From Lactarius indigo (Eukaryota; Basidiomycota; Agaricomycetes; Russulales; Russulaceae): 64,000 bases of DNA. The position numbers and the translations under genes are program-made. This document shows positions 1-64,000 of this stretch, piece after piece (positions within the stretch are counted from its first letter, which is position 1; each line of letters opens with the position of its first letter). The stretch spans positions 930,001 to 994,000 of the forward strand of contig JAFKAC010000011.1 of NCBI GenBank assembly GCA_025766275.1, in the 5' to 3' direction. A model generated the notes under the pieces. The model made no database searches and was not told the DNA's origin. It saw only the letters and a program-made list of their open reading frames with translations.

Positions 1-550
1 CCGTGATGTCATAAAGGTTCACCTCGTCCAGCTAGCCGCCGAGGCGTCGGCTCAAAGTCGCCTACCTAGCTCAGGCTTCTTAGCAATCTTGATTAATTAG
101 AGAAAGGGTCGAGACTTCGTGACTAGTAAGTTACTTGTGAAACACATCTTGCACAAATATCCGGCTCGTAACGTAGATTGCAAGACTTCCTTGGAGAGTC
201 GTCAAACCTGACTGGAATACCTCCGCACTATGGACAACATGAATCGTCATCTCCCAGTTCAACCGGTTGCGCCAAGACTTGCGTAGAAAACCTCTTTCAT
301 GGACACACTCGTAATTCTCGTGGGTGCAGGATGGGTGATAGCCTCTAATTCAAAAGAAAAAGAAAAGAGGAAAACGGCGACACAGCCATCCACAGGAGTG
401 CTTTTGAAGAGGGAGCTTCTGAACTCGTCCGACGTTTCGACGCTGGGCACAAAATGAAGACCATCTCCGCGGGTTACTATAGCCGACCGTGACAACTTGA
501 AACTTGAAAGCTTGAAACATCGTAGGATCTCCGAGGCTATCGTATTCATA
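1..550 (+). pseudogene. DUF6535 gene relic (C-terminal part)
   Basis: A decayed copy of the C-terminal half of the DUF6535 genes further right. Short blocks match 16600-17370 of the copy at 15504-17412 in order: the region around the DVDSKALTW-type motif at the left edge, the HILHKYP stretch near 150, the LGESSN stretch near 190, and the FVDTLAIL region near 280-320. The match ends near 545 with the ISEA block. Frameshifts, internal deletions and stops break every frame, so no protein can be made. The relic starts outside the window. Seen by direct comparison within this sequence; the family name rests on the intact copies. Confidence 0.75.
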
Positions 551-1784
551 TTTCCTGCTAACTTACAAACGTGACAAAGTGTGATAATTATAAGAAAGTA
601 CGGGCTCGCGTTCACTGGCATCCAGTCCACCTCGTTATTACTTGAATTTGTCATACGCCTACACGGTCCCGACATCCGTGTCGTAGGTATGGGTCTCGAG
701 GTGTGCTTAAAGACTGACGAACGCGAGACTCCCTCTTCTATGGTCCTCAATGATCATAGGCGTTCTTGTCTCCACCAACTCGCCTTCCCAAATTCAAGAG
801 TATCGCTTTCTTGACGCTTTCAATCGGAATACAGACAGCCGGGATCGGAGGAGCGCACAGAGGATCGAGGAATGAGCTCAGAGTTGGACATAGTACGGAG
901 ATTCAATAAGCATCAGCGCTCAGGCCTCAGGCTGTATCCGGCCTGAACGCTGAGCGCTGAGCGGTCTCAAGCTAGCACGCTTAAATCAAGACACGGGAAC
1001 TACACCGGATGAGACACTCAGAGGATCGAGAAATATCTTGATATAGCATGGGAGCGTGTTGTGGGTCTGCATCGAGTATTTGAACTGAGAGATTTCGGAG
1101 TTGGAGGGTATTCAAGGGGGAATTGCTGTAAAGTTAAGCTAGTCAAGGCCGATGGCACGGATGACGTTGACTGAGGCTTTTCAGTCAGAAAAACCGCCAT
1201 AAATATGCGTAAAACAGCCAAAAAGACTCTACTGGAACCATTCCCTACCATTCGTTTCCCTTTTCTTTTTTTTGAATAGACCGGGTAATTTCCAATGGCC
1301 GCGACAATCCCACGTTTTCCAAATGCAGGATTTCGAGCCGCTGTTGCTTGTGCTCTTACTAAGTAATCCTTAATCGAGCTTGATAGCTTAATCCCCCGAA
1401 GCCTCCACGGGGCAACTGAATTCGGTACATGGTATCGACATAGTTCAAGCTCAAGTTCCCCTTTGCCAATGGCCTCAGGTCGTCAATTTACTTCAAATTT
1501 GCTCTGCTCTACCACAACTAGTACGTGCCCACCAGCCTGCCAGCGGTAAGCACTCAGAGTTTCAGGCCTTTCGAGGCTCTGAGGGGAGAACATTCTTGAC
1601 TTAATAGCTCCCTTATTGTTTACTTACATCTATCTTTTTGAATCCATCCAGGTGAACATTAGTTGTCGCTCATACACGAGCTCTCGTTCTGAGTTTATGG
1701 CAAGGAAGGTTCATGGCGTCTATGACATATTTGCCGTGGGGTGTTCAGGAATATCCTCGGGCGCCGGAATTGATGCCTATTAAC
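551..1784. repeat. P450 upstream region, first copy of a segmental duplication
   Basis: No gene is visible. From about 1160 onward the sequence resembles 5985-6950 upstream of the second P450: the GACTGAGGCTTTTCAGT block at 1168 recurs near 5998, and the CCTCCACGGGGCAACTGAAT block at 1400 recurs near 6580. The P450 duplication therefore took along roughly 0.7-0.9 kb of upstream DNA. A short imperfect hairpin built on GCGCTCAGGC lies at about 911-960. Confidence 0.6.
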
Positions 1785-1790
1785 TATATA
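1785..1790 (+). promoter_or_regulatory. TATA box of first P450 gene
   Basis: TATATA 102 bp before the chosen ATG at 1887. The same motif occurs 100 bp before the start of the second P450 copy, in a conserved block (GCGCCGG, then TATT, then TATATAGG). Conservation between otherwise diverged upstream regions supports a promoter role. Confidence 0.55.
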
Positions 1791-1886
1791 GGTGGGTATC
1801 GGTAAATCAAATCAGATCCTTACTATCTCCCTTTCCGACCCTCCCCACAACCCCCAATCTGAGTCTGCGCGCTCTCACAGACCATT

Positions 1887-4428
1887 ATGCACTCAGTTTT
1901 ATTTGTCCTCCTTTCACTTTTCGGTCTATATCTACTCCAGACCCTACTGGAATTCCGGAGGGCCATCCAAAACGTTGGGTAAGTACCCCTACTACCTAGA
2001 AACTACGTTAATAGTACCCTGGCAGACACCTCCCGGGTCCTCGCCTCCTTCTCAATCCGATGTGGTTTCTGGGACAGATGATCAGGCGTGCGCTGCTACC
2101 AATCCGTTATGTGAGTCGTGGGCCTTCGTGGGTGATCAAAGGGGGGTATCAAGGTAGGGCCATGCCACTAGTGCAAGAGGTCATTACAGCCATGACCTCA
2201 CGTAGATTTCGCTGCTGCTGGAAAGGATGGCTTTGCTCTGGTGAGTTTATTAACCTCAGTATGCGGAGAAACGCAAATTAATGGTCCGCAAGGCCAGCGT
2301 GTTACCCACGCCAAAGGCCACCATTTTCCTTGCGGACGCCGCGGCTATCAGAGTAAGGGATACTGTGCCCCGAACTGAGTGCACCTGATCTTTGGTTTGT
2401 GGTTTGCAGGAGATGTCGACTTCTCGTACCAGGTTTCCAAAACCCCTCCGCCTATATTCGATACTGTTAGTTTTTGGAGGCAACATCGTGGCCTCAGAAG
2501 GCGAGGAATGGAAAAGGTATCGAGCTATCACCGCCCCAGCTTTCTCGGAGGTATGTACCGACCTGTCGGAGTTACCATTTTCTCAATGCAATCTTTAGAG
2601 AAACACTCGGCTAGTGTGGGACGAAACCATACGCATCATGTTCGACCTGTTCGACCATGTCTGGGGAGACAATCCCGAAATCGTGTTGGATCACTGCGTT
2701 GATATTACTCTTCCGGTATGCTGAGTGTAGATTCTCTCGCGCATTTCTTCCGACGTCTCCGTCAGATCGCCCTTTTTGTCATCGGTGTTGCAGGTAGTCT
2801 ATACTTTGTTTGACCCTTACATTCTCACGCTAAAGGGTTCTAGGGTTCGGCCGTCGGGTCACATGGACCTCAGACTTGATTGTTCCTCCTGGCCACCAGA
2901 TGACTTTTAAGGATGCACTTCACATCTTATCTGCTAATTTGGGCCTAAAAATCCTTCTTCCAAACTGGGCAATGAATTTAACTGCGCACACAAGGAAGGT
3001 CAACCTGGCATTCAACGAGCTGAAGGTGCCCGTTCCAACTGGGTATATGCTGTGCCCTCCACGGCTGACACTTCGGACAGCAATATATGGCAGAAATGGT
3101 GGATGCTCGGAGAAGTGCTGAGACAAAAGAAGAGCGTCACGATCTGTTTAGTGGACTTCTAGACGCGGCACACGATGACCCTGATGATGGCGTGGCGATA
3201 ACTGAGCAAGAGCTCATGGGTAAGTGCACATTGTCATTCCGTAGTTGCTTGTGAAAAGAGATCTCACTCGCCATACAAGGGAATACGTTCATCTTCCTTC
3301 TCGCTGGACACGAGGTATTTCCACCCCATTCCGTCAGTGGTGCAATTTGAACCGTCCTTTACTGTAGACGACAGCCCATACACTTTGCTTCACGTTCGCT
3401 TTACTGGCACTCTATCCCGATGAGCAAGAGCGCTTGTATCAGCAAATCAAGGGCATAATGGCCGACCTTGATGGGATGCCTGTAGGATCTATTAGATCAT
3501 GTTTCAAGCTCACGGAAGAGCTGATCCCCCACAGACGTATGAAGACATGAACCGATTCACGCTCTCCTTGGCGTAAGTCTATTTATCGCGCACGAGCATA
3601 CGAGTTCTCATTCTTTTGGGCTTGAAGTGCATTGTATGAAACGCTCAGGATGTTGTGAGTCCATATCTTGATTAGGGTCACAAGTTAAGCTGACTGCATG
3701 ACTCAGCCCACCCGTATGTCTAATCAGTTAGGTGGCGGTTCTGATACAACGATGTCCATATAATCTTAGGTCACGACAATCCCTAAATATGCTGCGGAAG
3801 ATACCAGCTTGACGGTGAATAATGCCGACGGCGGAAAGACGACATTCCCTGTCCCTTCGGGAACAGATGTACAATTTCATGTGCCTGCTTTGCATTATAA
3901 CCGTATGTCGAATCTCCTTCCATCTCAAGAACTGGTCCTTACTGGAGTTTCACAGCGAGGTATTGGAAGGACCCCCACACATTTCGACCTGAGAGGTTCC
4001 TTGAGGAGTGGCCAAGGGACGCCTTCTTGCCGTTCAGCGCTGGTATGTTGGCCCTGTCGTGATAGCTAGTTGTGCAACTTGGACGTTAATTTGTTGTAGG
4101 TGCCCGGGCATGCCTCGGGAGACGGTGCGAGCAGACTTAGTCGTTGACGATGTGGCGGAGATACTCACGTGTTTTTTTTCTCTTTTTTCAGATTCTTCGA
4201 AACTGAGAGCATAGCCGTCATAACGATGATGACGTTGAAGTACAGCGTTGAAATCAAGGAAGAGCCCGAATTCATCGGTGAGACATTCGAACAACGCTTT
4301 GCACGTGTAACGGCCTCCGAACAACTCTTGACCAATACGTATGCAATATCCCCACATTCTTGTTCGCCACGACCTGAGTTCTCTCTCTCAGTCCCAGCCG
4401 CGTGCCGCTGGTATTCAAGAGGCGATAA
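1887..4428 (+). CDS. cytochrome P450 monooxygenase, tandem copy 1
   Basis: Haem-thiolate monooxygenase, expected to be anchored in the ER by an N-terminal membrane helix (MHSVLFVLLSLFGLYLL). I resolve 19 exons: 1887-1978, 2026-2153, 2206-2240, 2269-2352, 2410-2550, 2599-2715, 2766-2793, 2844-3025, 3081-3219, 3280-3314, 3368-3481, 3535-3572, 3628-3654, 3707-3713, 3770-3902, 3956-4042, 4100-4124, 4192-4338, 4392-4428. They join in frame to 531 residues, a normal length. Motifs in order: proline-rich hinge HLPGPR, I-helix AGHETT, K-helix ETLR, FRPERF, and the haem loop FSAGARACLGRRF with Cys467 as the iron ligand, ending KRR-stop. All introns are GT-AG. Exon 14 is only 7 nt. The start is the first ATG of the membrane helix and is shared with copy 2. 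Substrate is unknown and no CYP family number is assigned. Confidence 0.93.
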
Positions 4429-5984
4429 CTACCTGAGTCTTAGCCTTCGGTTATCCCTTTCGATTCATCATGTTTTTTTATCGCCACAAAGAACTTGTTT
4501 CTATGTACCCACACGCGTGTGGCTTGCGCTAATGTGTCAGTCTGCATGTGGAAAGGGCTGCATGTGCATCATCCGGGGTGTGATTGCGCATTGGGTCACT
4601 ACCGACAATACATACTTCCCTATCGTGTCTCTATTCTGCTGCACTCCAAAACCACACAGTTTTTCTCTGTTCATCGAAAGCCGTGTATGAGTCACGACTC
4701 ACTAGAAGGTGTTTGGGACACTGTCTGCATGTGCATCACTCGCAACTAGTTGTACTTGTCTGGTTCTAGCGCGATGCTCAAAACTAGTGTGACATTCAAA
4801 TCTGGCACCACGTCTCTTATCTTTGCACCAGGGTTGAACGTTGAAACATTGAAATTCGGTGAAAGACAATGTTTGCACGCTAGAATATTAGATCCTGCGT
4901 CAGCTTGAATTCCGGCATTTCAAGCTCTATTTTTGTAAAACTGAGGCATGATTAGACTCCTGCACCTTGGTGGGATACTAGGTTACTAGAGGTACTGGCG
5001 GGCCAATAGGAATTATATAATACTGGCGAGAGGCGCGCAGGAAAGCGTGACTGATGTACCATGTCCTTGTGCGATCCGAGCATATACTGGCACAGAATGT
5101 CTCCCCCGACACATAACAACTACGCCAGACGTCCTGTGCCCGTCGAATATTGGTGACCGGAAACTACCGGGTGAGTTCCATCGCACGACTGAAAGTAATA
5201 ATCGAGCTCGAAGGGCTGCACCCTCCTTTGCCACCAGTGGTGTGATCACCAGACGCCTTGACCTGGTTGTGATGCTGGATTGTGACAGGAGGGCACGCGG
5301 GAAGGCATGCGGCGCAGTTCCGAGTCAGCTTCATGTTTGGCCCTTGTGTGGAGTCTGTAACGAATGCTCTCACTGGCACATGTCGACGTCACCTCCCCGA
5401 TTTAGCACAGAGAACGACACTTCGCCTCTTGAATGGCACGGGGTCTTCATCCGCAGCTATCACGAATGAACCGCCCCCCCTCCTGTTTGACACTATCTTA
5501 AATTCCATTACTTATTGGTACGACCAACTTGGACACCCCCAGCAGTACTACGTGACCTCCACAGATGGCATCTCGTCACTGCATCACTTGTGGGGACTAC
5601 CCGTGGCGCCCACACGTATTCCGGCGGGTAATCATACTGTACTATAAATAGAAGAGTAAGTCAGAAATGGTCTTCTCCTGCATTGTAGCAGAGATGACTA
5701 CTGTACCCTCGCCCATATGACCATGACTACTTCATATTTCACACGTATCACCCACCCAGGTCTACCTGAGTCGGTCTCAAAGTCAGTCGATCCAAAATTA
5801 ATTCAAATTATAATCTTGATTGCAATCTCCGCCTGGGAACACCATGGCGGTGTCCAGAGTAGATGCCATTTCTGGATCTGTTTCTTCTCACCGTGCTCTC
5901 GTGTCAGTTATCTTGGCTATTCTTGTATCCCATGAGCCAGGGTAGCACAGGCTTTGACTTGGGCTTTGAGACCACAGTTGTAAT
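4429..5984. other. intergenic, no recognisable gene
   Basis: Open frames of up to 140 codons occur (for example 5047-5469 on the plus strand), but none resembles a family I know and none has convincing splice structure. A TGCATGTG(G/C)A motif recurs at about 4542, 4560 and 4727. Similarity to the downstream side of P450 copy 2 fades within about 60 bp after the stop codon. Confidence 0.5.
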
Positions 5985-6340
5985 ATCGATGACATTGGCT
6001 GAGGCTTTTCAGTGTAAAGGATGCATAACAGTGCTAAAACAAAAATATCCGTACCTTGATATCATTCATTTCCCTTTTCCTTGCCCTGGGGGACTTCCAA
6101 TGGCAATCTCACCTCTTCCAAATGTAGGATTATCAGGCAAGTTTTCAGTGTTGGGAAACAGTCGGTATCAACCGGCTGAGTCCGAGTTAATATTAAACTC
6201 CGACCGAAATTTTGTTTGTAAATAACACGTCGCGGCTATCATATAGGGGTAGCGCGTCCATCCTGGACGCTATCCAAGACGCTATCCTTCTTCCTTCCCC
6301 ATAGCGGCTGTGAAACAAATACATTATTACTATATTCAGG

Positions 6341-6532
6341 TGTCGCAAAATTCCGTCGGGAATGTACAAAGAATTATAACTATTATAAAGTGATGAGAAA
6401 GGGTTGGTTAAGACAGGCCTCGGAGAGGTTTGAAGTCGAAGGGATGGATATAAGGGGATATTATACTATATTATATTATAAGAATTTTACGATTTGGTTA
6501 TAGTTCTCATATTCCCAACGGAATTTGGGACA
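6341..6532. mobile_element. MITE-like inverted-repeat element
   Basis: A 192-bp AT-rich segment bounded by imperfect inverted repeats of about 22 bp. The left end reads TGTCGCAAAATTCCGTC and the reverse complement of the right end reads TGTCCCAAATTCCGTT, both followed by GGGAAT. It lies inside the duplicated P450 upstream region, and the equivalent place upstream of copy 1 has no such segment. I could not find a clear target-site duplication, so the class of the element is open. Confidence 0.45.
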
Positions 6533-6954
6533 ACCTTGGGGACAAATCACGCTGCTTCTTAATCCTTAGTTTTCCCTGGGCCTCCACAGGGCAACTGAAT
6601 TTCTGTGTACGTATAGTTCTGGTTCCCCTTTTCCAATGACCTCAGGTGGGCGACTTATCGATCCGCTCTGCTCTACCGCACTGGCAACTGGTACCATGGC
6701 ACGTGCCAGTGCGACCTGGAATGAACCCAGAGTCCTGTTCCGAGTCGAGGCTTGGAGGTGAGAACACTTTTGAGTAAACGCGTGCTCTCTAAGTTTATGG
6801 CAAGGCTTATGGCATCGGCGACATCATATAAAGCGCTATATCTGGGTTACGGCTTGCGCCCTTCTTTCCCGTGGCGTGTGTCCCCGAGCTCCCCATAGCC
6901 GCTCAAACCTCAAGCACAGGAATACCCCCCGGGCGCCGGTACTGATGCTTATTG

Positions 6955-6960
6955 TATATA
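6955..6960 (+). promoter_or_regulatory. TATA box of second P450 gene
   Basis: TATATA 100 bp before the ATG at 7055, at the same place and in the same local context as at P450 copy 1. Confidence 0.55.
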
Positions 6961-7054
6961 GGCTGGAATGGGTATGCCAAAATCAATTTCCTATTTCCCA
7001 TTCCAACCCCCCTCACAACCCCCAATCCGAGTCTGTGCGGCCTCACAGACCATT

Positions 7055-9602
7055 ATGCACTCTGTTTTACTCGTGCTCCTTTCGCTTTTCGTTCTCTATC
7101 TCTTCCAGACCCTTTTGGAATTCCGGAAGGCGATCCACAGCGTTGGGTAAGTAGCCACGACTTAGAAGTGATATGACAAAAAACGAGAGTTACCCTGCCA
7201 GACACCTGCCAGGCCCTCGTCTCCTTATCAGCCCGACGTGGATTCTGGGACAGGTGATCAGGCGCGCACTTCCACCGCTTCGTTATGTGAGTCGAGGACC
7301 TTCGTGGATGGTCGAGGAGGGGTATCAAGGTAAGGGCATACTGCCAGTGCAAGAGGTCATCATAGTCATGACCTCACGTAGATTTCGCCGCTTCCGGGAA
7401 GGGCGCTATTGCTGTGGTGAGTTTACTTTACTCTGTATGCGGAGGGATGCAAGTTAAGAACGATGGTCCGCCAGGTCCACATGTTCCCCACGCCAAAAAC
7501 TACCATTTTCCTTGCGGACGCTGGGGCTATCAAAGTAAGGGATAGCCCTCCCCGAACTGGATGTACCTTATCTTTGGTTTGTGATTCGCAGGAGATGACA
7601 ACTTCTCGTGCCAGATTTCCTAAGCCCGTCTATCTATATTCGGCGCTGTCAGTTTTTGGAAGCAACATCGTAGCTTCAGAAGGTGAGGAATGGAAAAGGT
7701 ATCGAGCTATCACCGCTCCGGCCTTCTCGGAGGTATGTGCCAAACTGTCGAAGTCAACATTGTCTCAATGCGATCCGCAGAGAAACACTCGGCTAGTGTG
7801 GGACGAAACCATACGCATCATGTTCGACCTGTTCGACAATGTCTGGGGAGACAATCCCGAAATAGTGTTGGACCACTGTGTTGATATCACTCTTCCGGTA
7901 TGCCGAATGTGAATTCTCTCGCACAATTTTTCCGACGTCTCCGTCAGATCGCCCTTTTTGTCATCGGCGTTGCAGGTATTCTATACTTTGTTCGAACCTT
8001 TCGTTCTCCTGCTAACGGGATTTAGGGTTCGGGCGCCAGGTTACATGGACTTCAGACTTGATTGTTCCTCCCGGCCACCAGATGACTTTTAAGGATGCGC
8101 TTCACGTCTTGTCTGCAGATCTGATCCTAAAAATCAGTCTTCCTAAGTGGGCAATGAATCTAACGGAGCGTACAAGGAGGATGAGTTTGGCATTCGCCGA
8201 GATGGAGGTGCCCTACTAGAACCGGGTGCCTATTCTCCATGGCTGACGTACCGGACAGCAATATATGGTAGAAATGGTGGATACTCGGAGAAGCGCGGAG
8301 ATAAAAGAAGAGCGTCACGATCTGTTTAGTGGACTTCTAGATGCGGCGCGCGACGATCCAGATGGTGGCGTGGCGATAACTGAGCAAGAGCTCATTGGTA
8401 AGTATCAAGTCTCGCACCGTAACACGCTCATGAAAAAAGATCTCACTCGCCATAAAAGGGAATACGTTCATCTTCCTTCTTGCTGGACACGAGGTAAGAT
8501 TACCCCGTCCCGCCAGCGGTGTGATTTGAACAGATCCTTTTACTGCAGACGACAGCCCATACGCTTTGCTTCACGTTCGCTTTACTAGCATTTTATCCTG
8601 ATGAACAAGAGCGCTTGTATCAGCAAATCAAGGGCATAATGGCTGACCTAGATGGGATGCCTGTAGGATCTATTAGATCATGTCTCAAGCTCACGGAAGA
8701 GCTGATCCTCCGCAGACGTACGAAGACATGAACCGGTTCACGCTCTCCTTGGCGTAAGTTCGTTAGGTGCATATAAACTTACGAGCTCTGACACGCTAGG
8801 GCTTTTGAAGCGCCTTATACGAAACGCTAAGGATGTTGTGAGTACAAATTGAAATTAGGCCCACAAACGAAGCTAACTTACGTGGCTCAGCCCAGCGGTG
8901 CGTCTAACCAGATGAGCGGTGATTCTAAGCCAACGAACGGCCACATAATCTCAGGCGCCGGCAGTCCCCAAATATGCTGCGGAAGATACCAGCTTGACGG
9001 TGGATAATGCCGACGGCGGAAAGACAACATTCCCTATCCCTTCGGGAACGGAAGTACAACTTCACCTGCCTGCCCTGCATAATCACCGTATGTCGAGCCT
9101 CCTCCCATCTCAAGGACTGGTCCTTACCGGAGTCCCACAGCGAAGTATTGGAAGGACCCCCACACATTTCGACCTGAGAGGTTCCTTGGGGAGTATCCAA
9201 GGGACGCCTTCTTGCCGTTCAGCGCAGGTAGGTTTGGTCCCATCTCGGCAGTTGGTCGTGCAACTTGAACTTGAATTTGTTGTAGGTGCCCGGGCATGCC
9301 TCGGGAGACGGTGCGAGCAGACTAAGGTTGACGACGTGGCGAAGATACTCATACTTTTTTTTTCCAGATTCTTCGAAACTGAGAGCATAGCCGTCATCAC
9401 GATGATGATATTGAAGTACAGCATCGAAATCAAGGAAGAGCCCGAGTTCATCGGTGAGACATTTGAACAACGCTTCGCGCGCGTAACGACCTCCAGGCAA
9501 CTCTTGACCAATACGTACGCAATATTCCCACCCTCTTGTTTGCCTTGACTTAAGTTCTCTTTTAGTCCCACCCGCGTGCCGCTGGTATTCAAGAGGCGAT
9601 AA
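7055..9602 (+). CDS. cytochrome P450 monooxygenase, tandem copy 2
   Basis: Second intact P450 with the same 19-exon layout: 7055-7146, 7202-7329, 7382-7416, 7445-7534, 7592-7732, 7781-7897, 7948-7975, 8026-8207, 8259-8397, 8459-8493, 8549-8662, 8716-8753, 8811-8837, 8891-8897, 8955-9087, 9141-9227, 9286-9310, 9368-9514, 9566-9602. It totals 533 residues. Visible motifs: N-terminal membrane helix, hinge HLPGPR, I-helix AGHETT (325-330), E384-x-x-R387, FRPERF (445-450), and haem loop FSAGARACLGRRF with Cys469. Exon 4 is two codons longer than in copy 1. Every exon phase matches copy 1, so both copies appear functional. Most changes between the copies are in the N-terminal region, around the helix between exons 8 and 9, and in the segment after ETLRMF, places where substrate contacts often lie in P450s. 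Substrate unknown. Confidence 0.93.
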
Positions 9603-9939
9603 CTACCCCCGAGTCTCAATCTTGGGTCGTCCCTATCGTTTCATCGGCTCCCGTTTTCATTTATACTCAGGGTAGAACTACCGTGCGGATTGCAATCGTT
9701 TTCAGGTTTGGTCAAGAGAATTAAACACCTTAATAAACACCGTGTACTTTCGAAAGAGGGTCTGAGCATATGCATTGTGGAACGCGAATTAACCCCTCCT
9801 AGACGCTGAGAGGGACACATGGGGCGCGTGCATATTGAGGTGATCCAATGTTATCGGGGGCTTCTTTCTCCGCGCCGCCGGCCGGAAAAGACCGTATTCC
9901 TCACGAAATCCTTCCACACTCAGGTCGTACTATCCACTG

Positions 9940-10210
9940 AAACGTCGGCGGATGTAGACTCAAAGTCGCCTACCTGGCTTCTAAACGCCCCAATCTTGGC
10001 CAATCAGAGAAAGGTTCAAGATTTCGTGGCCAGTATTCCGGCGATAAAATCAGACTCGTAACTCTCGTGAGTGCAGGATGAGAGACAGCCACACGCGGGA
10101 GCGCTTTCGAATGAGGGCTTTCTGAATCCCTTCGACGTTTCTACGGGCAGGAAATGAAGACCATCTATGCAAGGCAACCGACGAACTCCATTTCCCCGTG
10201 AAGACTCAGA
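9940..10210 (+). pseudogene. DUF6535 gene relic 2
   Basis: Frame at 9949-10040 matches the ADVDSK-LTW-LNEPALADKSKIQEFVAS block of the intact DUF6535 genes. It then jumps directly to the LAILMSAG region near 10060 and the C-terminal block near 10100-10170, so the middle part is deleted. Stops follow. Together with the relic at 1-550 it brackets the P450 pair, which suggests that the P450 duplication happened inside an older DUF6535 array (inference). Confidence 0.65.
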
Positions 10211-13200
10211 AGATGGTCAATGAAAATAGATACAAGGTGACCAGTGTACGGTGCTCAAGGAAGTTTGCACGAACTCCATAGGAACAGAATCCTTCACATC
10301 AAATTACTTGATATTGATCTCTGGCCCTTCGTTTCCTTACCTGTTAGCGACCGAGACTAGTCGGCCAATGTGGATCTGTCTGCAACGTTGACACGAAATT
10401 TATCGGGTTTTTATTGTACTTCGTTGACTTCCTCCGCCAAACTCTCGTACGCGTCTGCATGGCATGAGGACAGACGCAAAAAGTAATGCCACAGAGGACA
10501 ACCCCCAGGTTAACGTTAGCTGGATGCCCATAACTGTGTGTCACGGAAGTGGTGCGACTGACTCGGAGTTATGGGGGCACCATCGACCTGGAACTACACG
10601 AGCAAGATAGTCGTTATGACGCCCAAACTCCAGAGCTTTGAATGTTATCCAGGCGAATACCCACTGTATACTAAGTCCACAACGGCTCAGCGCACAGGGG
10701 ACGCACTGAGTCCTCAAGGAGATGTCAGTGTCATGGACTCGAGCGCACGACGCAATTCTTTCGGCAGGCAAGTTAGTCGTAGTAAGTTAGTAGAGTGGCA
10801 CTGGTGGTGGTAGTGACTAGTGGCTGCCACTGGCCCGGGCAGGCTCTGTGTTCAATTCAGTGTTTGTCAGCATGCTGACCCGAAGCGTCGTGTGTTTGGG
10901 TGCCGCGCAAAATGCCGTTTCAATGTGCATCGTTAGCCAAGTTAACATGATCGTGATTCCTAGTCAAGAAAGCCGCAGCACCTCCTCCTTCGACACAACT
11001 TGCGATCGTCACAAGCATGGAGAGCTGAGCTATCAGCACTTTAGCAATTGGATCGAATCGAATCTAATTTCTGAGACAGCCCACAGTCCGATTGTGGAAG
11101 CGCAAATCGCTGCGGAGTATCCATATTCGCATTGGCCCTGTCCCCAACAACGATCGTTCCAGGGAGTCTCACACAAGGCAAAGTATTTCGAATTTCGGAA
11201 TTTTCCAACACCTGCACCTTTGGACCACATGTTCTCGTCTAGGATGCTGTATGTTCTCACCTCCCCTAGGTAGGTATCGCATAACTTATGGTCCCCTGAA
11301 GCGCGCAGTTGCTGTAATCCCCATTGTGTCGCGGGACAACGGCACCCAGGTGAAGCTCCCAGGGAACCCACATGACTATCCCGCAACTCAAAAAATCCTG
11401 CACATTTCCTGTCCGCGGTAATGCTTGGCTCGTATCTTCCTGCAGCAATAAATGAAATGGCACTCACCTCCGTTGGGGCTCGCGACTAATTCCTATTGGG
11501 GGACAATTCTACGGCACTACATGCTCGCACCTTCCAGAATTTGACTGGGGACTAATTACAGCATATACACATGACTGTGATGCTAGTTTTCCCTTGACTG
11601 TTACGCCACTTTCGACGCGCAGTGGAACTCCACACCAATTTTTTGACTGACGGTTGCCGTGTTACTGAGCACAGCATCGGAGATGAGTCACGGCTCGTGG
11701 ATACTGCTCCCAATATATGAAGTAATTGCTTATGAATCGAGGCTCTGCCGCCTGACACTTTCACGGACATCCGGTGATTCTCACAAAGGCGAACTTCATC
11801 AATCCCGGTAGGTTATTACTGCCTTCGAAAGGTCCCATTAACAGACTGTCTAGATCAACTTGCGCGGCGCAGTAGAAAGCCATATGGTGGTTGGTTAATT
11901 TCCCTCCTCTTCCTTTTGTCTCGTTTCGATGTTGCATTTCTTAAGACACTGCCGCATAGCGACCCTTGTGTATAAGTTATCTACTCAGAAATCCATGTGC
12001 GACTATGAGCTCTTCCTTCGCGGATAAACGTATAAGGGAAGAGACCCACATATCAAATGGGGGAGCACCCCACAAGGCAGCACAGCGAAATAACTGTCCC
12101 GCAACCGTTTTGTGCCCCCGCGTGTGATCTCCATCCCTCAGGCCCTATCCTCAAAGCTACGACCCATCTCTATGCTGTCAGCTTACCTGGATGCGACATC
12201 TCAGGTGCAGGCTAGTGTTCACACCAAGGTTCACTGGCACGCCTCAGCAAGCCCCTCATGCCTCAGAAGATGGGATGGTGGGTCGCTCAGCCTTCAAGCC
12301 TTAAATCTGGGTCACAATTCACGGGCACTAACAATGCCATGTACTCCACTCTTCTTTTTCATACGGGGGTTAGGGTGTCTATTTATTAAGCCCTTTCGAC
12401 ACTCTCCGCCTCTGGGTCTCCCCGGTGCCAGACGCTCCGAAGTCTTGTTCGAAATTCCACCTTATTGCGACAAGTGTGCGCGTAGCGATATTCTGCCTCA
12501 CGCAATGTAAGACTTTGTAAGTTGAACTTCTTTGTTGTTTCTGGGGTCAATTAGCGTACACCTCATGGCACAGAACACTGTACATCCCTGCCACTATAAC
12601 AGACCGATAAATCAATTGTAGTTCTGCCTCAGCTAGGGCTCCATCCCAGTGTGATAAGTAGTGTAGACGGTACTACTGAGGCCTTTTTCCCACCCTAGAC
12701 GCGCTATTCGGGACGAATTTAGTTGCGGCCCAGGATGACCCGAGGGATGACCATGCATGGCTGGAGACAGATGGAGAATGGCGCTATACACTCGCGTATC
12801 CAACTAGGAATAGTAGTCAACCAGTATTTTATTTCCCGTTTCGAGTCACAGAACAGAAAGACAAGGGAAATTACCGAGAGGAAGGTCCTCCCAGACGAGT
12901 GGTTCTCCGGCAAGAAGCGCTGCGTTTTCCACATGAATCCGCCACAGTTATGCCTGACACTTATCGCATCGCAATGGCGCTTCTGTCCGAAGTGGGAAGG
13001 TATTTTAATAAGCGGTCGTATGTAGTATGCAAAGGAGAGAGGGCAGGGTCGGAGTCGGAAAGTGCCCTTGAAAGTGCCACTAGTAGGGCCATGTAGCCAA
13101 AGGTGCACTCTAATGGAACCTAAGAAAGAAAGAAAACTACTACAGTTACAACGCCTTCGAACCCTCAGACCTGATATCCATCCGTGGTGTTGTACTTGCA

Positions 13201-14780
13201 CGCGCAAAAGGGTCTTGATGGTGCGTGCGGAAAATTCGGAATAGAATTGGACCTGAAATTGGCTGTCACCTCCGGCTAAATCCGGCCGAAGCCTATAACA
13301 AACAACAACATTGCACCGCCTCGGAGCGGGCACATCAGCAACGTTGGCCTTGCTGCGCTGATATACCTCAAGGCCATCAGCGGCTACTCTTCTCCACGGG
13401 ACTCCTCTGCACATATTATCGTGTGCGGACAAGAAGGGTGTTGGGGAATGAGCATGCAATTCCTCTGTTGAGTGCCTCGCCGCTACGTCGATGGCATGTT
13501 CTTCCGCTCGTACCGCTACCGCTGGGATGTCAATGCAGGCCTGAAACATAGTCCAATACAAAGACGGCACTCCACAATATCGTACACGAGGTCGTGACAA
13601 GGTCGTGTTTCATATCGGCAATGAAAAGTCTCCTGTCAGTGGGTCGTTGACTCACCTGCCGGCTGCCGCTCTCATCATATTCATTGTTTGCTGGTATAGG
13701 TAACTTAGACACCCCCAATGGAAAGGGCCGAGGACCTTCCGGTAGGAAGGTTGATTGAAATGGTTCCTGTCTGCAGCAGAGATGGCTAGTCGTCCGATAG
13801 CATGATAACTTTCGTGCCCACCACTTATCTGGGTTTATCCGGGCCTCATGGTCAACATGTTGTCCCATGGCTGACACGGTGATCTGTGTCACCGTAATCA
13901 TGGATCTTCTGTTCCCGTTATCAGCGGCTAACGACTGTCACTCACGACTAAGTTAGTCGCTTGAAATTTCGTGCTCTAATGTCCGGACTTGCGTGTGGCT
14001 TACATTTCACACAGCGCGCAGCGGAGATGACCTCCAGACCTAGCTAGTCTCGTCTACTACCTTCGAATCGGTTCACTTAGTCATTCTTCTGTCCCACGTG
14101 CCCGGTCCACGAAACGGCTGTTGCAATGTCCGGTTCTTCCTTTGACCACCCCTTGCTAGAGATTTTTCTCTTGGACTTATAAACCCCTCCACTGGCGGTC
14201 TCATGCCGCGGCTCTCGTCTTCATTCTTTCGACACCCTTGTCCAGCTATTGTATATACTTGTCACGTTAAGAACTGGACTTTCTTTGTTTTACAGGACCA
14301 GCCAAAGGGCTGAGCTGAAGTTTCATGAGGTTCACATAAGGATTCAGACCGATGTAGGGGGTAATAGTCTCCGACACGGGGGGAAGCGTAGACGAGAGTA
14401 AGAGAGACAAAGACGGAGATGCGGACGAATATCATATCGTTAACACAGGGATAAAGGCATGTTCGTTTCATGAGTGAGCCTAGGAGTATATGTACAGTAG
14501 ATGCTTAGTACGTTAATGAGAAGCATGATTTCTACCGTTCAGAGTCCAGTGAGGACATAGGCCTCGCGGCGACTAATTGATTTCAACACAAATGTGTAAT
14601 AACAGCCCATGAGTGACTCGGGGCTACTAGCAGTAGCGGTGTGACACTGACACTTGCAATAGCGCATACGTTTTTTTATGGAAGGATTCGGTAGAGTAGA
14701 CTCGGGAGCACTGCTAAGTCGCTGCCGTACTAATACACGCCTTGCGACCCGGTCATAGCGGCTTCACGAAGTGCTGCAGT
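10211..14780. other. 4.5-kb stretch without a recognisable gene
   Basis: Only scattered open frames occur; the longest is 293 codons on the minus strand at 12719-13600. None shows known domains, signal peptides or believable intron borders. I see no long repeats here. Confidence 0.4.
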
Positions 14781-15415
14781 AGTGCTGCAATCATTCTTGA
14801 ACAGTCACGTGAGGCAGTCACGTGAGGAGGGTGCTAAGCGGTTTGGGTCTTGGTTTGTGTCACTCAGGCTCTTGGTGTCACTGACAGTAGTTCTTCGTCC
14901 CACACTGGTACTCGGCCCCACACCCCACAACTCACAGAACAGGGCCCGCGCCGCAATCAGTAACTTGTGACCTTACATGGTATGAGATCGTAAGACCTTT
15001 TGAAATACGACGGGCGCAACCTTTTCACTCGGCGGCAGATACTATCCAATACGTTCAAGTTAAAGGCACATGCCGGCGCCACATGAGTCTGTTACGCCAC
15101 CGTGACAGCACCACTAGTACAGCACCTCTTGACTCGCCTCATTTTTCACGCGTTCCTCCCCAATACATGGAGCTCCAAGCATTTGTAGCTAGTTTACATT
15201 TCCCGTCCAAGCCGAGAATATACCGCACAGACCTTAGCGCAGATACAAGCGGACTTAGTACTACCTCCAGTTAGGCGGTCCCGCTACCGGAAACTATCAA
15301 CTATTCATTTTCACCTGTTCGACAAGAGTCAGAAGACTTCGAATTTCGTTCGCTGACGGCATTATTGGCATAAAACATTAGATAGGCCGTTGGGCATGAT
15401 GCTCCTCGACGGTGG

Positions 15416-15423
15416 TATAAATT
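15416..15423 (+). promoter_or_regulatory. TATA box of DUF6535 gene A
   Basis: TATAAATT 88 bp before the ATG at 15504, conserved in gene B (84 bp before its ATG) and followed in both by a CACACGTCAAAGT-like or TACACGTCAAAGT block. Confidence 0.5.
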
Positions 15424-15503
15424 CTAGTACCGGTGGTACACGTCAAAGTCAGCCCCCATCCCTCTCTTCCTTCCCCAGCACTGACTCACTTTGCAAAACT
15501 AGA

Positions 15504-17412
15504 ATGTCTGAGACGTACGATCACCTCCACGAGCTGATACAAGCCTCCTGGGGAAGCCCGGCGCATGACGAGGGTGCGTAGAGGAACCGAGACTATACAC
15601 CGATTTCAGTTACAACAACTTCGGTCACAGCCCGCGAAGATTCGGAGAATAAGATGTGGTCGGGATACATGGAAGAAGCAGATAAACACGATACGCGTGT
15701 CAGCGAAGCCTGGAAAGACGACGCTAATGGTGTCCTGGTCTTTGTAAGTCCTACACCCCGGTTCTGATGGTTCAGAGAAGTGATGAGCCTCCAAGACTGG
15801 TCTTTTTTCCGCCACTGTGGCCACATTTATCATCGAAAGCTATAAAAAATTGTCTTCCGATTCGGGTGACCAGACGGCGTATCTCCTTGGGTCAATTTCT
15901 CAGCAGCTCAATGCTTTCTCGCCAAACGGTACATACATCGCACCGACGCCTCCCCAAACATATTCTCCCAGCCTCTCCATCATCTTGGTCAACTCATTGT
16001 GGCTGCTGAGCCTTGTGTTCAGCCTCACTTCTGCCCTTGCAGCGACGTTAATGCAGCAGTGGGCACGCAGATACATTCAACTGCCCCAAATTCCAAGAGT
16101 GCCGAGAGACAGAGCGCGCGTCCGTTCCTACTTATTCCTCGGCGTCCTGAAATATCGCATGTCACGTGCAGTCGAGGCCGCTCCCGCACTCCTTCATCTC
16201 TCCGTATTCTTATTTTTCGCTGGTCTGGTGATATTCCTTTTCACCATCTTCAAGGCCGTGGCCATCGTGATCTCCATTTGCGTCGGATTCATTGGATTTG
16301 TGTACCTCATCCTGACCATCCTTCCTTGTCTCGACCACAGTTGCCCGTATCGTACCCCAATGTCTAGCATATGGTGGTATTGCTGGCACACCTCTTTGGG
16401 CTTCTTTGCGCTTTGTGCTCGCTGGCCCCTGAAGTGGCTACATGGGATCCTAGTACCGTCTAATCCGGGCGAGGTTACATCGTCAATACAAAAATTCCTC
16501 ACCGAACGGTGGCAAATTCTCGACGATTCTGTCAAGAAGCATGGGAAACGTCTCAAGGATGGCTTTCGGTATACGATAGTCCAGAGAGCCATCGAGTCCT
16601 CAGAGGATGTAGACCCAAAGGCGCTCACATGGCTTCTCAATGAACCGGCATTGGCCGACAAGAGCAAGATTCAAGAGTTCGTGGGCAGCATTCCAGGAGA
16701 TACGATCGTCCAACTTATCAGCGCTCCCATTCACTCTGGAAAGATATTCTCCCAACACCTTTCCACTCTCATGCGAAGCTGCATTCCCGGCTCCATTGGT
16801 CTCGACGAACATACGCGCAGGCGCCGCCTCATTGTGTGTCCGAACGCCGTCCATCACATAGCCAGGGCCTATAGTGGCGTCTCTTACGGCGTCTTGCTCC
16901 CCGAAACTTTACTGGAAGATGTGCGGATCAACTTCGCAAACATCAAACTTATGCGGTCTCTCTGGGTCGACGAGGATCCTGCTATCCGCCTCACATCCCG
17001 TTCCATATGTGCTTTGCTGGCGAAGCACATCCTGCACAAATATCCGCCTCGTGATTCAGAGCTGGCTTGGCTGCAGGACGTCCTAGGAGAGTCGTCAAAC
17101 AGGATCTACAACTCGCTCCAAGATCCCCCCACCGTGAACAACATGAACATCGACTCATTTGTTTACGGCGTCCTTTCATACGACCTTCCGGCCGCGCAGG
17201 CAACCTCTTTCGTGGACACGCTCGCAATTCTCATGAGCGCAGGAAGCAAGACAGCCATCCGCAGGGGCTCATTCGAAGGGGGGCTTTCTGGGCTCCTTCG
17301 AAGGGCAGAAAAAGACGACCATCTACGTGAGATAATTGACAAACTCCGCAGGATCTCCGAAGCCATGTTCCCATCATCTGCAGTATCAAAACTGTCTACA
17401 TCTCGTAGATGA
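15504..17412 (+). CDS. DUF6535 membrane protein A
   Basis: Three exons (15504-15573, 15631-15743, 15796-17412) give 599 residues. Exon 2 begins the family domain (MWSGYMEEADKHD, then WKDDANGVLVF) and exon 3 continues with TGLFSATVATFIIESYKK. Hydrophobic segments lie around residues 62-75, 122-145 and twice in 180-238, with QQWARRY after the second and CPYRTPMS after the last, as in the DUF6535 family of basidiomycetes. The long C-terminal half is soluble and helical in character. Function is unknown; a membrane location follows from the helices. The start was chosen because exon 1, its donor and the upstream TATA box are conserved in gene B. Confidence 0.85.
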
Positions 17413-17640
17413 GCCAAAAATAGACAGAGGCCGGAAAATGATTAAACGATCATATAAGGTTGTATTCTCTACTTGTTGTATCACGACCGGACAGACAAGG
17501 GCGCTTCAGTGGTACAAAGTGCTCAAAAGGAACCATGCTCGGGTCGAAGAGCGGTCGATGCTGTATGATTGGGTCGTTTTCTGCTAGTTACTCATGCTGT
17601 AGCGCTCAATAATGAGCGCGATATCCTACACCACTGTTTT

Positions 17641-18256
17641 TGCAATTGTATATTTAGCCAGCTCTCACGAGTTACAGGGTATACGCATTTACAATCATGT
17701 TTACAATCCAAGTCAAGACTGCAGTCATCATCTTTTCTTGGTGATCACGTGAGGGAAGTACTTATAGGCGGCCCGGCCGGTCGTTCTACCTATCGTAGTA
17801 CACTCGCACTTCAGCCTGAGTGATCCCGGGTCTACAGCTTAGCCGAACAGGGCGCGCACCGCAATCAGTCCTTGTGCTTTACGTGACATGAGATCGTGAG
17901 GTATTCAAAAAGGCGACCGGTGCAACCTTATAGGCCTTATCACTCAATGGTAGTTACTACTTCTCTTAGGGAACGTGCCCTGCCGCATGCTGACGCCACA
18001 CTGCCAATCTGTCACGCCTCATTTTTCACGCGTTCCCCCCCAATACACCGAGCTCCAAAAACTTGTAGCTGATTTACCAAGCTTTCCTGTCCAAACCGGG
18101 GATATATCGCACAGAGCCTGCAAGCAGACTTACTACCTCCAGATACGGTTGTATCGACTTTCATCTTTTGGACAAGAGCCAGCAGACTTCGGACGGTGTT
18201 CATTTGTTAACGGCATTTGAGCGGAAAACATTAGATTAGGTCGTTCAGCCGGTGTG
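17641..18256. other. spacer between the duplicated DUF6535 genes
   Basis: The left part has no recognisable content. From about 17840 it is the duplicated upstream region of gene B, corresponding to 14930-15415 before gene A. Confidence 0.5.
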
Positions 18257-18263
18257 TATAAAT
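18257..18263 (+). promoter_or_regulatory. TATA box of DUF6535 gene B
   Basis: TATAAAT 84 bp before the ATG at 18341; the same position and flanks as in gene A. Confidence 0.5.
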
Positions 18264-18340
18264 AGTACAGGGGGCACACGTCAAAGTAAGCCCCGTTCCG
18301 TTCTCCCTTCCCTAGCGTTGACCTGCTTTGCAAAATCAGA

Positions 18341-20238
18341 ATGTCTGATGCGTATACTCACCTCCACGAGTTGCTACAACACCCTCAGGAAAGCCAGACG
18401 CATGACGAAGGTGTGTAGAGGAACCGACACTTCGCACCGATTTACAACAGCTTCGGCTACAGCCCGCGAAGATTCGGAGAATAAGATGTGGTCGGGATAC
18501 ATGGAAGAAGCAGATAAACACGATACACGTGTCAGCGAAGCCTGGAAAGACGACGCTGATGGTGTCCTGGTCTTTGTAAGTCCTAAACCCCGGTCCTGAT
18601 GATTCAGAGAAGTGATGAGCCTCCAAGACTGGTCTTTTTTCCGCCACTGTGGCCACATTTATCATCGAAAGCTATAAAAAATTGTCTCCCGATTCGGGTG
18701 ACCAGACGGCGTATCTCCTTGGGCAAATTTCTCAGCAGCTCAGTGTTCTCTCGCCAAACGGTACATACATCGCACCGACGCCTTCCCAAACATATTCTCC
18801 CAGCCTCTCCATCATCTTGGTCAACTCATTGTGGCTGCTGAGCCTTGTGTTTAGCATCGCTTCTGCCCTTGTGGCGATATTGATACAGCAGTGGGCACGC
18901 AGATATATTCAGCTCCCTACAATTCCAACCATATCAAGAGACCGAGCGCGCGTTCGTTCCTATCTATTCCTCGGCATCCTGGAATACCACATGTCACGCG
19001 TAGTCGACGCTGCTCCTGCACTCCTTCACCTCTCCGTATTCTTATTTTTCGCTGGTCTGGTGATATTCCTTTTCACCATCTTCAAGGCCGTGGCCATCGT
19101 GACCTCCATTTGCGTCGGATTCATTGGATTTGTGTACCTCATCCTGACCATCCTTCCTTGTCTCGACCACAGTTGCCCGTATCGCACCCCAATGTCCAGT
19201 ATTTGGTGGTACTTCTGGCACACTTCTTTGGGTTTCTTTACGTTTTGCGCTCGCTGGCTCCTGAAGCAGCTACATGGGATCCTAGTACCGTCTAATCCGG
19301 GCGAGGTTACATCGTCAATACAAAAATTCCTCACCGAACGGTGGCAAATTCTCGACGATTCTGTCAAGAAGCATGGTCAGCGTCTCAAAGATGGTTTTCG
19401 GAACACCATAGTCCAGGGGGCCATCAAGGCGCCGGCGGATGTAGACTCCAAGGCACTTACGTGGTTTCTTAATGAGCCAGCATTGGCCGACAAGAGCAAG
19501 ATTCAAGAGTTCGTAGCCAGTGTCCCGGGAGATACAATAGCCCAACTCATCAACGCCCCCATTCAGTCCGGAAAGATATTCTCCCAACACCTCTCCACTC
19601 TCATGCGAAGCTGCGCCCCAGGTTCGACTGGGCTTGACGAGGATACACGCAGGCAGCGTCTCGCTGTATGTCTAAACGCTGTTCATCACATTGTCAGGGA
19701 TTTTCGTGACGCCACCTACGGAATCCCGCAGCTCGAAACTTTTCTGGAAGACGTACGGATCAAATTCGCGAATACCGGTATTATGCGATCTCTCTGGGCC
19801 GACAAGGACCCTACCACCCGCCTCACTTCCCGTTCCATATGCGCCTTGCTTGCGAGACGTGTCCTTCACAAATATCCGCTTCGTGAATCAGAGCTAGCTT
19901 GGCTGCAGGATGTCCTAGGAGAGACGTCGAACACGATCTACAACTCACTCGAAAATCCCCGCACCGTAGGCAATATGAACATCGACTCGTTTGCTCACGG
20001 CGTCCTATCTTATCAGACGGGCGACCTCCCGGATGAGGCGGCAAACTCTTTCGTGATCACTCTCGCGATCCTCATGGACGCAGGAAGCGAGGCGCCCCTC
20101 CACAGAGGAAACCTCCAGGAGGGATTTTCTGAGCTCCTCCGACGGGACCATCCACGCGAGATAACCGACAAACTTCAGAAAATCTCCGAAGCCATTTTCC
20201 ATCCTGGAGCTGAGGCACCATCGAGATCTCGTAGATGA
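18341..20238 (+). CDS. DUF6535 membrane protein B
   Basis: Tandem duplicate of gene A with identical structure: exons 18341-18410, 18463-18575, 18628-20238, 597 residues. The N-terminal exon (MSDAYTHLHELLQ) and the membrane domain are nearly the same as in A, including CPYRTPMSS after the last helix. The C-terminal half has diverged more; the downstream part has QTGDLPDEA where A has DLPAAQA. No broken codons or splice sites are visible. It shares TATA box and 3' flank with A. Function unknown. Confidence 0.85.
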
Positions 20239-20500
20239 GCCAAGAATAGACAGAAATTGGAGGGATTAAAACGATCGTATAGTTTCCACTTGCTGTATCA
20301 TCTCCTGGCACGATGCAGACAGACACAGACCGTGCTTCGGTAGTACAAAGTGACCAGTGACCGTTTGTGGCGCTCAGATGGCTTGGGTCAAAGATGCTGT
20401 ATGATTTTCGTACGATGTTACTTTACATGTAGCTAGCTACTCATGGTGTAACGCTCGACGTAGCGCTCAGTGCTGGGCCCAATGTCCTCAGGCTAGATCA

Positions 20501-22190
20501 CGATCACGATTTTGGAAATTGTATGGCTATATCTCACCGTTTACAGGATATTCACACACTTACAATCGCAATCGAGGTGAAGGGTCGTTCGTTTAAACGA
20601 ACAGCACCTATATACAGGATTGAGGCTGTTCTTTATGATAGGGCTGCAGACATCCGTCGCTTTCAATTATCATCACAACTGCGACTCCCACTGTGTCAGT
20701 ACCAACAACGCGACGACATGGCTTCGGATGAGGCCTGGGGCTTTGAGGTGCCTTTTCTGCATTGTATCACTAACGCTGCTGTGAGACCCTTCATTTCGCC
20801 GTTTTGCTTAGGTCGGAGCTCGAATGGAACTTCCCACGACCGTGGGAAGGGCTATGGGTTTACAAACACCTTCACAAGTCACTATCTTTACCATGCTTTC
20901 GTTGCCTACAGTAATAAGTTACTCACAGTATCTTCCAGCGCAGAGATTTGGGTATTCGGCGTTGTGAAAGCACCACCTCTACCAACAGGCACATTGACAG
21001 TTATACGAAAGCAGAGAAGTCTGCAGCGCGAGCTCCAAGCGCGCAACTACCTGTCTGCCCTTGAGGCTACAATGCTGTAGATTTCACATGCCGGATCATC
21101 GCCCTCACTCTGGCCTTCACATCGACAAAGAACCCGAAACATTGCGTTCTAGAAATACAACGGACATCCAGAAGCAGCGAGGCGCCTACCTGGAGGCAAG
21201 CGCCCTGTATGCCTTGGTTCTCTTCGATGCTTCCAGCGCATTCGTAACTCCAAAATCGACAGGTATTTCCTTAGTGCAGACTCATACTAGCCTACTACCA
21301 CCCATATCCTCTGAGTTTCTTTTTTGGAACACTTCTCCTTCACCTGTATTGCATTTCGATGTGGCGCATGCCAGTTTATACCGCTAAGGCACAGCGAACG
21401 GATATTCAAACAGAGGGCTCACAGCGTGTTCCTAGAGCCCTTTGGATGAAGTGCGAATGTCGTTCATCTCCAGCTAAATCATCTTTTCTCATTCACTTCT
21501 TCCACACACGGGCACTTGACATCGGACCAGGCGAGACTGGCAGTATTTCACCTGGACACTTCATGCACCGCTGGAGGCGGCCCGTAACCCCTGTTCAACT
21601 TTCAACATCCGGCAACCAAAAGAGTCGCAATATGCCCTGAATTCCAAAAAAAAATAATCTCGAGATCTATTATGCAAGAACACACATTCTTCATCTCCAC
21701 GGGGCAGTCAGGGGTCACTTCATTGGCACTATGTATACTCACTGTTTATGGTGCCAGTGAAGGTGGCCACAGCTACTATAATCAGGTCGTTCCGTGCTAT
21801 CACAGTCAAAGTTCGGCATAATTTCAGGTCATTAGAATTGGTGTTCGCGACTAATTATATTCAGGTATTCAGGCATCAGACAAACCGTTGGGTTTCCTAA
21901 ATGGGATGCTGTGCGCAATGTTGTCGCAACGTGCAAGCCATCTTGAACATTGAGACGACCCAATGTAGACACTTGGCCCCTGATAAGGTTACAGCCGTTT
22001 AGAGGCTGGGTAGCCTCGAGGTCACAACGTTTCAGACTCAGAAGCTGAATCGAAGTCTTCTGAGCGCCCGGGCGCCATACAAATAGCACAATGTACAGAA
22101 CCTGCGGAAACTGATATCGAACTGAAGTACCGCTAACTTCTTACACGAAACCAGAGCATTTCTACCTCGGAACTACCTTAGCACAACCAA
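20501..22190. other. intergenic, no recognisable gene until the gene C upstream region
   Basis: An open frame at 20523-21080 (185 codons, plus) has no family features I know. From about 21780 to 22190 the sequence matches 33480-33915 upstream of DUF6535 gene D (shared GACTAATTATATTC block near 21850 and 33545), marking a second segmental duplication. Confidence 0.45.
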
Positions 22191-24107
22191 ATGACCGCCT
22201 CGTATTCGCACGTACCTAAGGACTCGGATGAAGTTCTCGAGATGGCGAATATCCCAGAAGGAGGTGTGTACTATAGTCTTCTGGATCGCACCTTGTCTCA
22301 CAACACTGTTAGTCCCGCCTTCTGGCGATCCTACCGATAAGACGTGGTCGATGTATCTGTCAGAATCGGAAAAGTATGATATGGCCATTTCTGATGGCTG
22401 GAAAGACGACGCGAACGGGATCCTCGTGTTTGTTCGTATCTCTTCATCGATTTACGATCTCTCCTTGACCAATAAGCTCAAAAGACCGGTCTTTTCTCGG
22501 CGACCGTCGCGGCGTTTATCATCGAAAGCTATAAGAAACTGTCTCCAGACTCAGGAGATAAAACCACATTCATCCTTCAACAGATCTCACAACAACTTTC
22601 TGGTCTCTCAAACGGCACGTACGTCAGACCGAAAGACTACCAAACGTCCTCGCCCAGCACATCGATTGTGTGCGTGAATACTATGTGGATCCTGAGCCTC
22701 ATAGTCAGCATCACATGTGCATTGCTCGCTACGTTGATGCAACAATGGGCACGACAATACGTTCAACTTCCACAACTCCGCACGACGCCTCGCGAACGGG
22801 CTCACGTCCGGTCTTTCCTTTTCTTTGGCCTCAAGCAGTTCCGCATGTCCTATGCGGTGGAGTTGATCCCCACCCTCCTACATCTCGCCGTGTTCTTATT
22901 TTTCGTTGGCTTGGTCATATTCTTCTTCACGATCTTCACGACAGTCGCCATAATCATTTCGGTCTCTGTCGGGATCTTTTCCATCGGGTATATCGCGCTG
23001 ACCGTCCTTCCCTGTGTACACCTCAACTGCCCATATCGCACCCCATTGTCCAACCTCTCGTGGTATGTAGGGCACACCGTGGTACGCTACCTCATAGCGC
23101 TCTTCCTCTGGATCGAGGAAATTTTCCACGTTCGGAACCATCTCGTCGACTGGAGAGAGAAGTTCGAACGTTATGTGGAAGACCACGATCGGCGACGCAA
23201 AGATGGGTTAAGGAAGAGCGTCGCAAATAGAGCGCAAAGTGCTCCAGAGGATCGAGAGCTGCGAGCACTCGACTGGTTTCTTCATGTTCCAGCACTCAGC
23301 GAAGATAGCGCATTCCAGAACTTCGTTTCCACACTCACGGAAGACACGGTCCCAAGACTGCTACAACCTCAGGCTTCCGAGTTGCAATTCATTTCCTCCT
23401 TTAGCCGCCGTCTCCGCGACTTGCTGTGGACGTGCCTTCCTGGTACCACCGGTCTTACGCCCGATGCTCAGCAGCATCGCCTCGTCACGTGCCTCGATGT
23501 TGTCTACCAAGGTGTCAAGGCCTACAATGTAGCTCCTTTGGATCAATCTGACAAACCGATACCGGACAGCATCCGAACCAACTTTGCAGAACTCGAAATG
23601 ATGCGCGTCCTTTGGTCGGACCAGGGTACCGCGGTCCGCATCAGAGCGCGTTGTATATGTGCGCTGTTGGCAAGACGGATCTTACGCGATATAGGGCATC
23701 CGAGTCGACGCCACCCGAGGGACGCAGACATTTCCTGGCTAGCAGCCGTCTTTGACAAATCGTCGAACGAGATTTACAACTCCTTGGGAAACCTCGCGGA
23801 AGTGGACTCCATGAACCTAAATTCGTTTGTGCGAGGGGTACACTCCCCGCTTTTGGAACGTGGGCTAACGAACAAGGAAATTACGTTTATTCTGGATACC
23901 CTCACCATTCTGATGGACGCGGAGAACGGCTCACGCAGAAATAGTTTTCAGGAACAAATCCGGGCATTAACCCAGAGGTCAGAAACCAGCGGCTGTCTCC
24001 AACAACTTGTTGCGCCCTTACTGGGACTTCTCCACAATGCGTTCCCCACCGATGTGGGGGTGGCGCCCGCCGTGTCTATGCCCTACGCGCCTCGATCTCA
24101 CTCCTAG
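22191..24107 (+). CDS. DUF6535 membrane protein C
   Basis: Three exons: 22191-22263, 22313-22431, 22485-24107, together 604 residues. Exon 2 carries WSMYLSESEKYD and WKDDANGILVF; exon 3 starts TGLFSATVAAFIIESYKK, then NTMWILSLIVSITCALLATL, QQWARQY, a double hydrophobic stretch, and CPYRTPLSNLSWY. All of these are DUF6535 hallmarks. Both intron borders are GT-AG, the second with a weak GTTCGT donor that is also present in gene D. C is clearly a different subgroup from A and B and pairs with D. Function unknown. Confidence 0.83.
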
Positions 24108-24541
24108 GCGTGTGCCATTAACATGACATTGCTTTACTGTACCTCTACCGTAACATTTATGCGCGAGCTTTCACTGTGTAGGAATCAGGGTCCGTAGCTT
24201 TTCTCGGGTGGTCAACCGCAACCTTTCGATAAGCCGTATTTTTCTGAGTTACCTATACGAGATAAAAACCCTGTGATGGATATGCTGGGTACGCTGGGTT
24301 CCCTCTAGAGGTGCACGTTGCGATTTGGGTAGCACGGAAATAGCATTTAATAAGCTTTATACGACGTCAGCTTCGAGTCTTCATAGACTTAATTTGGCGC
24401 TTACCTGTGGTACTAAGAAAGAGGCCTTTCTTTGTCTTCCCCAAGGGCCCCTCGGGGAGGATCAGGCTCGCTCCTAAGCGGCCGAGGACCCTGCCGATTC
24501 CAAGGTGATACATCATCTTCATGCTTCTCGACCATCGATTA

Positions 24542-24985
24542 TCACTCGAATTGATGCAGAACACTCAGCCGCTTAAGAGCACCCCTACGAAAAAGCTCCA
24601 ACCACCAATAGACCCCCTCTTCCAAGGAGAGGGCTGCCACGATTACTGAGAGGGTTGCCACTATGAAGAGGTCGCCTACCAAGAGTATAACCAGTACGGT
24701 GACTAACACAAAGACGGCAAGTCTTTCTTGGTTGCTTGTGAGACAGATGCTTATCGTCGCAACGAAGGCGGCCGCAGCTAAGTCAACCGTCAAGTCTGTC
24801 AGTGAGACAACCAAGTCAGTGTCAGTAAAGGCCAAGCCAAGATCACAAAGTGCAGGCAAGCCAGCTTCCAGGAATACGGATATCCTGTCTTCGGATCGAC
24901 CTGATGACTCATTGAGTTGTGCTAGTCGGTACAGTATAGACCACCACGGCCTATCGTCCGAGTTTCCATTGTTCATATCCTTCAT
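24542..24985 (-). CDS. possible small membrane protein, unrecognised
   Basis: An unspliced minus-strand frame of 147 codons. It contains two strongly hydrophobic stretches: roughly residues 65-85 (VDLAAAAFVATISICL) and 90-118 (a VFVLVTVLVILLVGDLF-type run), followed by EEGVYWWLELFRRG. The opposite frame is a low-complexity Ser/Lys/Thr stretch typical of an antisense shadow. I do not recognise the protein, and an intron or longer gene could exist upstream. Coding status rests only on hydrophobic pattern and open length. Confidence 0.3.
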   Translation of the reverse strand: MKDMNNGNSDDRPWWSILYRLAQLNESSGRSEDRISVFLEAGLPALCDLGLAFTDTDLVVSLTDLTVDLAAAAFVATISICLTSNQERLAVFVLVTVLVILLVGDLFIVATLSVIVAALSLEEGVYWWLELFRRGALKRLSVLHQFE

Positions 24986-25504
24986 CTCTGTGCACAGTAT
25001 CCAGGTTTCCTGTGCGGCCTGTGCTATAAAATTAGTAATGAATCCCGTCCTTGCTTCTTACTGCCAACTCCGCCGTATGACATCATTAGGAATTGTTGGG
25101 ATTGTTACGTGGGTATGGTGCTAAACGGCGCCCGTAAGCATTCAAATGCAAAGCACTGTGTGTGCGTACCCAACTAGGTTGAGGCGTTAGCGTAGGTTCG
25201 AGCATTCAAGCGCAAGCGGTTAAAACTTGCCCTTTCCCAGCATATTTTGAATTTTTTGTAGCCCAATCACACAACAACGAAATTTAAGAGAACTGGAGCG
25301 ACGAACAAACCAAAGGGATTAGACGTGAATAAGAAGATAAACCTAGGAAACAGGCTTGCTGTGAGACACAACACGAGACCTTCCTGCATTACACTGCGCC
25401 ACTTGAGGCCCTGTTTGGGTTGGCCGTACTCGCTGATCTGAGACACAGAAAGCACGATGCCGCGACGCATCGTCACGTCCGCCCGCCGTCGTCGCTTGTC
25501 CGGT

Positions 25505-26110
25505 GTGTATCCGATGTGTGGGGTCCCGCCGTGCGATTCAGGCCAGCACAAAGAGGAGCTGTGTGAACGCAGACAGGTTCGCGACGGTGGTTATGCAACG
25601 TGAGTTGATTTGCCAGCTGAGCCGAGTTTCGCAGCTAAGCTGAGCCTCAAGGTGAGCCCATCACCAGCATTCGCCAACGCGCCAGCCTGGGATTAGCGCG
25701 AGCCCGTGGACTTTACAATGGGGCGGCATCAGGGACTATTCGCGCAGCTACGGCGCGGGAAGCATTGATGGTACTTAAAAGCTCTTGGATTAATTACTCG
25801 TATGTGCCCATGCGAATGCCAGAGGGCGTGAATTCGTGCAGTGTGCTCGAGTCGACTTGAATTCAATTTCCATCAGACCGGACCCAATGGGCCGTTCATG
25901 AGATCCATGACAGATTTGTTTGTACGTCACCTAAAGACTCACCAACCAGAACACGTTAGCCTTTGTACCGGGAGCTGCAAACATCGGCCGCCCCATCTCT
26001 TCATGAAACACTCCAGCGTAGGTGCTGAGAGGTCGTTCTTGAACTGATATGGGCGCAGGTGGAACTGAGTTGGTCGTTGGGACCACTACCTGCACCATGA
26101 TACCTTTTGC
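25505..26110. repeat. dispersed repeat, copy 1 (copy 2 at 30965-31645)
   Basis: Matches 30965-31645 in the same orientation with many substitutions and indels. Landmarks are GGTTCGCGACGG(T/C)GGTT (25576; 31038), CGCCAACGCGCCAG-type (25673; 31172), and CAAACATCGGC(C/T)GCCCCATCTCTT (25978; 31450). No coding capacity is evident in this copy. Confidence 0.6.
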
Positions 26111-29028
26111 TATAACAGGGACAGACAAATTCTTAGCCAAGCGTTCAAGTTTAGGCAAGCCAACGAAGTCAATGGAAACAGACCTGCGTGTCAAGGAGAT
26201 TCCTGACGGCTGAAGCCCACATGTTTGCACAGTTGGAGGAAAATCAACGCCACATGTCAGATATTGCCAGTGTATCCAGCTAGCCCATCTGCCAACGTAC
26301 TTCCAAACGCTGTAGCAGTGTATATGAGTGTATTCTGCGTGAAAAGACTGGAGCCGACTTCTGTTAACTCGAGCCCTTTCCCCGTTGCAGTGGTTTGTCC
26401 GAGTCCATGTTAGAGATTAGAGGCGTGGGAAAGCGCGACGCTCGGCGGTCCTCTTGTCGGTCCTTAAGGCCTTAAGGCCTTAACTCGGGGTCAGTAGGGT
26501 AAATATACGAGAGCATACTGAAGTACTAACCTCAGTCTTTGGGAGAGAAGAACCGAGGTCTCTGCGTGTAAACCACGAAGTATTCCTAAAGAGAAAAATT
26601 AATTTCCTTGAAGTAAAAAAGAAGACCACGGTCAGGCAACTGCCAGTGAGCCCAAGACTCAGCCGCTCAAGGAGCCCGTGCTGGCCCTGCCGGCCCGAGA
26701 CTGTCCGGCGCTGGTCAGTCCCAGGCCACAGCTTCAACGTCTTTTTGTCTATCATACTGTAGTCATAACCAGGGGATAGTCTCAGAAAGACGCGAGAGCG
26801 TAAGTAACTTCCAGACAGGCAGGAGCCTGACTAAACGCTCAGTAGGTATCCAAGTCATTCACGCCGCTACGCTGCGTACAAGTAGCGGCACGACAGTAGC
26901 GGCACGACATACAGATCATATTCTGGTCCAGGTTTTGCCAACGGCTCCGGAGTACGCGGTATTAGGCTTCGTATAAGTTATACATCAGGTCACTGGCAGT
27001 GAGTATGCCTAACATCTTTCTACCGATCTCACTCTCAACCTTTTCCGTTCGCTGAGAAGTGTGGCAAACGCTTCCCCGCATCTACAGTAACTTATATTTA
27101 CAGTAGGCTTGCACTGATCCGGCTTGGTCAGATCGGTGCGGATCACTAGTCACTGCGGACAAAGCAGCAAATCTAGGGCGTGCTAGGAACACCATACGTA
27201 AGCCTGCCAACGGTGAAGGCACGCTGGACAGGGGAAGCCCGATCTGATTGTCCTTTCCGTGAGTGTCTCTTTCCCCTCCATCCGTGCCAACGATCGGCTG
27301 AAGACCCAACTTATGTCGTCCCTGCAGGAATACTTTACTCTAAATCGTCATGCAGGCATGTCCACTTTCCCGTTTGCGCCGAATTTGTTGAGTCCAGAAA
27401 TATGATGTCGACGCCTGCCAGAGTGAGAGTGTGAAGATACTCTCAGAGGTTGCCAAAATGGATGGTGTCTGGCTCTTGGGTGGTTGTCCACACGTTGCCT
27501 TGTTCCCTAGATTTGTATATCTCCCCCCTACAGGTTCTATTCCAGAGAAAGACCCGTCCGATAGCAAGATATACAATTCTTCGACCGCCTACTCGTCCCA
27601 AGGTACGTCTGGATCATTGTTATCTCAGATCGGTTCCAATATTCGTCCCAGCCTGAGGGGAACTCGTAGCCACTATAGATAGGTTCACCTCTTTGGCACT
27701 GACATTCCAAGAGAAAAAGGTACCATACAATCGGCATTCGTTGCTCTGTCGTTACCTATCTCTCACCTGGGCTCGGGAAAGTGAGACGCTGTGGGTAGCT
27801 CGACCACCAACTTTTTTTGACGTAGACAAGCTACTATCGCACCATTTCCTTCTTCGTGGGACCGGAATTTGCACGTTATGATGTGCGCTTCCCGGAGTCT
27901 CTAGTGATCTCGGTGCATCAAGCTGAAACCTACATCCCTATAATTGAACTGATGGCGCATAGGGTACCAAGTTACCAAATATTAATTTGCTTCGTTCACC
28001 GAGGGGCCGTGAGCTGCTACAGCGTACAGGGTGCAGGGTGCATGATGAAGTGCCTTTTGTACTTAGATATGCTTCTGAACATTTGCAAGGCAATGGGCGA
28101 CCAGTCTACTTCTCTATTTGCAACCCTGTGCGAGACCTTTTTGCGCAAGTCAAACTTTTGACTCCCAGTGGGTCCATTCCCTAGTACTTGTGGGTCACAT
28201 GCCGGTGTGTGTTCCCTGAGGCTGGACTGCGAACGATCACCCACGGAACCACGTCGTATACGTCGAAGCTCGTTGAGGCCGAAAACGGCGAAACGCGATA
28301 TCGATATTACACACGCCGCGGTGACACGCGGATCGGTGAGGGACCCCGTTAAGCACGACCACGCGCACGAACGTACCTGGGACATGTGACACACAGAACC
28401 GAGACCTTCAACGCCAAGAATACCAATTATGTTCCAGTGGCGCTTTGACGGGTACCTGGATGTCAATATGAAGGTGAAGTGTTGGGGTCATCTGTACCTG
28501 GTTGGTATCCCTGCCCATCACGTTGTTATTTCATCCCTCAAATGTTCTTGTCCTAGGAAGGCACAATCTATGAATTAGCTCTTTCTCTATCGATACTATG
28601 GCAGTATTTGGAAGTTGTCCTCTTGGCTGTCCTATGGTGGATCTCCATTTGGCGTGAGCTTGGCGAACATCTGTTGCAAGTCAACTACAATGGCTTTCTA
28701 TTCAATTTTGCTGTTGTTTCGAAGATGCTTTCAACATCGTGTAAACAGTTAATCTCGAGCCGTTTCCAGCATCACAGGGACGGTATAGGGCCGCTACTCT
28801 AGATCCCACTTTGGCTCGGACCCGTTTGGCGGCTGCTCATGACATTGGTCGCGATTCAGTAGCACAGCGTCACATCCGAGTCATAGAAGTCTAACTATTC
28901 CAAGATACGAACACGCGCTCCCGCCCGCTGTCCACGCATGTTCAACATATGGAAACTTTCTGACAGAATAAATGAACACAGCAATGGCTTTTTAGCGCGC
29001 GCACGTTCCTCTCCGTGGATTATGGTAT
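26111..29028. other. intergenic, no recognised gene
   Basis: Contains small open frames, for example 27431-27682 and 28608-28802 on the plus strand. Some look protein-like in patches, such as a hydrophobic LLAVLWWISIW segment near 28620, but I could not join them into a gene. Short repeats: a GGCCTTAA palindromic triple at about 26463-26480 and a doubled AGTAGCGGCACGAC near 26880-26910. Confidence 0.35.
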
Positions 29029-29035
29029 TATAAAG
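29029..29035 (+). promoter_or_regulatory. TATA box of the receptor gene
   Basis: TATAAAG 64 bp before the ATG at 29093. Confidence 0.45.
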
Positions 29036-29092
29036 AACCAGTTATTCATGGCATACAGTACCTGCTAAGTTTTCCTTTCTCCCGCTCCCCAT

Positions 29093-30665
29093 ATGTCTTC
29101 ACTCACACCGTTCACCTTCGGTGAGCGCCAGGGCCTGGTCCTATTGGCTGAAACGTCTGCCGTGTCTGCGTGTGCTGTTATCGGCCTTCTGTCCTATATT
29201 GCCGTGTGTGGCCCACCTCACCAAGATTGTTAGCTGACTGAACATTCCAAAGTATAGTGCCGTCAGCGTCATTCGAGGTTCTTCCGTAAGATGGAGACTT
29301 GGCGGCCCCGCTGAGGTTTATTTCCTCAACCAGCTATGCTGGGATCTTGTTCAGGCAGTGGGTGCGTCACGACAGCAATAGGAAGGACGAGTCCATTGAA
29401 GTACTATGCATCAGGTGGCCTTATGAATATCAAGTGGGCGGTGGACGCAGTCCGTATCCAAGTTTCCCCATTGACTTTCTCCTGATCCCGTTACGAGGTA
29501 GTCTGTACAGACTGGTCCCTTCTGTTCTGCCCAAGGTAAAATATCCCGAGGTCTCAATATGGGCGTAATATTGACATCGCCGTTACTAGGTGCCATCAAG
29601 CATCTGTTCGGTGTTGGAGCAGCGCTTTCGTGAGTAACGAATACCCGCGCAGCTGTCAATGTAGAGATCTCACCCGCACCTCATGTTGCGTCGCAGGACT
29701 CTGGTCAGTAGTCCACTCCCATGTTCTCGCTCTCGCGCATCCTGACCTGTACATGTACGGGCCGACTCGTCATCAAGACCATTTCCCTATATACCGTTAA
29801 GACACTCTGTTTCTCGAGAGTCGTCCTACAACCTGACGAAGAGGAGAGGGCGCGCAAGAAGAGCCTGCGCTGCAGTTTTATCGTCGTCGCCTGCCTCTGG
29901 AGTGCTGTCGGCCTTATAGTGGCTGTCAGCGCATTCGCTGCCGGGGCGTCTCGCTTCTACGGCCCTGCAGGACATTGTAAGCCCTGCTCCTTGTGTTGCT
30001 TGAGGGTTAGATTTATTCCACATCACGCAGGGTGCTGGATTCAGCATGAGTATTCAGTCCAGCGAGTGGCAGCGGACTATGCTTTTAGGTGGGCAACTGC
30101 CATATTCAACATCGCAATCTACGCAGTGGTATTCCTCTACTTGAGGGGTCACATCACAACAAGCGGGTGGAAGATGCGCGTATCGCGCAAACCAGAGGCT
30201 GTCAATATTCTTGGGCCCTCCAAGCAGGCATATGGCTTGCTTTTGTAAGCTCGTTTACTACCCCCAGAGGCCTATTGTTGACTTAATGACTCAATATTTC
30301 CAACTAGCTATCCACTGGTCTACGTCTTCAATGTGAGTATTGTAACATGGCTCGGCTATGGTGCCCTTTTAAACTGGAACGCTACACCATAGGTTCTGCC
30401 GCTGTCAGCAGTGCGCTATAGAATCTCTGCACACCATAATGTCCCCTTCGGAGTCATAGTGTTTTCCGATGTCGTTTACCTTTCCTCTGGTCTACTCAAT
30501 GTCCTCCTTTTCTCTATCACGCGTCCGTTCCTGCTTCCACACGACCTACCAAAACCCGAAGAGAGGTCTGACATCGAGGGGAGCACGAAAGAATCTGGGG
30601 CACAGTGCGACGGTAACGAGAGACCGGGGGTGGGGAACGGGTCATTCCATTCATTAGGTGTGTAG
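29093..30665 (+). CDS. seven-transmembrane receptor, cAMP-receptor/Git3-like
   Basis: Ten exons (29093-29203, 29253-29361, 29415-29449, 29502-29535, 29590-29629, 29697-29703, 29778-29976, 30031-30244, 30308-30332, 30393-30665) join in frame to 348 residues. Features in order: N-terminus with FGERQGLVLLAE and TM1, a WRLGGPAEVYFLNQ loop, TM2 to TM3 with FCSAQGAIKHLFGVGAALSTL, TM4 (FIVVACLWSAVGLIVAV), HWCWIQ before TM5, a basic loop (GWKMRVSRK), FYPLVYVF in TM6, and SGLLNVLLFSITRP ending TM7, then a polar tail of about 45 residues. This is the layout of fungal G-protein-coupled receptors related to Dictyostelium cAMP receptors. The ligand is unknown. Exon 6 is 7 nt and its donor is GTCAGT; without it the frame breaks. 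The family call comes from the motif pattern, not a search. Confidence 0.75.
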
Positions 30666-30717
30666 AGTGCATTGCGCTAGTTAGTGTAGTAGTTGCCGGT
30701 GCGGCGTGTGATGCAGG

Positions 30718-30815
30718 GATTTGCGAATCGGGTCTTGCTATCGTTCACGTGACGGCTCGGACAGACACCGTCTGCATACCCAGACAGAAGAAACCTCCTC
30801 GGGGGTCTGTTACTT
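30718..30815 (-). pseudogene. fragment of NAPE-PLD exon 1
   Basis: About 100 bp match exon 1 of the intact NAPE-PLD gene (38287-38390), including the GYADGV and HVNDSKTRF codons on the minus strand. No other exon of that gene is present around it and the 5' side is frameshifted, so it is a stray copy, not a gene. Confidence 0.7.
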
Positions 30816-30964
30816 CGATGGAATCGCTACAATGCGCGCAAACCACCACCGGGCCAAATGCCCCCACAGACGCGTCACATGGAGCGGTAAGGCGAGCCCA
30901 GGCCGGTAAGGTAGTGCGCCTACATTCGGGCCTTGATTCGGGCTATGCAGTCACCGGCACGGCA

Positions 30965-31645
30965 TGTGTGGAGGGTCACGCCGTGCCATTCAGTCCGGCG
31001 CAAAGAAGAGGGAAGAAGGGCTGAGTGTACTCAAACGGGTTCGCGACGGCGGTTGTGGGGGGAACGTGTGGCGTGAGTTTATTTGCCAGCTGAACTAGGC
31101 AAGGGGCTAGAGGGACTTACGAGCCGAGTGTCGTGGCCACCGAAACGGCGAGCACCTTCGGCTTGAGCCCACCACTTGCCAACGCGCCAGGCGCGAGTTC
31201 GTGGACCCTACAAAAGGACGCCCGCCGTAGGAAGTTAGGGACCATTCGCACGGCTGCAGCGCGGGAGGCGTTGGTGGTGCTCACGAGCTCTTGAGGTTAC
31301 TCATATGCGCCGCCAGGGTACGTGAACTCGCGGAGTATGCCCTCAGACCGGGCTCACGGTATGAACGGGTCATTTATAGCGCATTTGTGCGCGCCATCTG
31401 CGGTGCGGACCGAACCCACCTACCAGGAATCATTGCGCCGCGAACTGCAAACATCGGCTGCCCCATCTCTTGATTCTCTTCATGAAACAAGAGTCTGGCA
31501 CAGACGCCAACTCGGCGAGAGCTCGAGCCCCGTGTCCTTAAATGCTGCCTGACGTGATATAAGTGCAGGTGCCAGGTGGAACTTGGAATTGAGTCAGTGT
31601 TGGAACCACTACAAATGACTACATCATGATCATGATACCATTTGG
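30965..31645. repeat. dispersed repeat, copy 2
   Basis: Partner of 25505-26110, same orientation. It begins about 150 bp after the NAPE-PLD fragment. Confidence 0.6.
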
Positions 31646-32012
31646 GGTACATCGCCTTTTCTGACTCTGGACCGAACGTTTCCATCACTATTGGTGATTT
31701 CTCCTTTTTTGTCGACAAAAGCCATTTGACTGTGGTCTTCGATACGTTGGCTACAGTGAATACTGATCCTTTCCAGTGGGGGACAATACAAAAGATGGCG
31801 TTCTTGAAGAGCTCAATATGGCATAGTTCTGTGAGGGTGTCTTTGTCGTACACTATGCCTGACCCGTCGCTGGTCACGATGTCCCGAAGTTGCACGTACG
31901 TCCACCCATCGTTAGGGGCAAGGTTGCCAGAGACGAGGGGGCGGATGCGGGGGCGGATGAGGGTTTCCCTGTAGGGGGAGGGGTTTGCGTTTCCGAGGCG
32001 AAGTCGCGACAC
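31374..32012 (-). CDS. unrecognised open frame, 212 codons
   Basis: Single-exon minus-strand frame. The N-terminal two thirds (31645-32012) look protein-like, with WTYVQLRDIVTSDGSG, CHIELFKNAIFCIV and FTVANVSKTTVKW segments. The C-terminal third runs into the dispersed repeat and is probably not genuine coding sequence. I do not recognise a family. It could be an exon of a larger gene or chance. Confidence 0.2.
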   Translation of the reverse strand: MSRLRLGNANPSPYRETLIRPRIRPLVSGNLAPNDGWTYVQLRDIVTSDGSGIVYDKDTLTELCHIELFKNAIFCIVPHWKGSVFTVANVSKTTVKWLLSTKKEKSPIVMETFGPESEKAMYPKWYHDHDVVICSGSNTDSIPSSTWHLHLYHVRQHLRTRGSSSRRVGVCARLLFHEENQEMGQPMFAVRGAMIPGRWVRSAPQMARTNAL

Positions 32013-32099
32013 CCGACCAGCTAGGAATCAATGACGCGCGCAAGCAAGCCTCGGCACCCCCCAAAATTAGGAATGATGACGCTGCAGTGATTACCTCGT

Positions 32100-33480
32100 G
32101 GGTCACACCTGGTGAGGCAAAATGGCCAACTCATTGTTCGTCAATTTTTTTTGTTCAACTGTGGGACAGTTGGTGCACGTTCCGGCACCACGAGCCTAGC
32201 GGCCGCGGAGACACCTTGAAGGTCTCGGTTGGCAGTATGGCACGAAACTTGCTTTGCTTGCAATGTGATGTCCCATGGCAGCTGCCTTCGAGTCGCTTGG
32301 CTTGTGGCTGAGCACGTTAGGCCATTTCACATGTGGGGGCATCTGACAAAACGGGGGAATGAGCCGAACGAGTCGCTGAGTTGGCTTCGACTGGCCGAAT
32401 TTTCGGCGTGGCGTGATTGGCGTGCATCGTTCCTGACATGGCCTGACCTCCGAATGCAGTTACCTTGCATTCTAAATCTGCCGTTCTCCCGAACTCGTGC
32501 AAGGGGTGAGCGTCGGACAGCACGATCGTCGGGCGGTTATCATGCGGCATGGCAAGTGATGAGTCGCTAGCGGCGCAAGGCACGGGATAAGGCCGATGAC
32601 TTGGCTGGGATAGCTACTAGCGCTGCGATGGTGCGTGGCATTCCAAAATAGCATAAAGGCAGTGCGAGGCCAATGGCAGGACGTACAATGTGGATAGCAA
32701 ATTGGCAATAGCATTTGGTGGACGGTAAAATATCGAAGAGGCGGTAACAGGGCCCATGACGGGGCACGCATCGTGGATGGCGGGCATAACGCAGAAAATA
32801 GCATTGAGATATAGCAGAATGGCATTCGGATGGTATTACAGAAGCGACAAAAAAAAACGATAAAGCGGGTAGCAAAAGCCGGTAGCAGGGCAGGCTCGAT
32901 GAACGGCTGGCAGCGAGTGGGAATGGCCCTGATGTAGTAAATGGCATTTGGCGAGTGGAAAGCGAGTAGAGATTAGTAAGATTAGTAGGAAGGTCGAAGG
33001 TGCAATGTGAGACGGTTGGCGGACTCAGACTGGACTACTCACCCATTTTCCCCATTGATTCTTTCGTGATACGTGGTAAGTATCCAATGGACCGTTTTGC
33101 AGAGTTGTTTGATAGAGATATAGTGATGTGAGTTTGACTATTAATTCTCGACACAAAACAAGAAATAAAAATGTTCTGACACCGTGAACCAGTCGAGAGC
33201 TCGGGAGGACGGATGTAGCACGAAAAAGAGGAAACGAGCACGTGCCGCCTCGTCTAAAACAGTTGCTCTGTGCCGCCGCGCGACTTCGTCGCTCTGGCAG
33301 AGACCAGCCACTTCGTTTCGTTAGACTTTGTCTAATACTCAACAATCATAACCTGCTCTACATACTCTGAAAATTCGACCACCTCTTGAGGTCAATCACA
33401 CGATAACATTAGGTCTCGAGGTTCACCTGACAGGTGCTTTGTATGCCCACTCGAGGCTTAGAGTGAAGTTAGTCGCAGCT
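32100..33480. other. intergenic, no recognised gene
   Basis: The stretch 32570-32950 is rich in scattered GGCA/AGCA words and gives several minus-strand frames of low complexity. I see no domain and no splice pattern. From about 33480 the upstream region shared with gene C begins. Confidence 0.4.
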
Positions 33481-33957
33481 ATCATACTGGGGACGTTCCG
33501 TGCTATTGCAGTCGAGGATCGTGCCAGGGTTCCTAGTAAATTTGACGACTAATTATATTCCAGGTATTCACATTGGACACAACCCACCTTGCAACTCGCT
33601 GAGATTCCTAGAGGGGTGCTGTACACAATGTTGTTGCAACGTGCACACCATCTCGGCTAGTGAAACAACTCACTGTCAAGGTCTGGCCTCTGATAAGGTT
33701 ATACCAGTAGGCTGCCTGGCACCTGCGTGCATACTTCCAAGCCTTGAGGTCACAATGTTTCAGACCCCGAAGCCGAATCGAAGTCTCCTGGGCGCCCATT
33801 CGCCATACAAATAGCGCATGCATGCACGACGCCTCCGGAAACCGATACCAAGTAGAAGTACCAACGTCCCCTTCACCCAGAGCATTTCCAACTCCAAACT
33901 AAGTCGGCACAACGAAACGACCGCCTCGTACTTGTGGATGATTTCCTCGACTCGGAG

Positions 33958-35804
33958 ATGGGGCATATCCCAGAGAGGGGGTATATCTCAGAAAGGGTTC
34001 CTTACCGTAGGCGTATGGGTATCAACATGTTGGTCCCGCCTTCCAGCGATCCCTCCGACAAGATGTGGTCGATGTATCTGTCAGAATCGGAAAAGCATGA
34101 TAAGGCCATTTCTGATGGCTGGAAAGACGACGCGAACGGGGTCCTCGTATCTGTTCGTGTCTCTCTATCGGTCTACGATATCTCGCTGACGAATAAGTTT
34201 AAAAGACCGGTCTTTTCTCGGCGACCGTCGCGGCGTTTATCATCGAAAGTTATAAGAAGCTGTCTCCCGACTCAGGCAACAAAACCGCATTCTTCCTTCA
34301 ACAGATCTCACAACAACTTTCTGGTCTCTCCAACGGCACGTACGTCAGACCGCAAGACTACCCGACGTTCTCGCCTAGCACATCGATTGTGTGCGTGAAT
34401 GCTATGTGGATCCTGAGCCTCATAGTCAGCATCACATGTGCACTGCTTGCATTGTTGATGCAACAATGGGCACGACAATACGTTCAACTTCCACAGCTCA
34501 GTATGACACCTCGCGAACGGGCCCGCGTCCAATATTTCCTCCGTATTGGCCTCGAACGGATCCCCATGTCCGATGTGGTGGAATTGATTTCCACACTCCT
34601 TCACCTCGCAATGTTCATGTTCTTCATCGGCTTGGTCGTATTCCTTTTCACCATCACCCGGGAAATTTCCGCCATCACTTCCATTTTCGTCGGGATCTCT
34701 ATTATTGCGTATATCGTGCCCACTTTCCTTCCCTTTGTGTATCTCGACTGCCCATATCGCACCCCATTGTCCAACCTTTCGTGGTATGTGTGGCACACTG
34801 TGATGCACTACCTCGTGGCTCTATTTCTCTGGGTCGAGGGAATTTTCCACGTACGTTTAGCTCGAGTCCACCGGCGCGTTCGGGACATTCTCATCACCTG
34901 GAGGGAGCAATTCGAACGTTGTGCAGAAAACCACGATCGGCAACGCAAAGACGGGCTAAGAAGAATTGTCGCGAATAGAGCGCAAGATGCCCCAGAAGGC
35001 CGGGACCTGCAAGCACTCAACTGGTTTCTTCTTGTTCTAGATCTCAGTGAAGATACCGTATTCCAAAAATTCGTTTCCACACTCCCAGGAGAGATGGTCA
35101 CAAGACTGTTGCAACCTCACGGCTCGCAATTCAGTTTCTCCTTTAGCCGCCGTCTCCGCGACTTACTCTGGACGTGCCTCCCTAGTACTACCAATCTCAC
35201 ACCCGATGCCCAGTATCGTCTGCTCACATGCCTCGATGCCATCTACCGAGGTGTCAAGGCCTACAACGTAGCGCCACTGGATCAGTCCAACGAATCAATA
35301 CCGGACGGCATCCGAATCAACTTTGCGGAGCTCGGAATGATGCGTGTCCTTTGGTCGGACCAAGGCACCGCGGTCCGCGTCAGAGCGCGTTGTATATGTG
35401 CGCTGTTGGCGAGACGGATCTTACGTGACATAGGAGGGCAAACACCTCGACGCACCCCGGGGAACGGAGAACTTTCCTGGCTAGCAGCCGTCTTTGACGA
35501 ACCGTCGTCGAATGTGATAAGCAACTCCTTGGGTAATCTCGCAGAGGTGGACTCCATGAACCTAAATTCGTTTGTGGACTGGGTGCACTCGACACACTTG
35601 CCGCTTTTAGTACGTGGGCTAACGAACAAGGAAATCATACCCATTCTGGATACCCTCACCATTCTGATGGACATGGGGGACAGCGCGCGGGGAATTGGTT
35701 TGAAGGATCAAATCCAAGCATTGACACAAAAGGCAGAAACAGCTGGCGTTCTCCAACTTGTTACACCCTTACTGGAACTTCTCCGTGAGGCGTTCTTCAC
35801 TTAA
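33958..35804 (+). CDS. DUF6535 membrane protein D, with retained first intron
   Basis: Duplicate of gene C. Exons 33958-34152 and 34206-35804 give 597 residues if translation starts at the first in-frame ATG. The membrane domain is intact: TGLFSATVAAFIIESYKK, NAMWILSLIVSITCALLA, QQWARQY, CPYRTPLSNLSWY. Two changes set it apart from C. The ancestral start codon is ACG (33917-33919) and is followed by an indel. The acceptor of intron 1 is GG instead of AG at 34035 or so, but the former intron (54 nt here) reads through in frame, adding about 18 residues before VPPSSDPSDKMWS. Intron 2 is unchanged from C. The protein may still be made from the internal ATG; this is inference. Confidence 0.72.
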
Positions 35805-36752
35805 TCTGAGGCGCTGCCCCCCGTGTCTATGCCTAGTATACCATGCCCATGTCTATGTCTTAATATTACTCCTAGGAATGTGTCATTGATATAATATTTA
35901 CCGTACGCATCTATCGTGACATTTATGCTCGAGCTTTCACTGGTAGGAATATGGTTCGTAGTACCCGAGTCACTTCGGTCCCCATGCGGGGAGCCACTAC
36001 GCTCCAACACCCACACCCTCTACCACTGTCAATGCTACTAATTTGAGAGGCACACCTTTGGCGTTGTCAGATATGGTCGCGCCATCCCTTACAACAAACT
36101 CCTATCTTCCCAGAAGAAGAACGCCCTCCGCTTCCTAACATTCTTACAGGAAATGCGCGCACTCTCAAGGCCAAGATCAAGGCCCAAAATCGGGCCGTAC
36201 ACATACGTGTCCCTCGAACCAGACTAGAGGGGGACGCGCAATATATCTAAGAAACTCTAGGCGTCTGACGCCAGGTGACACCACTCTGCATTACTGCTAA
36301 CGTTTAGGCACAACCTTTTAGGATGCCTGATGGATGCGGACTTAGCTACCCGCTTACTTTTACCACATTACCATACACCTCCAAATGTAGTCCCGGCTAT
36401 GACCAGTCTGATGATGCACCCCAGGATAAAAACGGTTCAAAAAAAGGGTTCGTAGCTTTGCTCGGGTCGGCCGTTGCCTTTCGGTAGGCTCTCTTTAAAA
36501 CCTTGCGTACCGGACGCGCTCAGCGCGCTGGGTGGCTCCTGTAACAAGACTTGTGTTACATCGAATCTCGAAAGAATTGGACATGGCTGCAGTCGCACAG
36601 CGGTAAAATCTAAGCTAGCCACCTGACGGCCGCGACAACCCCCTGTTGCAAGGGTTCAACCATGTCCCGGAATATAAATGGTTCAAAAAAAACAAAAGAA
36701 AATCGAAGTTAAGTTATAATACGCAAATATCCTAAGAACGTCCGCTTATGGC
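35805..36752. other. downstream region of DUF6535 gene D
   Basis: No gene seen. Parts resemble the 24110-24280 region downstream of gene C: the GGTTCGTAGC(T)TT-type block at about 36449 matches 24190. An unmatched 0.45-kb segment (about 35960-36440) interrupts this similarity. Confidence 0.4.
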
Positions 36753-38411
36753 CTAGAAAAGGAAAGTCTCTCCGAGTGCGGGAATAAGGAATTCATCTGG
36801 ACCAACACCCGCTTTCTCACACTCTTTTCTAAGAAGCGCAGGAGGTTCGAGGACGGGCTCTGTAGTTAAGACCCAAGTTCTGAAATCGTGCTCAACTGTA
36901 GCGCAGATGGAAAAGTGACTCGGTGACTCACCCCCAATGCATGGCAAGAGCCTTCTTGGCCTTCAGGTCCTTGAATATCCGCACCGCATCCGCGGGGGAG
37001 GCATGCATATTTGACATGACGGCACGCGGTTGGTATGCGCTACGACAGTAAGTGAACAGGTCGTCAACATACGCAGCCGACCGAATAGTAAAAGCGATCT
37101 ATGGTGCGCACCCTATGGGCAACAGTGCCAAGTCAAAGCCGCCAAAGCGTTCGCCAGCCTCAGCAAAGGCAGGGCAAACGGGGACCTTGTCTTCGTCTTC
37201 CCCGTTGTGTACGGTACGGTATCCGGTGTCACCGGCGAAATACACTTTCTTGTGTGAGCGGAGGTCGTCCACAACCCATGCTGCCCAGAGCGCGTGCCAC
37301 CGATCAGACGTCGTACGGCCCGAGACGTGTTGCGACGGTGTGCAGGACAGTCGCACTTCTGCATCTACAGCGGTGCCGTTGGCATGTTTGGGGGGAAGGG
37401 TAACGCGCAAGAGACGTTCGTCCCACCAATCAAGCTCGTGGATGCGAGAGTGCGGGGTACGAAGGGCCTTGGAAAGGTAGTTCGCATTATTCAGAGCTAC
37501 AAAAATCTGCGCAGAAGACGAAGGATCCGCAAGTAAAGCGCGAAGTGTCGGTATATCGGTGCTGGATCAATAAGTCGTGAGTGTTCCGTCGGGATGACAA
37601 ACGACAAGAATGTACTGGTCATAATGATTGTGCTAATTAAAAGAACCAGCGATTTGGTTATCAACACGTAAGTCATTCGAAGAAGTCGACTCACCGAAAG
37701 CACAATCGCATCGACTGCGGGGATCTCTTCAACTTTACAGGGCGTATCTAGAAAAACGTAGAGTGAGACGACAGATATGGGGAAGTTTACAAGGCCCTAC
37801 CAGTGTAGCGCGCAGGTCCTAGCCATTGAAATGGCGAACAGCGGTTCGAGAATACAGGATCGAAGATGACACGAATTCCACGTGCCGCGCCAGGAGGGGT
37901 GGGGAGCTCGACAAGGTAGCACGCATGGCTGTAGAAGTGCGGTTAAGTTATCGTTCTGCGCTTGTCCATGGCTAGATTAGGGAGAGCATCGAATGGTCCG
38001 TACCCTAACCAGGTGGCTCTCGCACTATCCTCCTTCCCATTCTCGGTACCCCATGTAGGAATTTGTGTCGGGATTGAGGACTTTACGTCTCGGGGTATAT
38101 TTGGTGACCGCACGATGGTAGCGAAAAAGAACTAGGTGAACTATAAGACCCCGATGAAATAGACAATGTTGAGTGAAGCTACGCACGGATATCCATTGGG
38201 ATAAAGTCTGGATCCTACGGGGCGTGTAAGTGGATAGCTACACACAAAGTTTGAGAGTCTACTAGTAGTACCTGAACGACGGCCAGGGGTTTGTGAACCT
38301 GGTCTTGCTATCGTTCACGTGATGGCTCGGCCGCACGCCGTCTGCATATCCAGATGGAAACCTCCTCGGGGGCTCTGTCACCTCGACTGACGGTGGGGAA
38401 TTCGAAGACAT
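36753..38411 (-). CDS. N-acyl-phosphatidylethanolamine-hydrolysing phospholipase D
   Basis: Metallo-beta-lactamase-fold enzyme that cleaves N-acyl-phosphatidylethanolamine to N-acylethanolamine and phosphatidic acid at membranes; yeast FMP30 is a family member. Nine minus-strand exons (38411-38272, 38214-38187, 38131-38004, 37928-37801, 37747-37695, 37632-37616, 37561-37112, 37039-36932, 36879-36753) give 392 residues, the usual length for the family. Visible: FTNPWPSFR near residue 45, PTWG and [27 protein letters not shown], the zinc motif H160-N-H-Y-D-H165, H243 in [10 protein letters not shown]276 in [28 protein letters not shown], and AMHWGTW near the end. All introns are GT-AG. The 17-nt exon 6 holds nearly the whole zinc motif. 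Exon 2 and its borders are the least certain part. Confidence 0.9.
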
Positions 38412-39240
38412 TGAGACGGTGAGCTTGTGAACAGAGTTGTGGACTATCGAAAAGGTCGCCCAATCAAACCCGAAGCGTTTAAAAGGCGCGTCCGTGACCG
38501 ACGTAGACCCGACGGCACGTTGACTAATAGTGTTGACTAATAATAATGCACGAGGCAATTGACGCACCACGCTTCTGTGCGTAGCAACTTGACAGGAAGT
38601 CAGTCAGCTAACTTTGAGTACGGTATCCAGAGCTTTCATGCGACCATCTCTAAAAGGCCGGAGCATCTCGAGAGAAGGGCTTTTTCTGCTGGAATGCGTC
38701 ACAATGAGGCCGCGGGCTCGGACTCTACGTCTCAGGGTGCACCTGCAACAGGCGTACGCGGAGACGATCGGGACGCACGTAAAGTGTACTGAATGTATAG
38801 TAGGAGAAAGGTTTGAAAAGAACGGGGAAGTGCCGGAGGTACCAACGAACCCCGCGTCCCGGTAGGGGCAAGGGAAATATCTCGTCAACTCTGCGGAATT
38901 GTACTCTTCACAAGTCAGTTCCCAGGTATCGCTCATCCTCCATGACCTATCAGGCTGCTAAGCTACAAACTTGCGCTTTGGCTTTTGCAGTGCTGAGGAA
39001 CCTCGCTTCAGTGCGCACTCCCTCCGCTCAGACGCCCGGGGCGAGGGAGAGCAATTCCCTACGATTTTATGATGCTGACATTGTCGCAGTTTCAAGCTAT
39101 CGTCCCGCGCACATCCGGGGGCCTTATGTATCGAAGGCGACGCAAAGCCGTGTTCGGACTCGCGCAGGGGCACTCCTGTCACCGTTTCATAACTCTAGCC
39201 CTTAATTGCCGGAAGTTGGTCGCGCTGTGATCTCGGGCAC
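38412..39240. other. intergenic, no recognised gene
   Basis: Small overlapping frames on both strands, none with recognisable features. This is the region upstream of NAPE-PLD; no TATA box stands out. Confidence 0.4.
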
Positions 39241-40370
39241 TTCTAGTTTTACGCTAAATTGTTCCATGATCTTCTTGAGGCTTCCGGACGTTTCTGTGAC
39301 TCGCGTCTGATTGCTGGCTGTGGACAGATCGCAAATTAGGCGCTTGGGGCGGCGTGATTGCACGGGGGTTTCACAAGTCGGAATGATTGTCGCTTCCGTG
39401 CACAGAGACGTCTCTCGCTCCCTTGGCGTCTTGGAGCGCTAGCCTCCGCGGGCTTTCTAGATCCTCTAGCGGGGCTGGCTCTGCTTGTGGTACTCCTTGA
39501 ATCAGTCCCGAAGCCTCCTGCCTTCGATGCAGCATGGTACTTCTGCCCCTGAGGGAAGGGCGAGCCTCTCAAACACACCACGCTTGCTTTTCCTGGTAAG
39601 GATATAGCTATCCGCCTCTTCGCATCCCTCTTCAAGGTGCGCGGTACCCCTGCAGAACTTCATCATTCTGCCTCGCTTTGCGCAATATCAGATTCTGATG
39701 CGTGTGACCCGGCGTTAGTCCATATCGCTTCTTTCAGCAAGCACGTCAAGCTCCGCTGCGGTGGCTGGGTCTGCTTGCGCGGGAAAGGGGAACTGTGATG
39801 CAAGCGGAAATACATGGACTATTGGCGGCGGGAGCCAGAGGGTTTGGGCATCGTTGGCGCTGGCATGGAAAACTGCGGAACCTCCCGTGGCAGTTTCATT
39901 GAGGGGAATATAGTGCGCAGTCGTTACTCGCCTCTATGGATCACCCATGAGGTGATTTGGGAACTTCCGTTCGAGTCGGCGTTGGCTAGGTAGGCTCAAA
40001 GCTCGCTAGAAACTGACGCACTTGCATCTGCGCGGATATACAACCCATGGCGATGAGACAACGTGACACGATAAGGAAGTGGTGGTAGTACTTTCCCAAT
40101 TTCCGTTTCAGAGGGTTGGTGTGCACGCGCGACCCGCAACAAGCCCGTCAAAATCCGCTACTGTATGGCCTCCTGATATAGGGCGATGATCTCTGCCCTG
40201 AACTCCTTATAGCAGAGTGCGGGATCGCTAAATCTACGCGCCGTCTTCCACAGCCTTCCAATGCAGTACTCGGATAGTTGACAGCTGCTTACTTCTTCTC
40301 TTGCAGGTATGAAACACGCGGCTTTAACAACAAGAACTCCGGGTCTCAAAATAGCACCAGATCATGCGGG
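39240..40370 (-). pseudogene. decayed Ty3/gypsy gag relic
   Basis: Minus-strand translation of 40158-40260 gives a gag-like RFSDPALCYKEFRAEIIALY segment. Near 39480-39670 it gives the region around a knuckle (KFCRGTAHLEEGC) followed by ADSYILTRKSKRG, LALPSGAEVPCCIEGRRLRD, stop, FKEYHKQ. This order is typical of gag proteins of agaricomycete gypsy elements, where the knuckle is followed by a KRN-E-K-VLPSG-type block. The knuckle is incomplete and several TGA and TAG stops interrupt the frame. No LTR or pol was found nearby, so only a fragment survives. Confidence 0.55.
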
Positions 40371-40876
40371 AATGCGTGGGATCAATGATTAGCACGCCCC
40401 GAGCGCCGGCGTGGCAAGTCTCGCACTGGGAAATTTTCTGAGGGTGTTGCTAGCTTGAATCACTTCTGCAGAGGAGCACCCGAGGCTAAAGTCGTGAAAA
40501 ATGACCGCTAGCGGCTGCTAAGGGAGCGATGCACCGAGTTAACAGCGGGCACCGCTGGTTGCTAGGGGGATACAGTTACCTGTATTTGAGAGTTTTGGAG
40601 TGAAGGACGGCTAAACACTTCAAACTTGAGGGTCGGAAAACGCTCATGAATGAAGGGGACGAACCCAAGTTACCCAACTGGGTTGGGTGGTCGAAGGAGA
40701 GCGGAAGTGGTTGCTCACGCTTCCGAATCCGCGCGGCGCTGATAGGAGTCTATGTGTAAGCGTTGGTTTCAGGTTTCATTTGGTTTCCTGTCAAGGTTGG
40801 TTTGGCTTTTTGCATTTCGCCGACCATTGCCCCAGTTGGAGGAGCCCACTGGCTGGCCTTACCTGTCACCCATAGG
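40371..40876. other. flank left of the transposon nest
   Basis: No gene or repeat recognised. ATAGG at 40872-40876 directly before the LTR could be the 5-bp target copy of element 2, but its partner is not in the window. Confidence 0.4.
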
Positions 40877-41004
40877 TGTTACGCTACGTCTCGCACCTTA
40901 CCTTTCTCGTTCCTTCTCGACCATTCTCCATGCCCAGGCTGTTTCCTAACGTCCTTCCAACTTGTTGACTCACACTTTCTGTATGATTCAAAGGACGTTC
41001 TCGT
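40877..41004 (+). repeat. element 2 5' LTR, first piece (U3)
   Basis: Begins TGTTACGCTACGTCTCGCACC, resembling the LTR start of element 1 (TGTTACGTTTCGACTCGGACC). It is interrupted at 41004 by the hAT element and resumes at 57908. The 8 bp at 40997-41004 (GTTCTCGT) are the hAT target copy. The joined LTR (40877-41004 plus 57916-58180) would be 393 bp. Confidence 0.65.
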
Positions 41005-41026
41005 TAGTGGTGTCAAAGTTCGGTTC
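41005..41026 (+). repeat. hAT left terminal inverted repeat
   Basis: 22 bp identical to the reverse complement of 57886-57907. Confidence 0.92.
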
Positions 41027-41429
41027 AGTCCGGTTCTTTGCCCCTTGTGGCTAAACTCTGGACCGGACCGAGGGTCCGGTTTAGGATTTGGCCGAACCCC
41101 GAACCGGACCCCGGTCCAGGGTTCACAATGGTCCAGTGCCGGTTCGGGGAGGCTGTGAACCCCGAACCGGACCTGAAGGGGAATTTTCGGTCCGGTTCTG
41201 GTTCAGGAGGCCGAACCAAACGCTAAATCGAGGTGTATAAATCATAGAAACAGTTATCGTGTATTCTACTACAGCACATGGTAAAGTCACTCAAAGCTGA
41301 AGCTCGAAGCCTCGAAATCCCATTTGTTGCATGCTCATACACGCGTGCCAACTCTTCTTGTACTCCAGTAGACCCCACTGGCCCTTGGCAACATGTGTTC
41401 GCACCTGAGCTAGGATATAAGTGTAAAGT

Positions 41430-41690
41430 TGAGCACCAATGAAGGGGTCGGAAAGGGGGGATCAATGTGATGGGGAGGTGGAAGAAGACGGCAGGGACAG
41501 GGCATTGGGCGGTGAGGAAAAGAAGTAGAGAGGTGTTGGGGGTAGAGAAAAGTCGCTGGAATGCCTGTGTGATACGCATTAGAAGGAAATCGCGAAAGAT
41601 ACGAGACATACCTTATTGCAGTCGGAAAGTGTGAGGGTGAGCGCCGATTAACAAGCAGGTGTGGAGTCACTGGAATGCCACAAGTTCATA
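41430..41690. repeat. direct repeat inside hAT, left copy (right copy about 57430-57640)
   Basis: Similar in the same orientation to 57430-57640; the best block is CGGAAAGTGTGAG(G/C)GTGAGCG at 41623 and 57580, preceded in both by ACATACCTT. Other parts are only loosely similar. Its role is unknown. Confidence 0.5.
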
Positions 41691-41859
41691 TCGTGAACAA
41701 GGCCCTCAAGTTTCAGCGACGAGGCTGCAAGCGTGCTGAATTAAGCACGTACCTGGAACCCCTGGGGGCTGCGCCAGCAGGGTGAGCGGGGATGAGGAAG
41801 GAGGGGAGATATATATCCCAAGAAAGCCAGAGAGCGCTAGCAAGTAGATACCATAACGA

Positions 41860-42120
41860 GCAGGGTCGGTGACGAGTTGTTGGCATTGACGTAGCACGCT
41901 GGTTGAAGCCGGAGTAAGACAGGGAGAGAGAAACTGAGAAGAACGCGGCGCACCTTCTGACAAGCAGGCCGGTCATCAGCTGCCGAAGGTACATGCAATG
42001 ACCAGGCCCCGCAGCACGGAGAATGGAGAGGAGTGTTCTGAGGCAGGACCCTTGACGACGGCCGAATGAGAGTGAGCGAGACGAGAAAAAAAGGGAGACG
42101 AGAAAAAAAGATGACAAGAG
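41860..42120 (-). repeat. inverted duplicate inside hAT, left copy (right copy about 54050-54260)
   Basis: The reverse complement matches 54050-54260: GGCCGTCGTCAAGGGTCCTGCCTCAGAACA-type sequence occurs in both, followed by similar T/C-rich stretches and CTCCG(G/A)CTTCAAC. This gives the element a large internal inverted repeat. Confidence 0.6.
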
Positions 42121-42299
42121 ATGACGGCTAGTTGCGGGGCTTCAATCGGGCCGAAAAGAGAAATGAGACAAGTTGGCGACTTGGCGCTGATATCATGATA
42201 TTTTCAGAGAAAACGAGCGGTGGAACATGAAATGGACTGTATGGACGAGTATGCTACAGACTAAATATCATATTTCTTCTATAGCTTTATTTTCTAATC

Positions 42300-42842
42300 T
42301 CACTGTAATGACTCCAAGATCGAGTCAATGTCAATTGGGTCGATCTCCGTGTCCCCAGCATAGTCAACGTCCAATGATTGTACAAGGGCGTCGAAGTGTT
42401 CTGCTGCCTGTGTGACGGCAGAGATATGCCCGTTCCTGTAAGCGCTCTTGAGTATTTGAAGCCCCTCAAATATTTCCGGGGTCAGCGAGTTTCTTCGTGA
42501 GCAGCCGGTTATCCCCCCACTGCTAAATGCGCGTTCCGATGGTGTGGCGGATCCCTGGATTGGGAGGTAATCCCGGGCAATCCTCTTCAGTGTGGGGTAT
42601 TTTACATCGCTCTGGGTCTTTGTTTATATCCATTCGTTAAAAGTACGCTGGACAGAAATAAAAGAACTCACCCCCCACCATGAAATGACGTCGTCCACAC
42701 TCTCAACCCCAGATTGTAGGTATTGCTTGAGTTCGTCTTGAGGATTGCCATCTGCCTTCTCTTTTTGTTGGAACAACTTGACGGCCTCCAGAAGGTACGA
42801 ACCGCCGTAATGGGCCAATGGCTTAGGCGTGGGTGGCACGAT
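42300..42842 (-). pseudogene. hAT transposase, C-terminal part (cut off by Ty3 insertion)
   Basis: Last part of the transposase gene: exon 13 (second piece, 42842-42672) and exon 14 (42617-42300). It carries the hAT dimerisation domain, with KRIARDYLPIQGSATPSERAFSS and a C-terminal acidic tail ending LESLQ-stop. It directly continues the codon left open at 50672, with ACGAT at 42838-42842 being the Ty3 target duplication. Separated from the rest by 7.8 kb, it cannot be expressed as part of the transposase unless the intervening DNA were removed. Confidence 0.88.
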
Positions 42843-43357
42843 TGTTACGTTTCGACTCGGACCCTTACTGTACTGGTTGTCACTACAGCGGTAAGGTATA
42901 TTAGTGACGGACTTACCTACGATAGCGCGGCGATACGAGTACGATAGGAGATTGTACGATGATTGCTGACTGAGGACTGCGCCACTAATACTAGTAGTAG
43001 TAGTATTAGGGTTCGAGCTATTTACGCGACACGTTGGACGCTACTATACTGTGACTCATAGCAGCGCTTCTAAGCCTGCTAGTTTGTGTATTTAAACTGT
43101 CTTGTGAAGACCAAGATACGCCATCTTGGTCTTCTTGAATCGCCACTTGTTTCTTCTTCTATCTCTTCCTCGCGTCTTCATTCGAAGAGTAGACTGTCTC
43201 GCCCGTGACTATCGTGTTTGACTTGCCAGTGTACCTTCGAGTATTCACTAAGGCAGGAACTTGGACCTTCGCGTCTTCAAGTAGGCAAAGTCGTGATACC
43301 GCTAAGTTGTTACCGCTACACGCGCTCAAGTCGAGCTAACGTCGTGGCGACGTTACA
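42843..43357 (+). repeat. element 1 5' LTR
   Basis: 515 bp, starts TGTTACG and ends GTTACA. Compared with 50157-50671, only one difference is seen (G at 43273, A at 50587, a CG-to-CA change). Flanked by the 5-bp target duplication ACGAT (42838-42842; 50672-50676). It contains a TATA-like TATTTAAA at 43089-43096 and a hairpin with 12-bp arms (GAAGACCAAGAT / ATCTTGGTCTTC) at about 43106-43134. Confidence 0.93.
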
Positions 43358-43360
43358 TTA

Positions 43361-43371
43361 AGACCAAGATC
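43361..43371 (+). promoter_or_regulatory. element 1 primer-binding site, self-priming type
   Basis: AAGACCAAGAT begins 4 bp after the LTR end at 43357. It is the exact complement of ATCTTGGTCTT at 43123-43133 inside the LTR, which lies 34 bp after the start of the TATA-like box, where the transcript should begin. In the Tf1/sushi group the mRNA 5' end folds back onto such a site and primes reverse transcription. Confidence 0.6.
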
Positions 43372-43376
43372 TCACC

Positions 43377-45416
43377 GTGGCCGTAACAACCAGAGACCAG
43401 TGGACGAGCTTCCGTCCCTATTCAATCCCAAGAAGGGGAGAACGTAACGTCCCCACGCGCTTTCTACAAGCTGCTAGTTGGAGGGAAAGAGAAGAAGAAA
43501 CCGGATATTTTGTGGAATTTAACGGACCTACCAGGTTCCGCCCAGTTGAGTTCAACTTCGATTACCTGTGTTGGACGGAAGTTACGTGGAACCCCATAGA
43601 CTCTCAGTGGGACGTCATACGACCAGCAGGACCCAGATACCACTGTGACATCGACGCGCGAGAACTCAATAGCAGAGCAGATTGGGGCCCCATCGACGGG
43701 CAAATACGAGAACACTCCACTGGAGAGGTAGTAGTGTCAGAAGAAGAACAAAGCCAAGAAGAAAGTGAAGGACGAGAACCGAATCAAACGGAGACTAGTG
43801 GAGGAGCAATACAGGATCTCCTCATCGAACGAGCTGAGTCCGCACACATTACGGAACCAGAACCCATTCACATTCGATCACCAGCCATCATGGCAACAAT
43901 AACGCGAGCAATGGAGGAAGTCGCGATTGAAGAAGCGCGCGCCATACGAGAGGAGGCCAGAGAAATCCTTATGCCCATCAACCCTGAGACCGGCGTACGA
44001 ATGACCGCAGACGACGCCGCAATCTTTCGAGCCATAGGGTCTGATCAAGGAGACCCTCTGACAGGGCGACGACCTGCGCTGGAACTCCCCCCAGGTGACA
44101 ACCCGCCACCGCCACCAGGTGGAGGTATCCCATTCGACTTACGAAGGACCGAACCACCAAGAGGACCTCCCGCCGGACCACCCGGGGGAGGAGGCGGTGG
44201 AGGGGGAGGAGGTGATGGAGGCGCCGGGGGAGGACACCACAACGAAAAACTAACCGGCGAGCCACCTTCCATTTTCGATGGGGACAGACTCAAAGTAGAC
44301 CAATTCCTGACGCAGTGGCACGTTTACTGGGGCATGAACCTCGACGCCCCCATTATGCGCAACGACTACAGAAGATGCCTTCTGTTTCTTTCATACATCA
44401 AGGGCGGAGCAGTCAGTGAATGGGTCCTATCCTTCCTGAACTGGCTCAATAGGCAAATACAACGAGGGATTAATCCCTACACTCGAGACCTATGGGACGC
44501 CGTAGCCGACGGCTTCAGCCAACGATTCGAAAACACGCTGGAACGAGAACAGGCGCAGGCCATACTACGAAAAGGGTTCAGAATGACGGGGGAGGACATT
44601 GACAAGTACGTCAACGACTTCGAACAACTTGCACGGAAAGCTCATTACCGCCTCAACGAACCCCAAACGATCGATCTTTTCACCTCGGGTCTGCCGAAGG
44701 AGCTGTTTAAAAACGCGTTCCAATTTGACGACCCGATCACGTTCGATGACTGGAAGAGGGCTGTACTCAAGCGGCAGAAGAATTATATCCACCTTAAAGC
44801 AAGACTCAACGAGTACAAAAACACGACGACGCAGCCGAAGAAGCAAAGCGGCAATGCAGGATGGACGCTGCCGCAAAATTTACCGCAAAACAACCCATGG
44901 GCGATGGATACTTCAGCCGACCGCGCCAAGGTGAGGCTTGCAGGATCGGAAGAAATCGACTTCAACAAACTACCCCATCGCGACTGGCCAATGACGCCAT
45001 TCCCGCCGAGAGGAGGGCCGGGAGTTAGGGGACGTGGAAGAGGGGGATCCCGATGGGATTTAAGGAACGTTCTCTGTTACAACTGTCACGCTCCAGGACA
45101 TCTCTCACGAAACTGTCCACATCCCCACGTTCAGAGACAATGGCAAACAACCCCGTCAAGCAGTCGAATGACCGAGACATGGCCACCTCAATGGCCCGCT
45201 CAGCAAGGGCCGATATCACAGTACGAACCCTCATTGCCAGGGTACGCGACGCCGGCACCCAGCGCCACACCAATGCCGCAGATAAACGCGGCCACGACGA
45301 AGACGCCTGGGGAACAGGCGAAGGAGTGGCTCACACAAGTGGCCAACAGTACGGACGAGGTAAAAGACCTCATACTTCAAGATTTGTGGGGGAAAGAGGG
45401 TTTTCGGGACGCCTGA
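43377..45416 (+). CDS. element 1 Gag
   Basis: Structural polyprotein of 679 codons that would form the virus-like particle. Contents: an N-terminal part with FVEFNGPTRFRPVEFNFDY, an acidic S/E region, a Pro/Gly-rich linker near 44090-44240, a capsid-like part from about 44270 (LTQWHVYWGMN through ARKAHYRLNEPQ), and a CCHC knuckle (CYNCHAPGHLSRNC) at about 45076-45117. The frame begins with GTG at 43377 in a perfect Kozak-like context (ACCGTGG). The first in-frame ATG is only at 43890, after the conserved-looking N-terminus, so either the start codon has mutated or initiation is non-AUG. It overlaps pol, which lies in the minus-one frame. Confidence 0.85.
   Translation: MAVTTRDQWTSFRPYSIPRRGERNVPTRFLQAASWREREEETGYFVEFNGPTRFRPVEFNFDYLCWTEVTWNPIDSQWDVIRPAGPRYHCDIDARELNSRADWGPIDGQIREHSTGEVVVSEEEQSQEESEGREPNQTETSGGAIQDLLIERAESAHITEPEPIHIRSPAIMATITRAMEEVAIEEARAIREEAREILMPINPETGVRMTADDAAIFRAIGSDQGDPLTGRRPALELPPGDNPPPPPGGGIPFDLRRTEPPRGPPAGPPGGGGGGGGGGDGGAGGGHHNEKLTGEPPSIFDGDRLKVDQFLTQWHVYWGMNLDAPIMRNDYRRCLLFLSYIKGGAVSEWVLSFLNWLNRQIQRGINPYTRDLWDAVADGFSQRFENTLEREQAQAILRKGFRMTGEDIDKYVNDFEQLARKAHYRLNEPQTIDLFTSGLPKELFKNAFQFDDPITFDDWKRAVLKRQKNYIHLKARLNEYKNTTTQPKKQSGNAGWTLPQNLPQNNPWAMDTSADRAKVRLAGSEEIDFNKLPHRDWPMTPFPPRGGPGVRGRGRGGSRWDLRNVLCYNCHAPGHLSRNCPHPHVQRQWQTTPSSSRMTETWPPQWPAQQGPISQYEPSLPGYATPAPSATPMPQINAATTKTPGEQAKEWLTQVANSTDEVKDLILQDLWGKEGFRDA
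45398..45404 (+). promoter_or_regulatory. candidate minus-one frameshift site of element 1
   Basis: GGGTTTT read as G GGT TTT in the gag frame, 9 nt before the gag TGA at 45414. It fits the X XXY YYZ slippery rule. Slipping back one base leads directly into the pol frame (SGRLNPSVWV), whose protease follows. Confidence 0.55.
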
Positions 45417-48400
45417 ACCCGTCAGTCTGGGTGAGGGCCCTTCAATGTAATTCTGTAATTGTGACAACGCGCTATCGATCTATGCGAATTCCAGTAACTG
45501 TCCGCACAAATTACCAAACGACTGAAACAAACGCGCTAGTCGACTCCGGCGCTACCGACAACTTCATCCGACCCAGCCTGGCAAAACGGGCTGGTATCCA
45601 GACTCAGCCACTAAACACGCCCCGCAAGATATGGAATATAGATAATACGGAAAACAAAGCTGGGTTAATCACTCATTATGTTAACCTAGAAGTAAAAACA
45701 CGGGGGCAGATAAAGCAAATGACCTTCCTAGTCACCGACCTGGGAAGCGAAGACATGGTACTGGGTTACCCATGGCTCAGCGCATTCGAACCAACTATTA
45801 GTTGGGCCACCGCCACCATGCACCCCGACATGCAGCCGGTAGTACTGGCGACTACCGAGGCGTTACTATCAGCAACGACCGTTCGGGCCCTCATCGTGGC
45901 CGAAAAGGAACACATCGTACGAGAGCTTGAAGAAGAAACGTTCGCTAGGGCCACCACCTCGACGGAACTGGCCGTACAAGCGAAACAACATCAAACGGCA
46001 GCGACGCTCCCTCAAGAATACGCCATGTTCAACAAACTCTTTAACGAGCAAGCCTCGCAACGCTTTCCTCCGGCAAGACCGTGGGATCACGCAATAGACT
46101 TCAAGCCATCTGCGCCGGCCGCCATCGACTGCAAAATCTACCCCATGACCCAAAAAGAAGAGGGCGAGCTCAAGGAATTCCTAGAGGAAAAACTAAAGCA
46201 AGGATATTTACGACCTTCTATTTCCCCGTACGCATCCTCCTTCTTCTTTATTAAAAAGAAGGACGGAAAACTACGCCCGGTACAGGACTACTGAGTCATC
46301 AACTCTCACACCATTCGCAACCAGTATCCGCTACCGCTCATCCAAGACCTCATCCTAGACCTCAGCAACGCCCATATCTACACGAAACTCGACATCCGGT
46401 GGGGTTACAACAACATACGCATTCGCGATGGCGACCAGGAAAAGGCAGCGTTCAAAACCAAATTCGGCCTCTTCGAACCTACAGTCATGTTCTTCGGTCT
46501 CACTAACTCCCCCGCCACCTTCCAGGCCATGATGAATCACATCTATCGCGACACGATAGCGAAGCACGAACGTCTGGGCACCACCATACGTATCTACATG
46601 GACGATATTGGCATCGCCACTCACTTCGATCATAATTTAGGAGCCCACGTCGACGCCGTCCATGACGTGTTACGCGTTGCGGAGGAGCACGACCTCTACT
46701 TCAAGCTCGAGAAGTGCCTGTTCCACCAACCACGGATGGATTACCTGGGGGTAATCCTTGAAAGGGGGGTGACCCGAATGGACCCCGTGAAAATCCAAGG
46801 CATCAAGGACTGGCCGACACCAACGAAAGTCAAAGACGTCCGCTCCTTCCTTGGCTTTTGTAACTTTTACCGACTTTTTATCCGCAGTTTCGCAACTCAC
46901 GCCAAACCCCTCACTAAACTAACACGAAAGGACGAAGAATGGCGGTGGACCGAAGAAGAGGACAAGGCGTTCAATACCCTAAAACGACTCGTGACGGAGG
47001 AACCGGTGCTAGCGCACCCCGTCCTCCAGGATCCGTTCGAATTGGAAGTTGACGCTTCGGGCTACGCGGTGGGAGCCGTCCTACTACAAAAGAAATCTGA
47101 CGGCAAGCGACACCCCATAGGCTACTACTCGGCGACACTCTCTGAAGCCGAAAGAAACTACGATATCTACGACCTAGAGCTGCTCGCGATAGTCAAAGCC
47201 CTGCGAAACTGGCGACCACTCCTCGCAGGTGCCCCCCACAAGATCAAAATCTACTCGGACCACCTAAACCTACAATACTGGAAGTCACCACAAAAGATCA
47301 GCAGACGGGTCGCCAGGGAAGTACTCGAACTTTCTGAATACGACTTCGAGATTCATCACATTAAGGGAAAGAACAATGGAAGGGCAGACGCCCTGTCAAG
47401 ACGACCGGACTACGACCAAGGAATCGAAGACAACAGCGAAGTAGTGGTCCTACCTCCCGAAGTCTTTGTACGAACCCTTAACACCGCGCGTACCTTCATC
47501 GCGAACCCAAACCTACTGCAACCGCGTCACCAGCAAGACGAAGAAGTGATCAAGATGTGGGTCGACCCTCATCACCTCAAGAAAATACAAGGAGAATGGT
47601 ACAAGGACGGCAGGTTCGTAATCACAGGACCTGCATCAACCCAAAGAGTGCTGATACACGACCATCACGACTTGCCGGTACATGGTCACCCGGGAATTGC
47701 GAAAACTCAACGCATCCTGGAGAGACATTACTGGTGGCCGCGACTTCGGAGGGACGTATACGAATACGTACAAGGCTGCGCAGAATGCCAGAGAAACAAA
47801 GTCAACACGAGGCCCATACGGGCCGCGCTGCATCCCATCACGCCAATACTGGAAGCCATGCCATTCCACACAGTGGTGATAGACTTCATCACCAAACTCC
47901 CTACTTCCAAGGGGTATGACAGCATACTAACTGTCACGGATCACGACTGCAGCAAGGCCTCCGTCTTTATCCCATGTCGAGAAGAGATTACCGCAGAAGA
48001 AATGGCGACTTTGTATGTCGCCCAAGTGTTCAAACGCTTCGGGTTGCCACGCAAAATAATAAGCGACCGCGACCCCCGTTTCACGTCCAAGTTCACCAGA
48101 GAGGTATGCCGCATTCTGGGAATTCAACAGAACATATCGACCGCATATCATCCGCGTACCGACGGACAATCCGAACGAACTAACCAGTGGCTGGAACAAT
48201 ACCTACGCTTCTGGGTAAATGAGCGGCAAGATAACTGGGCAGCTTATCTACCAATCGCCGAATTCGCGCACAACAATTGGCCACATGAACACACCAAGGA
48301 GTCGCCGTTCCAACTTCTGATGGGATACAACCCGCAAGCGGACTGGACGGATAAGCCATCCCCCATTCCCCTCGCAACTGCGCGGCTAACACAGCTGAAG

Positions 48401-50125
48401 GAAGCTAGAGACAACGCCCAACGCCTCATAAGGAAGGCACAAGAGTCATGGGTGCGCAACAGAGATACGCCCAAGTTCAGTATCAACGACCTTGTGTGGC
48501 TTGAGGGCAAGCATCTTCGGACCAATCAGCCCACGGCAAAATTAGCGGCGCGACGCCACGGACCCTTCCGGGTGATACAGGTGATGTCCCCCTACAACTA
48601 TAGATTGGAACTTCCCACGCAGTGGAGCATCCACCCAGTGTTCCACATCGATCTTCTCACCCCGTACAAGCAAACTCCCTTACACGGGGAAAGCTTCACA
48701 CGACCACCGCCAGAACTGATAGATGGGGAAGAAGAATACGAAGTGGAGGCCATTCTGGACTCTCGGCATTTCGGCAGAGGAAGACGCCTCCAATATCTCA
48801 TCAAATGGAAGGGGTACCCGGATTCGGAGAATCAGTGGGTCAACAAGGACGACGTCTTTGCGCCGGAAGCACTTCGTCTGTATCAGGAAACGCAGACTCA
48901 CGGTAAAAGGGATAAAGTGGGACGCGTTCGAACAGAGGACAGTCATCCCCTCTTCCTTCGCTCCACCACTACTCTCATGCCCACTTCCCCACTGCGACAT
49001 GTCACGCAAGCACAGCTCCTCGACTCCCTCGCAGAGGACGCCCGCGCCCTCTTGGCCGACGACGACGCCACCGAAATTCCCAACACTCAGCTCACACCAT
49101 GGACGCCTCTTACACCAGCAGAGGGGCCCATCACCGCGCAAGAATGGGCCAACGTGGTCACCAGATTCCCAGACCCAACAACTACCCCCGACGACGACCG
49201 AGCCGTCGTCCACGTCTTCCGAAGCGATAACGGTGAGCGCGAACCCTTCGCCGCTATCCCCCCAAGCGACGACCTCATCGGCGTTCGCGGAGTTTTCCCG
49301 AGCAACAACCAGCATTCAAGCGCTGATGGAGTACGAGTTGGAGGGGTGGAAGAGAGTAGCAGCAGCATGGCAGAAGGAGCAGTTGGACTCGGCAGCGGCC
49401 CGACTGAAGGAGATGCGCGAGCGACGGCAGCGATGGCGGCAGCTGAGGCTGGCCATGACGACGAAGATTATTACCCGGCGAGACACACCTTCCTTCGAAC
49501 GAAACGCGACCCTGATAATCCCCTCGTCACGCCCTGGCTCGTCTACTCCAACGGGTCCCCCATGTATCGAGGACGTGTGCGCGTGCCTGGTGCCGCCGAT
49601 CACCGTCCATTCACCGCCGCCGAGGACCCCGCGCATGTCATTGCGCCTGAAGGGTTCCGGTCGAACCGATGACCCCATCACATTCGATACCCCATCACCG
49701 GGCCAGACGGAGTAGAGAGGGACGCGTCGCATGTCCAAATCATCGGAGGGGCGGACCCACTCATATTAGGGGTCATACCAGGCTCACCACACGTCTATGG
49801 TAAGCCCTTCTACGCCGAACCCCACGTATCCGCCGCGCTCCGCCCCACGTACCCGCACGAGGACCTTGTCGTCTTCGAAGCGGACAAGATCACCGACCGC
49901 GCGCTCAATCGTATCAACGATGAGTCGCTCACCGCAGAAGTCACGCGCTTCCGCGCGGCCAGCTATGAGCTGGACCGACTTCGGGCGCGGGTGAGTCAGC
50001 TCCGCGCAATGATCGAATGTGCGCAAGATGACCGCTGCGACGCCATCTACCGGCTGGAGCGCGCCACCGCGTTGGAGCGTATCACTGACGAGCAACTCAC
50101 CTGGCCGCCGCGCGACTTTCGGTGA
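45405..50125 (+). CDS. element 1 Pol (protease-RT-RNase H-integrase-chromodomain), two TGA interruptions
   Basis: Polyprotein in the minus-one frame to gag. Order: aspartic protease (ALVDSGATDNF, about 45535), reverse transcriptase with YMDD at about 46596, RNase H (EVDASGYAVGAVLL, about 47046), integrase zinc region (about 47656-47805) and catalytic core (VVIDFITKLP, then SDRDPRFTS and TDGQSER), chromodomain at about 48730-48890 (YEVEAILDSRH through LIKWKGYP), then a C-terminal extension of roughly 400 codons ending in a coiled-coil-like stretch. TGA codons interrupt at 46292-46294 (after RPVQDY) and 49670-49672 (after SNR). In elements 2 and 3 the same places hold arginine codons. The chromodomain places it among the chromoviruses, which tend to insert in heterochromatin. 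Confidence 0.9.
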
Positions 50126-50142
50126 GCCTGGGGTCTCACGCT

Positions 50143-50156
50143 AAAAGAGGAGGTGA
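50143..50156 (+). other. element 1 polypurine tract
   Basis: AAAAGAGGAGGTGA directly before the 3' LTR, priming plus-strand DNA synthesis. The same kind of tract precedes the 3' LTR of element 3. Confidence 0.7.
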
Positions 50157-50671
50157 TGTTACGTTTCGACTCGGACCCTTACTGTACTGGTTGTCACTAC
50201 AGCGGTAAGGTATATTAGTGACGGACTTACCTACGATAGCGCGGCGATACGAGTACGATAGGAGATTGTACGATGATTGCTGACTGAGGACTGCGCCACT
50301 AATACTAGTAGTAGTAGTATTAGGGTTCGAGCTATTTACGCGACACGTTGGACGCTACTATACTGTGACTCATAGCAGCGCTTCTAAGCCTGCTAGTTTG
50401 TGTATTTAAACTGTCTTGTGAAGACCAAGATACGCCATCTTGGTCTTCTTGAATCGCCACTTGTTTCTTCTTCTATCTCTTCCTCGCGTCTTCATTCGAA
50501 GAGTAGACTGTCTCGCCCGTGACTATCGTGTTTGACTTGCCAGTGTACCTTCGAGTATTCACTAAGGCAGGAACTTGGACCTTCGCATCTTCAAGTAGGC
50601 AAAGTCGTGATACCGCTAAGTTGTTACCGCTACACGCGCTCAAGTCGAGCTAACGTCGTGGCGACGTTACA
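50157..50671 (+). repeat. element 1 3' LTR
   Basis: 515 bp, copy of 42843-43357 with one difference seen. Followed by the ACGAT target copy. Confidence 0.93.
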
Positions 50672-53609
50672 ACGATGGTGTCTTCAGCACGCGTTGTAGT
50701 TTCCGAAGTAATATGATATTTGTCGAACTAACAAGGTAATATCGGTAAAAACAATTGGGTGTTAAAAAAAATCACGTACCACTTCCTCAAGCTCCTTCAT
50801 AGCAGCGGCATGTTGTTCGTGATCCCATCGGACTCGGAAATATAGATCCTTGAGATTCGGATTGAGAACTGGCGTAGTCAGCTCAAAATCAAGAAAGAGC
50901 ACAAACGCGAGAACTCACCGACACATATGAAATAAGTGACACGTGACCCTTCGACACGAGCATACCATTTGCGAAGATTTTTGAGTCCTTCGTTCAGCGT
51001 GTCCTTCAGCTCGTGGTATTGAATGTGATTGGCCATGGTTTCCCAATTTTTGATGAGAAACTTGAAAGTTGAGAGGACATGCCAAACGGTCGGGGTGTGC
51101 TCTTTCGAGAACGTCTGCTGAGCGTCGGACAGCTCCTGGTGGAGCATGAATAATAACAAGAAGGCAACAATTGGAAGAAAAAAACACACACTCTTATTGA
51201 ATATTTGATTTTGGCGAGCCGTTCCCAGTCTTTCTGGGTCAACTGAAAGTCGGTGTAGCTCCGCTGCCCAGTCAAGCTTGGGACTTGGTCGTTCGCATCT
51301 GCGAGCAGAATGAATTGATCGATTCCCTGTAGGAAATAGGTGTCAGTGATTGAGATGATGAAAACATGACACGTACCAATCGTAGCTTGAGAAACCGGTC
51401 GAGGAAGCTGTAGAGGGATCCCCAGCGAGTTCGGATCCACATGATAAGTTCCAAGGGCACAGTCCCAACTTGAATGCAGGTCTCTCTGAAGTAGGCTCTG
51501 GCCTGCGGCGATTTATGAATCTGCAGTGCAACGCACACACATTAGCGCAAACGCAAGTCTGATGTGGAAGGAACTTGCCTGTTTGACCAAGGCGACTGCT
51601 TTTCCCAGTGAATTACCTGAGTCGAAGACTTCCTCGTCCTCGTCCTCATCCTCATTGTCATTAGGATCCTCCAGGTCTGGCCCGGTGAAAGTGTTCCTAT
51701 AAATGGTGTCAGAGCCCAGACCTGGCGCAACCTTCTGTATGAAGTGCTTCGCTGCGAGGTGGAGCGAGTGCTCCATGCACCTGAGAGTTCAATTAGAAAG
51801 CGTTTGGGAATACCTGGATGTACCAGGACTTACAACATATCATGTTCCACGGCGCTCCATCCGTCTTCTGTAGCAGCAAGCTTGTTCTGGAGCACGCGAA
51901 TGGTTGTCCGATTAACGGCTGCCCCATCACTGGTAAACCAGCCGATCTATGCGGGTTCTGAGTGAGTTACAAGATGAGAGAGACAATGAAAGCGTCACCT
52001 TGCCATGAAGCCCGTAGCTGTCTAGCGTACAAGCCAGGATGTCGGCCATATTCTTACCCGTGTGCCTACCCTTGATTTCCTCGAATATGAGTTGTTCACG
52101 CCCGAGGCGCCACATGTGCGGTTGATCTGCTGGTGTGTCTATATAATGGGCTGTGACGGATAAATAAGGGTCGCCAGGTTCCGAGGTCCACGCGTCAAAA
52201 GTGAACGATATCTTGCCGGGGGCTCTCTTCATGTTCTCGCGCATTCTTCCCTGTGCGATGTGAACGTGTCTAAGTACCTCGGTGCGAATTGTGTTGTGGG
52301 AGGGTATGTCCTTCTCCAAAAGAGAAGGCCGACAGAACTTGAGGAGGCGGCGAAAAGTGCCGCGCTCGACCAACAAGAATGCCTGAAGGTGAAAGGAGAT
52401 CAGAATATATGGCATCATAATGTCCGTAATCACTCACCTCGTCTTCACAGACAATAAGTTCAATGATGTGGTCAAGTAAACCTGCGGTCGTAAATGGAGG
52501 GACCTTTGGTTCGCGAGTGACCACACCATCTAAACTTGTCTGGGTGAGGCTACACGAAATGTGAACCGATCGTGTAGTGAATATAAGATAGCAGCGACGT
52601 ACCTGCTGCTGCGTGATATGAACTGATCGTCAAGTGAATATAGGATAACAGCGACGTACCTGCTGCTGCGTGAACTAGCAGGAAGGCGAGAGAGGGCGCG
52701 GGGATGTGGCTGGATGCCAAGCACTTTGCAGCGTTTGCGATACAGGTCCACATGATGCCTAAAAGGATCAGAAGATTGCGTGAATAGAGAGTAGTAATTT
52801 ACCTTGCAATATGCATCCGCAAAGAGCTCGTGCTTCCTGTCAATATGCACGAGTTCCGGTTGATCGAGAGATCCTTCCTTCAAATAACTTCAGCGAAGGA
52901 AAACAGGAAAATGAAATAAAAATACTCACTCACAGATCGTGCACACGTGTGCATCGGAGATCTTGCCTGTGACCGGGTGCTTATACTCCTTTTTTCGATT
53001 AAAGATAAGGCAGATGTCTGCCGTAGGGTTTTGTTTCAGTTTGAAGTTCAGGGCCTAACCGATCGATGAGAATATGTACAGAGATGTGAGTAGGGGACAT
53101 ACCTCATGGTCCGCATCTGCCATCGCCCTGATAGACTCGTAGTCGCCGGTGGACGCAAGGTTGCCCACATCTTGTGGCTCCATGGAAGCATCACTGTCAG
53201 GCACATTGGACAGATCATTCATGTCGTGTGTTGGCACCACGGAACTGTCGTCGTCGTCGTCGCCGTCGTCGCCGTCGTATGATGAGGCATCGTCCATATC
53301 AACACTGATCTTGCGTGCGATGCGCTGATCTTCAGTAGACACACTTGGGGCCTTGCGTTTAGAACCTGGCTTGACACCTCTCGCCACTGCAGAACCCAAA
53401 GATGCCTCGGCCTCGGCTGCCTCAAGAGCTCGCCGAGATGGGCAATGAGCACGTCCTGATCGCCTAGCGCTGACAACAGAACCACCCAAGCTCTGAGAAG
53501 GAAATGGGATCGACTCATCTGCGTCGAATGTCCAAGTCATCTCCGAGGCATCTTTCAAGGATCCATTGGGTCGGACGGCATGACCCAGATCTTCCGTGTT
53601 CGAGGACAT
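50672..53609 (-). pseudogene. hAT transposase, N-terminal and catalytic part
   Basis: Exons 53609-53103, 53054-52930, 52877-52803, 52758-52660, 52549-52438, 52382-51999, 51946-51834, 51780-51579, 51520-51377, 51326-51192, 51135-50919, 50868-50780, 50727-50672. With the distal part (42842-42300, target copy counted once) the coding length is 2742 nt, 913 residues, with no internal stop. Features: an acidic N-terminus, a BED zinc finger (VCTIC with LRMHIARHH), catalytic blocks SFTFDAWTS and FTSDGAAVN, CMEHSLHLAAKHF, and TRWGSLYSFLDR. The intron after 51579 has a GC donor (GCAAGT). Exon 4 has a second possible donor 57 nt further on. The gene was open until element 1 entered exon 13, so it is broken by insertion only. 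Confidence 0.9.
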
Positions 53610-54049
53610 GGTCTGAAAGGTGAGTTGGTCGTCGTAGGGACATACCTGGTTTTTATCCTTTTTGCCCCCTCATATCTGTACGTTAATGTTGCAGAGGTGA
53701 AGACATGAAGAGCCCTAGTGGTGAGGTGGTGAGAGGACAGCGCGTAATGGATCCAAAAAAAAGACAGAGGACAACCCGTCGGCCTGACACGTGACTGGGC
53801 TTCCCAGATCTGCATTGAGTCATGTTTCATCTATTTTTCCCATCACTCGCTTCGATTTTCAACAAGCTTTCTTTCCTTCCCCCACCATTGTCTCGCCTCT
53901 GGTTGCTCCTTCTCTCCTCGTCAGATGCCCAACCGCTCCGACGTTATTGGCTGTTCTCGACCACCTACACCATAGCCGACAATACCTTGGTTGAAACATC
54001 GTCAAGGGTCCCGCATCAAAACATTCCCCTCCATTCTGTCTTGCGGGCT

Positions 54050-54260
54050 GTCGTCAAGGGTCTCGCCTTTGGGCCGTCGTCAAGGGTCCTGCCTCAGAAC
54101 ATTCTCCTCCATCCTCTGTCCTGCAGGCCTTGTTATTGCATACACCTTTGTCGGCCGATGACCGCCTGTTTGTCTGGAAAAAGGTGCACCATGATCTTCT
54201 CATTTTCTCTCTTCCTCTCTCACTCCGACTTCAACTAGTGTCATGTCAACACTGTTTCAT
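54050..54260 (+). repeat. inverted duplicate inside hAT, right copy
   Basis: Partner of 41860-42120 in opposite orientation. Within it a GTCGTCAAGGGTC word is repeated three times (about 53998, 54049 and 54075). Confidence 0.55.
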
Positions 54261-54362
54261 GGAACACACTGTAGTCGGCAAAAGGTTTGAATTCGCCTGT
54301 CGTACTATCTATGCACAGGGTTGGCCATTACTCTCTCCAGCCGCTCCTGTCGTTCTGTTCCT

Positions 54363-55035
54363 TTACGTGCGTGAGCGCTTCCAGTCCCCCTCCGGCAGCG
54401 GGGCGTTACTCATCATGGCGGCGACCCTCTTTCTAGGTTTGGTATGTTTTTGGGCTTCGTCGCTGTCAGGCTTGTCTTTATGGACATCCCCTAAGACAAA
54501 ACCGGTGTTGGTGCTGTCACCGGTGTTAGCCTGGCCTGAAGCCTGTATATCCGCTCTCCAGTTGGCCCGGGTGTTGGGCCCCTCCGGTACTAGTAGGGTG
54601 GTATTGCACCGCTTGAGGCCTTTAGTGCTGGATACAGCAGCAAGGGTGAAGTCCGAGTATTCAGTCTCATCATCCGAGCATTCAGTCTCGTCGTCCGAGT
54701 CTTCGGCCTCATCGTCACTGCTCTGAGACTCGCCTGGACAGCTCGTGACACTGCCGTCCCCGAGGTCGCCCATCATGCCTGTGGTAGGTCTAGCTTCATA
54801 AGTCATTTTACGCTAGTAGGCCGATTACTCGCACTTACTCTGTGTCAGGTTCGGTTTCGCCAGTATCCAAGACCCTGAAAGATTTCATGTACATTGAAAC
54901 GCTGCTCAGGCTGGGAAGTTGAATCCCCACCGCTGATCTTGTTGCTGACTTAGGACCTCCCTCAGTTGTTGCAATCTGCACAATGGCCACCTGACGCTTT
55001 GCGTCGGCATCTGATAGATGTTTCCCAACAGGCAT
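54363..55035 (-). CDS. second hAT-borne gene, acidic protein of unknown function
   Basis: Two minus-strand exons, 55035-54839 and 54789-54363, joined by an intron with GTAAGTGC donor and CTAG acceptor, give 207 residues. The N-terminal part (MPVGKHLSDADAKRQVAIVQ) is mixed. The middle is highly acidic with repeated SDDE-type units (EDSDDETECSDDETEYSD). The C-terminus is basic (KHTKPRKRVAAMM, ending KRSRT). It has the same orientation as the transposase and lies upstream of it, inside the element. Some hAT-like elements carry accessory genes, but I do not recognise this one, and the start codon could be further upstream. No known domain or signal peptide is seen. Confidence 0.45.
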
Positions 55036-57770
55036 GCCGGAGGAGACTCGGGGAGGTTGAAAGATGCGTGGCGTAGGGAAAAGAAAAAAAAAACAAAGGT
55101 ACATCTGTTTCCACCGTCGATAATTCGATTTTCTTATGATACCGCTCGCAATCCCGTGTGTCGCACAATTGAGTCGGAAGCACCATGACTTCCAGTGTTT
55201 CGATTCTTTATGCAACCATCGAAGACACCGGACAGATGTTTGCCTCGGCAGCCTCACACCCCCTTTACGTCCTTACAGACGCTCTTCGTGTATCGTGTAT
55301 TCGTGTTTCTCTGCTTATTTGACCACTACACACAATCCTGTCGTCGTCCCTCCCTGCTGGCTCATGTATGTATTGATCACTACAAGACCTCCGACACACT
55401 TGATTCCGACATTTGAGCTTGGCGGAGTAGGCTCAACATCACATTCAGAGTTCAGACATCTTCCGTCAAGGGTTCTGTCCAAAGTGGGACTCTATTCCGA
55501 TGGATCCTTGGACATGTTAGTTTATGGCATCCGGAGACAAGGACCAGTTACCGGAAGTACGTCCATCTACAAGAACAGCAAATTTAGAAGTCTGCATGAG
55601 ATCGTATTCGCTCGAACTCACATTTGCACGATTGTCAAGCCAAAGAGGCTACCGGTTTAATAAGTAGCTGCATGGAAGCACCCAAGCAGGACTCACGTAG
55701 TACTGATGAGTAGCCCGGTGGCCCCGACAAAAGCCACTCCGAAGGAAATGTCAACGACAGACAGGCCAAGCATGGTGTGAAGCTGTACTTTCAAGGGATA
55801 TGGAATACCTCACCAAGAAAAGTTTGACTTACAATGAACATAAACTGGTGGCATGGTGCTAATGGCCGAGAAAGGCGGACGTTGGACAGGCGACTCTGAA
55901 CGGCTGAAACTGAGTGGTTTCAAGCCTACTACAGTACATAAGGGCTGCGGTGCCCAACGTAAAGTTGATGTTCGATGTTCAGCTGCCACCAGGAGACGCG
56001 GCAGCGGTGGCACTTCCGAGTCTGATGTACGTCACGCGGACAGTGCGACACTCGGACAGGGTTGTGAGTTGTGACAAAACGAGCCGAATACTTAGTGTAG
56101 TAATGGACCGAGTGTATGGCGTCGTAACTACTGTGTATCCCTGGGGTCCAACAATCAATCAGCTAAAAGCTGCAATCGTCGACGGGTAGAGACACAGACC
56201 CCCCACACTACACCTCTTCCGCGCTCTGAGAGTCACCTCCAACATGCCTGTTGATGTGTCCATCAATGGCCGATGCGCACCCCTGCCGAATACACCACAC
56301 TACAGTCAGTCACAGGGTCAACCTCGTCTAGGAGATGAACCGGATATGCACCCATGTCCCTGCATCATGGTGATCACCAGGGTGATCTGGGTGCCCGTGA
56401 CTGGTAATGTCGTGACCCACCATACGCAAGTGTAAATACACGCATGGTGACGCCACCTCTGGGTGGAGTACACCATGTATGGTGTGCGGACATCAGCCCT
56501 TGGTCCAAAATCAGTCTCACTGTACCCACAAAACCCGTCAATAGACTTGAAAGTGTAAAAACATCCAATACGATACCATTAACCATCCTTGATCATCAGA
56601 GAACACGTCTAAGATGTTGCAAGTGCCCAGGCGTGATGCGGCGCAAGTGGGCGCGCAGGCTTCCGCGGGGCAAGAGATGTCGTATGTAGTTCCGTGGCAG
56701 TTGTGGCCGCGCCCGTGTTGAATAGCTAAGCCCGCACACGAGTGCTGCAGGGTCGGTAAAGGGAATGGTGAGCGACATGGAGCCCCGCTGGATTGGGTGG
56801 TTGCAGGTGATCGGAAACAATCGTGCATGCTTCCGCACAATGCAAGACTTCACAGACGTGGGTGCCTTGGTCGTAGACGCGTCATGCGCAATTTCCTAAG
56901 GCCGCGCGCAAGTGTGGCGAGATCGGGAATATGAACAGTGGGCTATGGTCAATAGTGATCGGAAATGGTCATGCACGCTTCCGCAGGACGCGAAACTTCG
57001 CGGAGATAGCCTCCTCGGTCTTTGATGGGTCGCGCTAGAGTCGGTAAGGCCGCGCGTGGGTGCGGCACGCTGGGGAAACCGGGGAACGCGAGGGGAAACG
57101 CTAAAAAGTCGAAATGTGCAAAGAGCCCTGGGGGCGCTAAGGACAGTCAGGACGAAAATGGAAAACGTTCGAAATGTCCTAAGGACGCTAAGTGCTAAGC
57201 ATGCTATCGTAAGCAAAGGCCTGGGTGCACGTATCTTAGGGGTCTCGTGGTGGGGCCTGTGGTGGCCGTTGTGGCGAGTTGCCAGGTATCTGTGCGAGTG
57301 CGCTGTTAAAAGGTAAGCCATTACCAGTACTTATGCGAGGGGTGACTTATGTGAATTAAATTGAAGTGTCACCGAAGGCACGAAGGGCTGCGGCGCCCTT
57401 GCACTGTATGGGCCACTGACATCTGTGGGTACTGGGTGACGGGAGAGCAGGGCGATGGGGGAGGAAAGACATTTGAACGTGGTGTCGGAGGTGGGGAAAG
57501 AGTAACCAGAAGGGCCGATGCGATATGTGTCAACCAAGGAAGAGGGAATTGAAAAGTACAATACATACCTTTTTGCGGTCGGAAAGTGTGAGCGTGAGCG
57601 TTGACTGACTAGCAGGCGTGGAACATCACGAGTCAGTCTCATGAAACGACCTTATTTGGTCACCCAAACTTGCTGCCTAGACGAAGTTGCTGCATGTACA
57701 CCTCAGCGAGATGAGAGTTAAGGATAAGAGTCCGAACGTGTTTGGACGCGTTCACGTGTGGTTCAGCAGA
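55036..57770. other. hAT internal region without recognised gene
   Basis: Several open frames below 180 codons on both strands, for example 55136-55660 plus and 56896-57321 minus, with no known domain. Two imperfect units containing GATCGGAAA and a CATGC(T/A)TTCCGCA-type block occur near 56808-56840 and 56959-56990. The direct repeat partner of 41430-41690 lies at about 57430-57640. Confidence 0.4.
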
Positions 57771-57885
57771 ATCTGAGTTTCGCTGAACCCCGAACGGAAC
57801 CGTCGGTCCGGTTCAGGACAGACGGCCGAACCCGAACCTGAAATTGGGTCTGGTTCAGTTAGGTTCGGGTCCAAACCAAAGTTCA

Positions 57886-57907
57886 GAACCGAACTTTGAC
57901 ACCACTA
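57886..57907 (-). repeat. hAT right terminal inverted repeat
   Basis: 22 bp, the reverse complement of 41005-41026. It is followed by the GTTCTCGT target copy at 57908-57915. Confidence 0.92.
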
Positions 57908-58180
57908 GTTCTCGTAGCTTCCATATGACTCCTAGCAATAGTACTTAAGGATGAGTTTCCATGTACTCAGAGCGTTAAGCTCGACTTACTGTATTCAACT
58001 GCAGTAACCTCTCGTATAAACATCTTTTGGCTTCACGAACTCGAACGATCGCTTGTTGTTGACTTGCGATTCCCCTCTCGTCTTGTGCATCATCGCTCCG
58101 CCGTCTGATTGTCGGCATTATCCAAACTCCGATTCGATCTCCGACTCGAATCCAAACGATATGCCTTACTGCGCGTAACA
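57908..58180 (+). repeat. element 2 5' LTR, second piece (U3-R-U5)
   Basis: Continues the LTR broken at 41004. A TACTTAAG box (57942-57949) precedes the presumed transcript start at about 57977. The end GCGTAACA at 58180 followed by TTAAG parallels the element 1 LTR end and PBS (GTTACA, TTAAG). The 3' LTR of this element is not in the window. Confidence 0.6.
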
Positions 58181-58181
58181 T

Positions 58182-58193
58182 TAAGTCGAGCTT
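58182..58193 (+). promoter_or_regulatory. element 2 primer-binding site, self-priming type
   Basis: TAAGTCGAGCTT, one base after the LTR end, is the exact complement of AAGCTCGACTTA at 57977-57988 in the LTR, 35 bp after the start of the TATA-like box. Same logic as in element 1, with a completely different sequence. Confidence 0.6.
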
Positions 58194-58234
58194 TCCCCAA
58201 ACTCGATTCCTCAAACGAATACAACCGTTTTGAT

Positions 58235-59956
58235 ATGTCTAGATCCACCTTTGCGGACGGCGACGGAGGAGGGGTAATCTCCCTTCCTTTCCAACTCAAA
58301 CCTTGAACAACCGACAACGTTGCCCTACCAGACGACCCCTTGCGAACTAATGTCGAATTCCTACAGAAAGGAGACAGCCAGGCCCCTTGGGCGGGCTACT
58401 ATACACTGTTCTGCGGTGTCAAAAAGGCCGTTGAAAATTACTGCGGTGTCTGGTTCGAACTGCAGTACAACCCGAACTTGAAGCGACACTATGCTGCCTG
58501 AGTAGCAGCAGCAAACCTAGGACTAGTACACGCTCCTTGGGCTAATATGAATATCGATGAACTCAAAGCCCAGATGGTCCTCCAAACTGCCACCGAATCA
58601 ACTATTGTCTCTCCAGTCCCGACTCAATTCACTCAGCACGCCGCGTCATCTCAAGAAGCAGCGCATGCATCTCGACCCCTGAGCACCCACTCAGAAATCA
58701 TCACCGGTACCGGTCTCAACTTCGACCGTAGCGACAAAACGACCGACAAAGGTAAACAGAAGGACGACAACAAAACGCTGCCGTCCCGCCACACCACTAT
58801 TACGCCAGGAGATACCGCTGGAAAAGCTCCAGACGATGGAGACAGCAATGACAGCAACGACAGGGGACTCACTGCTGACGAACGTAACTTCGAAAAGATC
58901 CTCAGATCAATCCGAGGAGAACACCTCGAAGGCACTGCTCCCTGGGCCTTCTCAGGCAAGCGATCAGATACACGCCATTTCTTGGGCGCGTTTCAATGGT
59001 ACTGTTTCATGAACAAAGACGCATTGATCATCAAGGACCCCTACAAACGTGCAACGCTTTTCCTCAATCTGTGCGAAGGAGGAGCTGAGAAGTGGGTCAC
59101 ACGCGCTACGGACTGGCTCACCCAGGTCGACGCCAGCATGAAGACGGTCCCGTTCGGTCACGATGTCTGGCAGCTCATCTTACGCGAGTTTAAAGATGCC
59201 TTTACCGACGTATCTGACGCTGAAAGAGCCCAGCAAGCTCTTCTTAAATTGCGCATGAAGGAAAGTAACCTCGACGACTATGTCTCGGAATTCCAAGATC
59301 TTGCCGATCGTGCCAGAATGGACGCCGACGAACCCAACGTTCTCCAAATGTTCACGCAAGGCTTACCTCTGAAACTCGCAGGATCTTGCATTGATCACGA
59401 TAGTCCAGACAACTTCGCGCAGTGGATTCAAAGCGCACAGAAACGTCACCGTAACTGGCTCAAGAAGCAAGCCATCAAGGAGTTCAACCTGTTCCCGCAA
59501 AACACCAGACACTGCCCTGGTCAAAACGTTTTCTCACAGAAATGGACCACGAATGGCAACCGTGGCAGGCAACAGCAGCAGTATCGCATGCCACGCAACG
59601 ATCCCGACGCTATGGACGTCGACGCACTTTGCAAAGCAACTACTGAAGACGAAAAACAGAAGTACCGCACCGAAGGCCGCTGTTATGCCTGCGGCAAGCA
59701 AGGACACCTCAGCCGCAACTGTCCTGACCGCAAACCGCGCATCGCAGCTGCCTCTTCAACACCGATCACGACGGCCACCCCAGCCACTCAATCAATTCCC
59801 GCTGTCGCCGTCAACACCCCATTACCCGTCAATAAAGACACAGTCGTCACGCACGAAGTCCTAGAACAACTCGCCGAATTTTCACTGAAACTTATGACCG
59901 AACAACAGGATGACCTAGCTCAGATGCTTGCAGCTCGTGGCGCGGATTTTCTCTAA
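58235..59956 (+). pseudogene. element 2 Gag with two TGA stops
   Basis: Frame from ATG 58235 (MSRSTFADGDGGG) to TAA 59954-59956, 574 codons including two TGA codons at 58304-58306 and 58499-58501. The long open part from 58547 contains the capsid-like region (WAFSGKRSDTRHFLGAFQWY, then DVSDAERAQQALLKLRM) and a CCHC knuckle (CYACGKQGHLSRNC) at about 59686-59727. Removing the two stops would give an uninterrupted protein, so the upstream 100 codons belong to gag. An ATG at 58547 could only give a shortened form. Confidence 0.82.
59944..59950 (+). promoter_or_regulatory. candidate minus-one frameshift site of element 2
   Basis: GGATTTT read as G GAT TTT in the gag frame, 3 nt before the gag TAA. 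It resembles the known retroviral G GAU UUA slip site. A minus-one slip enters the pol frame, which is open from here through the protease. Confidence 0.45.
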
Positions 59957-62790
59957 GCTCTGGTCCTGCGGCCTGGATCCGAGCTCTTCTCCCCAGTAGT
60001 ATCTTTGTACCTAAAGTAAACGCTTTGAAAATGAAGATCAAATTCCCTTATGAACGAAGATACGAAACGGCCGAAGCTTTAGTTGATACTGGAGCAACTC
60101 ATAATTTCATAACTCAGGAACTAGTCAACAAATTGTCCCTGACATCACACACTCTTCAGTGACCACGAGTCATTAGAAACGTCGATGGAACTGTAAATAA
60201 AAGCGGAAGTGTAACCCGCTATGTAGACCTGGATCTATGGATAGACCATGATATCAGCAGAATCACGCTTGGACGATTACATTGATTCTACATTGCCGAC
60301 CTAGGAACGGACCAAATGATCTTAGGATATCCATGGATGGCCTCAAACCTGGTGAAACTAAACTGGGAGGAACCGGAAAATAATCCTGCAATCTTTGCGC
60401 ACCCCCAGCGATGGTTCCTAAAAGCCCTACACTTGGACGATGATGATGAAATCATCATGAGGATCTGTAAAACGACTCATTCCCAAAAACTTGCCGAAGC
60501 CGCCCACGACAAAACTGAGAGACCCTGGAAAGACTTAGTCCCAGAGGAACTTCACGACTTCAAGAAAGTATTTAGCGAGCAAGAAGCTCAGCGATTTCCA
60601 GAACCAAAACGTTGGGATCATGCCATTGACCTCTTAGACGATGCCCTGGCAACCCTGGACTGTAAGGTCTATCCACTGACTCAAGACGAACAAGTGGCGT
60701 TAGACAAGTTCTTGAAGGAACATATAGAAAAACAGTATATCCGTCCCTCTAATTCGCCGTACACCGCCCCCTTTTTCTTCGTCAAGAAGAAAGACGGGAA
60801 GCTCCGCCCTGTCCAAGACTACCGACGGCTTAACACCTGGACCCGAAAGAATCGTTATCCCCTTCCCCTCATCGCCGATCTTGTGACTCACGCACCTGGA
60901 AATGACTGGTATACGACAATGGACATCCGATGGGGTTACAATAATATCCGCATCAAAGATGGCGACCAATGGAAAGCAGCTTTTAAAACAAACTGAGGAC
61001 TGTTCGAGCCAATGGTCATGTTCTTTGGCTTAACAAACAGCCCTGCCACTTTCCAGACGATGATGGACGATCTATTTCGGAACAAAGTGGCACAAGGATG
61101 GCTGAAGGTTTATATGGACGACATCTTAATCACAACAAAAGGAACAAGGGAAGAGCACCTCGAGCGAATTAAACAGGTGCTTCGAATACTTCAAGAAAAC
61201 AACCTATTCCTCAAGCCAGAAAAATGCAAATTCCTCCGTTCTTCAGTTGAGTATTTGGGCGTTATCATTGGACGAGAAGGCATCGAAATGGACACAGTCA
61301 AACTCACTGGATTACTTGAGTGGCCGGTACCACGCTCCGTCACGGAAGTGCGATCCTTCCTGGGATTCGGCAATTTCTACAAACCTTTTATTGCCGACTA
61401 CGCCCGCATTGCACGTCCCCTTCACGATTTGACGAAGAAAGGTGCTCCCTTCGTCTGGGGTGATGCTCAACAAACTGCTTTTCTCTCACTGAAAGAACGT
61501 TTCGCATCGTGACCTGTCTTGGCCACCATTGATTATAACAAACCATTCACGGTCCAAACAGATGCGTCCAAGTTTGCCATTGGTGCCACACTCTCCCAAC
61601 CACAAGATGATGGACAACTGCATCCAGTCGCGTTCTTCTCTGCTTCTCTCCTCCCAGCGGAAGTGAATTATGACATTTATGATCGTGAACTGCTGGCGAT
61701 CATAAAGGCGCTCTGCCATTGGCGTCATCACCTCCTAGGAGCCAGACACCCCATTTCCGTTTTCACTGATCACAATAACCTGTCCTATTTCTGTGCACCC
61801 CATAAAATTTTGGGAAGACAGGCACGCTGGATGGAGACCCTGGCCGAATTCGACTTTACACTTCAACACATTCCCAGACACTCCAATACAGTCGCTGATT
61901 TACTCTCACGCCGTCCGGACCTTAATGAGGGGGTGGATTCCATCAATGACAACATAGCCATTCTTCCTGACCATCTTTTCACCCGACTCATTACACTGTC
62001 TACGGAGGACGAGCAACGGAAAGCCTTACAAGAGTGCCATGATACCCCAACAGCAGGACATCCAGGGATAGCAAATACATGGGCACTCATAAAGCGACGC
62101 TACACGGGACAAGGACTAAAAGAGTTTACAGAACAATATGTCAAAGGATGCCCAACGTGTCAAATGAACAAAAGCAGAACACAAGGGAGAGCACCCCTGC
62201 AACATGTGGACGTACCGGCAGAAGAAGGACCGTTCCAATATATCAGTCTAGACCTGATAACGGACCTACCATCAATGGGGAAATACAACGCTATCCTTAC
62301 CATCGTAGACCAGGGTTGTAGCAAGGCAACAAAGTTCATCCCATGTACGAAACAAGTCATGGGAGAAGGAGTAGCGACCCTCTACCTCCGACACGTATTC
62401 CCATGGTTCGGAATCCCAAAACAAATCATCTCAGATCGGGACCCCAGATTCACCAGTGCCTTTGCTACGGCCATTTGTAAACAAACAGGAATCCAGCAAA
62501 ACCTAAGTACTGCCTTCCACCCACAAACAGACGGACAGACAGAGAGGATGAACACCTGGGTAGAACAATATTTATGACACTGGGTGAGGCAACAAGGCCA
62601 GGACGACTGGGATCAATACCTACCAGTCGCAGAATATGCGCACAACTCCTGGCTGCATGACATAACCAAACGAACGCCTCACGAACTGTTATTTGGCATG
62701 AACCCCACGGTAAATATTGAAGCAGATGAAGAAAACAAGTCTCCAACAGCAACGGATCAATTACTCAAGATTCAAGAAGCACAGCTGCAC
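59951..62790 (+). pseudogene. element 2 Pol with five TGA stops, truncated
   Basis: One continuous reading frame from just before the gag end. Order: protease (ALVDTGATHNF, about 60082), RT (KDGKLRPVQDYRRLN; YMDD at about 61114), RNase H (QTDASKFAIGATLS, about 61558), integrase zinc region (about 62035-62165), and core (LDLITDLPS; SDRDPRFTS; TDGQTERMN). TGA codons at 60160, 60283, 60994, 61510 and 62575 interrupt it without any frameshift. At 62575 element 1 has arginine (YLRFWV), and at 60994 related elements commonly have arginine (TNRGLFEP). The frame is cut at 62790 by the LTR of element 3, so any chromodomain lies beyond it. Confidence 0.88.
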
Positions 62791-63352
62791 TGTAACGCCG
62801 TCACGGCGTTAGCTCGACTTGAGCTCGAGAGAGGCGATAACAACTTAGCGCGAATGTATGCTTGACACGACGACACGAAGGTCCGTGTGCTTGCCTCAGT
62901 GAATACGCGAAGGTACACTGGCAAGGCCTTTGCCTATCTTGCTGGTCACGAACGAAGTCGGACGTTGATCGAAGATTCAAGAAGATGGAAAGAGAGAAAG
63001 AGGCAAGTTGTGATAGAAAGACAAACAAGTGACGATTCAAGAAGACCAAGATGGCGTATCTTGGTCTTCACAAGACAGGTTAAATACAGATTGAACGGGC
63101 TTAGAAGCGCCGTTATGAGTCACAGTAAGTAAGCGTCCAACGTATCGCAGAAACAACGCAGATCCTAATACTACTAGTACCAGTACTAGTGGCGTCGGTC
63201 ATCAGTCAGCTATCGTACCTTATCGCCTATCGCACTACCGTATCACCGTAAGTAAGTCCGCAACTAATCTACCTTACCGCCGTAGTTGCAACCGGTACAG
63301 TAAGGGTCCTACTTCATGTCATACCACAGCACAGAAAGTCCAAAACGTGACA
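62791..63352 (-). repeat. element 3 3' LTR
   Basis: 562-bp LTR in reverse orientation; on the minus strand it starts TGTCACG and ends GGCGTTACA. It is a diverged relative of the element 1 LTR, sharing the GAAGACCAAGAT hairpin (about 63040-63066), the TTTAAATAC-like promoter box region and the end. The last 5 bp of element 2 before it, TGCAC (62786-62790), should be the target duplication; the other copy is outside the window. Confidence 0.8.
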
Positions 63353-63365
63353 TCACCCCCTTTTC
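63353..63365 (-). other. element 3 polypurine tract
   Basis: On the minus strand GAAAAGGGGGTGA directly precedes the LTR start. Confidence 0.6.
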
Positions 63366-63381
63366 AGCGTGAGACCCCGAC

Positions 63382-64000
63382 TCACCGAAAGTCCCTCGCC
63401 GGCCAGTCACGTTGCTCGTCGGCGATGCGCTCGAGTGCCGTAGCGCGCTCCAGACGATAAATGGAGTCGCGGCGGTCGTCCTGCGCACATTCAATCATGG
63501 CGCGGAGCTGGGCCACCCGAGCGCGGAGTCGGTCCAGCTCGTAGCTAGCCGCGCGGAAGCGCGTAATCTCGGCTGTGAGCGACTCGTCGTTGATTCGGTT
63601 GAGGGCCCGGTCGGTGATGCGGTCCGCCTCGAAGACGACCAGGTCTTCGTGGGGGTACGTGGGACGAAGAGCGGCGGATACGTGCGGCTCGGCGTAGAAG
63701 GGCTTACCGTAAACGTGTGGCGACCCCGGTATGACTCCTAGTATGAGGGGGTCAGCCCCCCCAATGATCTGAACGTGGGACGCGTCCCGCTCTACTCCGT
63801 CGGGCCCGGTGATGGGGTATGGAATGTGATGGGGTCGTCGATTTGCCCGGAACCCTTCAGGCGCAATGACATGCGCGGGGTCGTCAGCGGCGGTGAACGT
63901 ACGATGATCGGCGGCGCCAGGCACGCGCACACGTCCTCGATACATGGGGGACCCGTCGGTGTAGACGAGCCAGGGTGTGATGAGGGGATTAGCAGGGTCG
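63382..64000 (-). CDS. element 3 Pol, C-terminal extension (partial)
   Basis: Open minus-strand frame entering from the right edge and ending at 63382. It aligns nearly residue for residue with the part of element 1 pol at 49505-50125 (PLITPWLVY, MYRGRVRVPGAADH, HVIAPEGF, YPITGPDGVERDASH, then an Arg/Glu-rich helix ending WPARDFR). It is uninterrupted where element 1 has its second TGA: element 3 reads NRRPHH with CGA CGA. It shows that the extension after the chromodomain is a real, conserved part of pol in this lineage. Its function is unknown; the helical end may mediate oligomerisation. Confidence 0.8.
   Translation of the reverse strand, partial: DPANPLITPWLVYTDGSPMYRGRVRVPGAADHRTFTAADDPAHVIAPEGFRANRRPHHIPYPITGPDGVERDASHVQIIGGADPLILGVIPGSPHVYGKPFYAEPHVSAALRPTYPHEDLVVFEADRITDRALNRINDESLTAEITRFRAASYELDRLRARVAQLRAMIECAQDDRRDSIYRLERATALERIADEQRDWPARDFR

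Follow-up and report, generated by a model that had tools for sequence, protein, structure and literature searches.

Four transposable elements nested three levels deep in Lactarius indigo, with a readable order of insertion

Results

Architecture of the locus

The window, by which we mean the whole 64,000-nucleotide stretch analysed (positions 930001-994000 of contig JAFKAC010000011.1 of Lactarius indigo, here C13), holds a nest of four transposable elements: three retroelements, E1, E2 and E3, and a hAT element. The genome searched was a single one, in a 90.3-Mb assembly. Since the nest runs past the window edge, C13:994001-1003900 (L009) was added and read. The nest does not end at position 64000 but at C13:1,002,787, 8.8 kb past the window, and spans 31,911 bp (31.9 kb) from E2 start to E2 end (Table 1).

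The nest has two branches, E2 > hAT > E1 and E2 > E3. A first-pass annotation had called it a four-level nest; the count of four elements stands, but the depth is three, because E3 sits in E2 as a separate branch on level 2. All four insertions are flanked by target duplications (ATAGG for E2, GTTCTCGT for hAT, ACGAT for E1 and TGCAC for E3), and each has an empty-site counterpart within the same assembly. Every inner element breaks a recognisable outer element for which an uninterrupted counterpart exists. All the junctions that the annotation had named can be read in the sequence, and its order of insertion agrees with both the duplications and the empty sites.

Table 1. Positions of the nested elements and their target duplications. 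Plain numbers are window positions; L009 is C13:994001-1003900.
Feature	Position	Strand	Remarks
E2 target duplication ATAGG, left	40872-40876		single copy at empty site C92:55666-55670
E2 5' LTR, piece 1	40877-41004	+	ends in target copy GTTCTCGT; 118/119 aligned bases identical to 3' LTR, plus a 9-bp gap
hAT target duplication GTTCTCGT, left	40997-41004		exact, 8 bp
hAT	41005-57907	-	strand of transposase gene; 9.07 kb without E1 and its duplication
E1 target duplication ACGAT, left	42838-42842		
E1, Ty3/gypsy chromovirus	42843-50671	+	flanked by ACGAT
E1 target duplication ACGAT, right	50672-50676		
Dispersed-repeat piece in hAT subfamily	56354-57253		900 bp; older than nest
hAT target duplication GTTCTCGT, right	57908-57915		exact, 8 bp
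E2 5' LTR, piece 2	57916-58180	+	253/265 identical to 3' LTR; all 12 differences CpG-type transitions
E2 internal region up to E3	58181-62790	+	gag, RT, RNase H, integrase; several in-frame stops
E3 target duplication TGCAC, left	62786-62790		
E3, Ty3/gypsy chromovirus	62791 to L009 6733 = C13:1000733	-	7,943 bp
E3 target duplication TGCAC, right	L009 6734-6738		
E2 3' LTR, uninterrupted	L009 8404-8787 = C13:1002404-1002787		followed by ATAGG
E2 target duplication ATAGG, right	L009 8788-8792 = C13:1002788-1002792		follows 3' LTR, outside window

Two candidates for a further layer were rejected. The 900-bp repeat piece inside the hAT is not a fifth nested element, as ten other hAT loci share it wholly or partly, from which it follows that it arrived with the hAT. 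E2 does not appear to lie inside another repeat, since its 5' flank has only a counterpart on contig C92 and weaker matches of 65-84%, and the 286-bp repeat in its 3' flank is also found in C92. This repeat (L009 ~9021-9306) has inverted ends of ~30 bp and at least 24 other genomic matches of 92% or more. Elsewhere in the window we observed four long same-orientation DUF6535 reading frames (15787-35801), a clustered gene family. DUF6535 is typical of Agaricomycetes, and its presence, like the short introns of the hAT gene, fits a host of that class. A search of the window for RNA families and tRNAs found none.

The outermost element and its empty site

E2 carries gag, RT, RNase H and integrase domains and, past E3, a chromodomain (E = 1.1e-13); no protease hit was obtained in the E2 pieces scanned, the stretch 59957-60285 lying outside the scan. 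Without its inserts E2 measures 7,052 bp by subtraction, which agrees with a distance of ~6.65 kb between the starts of the LTR matches in several members of the family. The annotation's proposal of an LTR split across 16.9 kb holds: both pieces align to the uninterrupted 3' LTR of E2, and they match genomic copies of the E2-family LTR as well. Piece 1 has at least 40 scored genomic places, itself included, and among the best 40 scored places for each piece the two are found joined with an 8-bp overlap, that is, with no insert (for example C1:1405498-1405620 with 1405613-1405885). Nine bases of the 5' LTR (~40931-40939) are without counterpart in the 3' LTR; apart from them the two LTRs differ by CpG transitions only. 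Near-identical separate insertions exist in the E2 family, on contigs C247, C10 and C281, with differing duplications.

The chromosomal site of E2 is found in an empty state on C92. C92 aligns at 97% with positions 1-216 and 283-1500 of the 1,500 bases that precede E2, up to C92:55670, and at 98%, from 55671 on, with the first 856 of the 1,108 bases that follow E2. Across the site C92 has one ATAGG (55666-55670), no LTR and no insert. LTR elements do not excise cleanly, and their loss by recombination leaves a solo LTR; for these reasons C92 shows the state before insertion. The resemblance of this 83-kb contig to C13 extends beyond the flanks, with window 20001-23000 matching at a rounded 100% and 34152-39592 at 96.3%. 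C92 is therefore probably the second haplotype of the same strain, in which case the whole nest is on one haplotype only. Between matched points upstream (window 23000-39660) C92 has ~10 kb more than C13, and beyond C13:1003648 C13 is perhaps ~6.5 kb longer than C92, if the next paralogue matches correspond.

The hAT element

The hAT interrupts the 5' LTR of E2, as first annotated: its 8-bp duplication stands on both sides and is present once at the equivalent place in E2's own 3' LTR. The inverted ends are 22 bp long and 100% identical (41005-41026 and 57886-57907). A Dimer_Tnp_hAT domain (PF05699) was recognised on the last-exon ORF (E=1.5e-8) and on a rough spliced model of the copy on contig C79 (E=5.9e-10). 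According to this model the transposase gene has short introns, with the caveat that it over-split the gene into 21 exons, some of 2-14 bases.

Ten other hAT loci were examined. The expectation that 8-bp duplications would adjoin the hAT ends in related copies was borne out, with exact duplications at 9/10 loci and 6/8 bases agreeing at the tenth (C278). Within each of the locus pairs C57/C289 and C239/C233 the duplication is shared and the left flanks are 99.9-100% identical; both are probably pairs of alleles, so that the 11 hAT loci represent about 9 separate insertions. The uninterrupted element spans 9,082-9,089 bp in five loci (C79, C57, C1, C289 and C237); ~9.1 kb is large for a hAT. 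Interruption of this hAT is common here, since the remaining five loci, the window aside, span 15.5 to 74.3 kb end to end.

Several other features of the element can be noted. C239:320712-323506 and C233:446966-449760 share a ~950-bp insert whose flanking hAT matches overlap by 8 bases, likely a non-autonomous hAT-like element within the hAT. The 900-bp repeat piece starts sharply with ATGTCCC and lacks the last ~75 bases of its repeat, which occurs as three tandem 795-bp units in C226 and for which no inverted ends were seen by eye. A 72-bp direct repeat, 82% alike, lies close to both hAT ends (41594-41665 and 57551-57622) and is perhaps a subterminal transposase-binding sequence. Two reading frames on the minus strand, 149 and 145 residues long (54366-55272), lie upstream of the transposase gene; neither matched a Pfam family at an E threshold of 0.1.

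E1 and E3

E1 has gag, protease, RT, RNase H, integrase and chromodomain (E 9.1e-13), and its LTRs (42843-43357 and 50157-50671) show 1 difference in 515. Its insertion into the hAT transposase gene, which the annotation had proposed, agrees with ACGAT on both sides and with the other hAT loci, 9/10 of which are continuous with one ACGAT at the site (two locus pairs among them being probable alleles; an exact-string search alone found the uninterrupted site in 5 hAT loci). C135, the tenth, gives no information because it breaks off ~80 bases short of the site. In the rough splice model of the C79 copy the E1 site, which the annotation had put in exon 13, is coding and falls in the penultimate coding exon. 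E1 also has an extra C-terminal reading frame (49673-50122) without Pfam match, and E3 includes a stretch similar to it (626 nt, 86%).

The same domains are found in E3 (chromodomain E 1.7e-13), and its two LTRs, 562 bp each, are identical. As annotated, it stands separately in the pol region of E2 at 62790, with TGCAC on both sides; the site is uninterrupted in 10/10 E2-family copies fetched, which come from at least 26 other matches of 77% or more.

Although the LTRs of E1 and of E3 are nearly identical within each pair, neither element has a close sibling among its best-ranked matches. Among the best 40 of 1634-2450 candidates, the closest other LTR is 84% identical for E1 and 90% for E3, and the closest E1 pol relative 91%. 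Such sibling-less young elements could be due to LTR conversion, to source copies in other strains or to incompleteness of the assembly. The youth of E1 and E3 is less certain than the order of insertion, because near-identical LTRs without siblings are odd for recent copies.

CpG decay as a second ordering

Decayed CpG dinucleotides are frequent in the E2 LTRs (13/66, 0.197) and the window hAT (99/619, 0.160) and rare or absent in the LTRs of E1 (1/80, 0.013) and E3 (0/82, 0). The hAT decay exceeds that of E1 (p=5.7e-5) and of E3 (p=2.3e-6). There is no clear difference between E2 and hAT (p=0.48) or between E1 and E3 (p=0.49); as the measure does not separate E2 from hAT, their order is taken from the topology only. 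Used as a clock, this comparison assumes like exposure of the four elements, and for E1, E2 and E3 it covers the LTRs only. It suggests that E1 and E3 both arrived after much of the decay of the hAT. That E3, the side branch, also appears to be late is a point which the CpG clock adds and which is beyond the reach of topology.

The decay is highly specific. Between the two E2 LTRs there are 13 substitutions, each a CpG-type transition, with 0 at 318 other sites and a single 9-bp gap besides; three dinucleotides read TG in one LTR and CA in the other, as if the CpG had been lost separately. Between the window hAT and the C79 copy, in which 9/619 CpG are decayed, 111/136 differences are at CpG sites. 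When eight hAT copies are compared over the left 1.83 kb, the window copy has 14 private CpG changes and 0 other private changes, six others have 0-4 private CpG changes and none else, and C278 has 39 and 5. In ten E2-family LTR pairs (that of the window and nine others with matching 5-bp duplications and both LTRs among 30 loci fetched), 39/40 differences are CpG transitions over the 273-bp piece compared, as are 2/2 differences in an eleventh pair, C220, paired by position only. Half of the differences between different E2-family elements are CpG-type (424 non-independent comparisons), and between C13 and C92, in the compared flanks and upstream DNA, 85/205 differences are at CpG sites. Decay after insertion thus differs in kind from ordinary divergence: 39/40 in LTR pairs, 85/205 in flanks.

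A preference for the 5' neighbour, such as TCG, is absent (ACG.088, CCG.097, GCG.078, TCG.074), and a TCG-type RIP signature was rejected on this ground. For the longer pieces of hAT and E2 the CpG observed/expected ratio lies at 0.85-1.00, as against 1.28 for the 128-bp LTR piece of E2, 1.07-1.30 for E1 and E3 and 0.92-1.00 for upstream DNA. CpG depletion is a weak sign of age here, as the ratio is low in upstream DNA too.

Insertion into other transposons

Chromodomains are found in all three retroelements, and E1 and E3 landed in transposons. The annotation had taken such landings to fit a targeting to heterochromatin, a suggestion that gains no support from the present data: of 28 other flanks, ten on the left side of other hAT loci and 18 beside nine further E2-family elements, 0 contain any of the four families within 1.3-1.5 kb, and the DNA into which E2 inserted occurs on C92 with no E2 in it. 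A general landing of the four families in each other is likewise not supported by these flanks. The test is a weak one, because the library consisted only of the four families and one small repeat, and with it the 28 flanks have neither proved nor excluded a bias of insertions to heterochromatin.

Discussion

We consider it very likely, at a probability of roughly 0.96, that the locus records four independent insertions in the order E2 > hAT > E1 and E2 > E3. E2, a chromovirus, came first, entering host DNA with a 5-bp duplication, and the hAT next entered the U3 of the 5' LTR of E2, with an 8-bp duplication; from what is known of these element families, E2 would have used its integrase and the hAT a cut-and-paste mechanism. 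E1 later integrated into a coding stretch of the hAT transposase gene; E3, probably also later and on the opposite strand, went into E2 between the integrase core and the chromodomain. After their insertion E2 and hAT decayed almost only by C-to-T changes at CpG, most likely through deamination of methylated CpG.

An assembly artefact, in which repeats from separate loci were chained into a false nest, has to be considered, since each of the four elements has ten or more relatives in its repeat family, and sequence of this type is what assemblers misjoin. Misjoining would not, however, produce four exact and distinct target duplications, each with an uninterrupted site elsewhere, and the outer flanks of the nest are contiguous in C92; we regard an artefact as extremely improbable. 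Slightly less remote is a composite transposition in which the hAT arrived already carrying E1, so that the insertion of E1 was not the latest on its branch. Topology alone permits E1 to have entered the hAT before the hAT entered E2, and other hAT copies do carry inserts, such as the one shared by C239 and C233, though these loci look allelic. Against this, 9/10 other hAT loci are without E1 at the site, the tenth being uninformative, and among the best 40 scored the E1 LTR is matched elsewhere at 84% at most. Moreover, the decay of the surrounding hAT is largely private to the window copy, with 14 private CpG changes in the left 1.83 kb, and E1 is younger than most of it, given 1/80 decayed CpG in its LTRs as against 99/619. 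Taken together, these points make such a joint arrival improbable, and the four separate insertions remain our preferred reading.

The origin of the CpG pattern is less settled than the order. It might reflect an active, RIP-like hypermutation rather than slow deamination, so that the fractions record episodes instead of time, and if this were true the insertion order would rest on topology only. The near-exclusive CpG transitions in the ten LTR pairs with target duplications (39/40), the absence of any non-CpG private change beside the 14 private CpG changes of the window hAT in 1.83 kb, and the contrast with the C13/C92 flanks (85/205) are all what such a process would leave. The lack of a TCG-type neighbour preference speaks against it, as it is unlike the TpCpG preference described for Microbotryum in passages of PMC4352252. 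We think hypermutation unlikely, though it deserves to be taken seriously. Its context-free form, a RIP-like process directed at CpG with no TCG preference, which hits new copies soon after insertion and by which E1 and E3 are still unaffected, seems to us a little less probable again; if it holds, LTR divergence counts rounds of the process and not time. Slow deamination is the explanation that we favour.

These observations have practical consequences. Plain LTR dating would mislead in the E2 family because 39/40 of the LTR-pair differences are CpG transitions. Converting LTR divergence to age would be badly wrong here, whereas the order of the layers by CpG decay agrees with that of the nesting. 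To an annotation tool the 5' LTR of E2 would appear as two fragments separated by 16.9 kb, and E2 might be truncated or missed. Owing to the natural empty counterpart in the same assembly, a control is available for each layer of the nest.

CpG-type C-to-T decay of transposons in basidiomycetes was reportedly described by Horns et al. in 2012. A CpG signature in basidiomycete transposons is likewise set out in parts of PMC4352252, where deamination of methylated CpG and a Masc2-like methyltransferase are proposed. Our data resemble that account in the CpG transition signature in transposon copies; they differ in that LTR pairs and polarised hAT copies were measured here and in that the TpCpG preference was not seen.

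The three retroelements resemble fungal Ty3/gypsy chromoviruses in their gag, RT, RNase H, integrase and chromodomain, with a protease in E1 and E3, in their 5-bp duplications and in their TG...CA LTRs. The domain order protease-RT-RNase H-integrase-chromodomain is seen in E1 and E3, and in E2 from RT onward. The extra C-terminal frame of E1 and the similar stretch of E3 set these two apart, which is not necessarily unusual. The hAT has the 8-bp duplications, short inverted ends and C-terminal dimerisation domain of its superfamily, and differs in its large size (~9.1 kb, judged against general knowledge) and in the 900-bp piece of another repeat that it contains. Duplications of 8 bp are described as usual for hAT in part of PMC12730594.

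Nested transposons with a resolvable order are textbook material, and the maize adh1 region is an example of a nested LTR-retrotransposon cluster whose order was inferred. In the sections of PMC2672092 (the tool REANNOTATE) and PMC6911290 (a plant survey) that concern such clusters, deriving the order from interruption and LTR divergence is standard, and the ages of non-LTR elements are bounded by the LTR elements around and within them. The present nest is like these in how its order can be derived, and differs from them in having a DNA transposon within an LTR and in that the same assembly contains the whole locus in an empty state. These two points do not amount to a new kind of nest. The locus is a clean but ordinary instance of a well-known pattern, and its value is that of a well-controlled example and of a warning on LTR dating in this genome.
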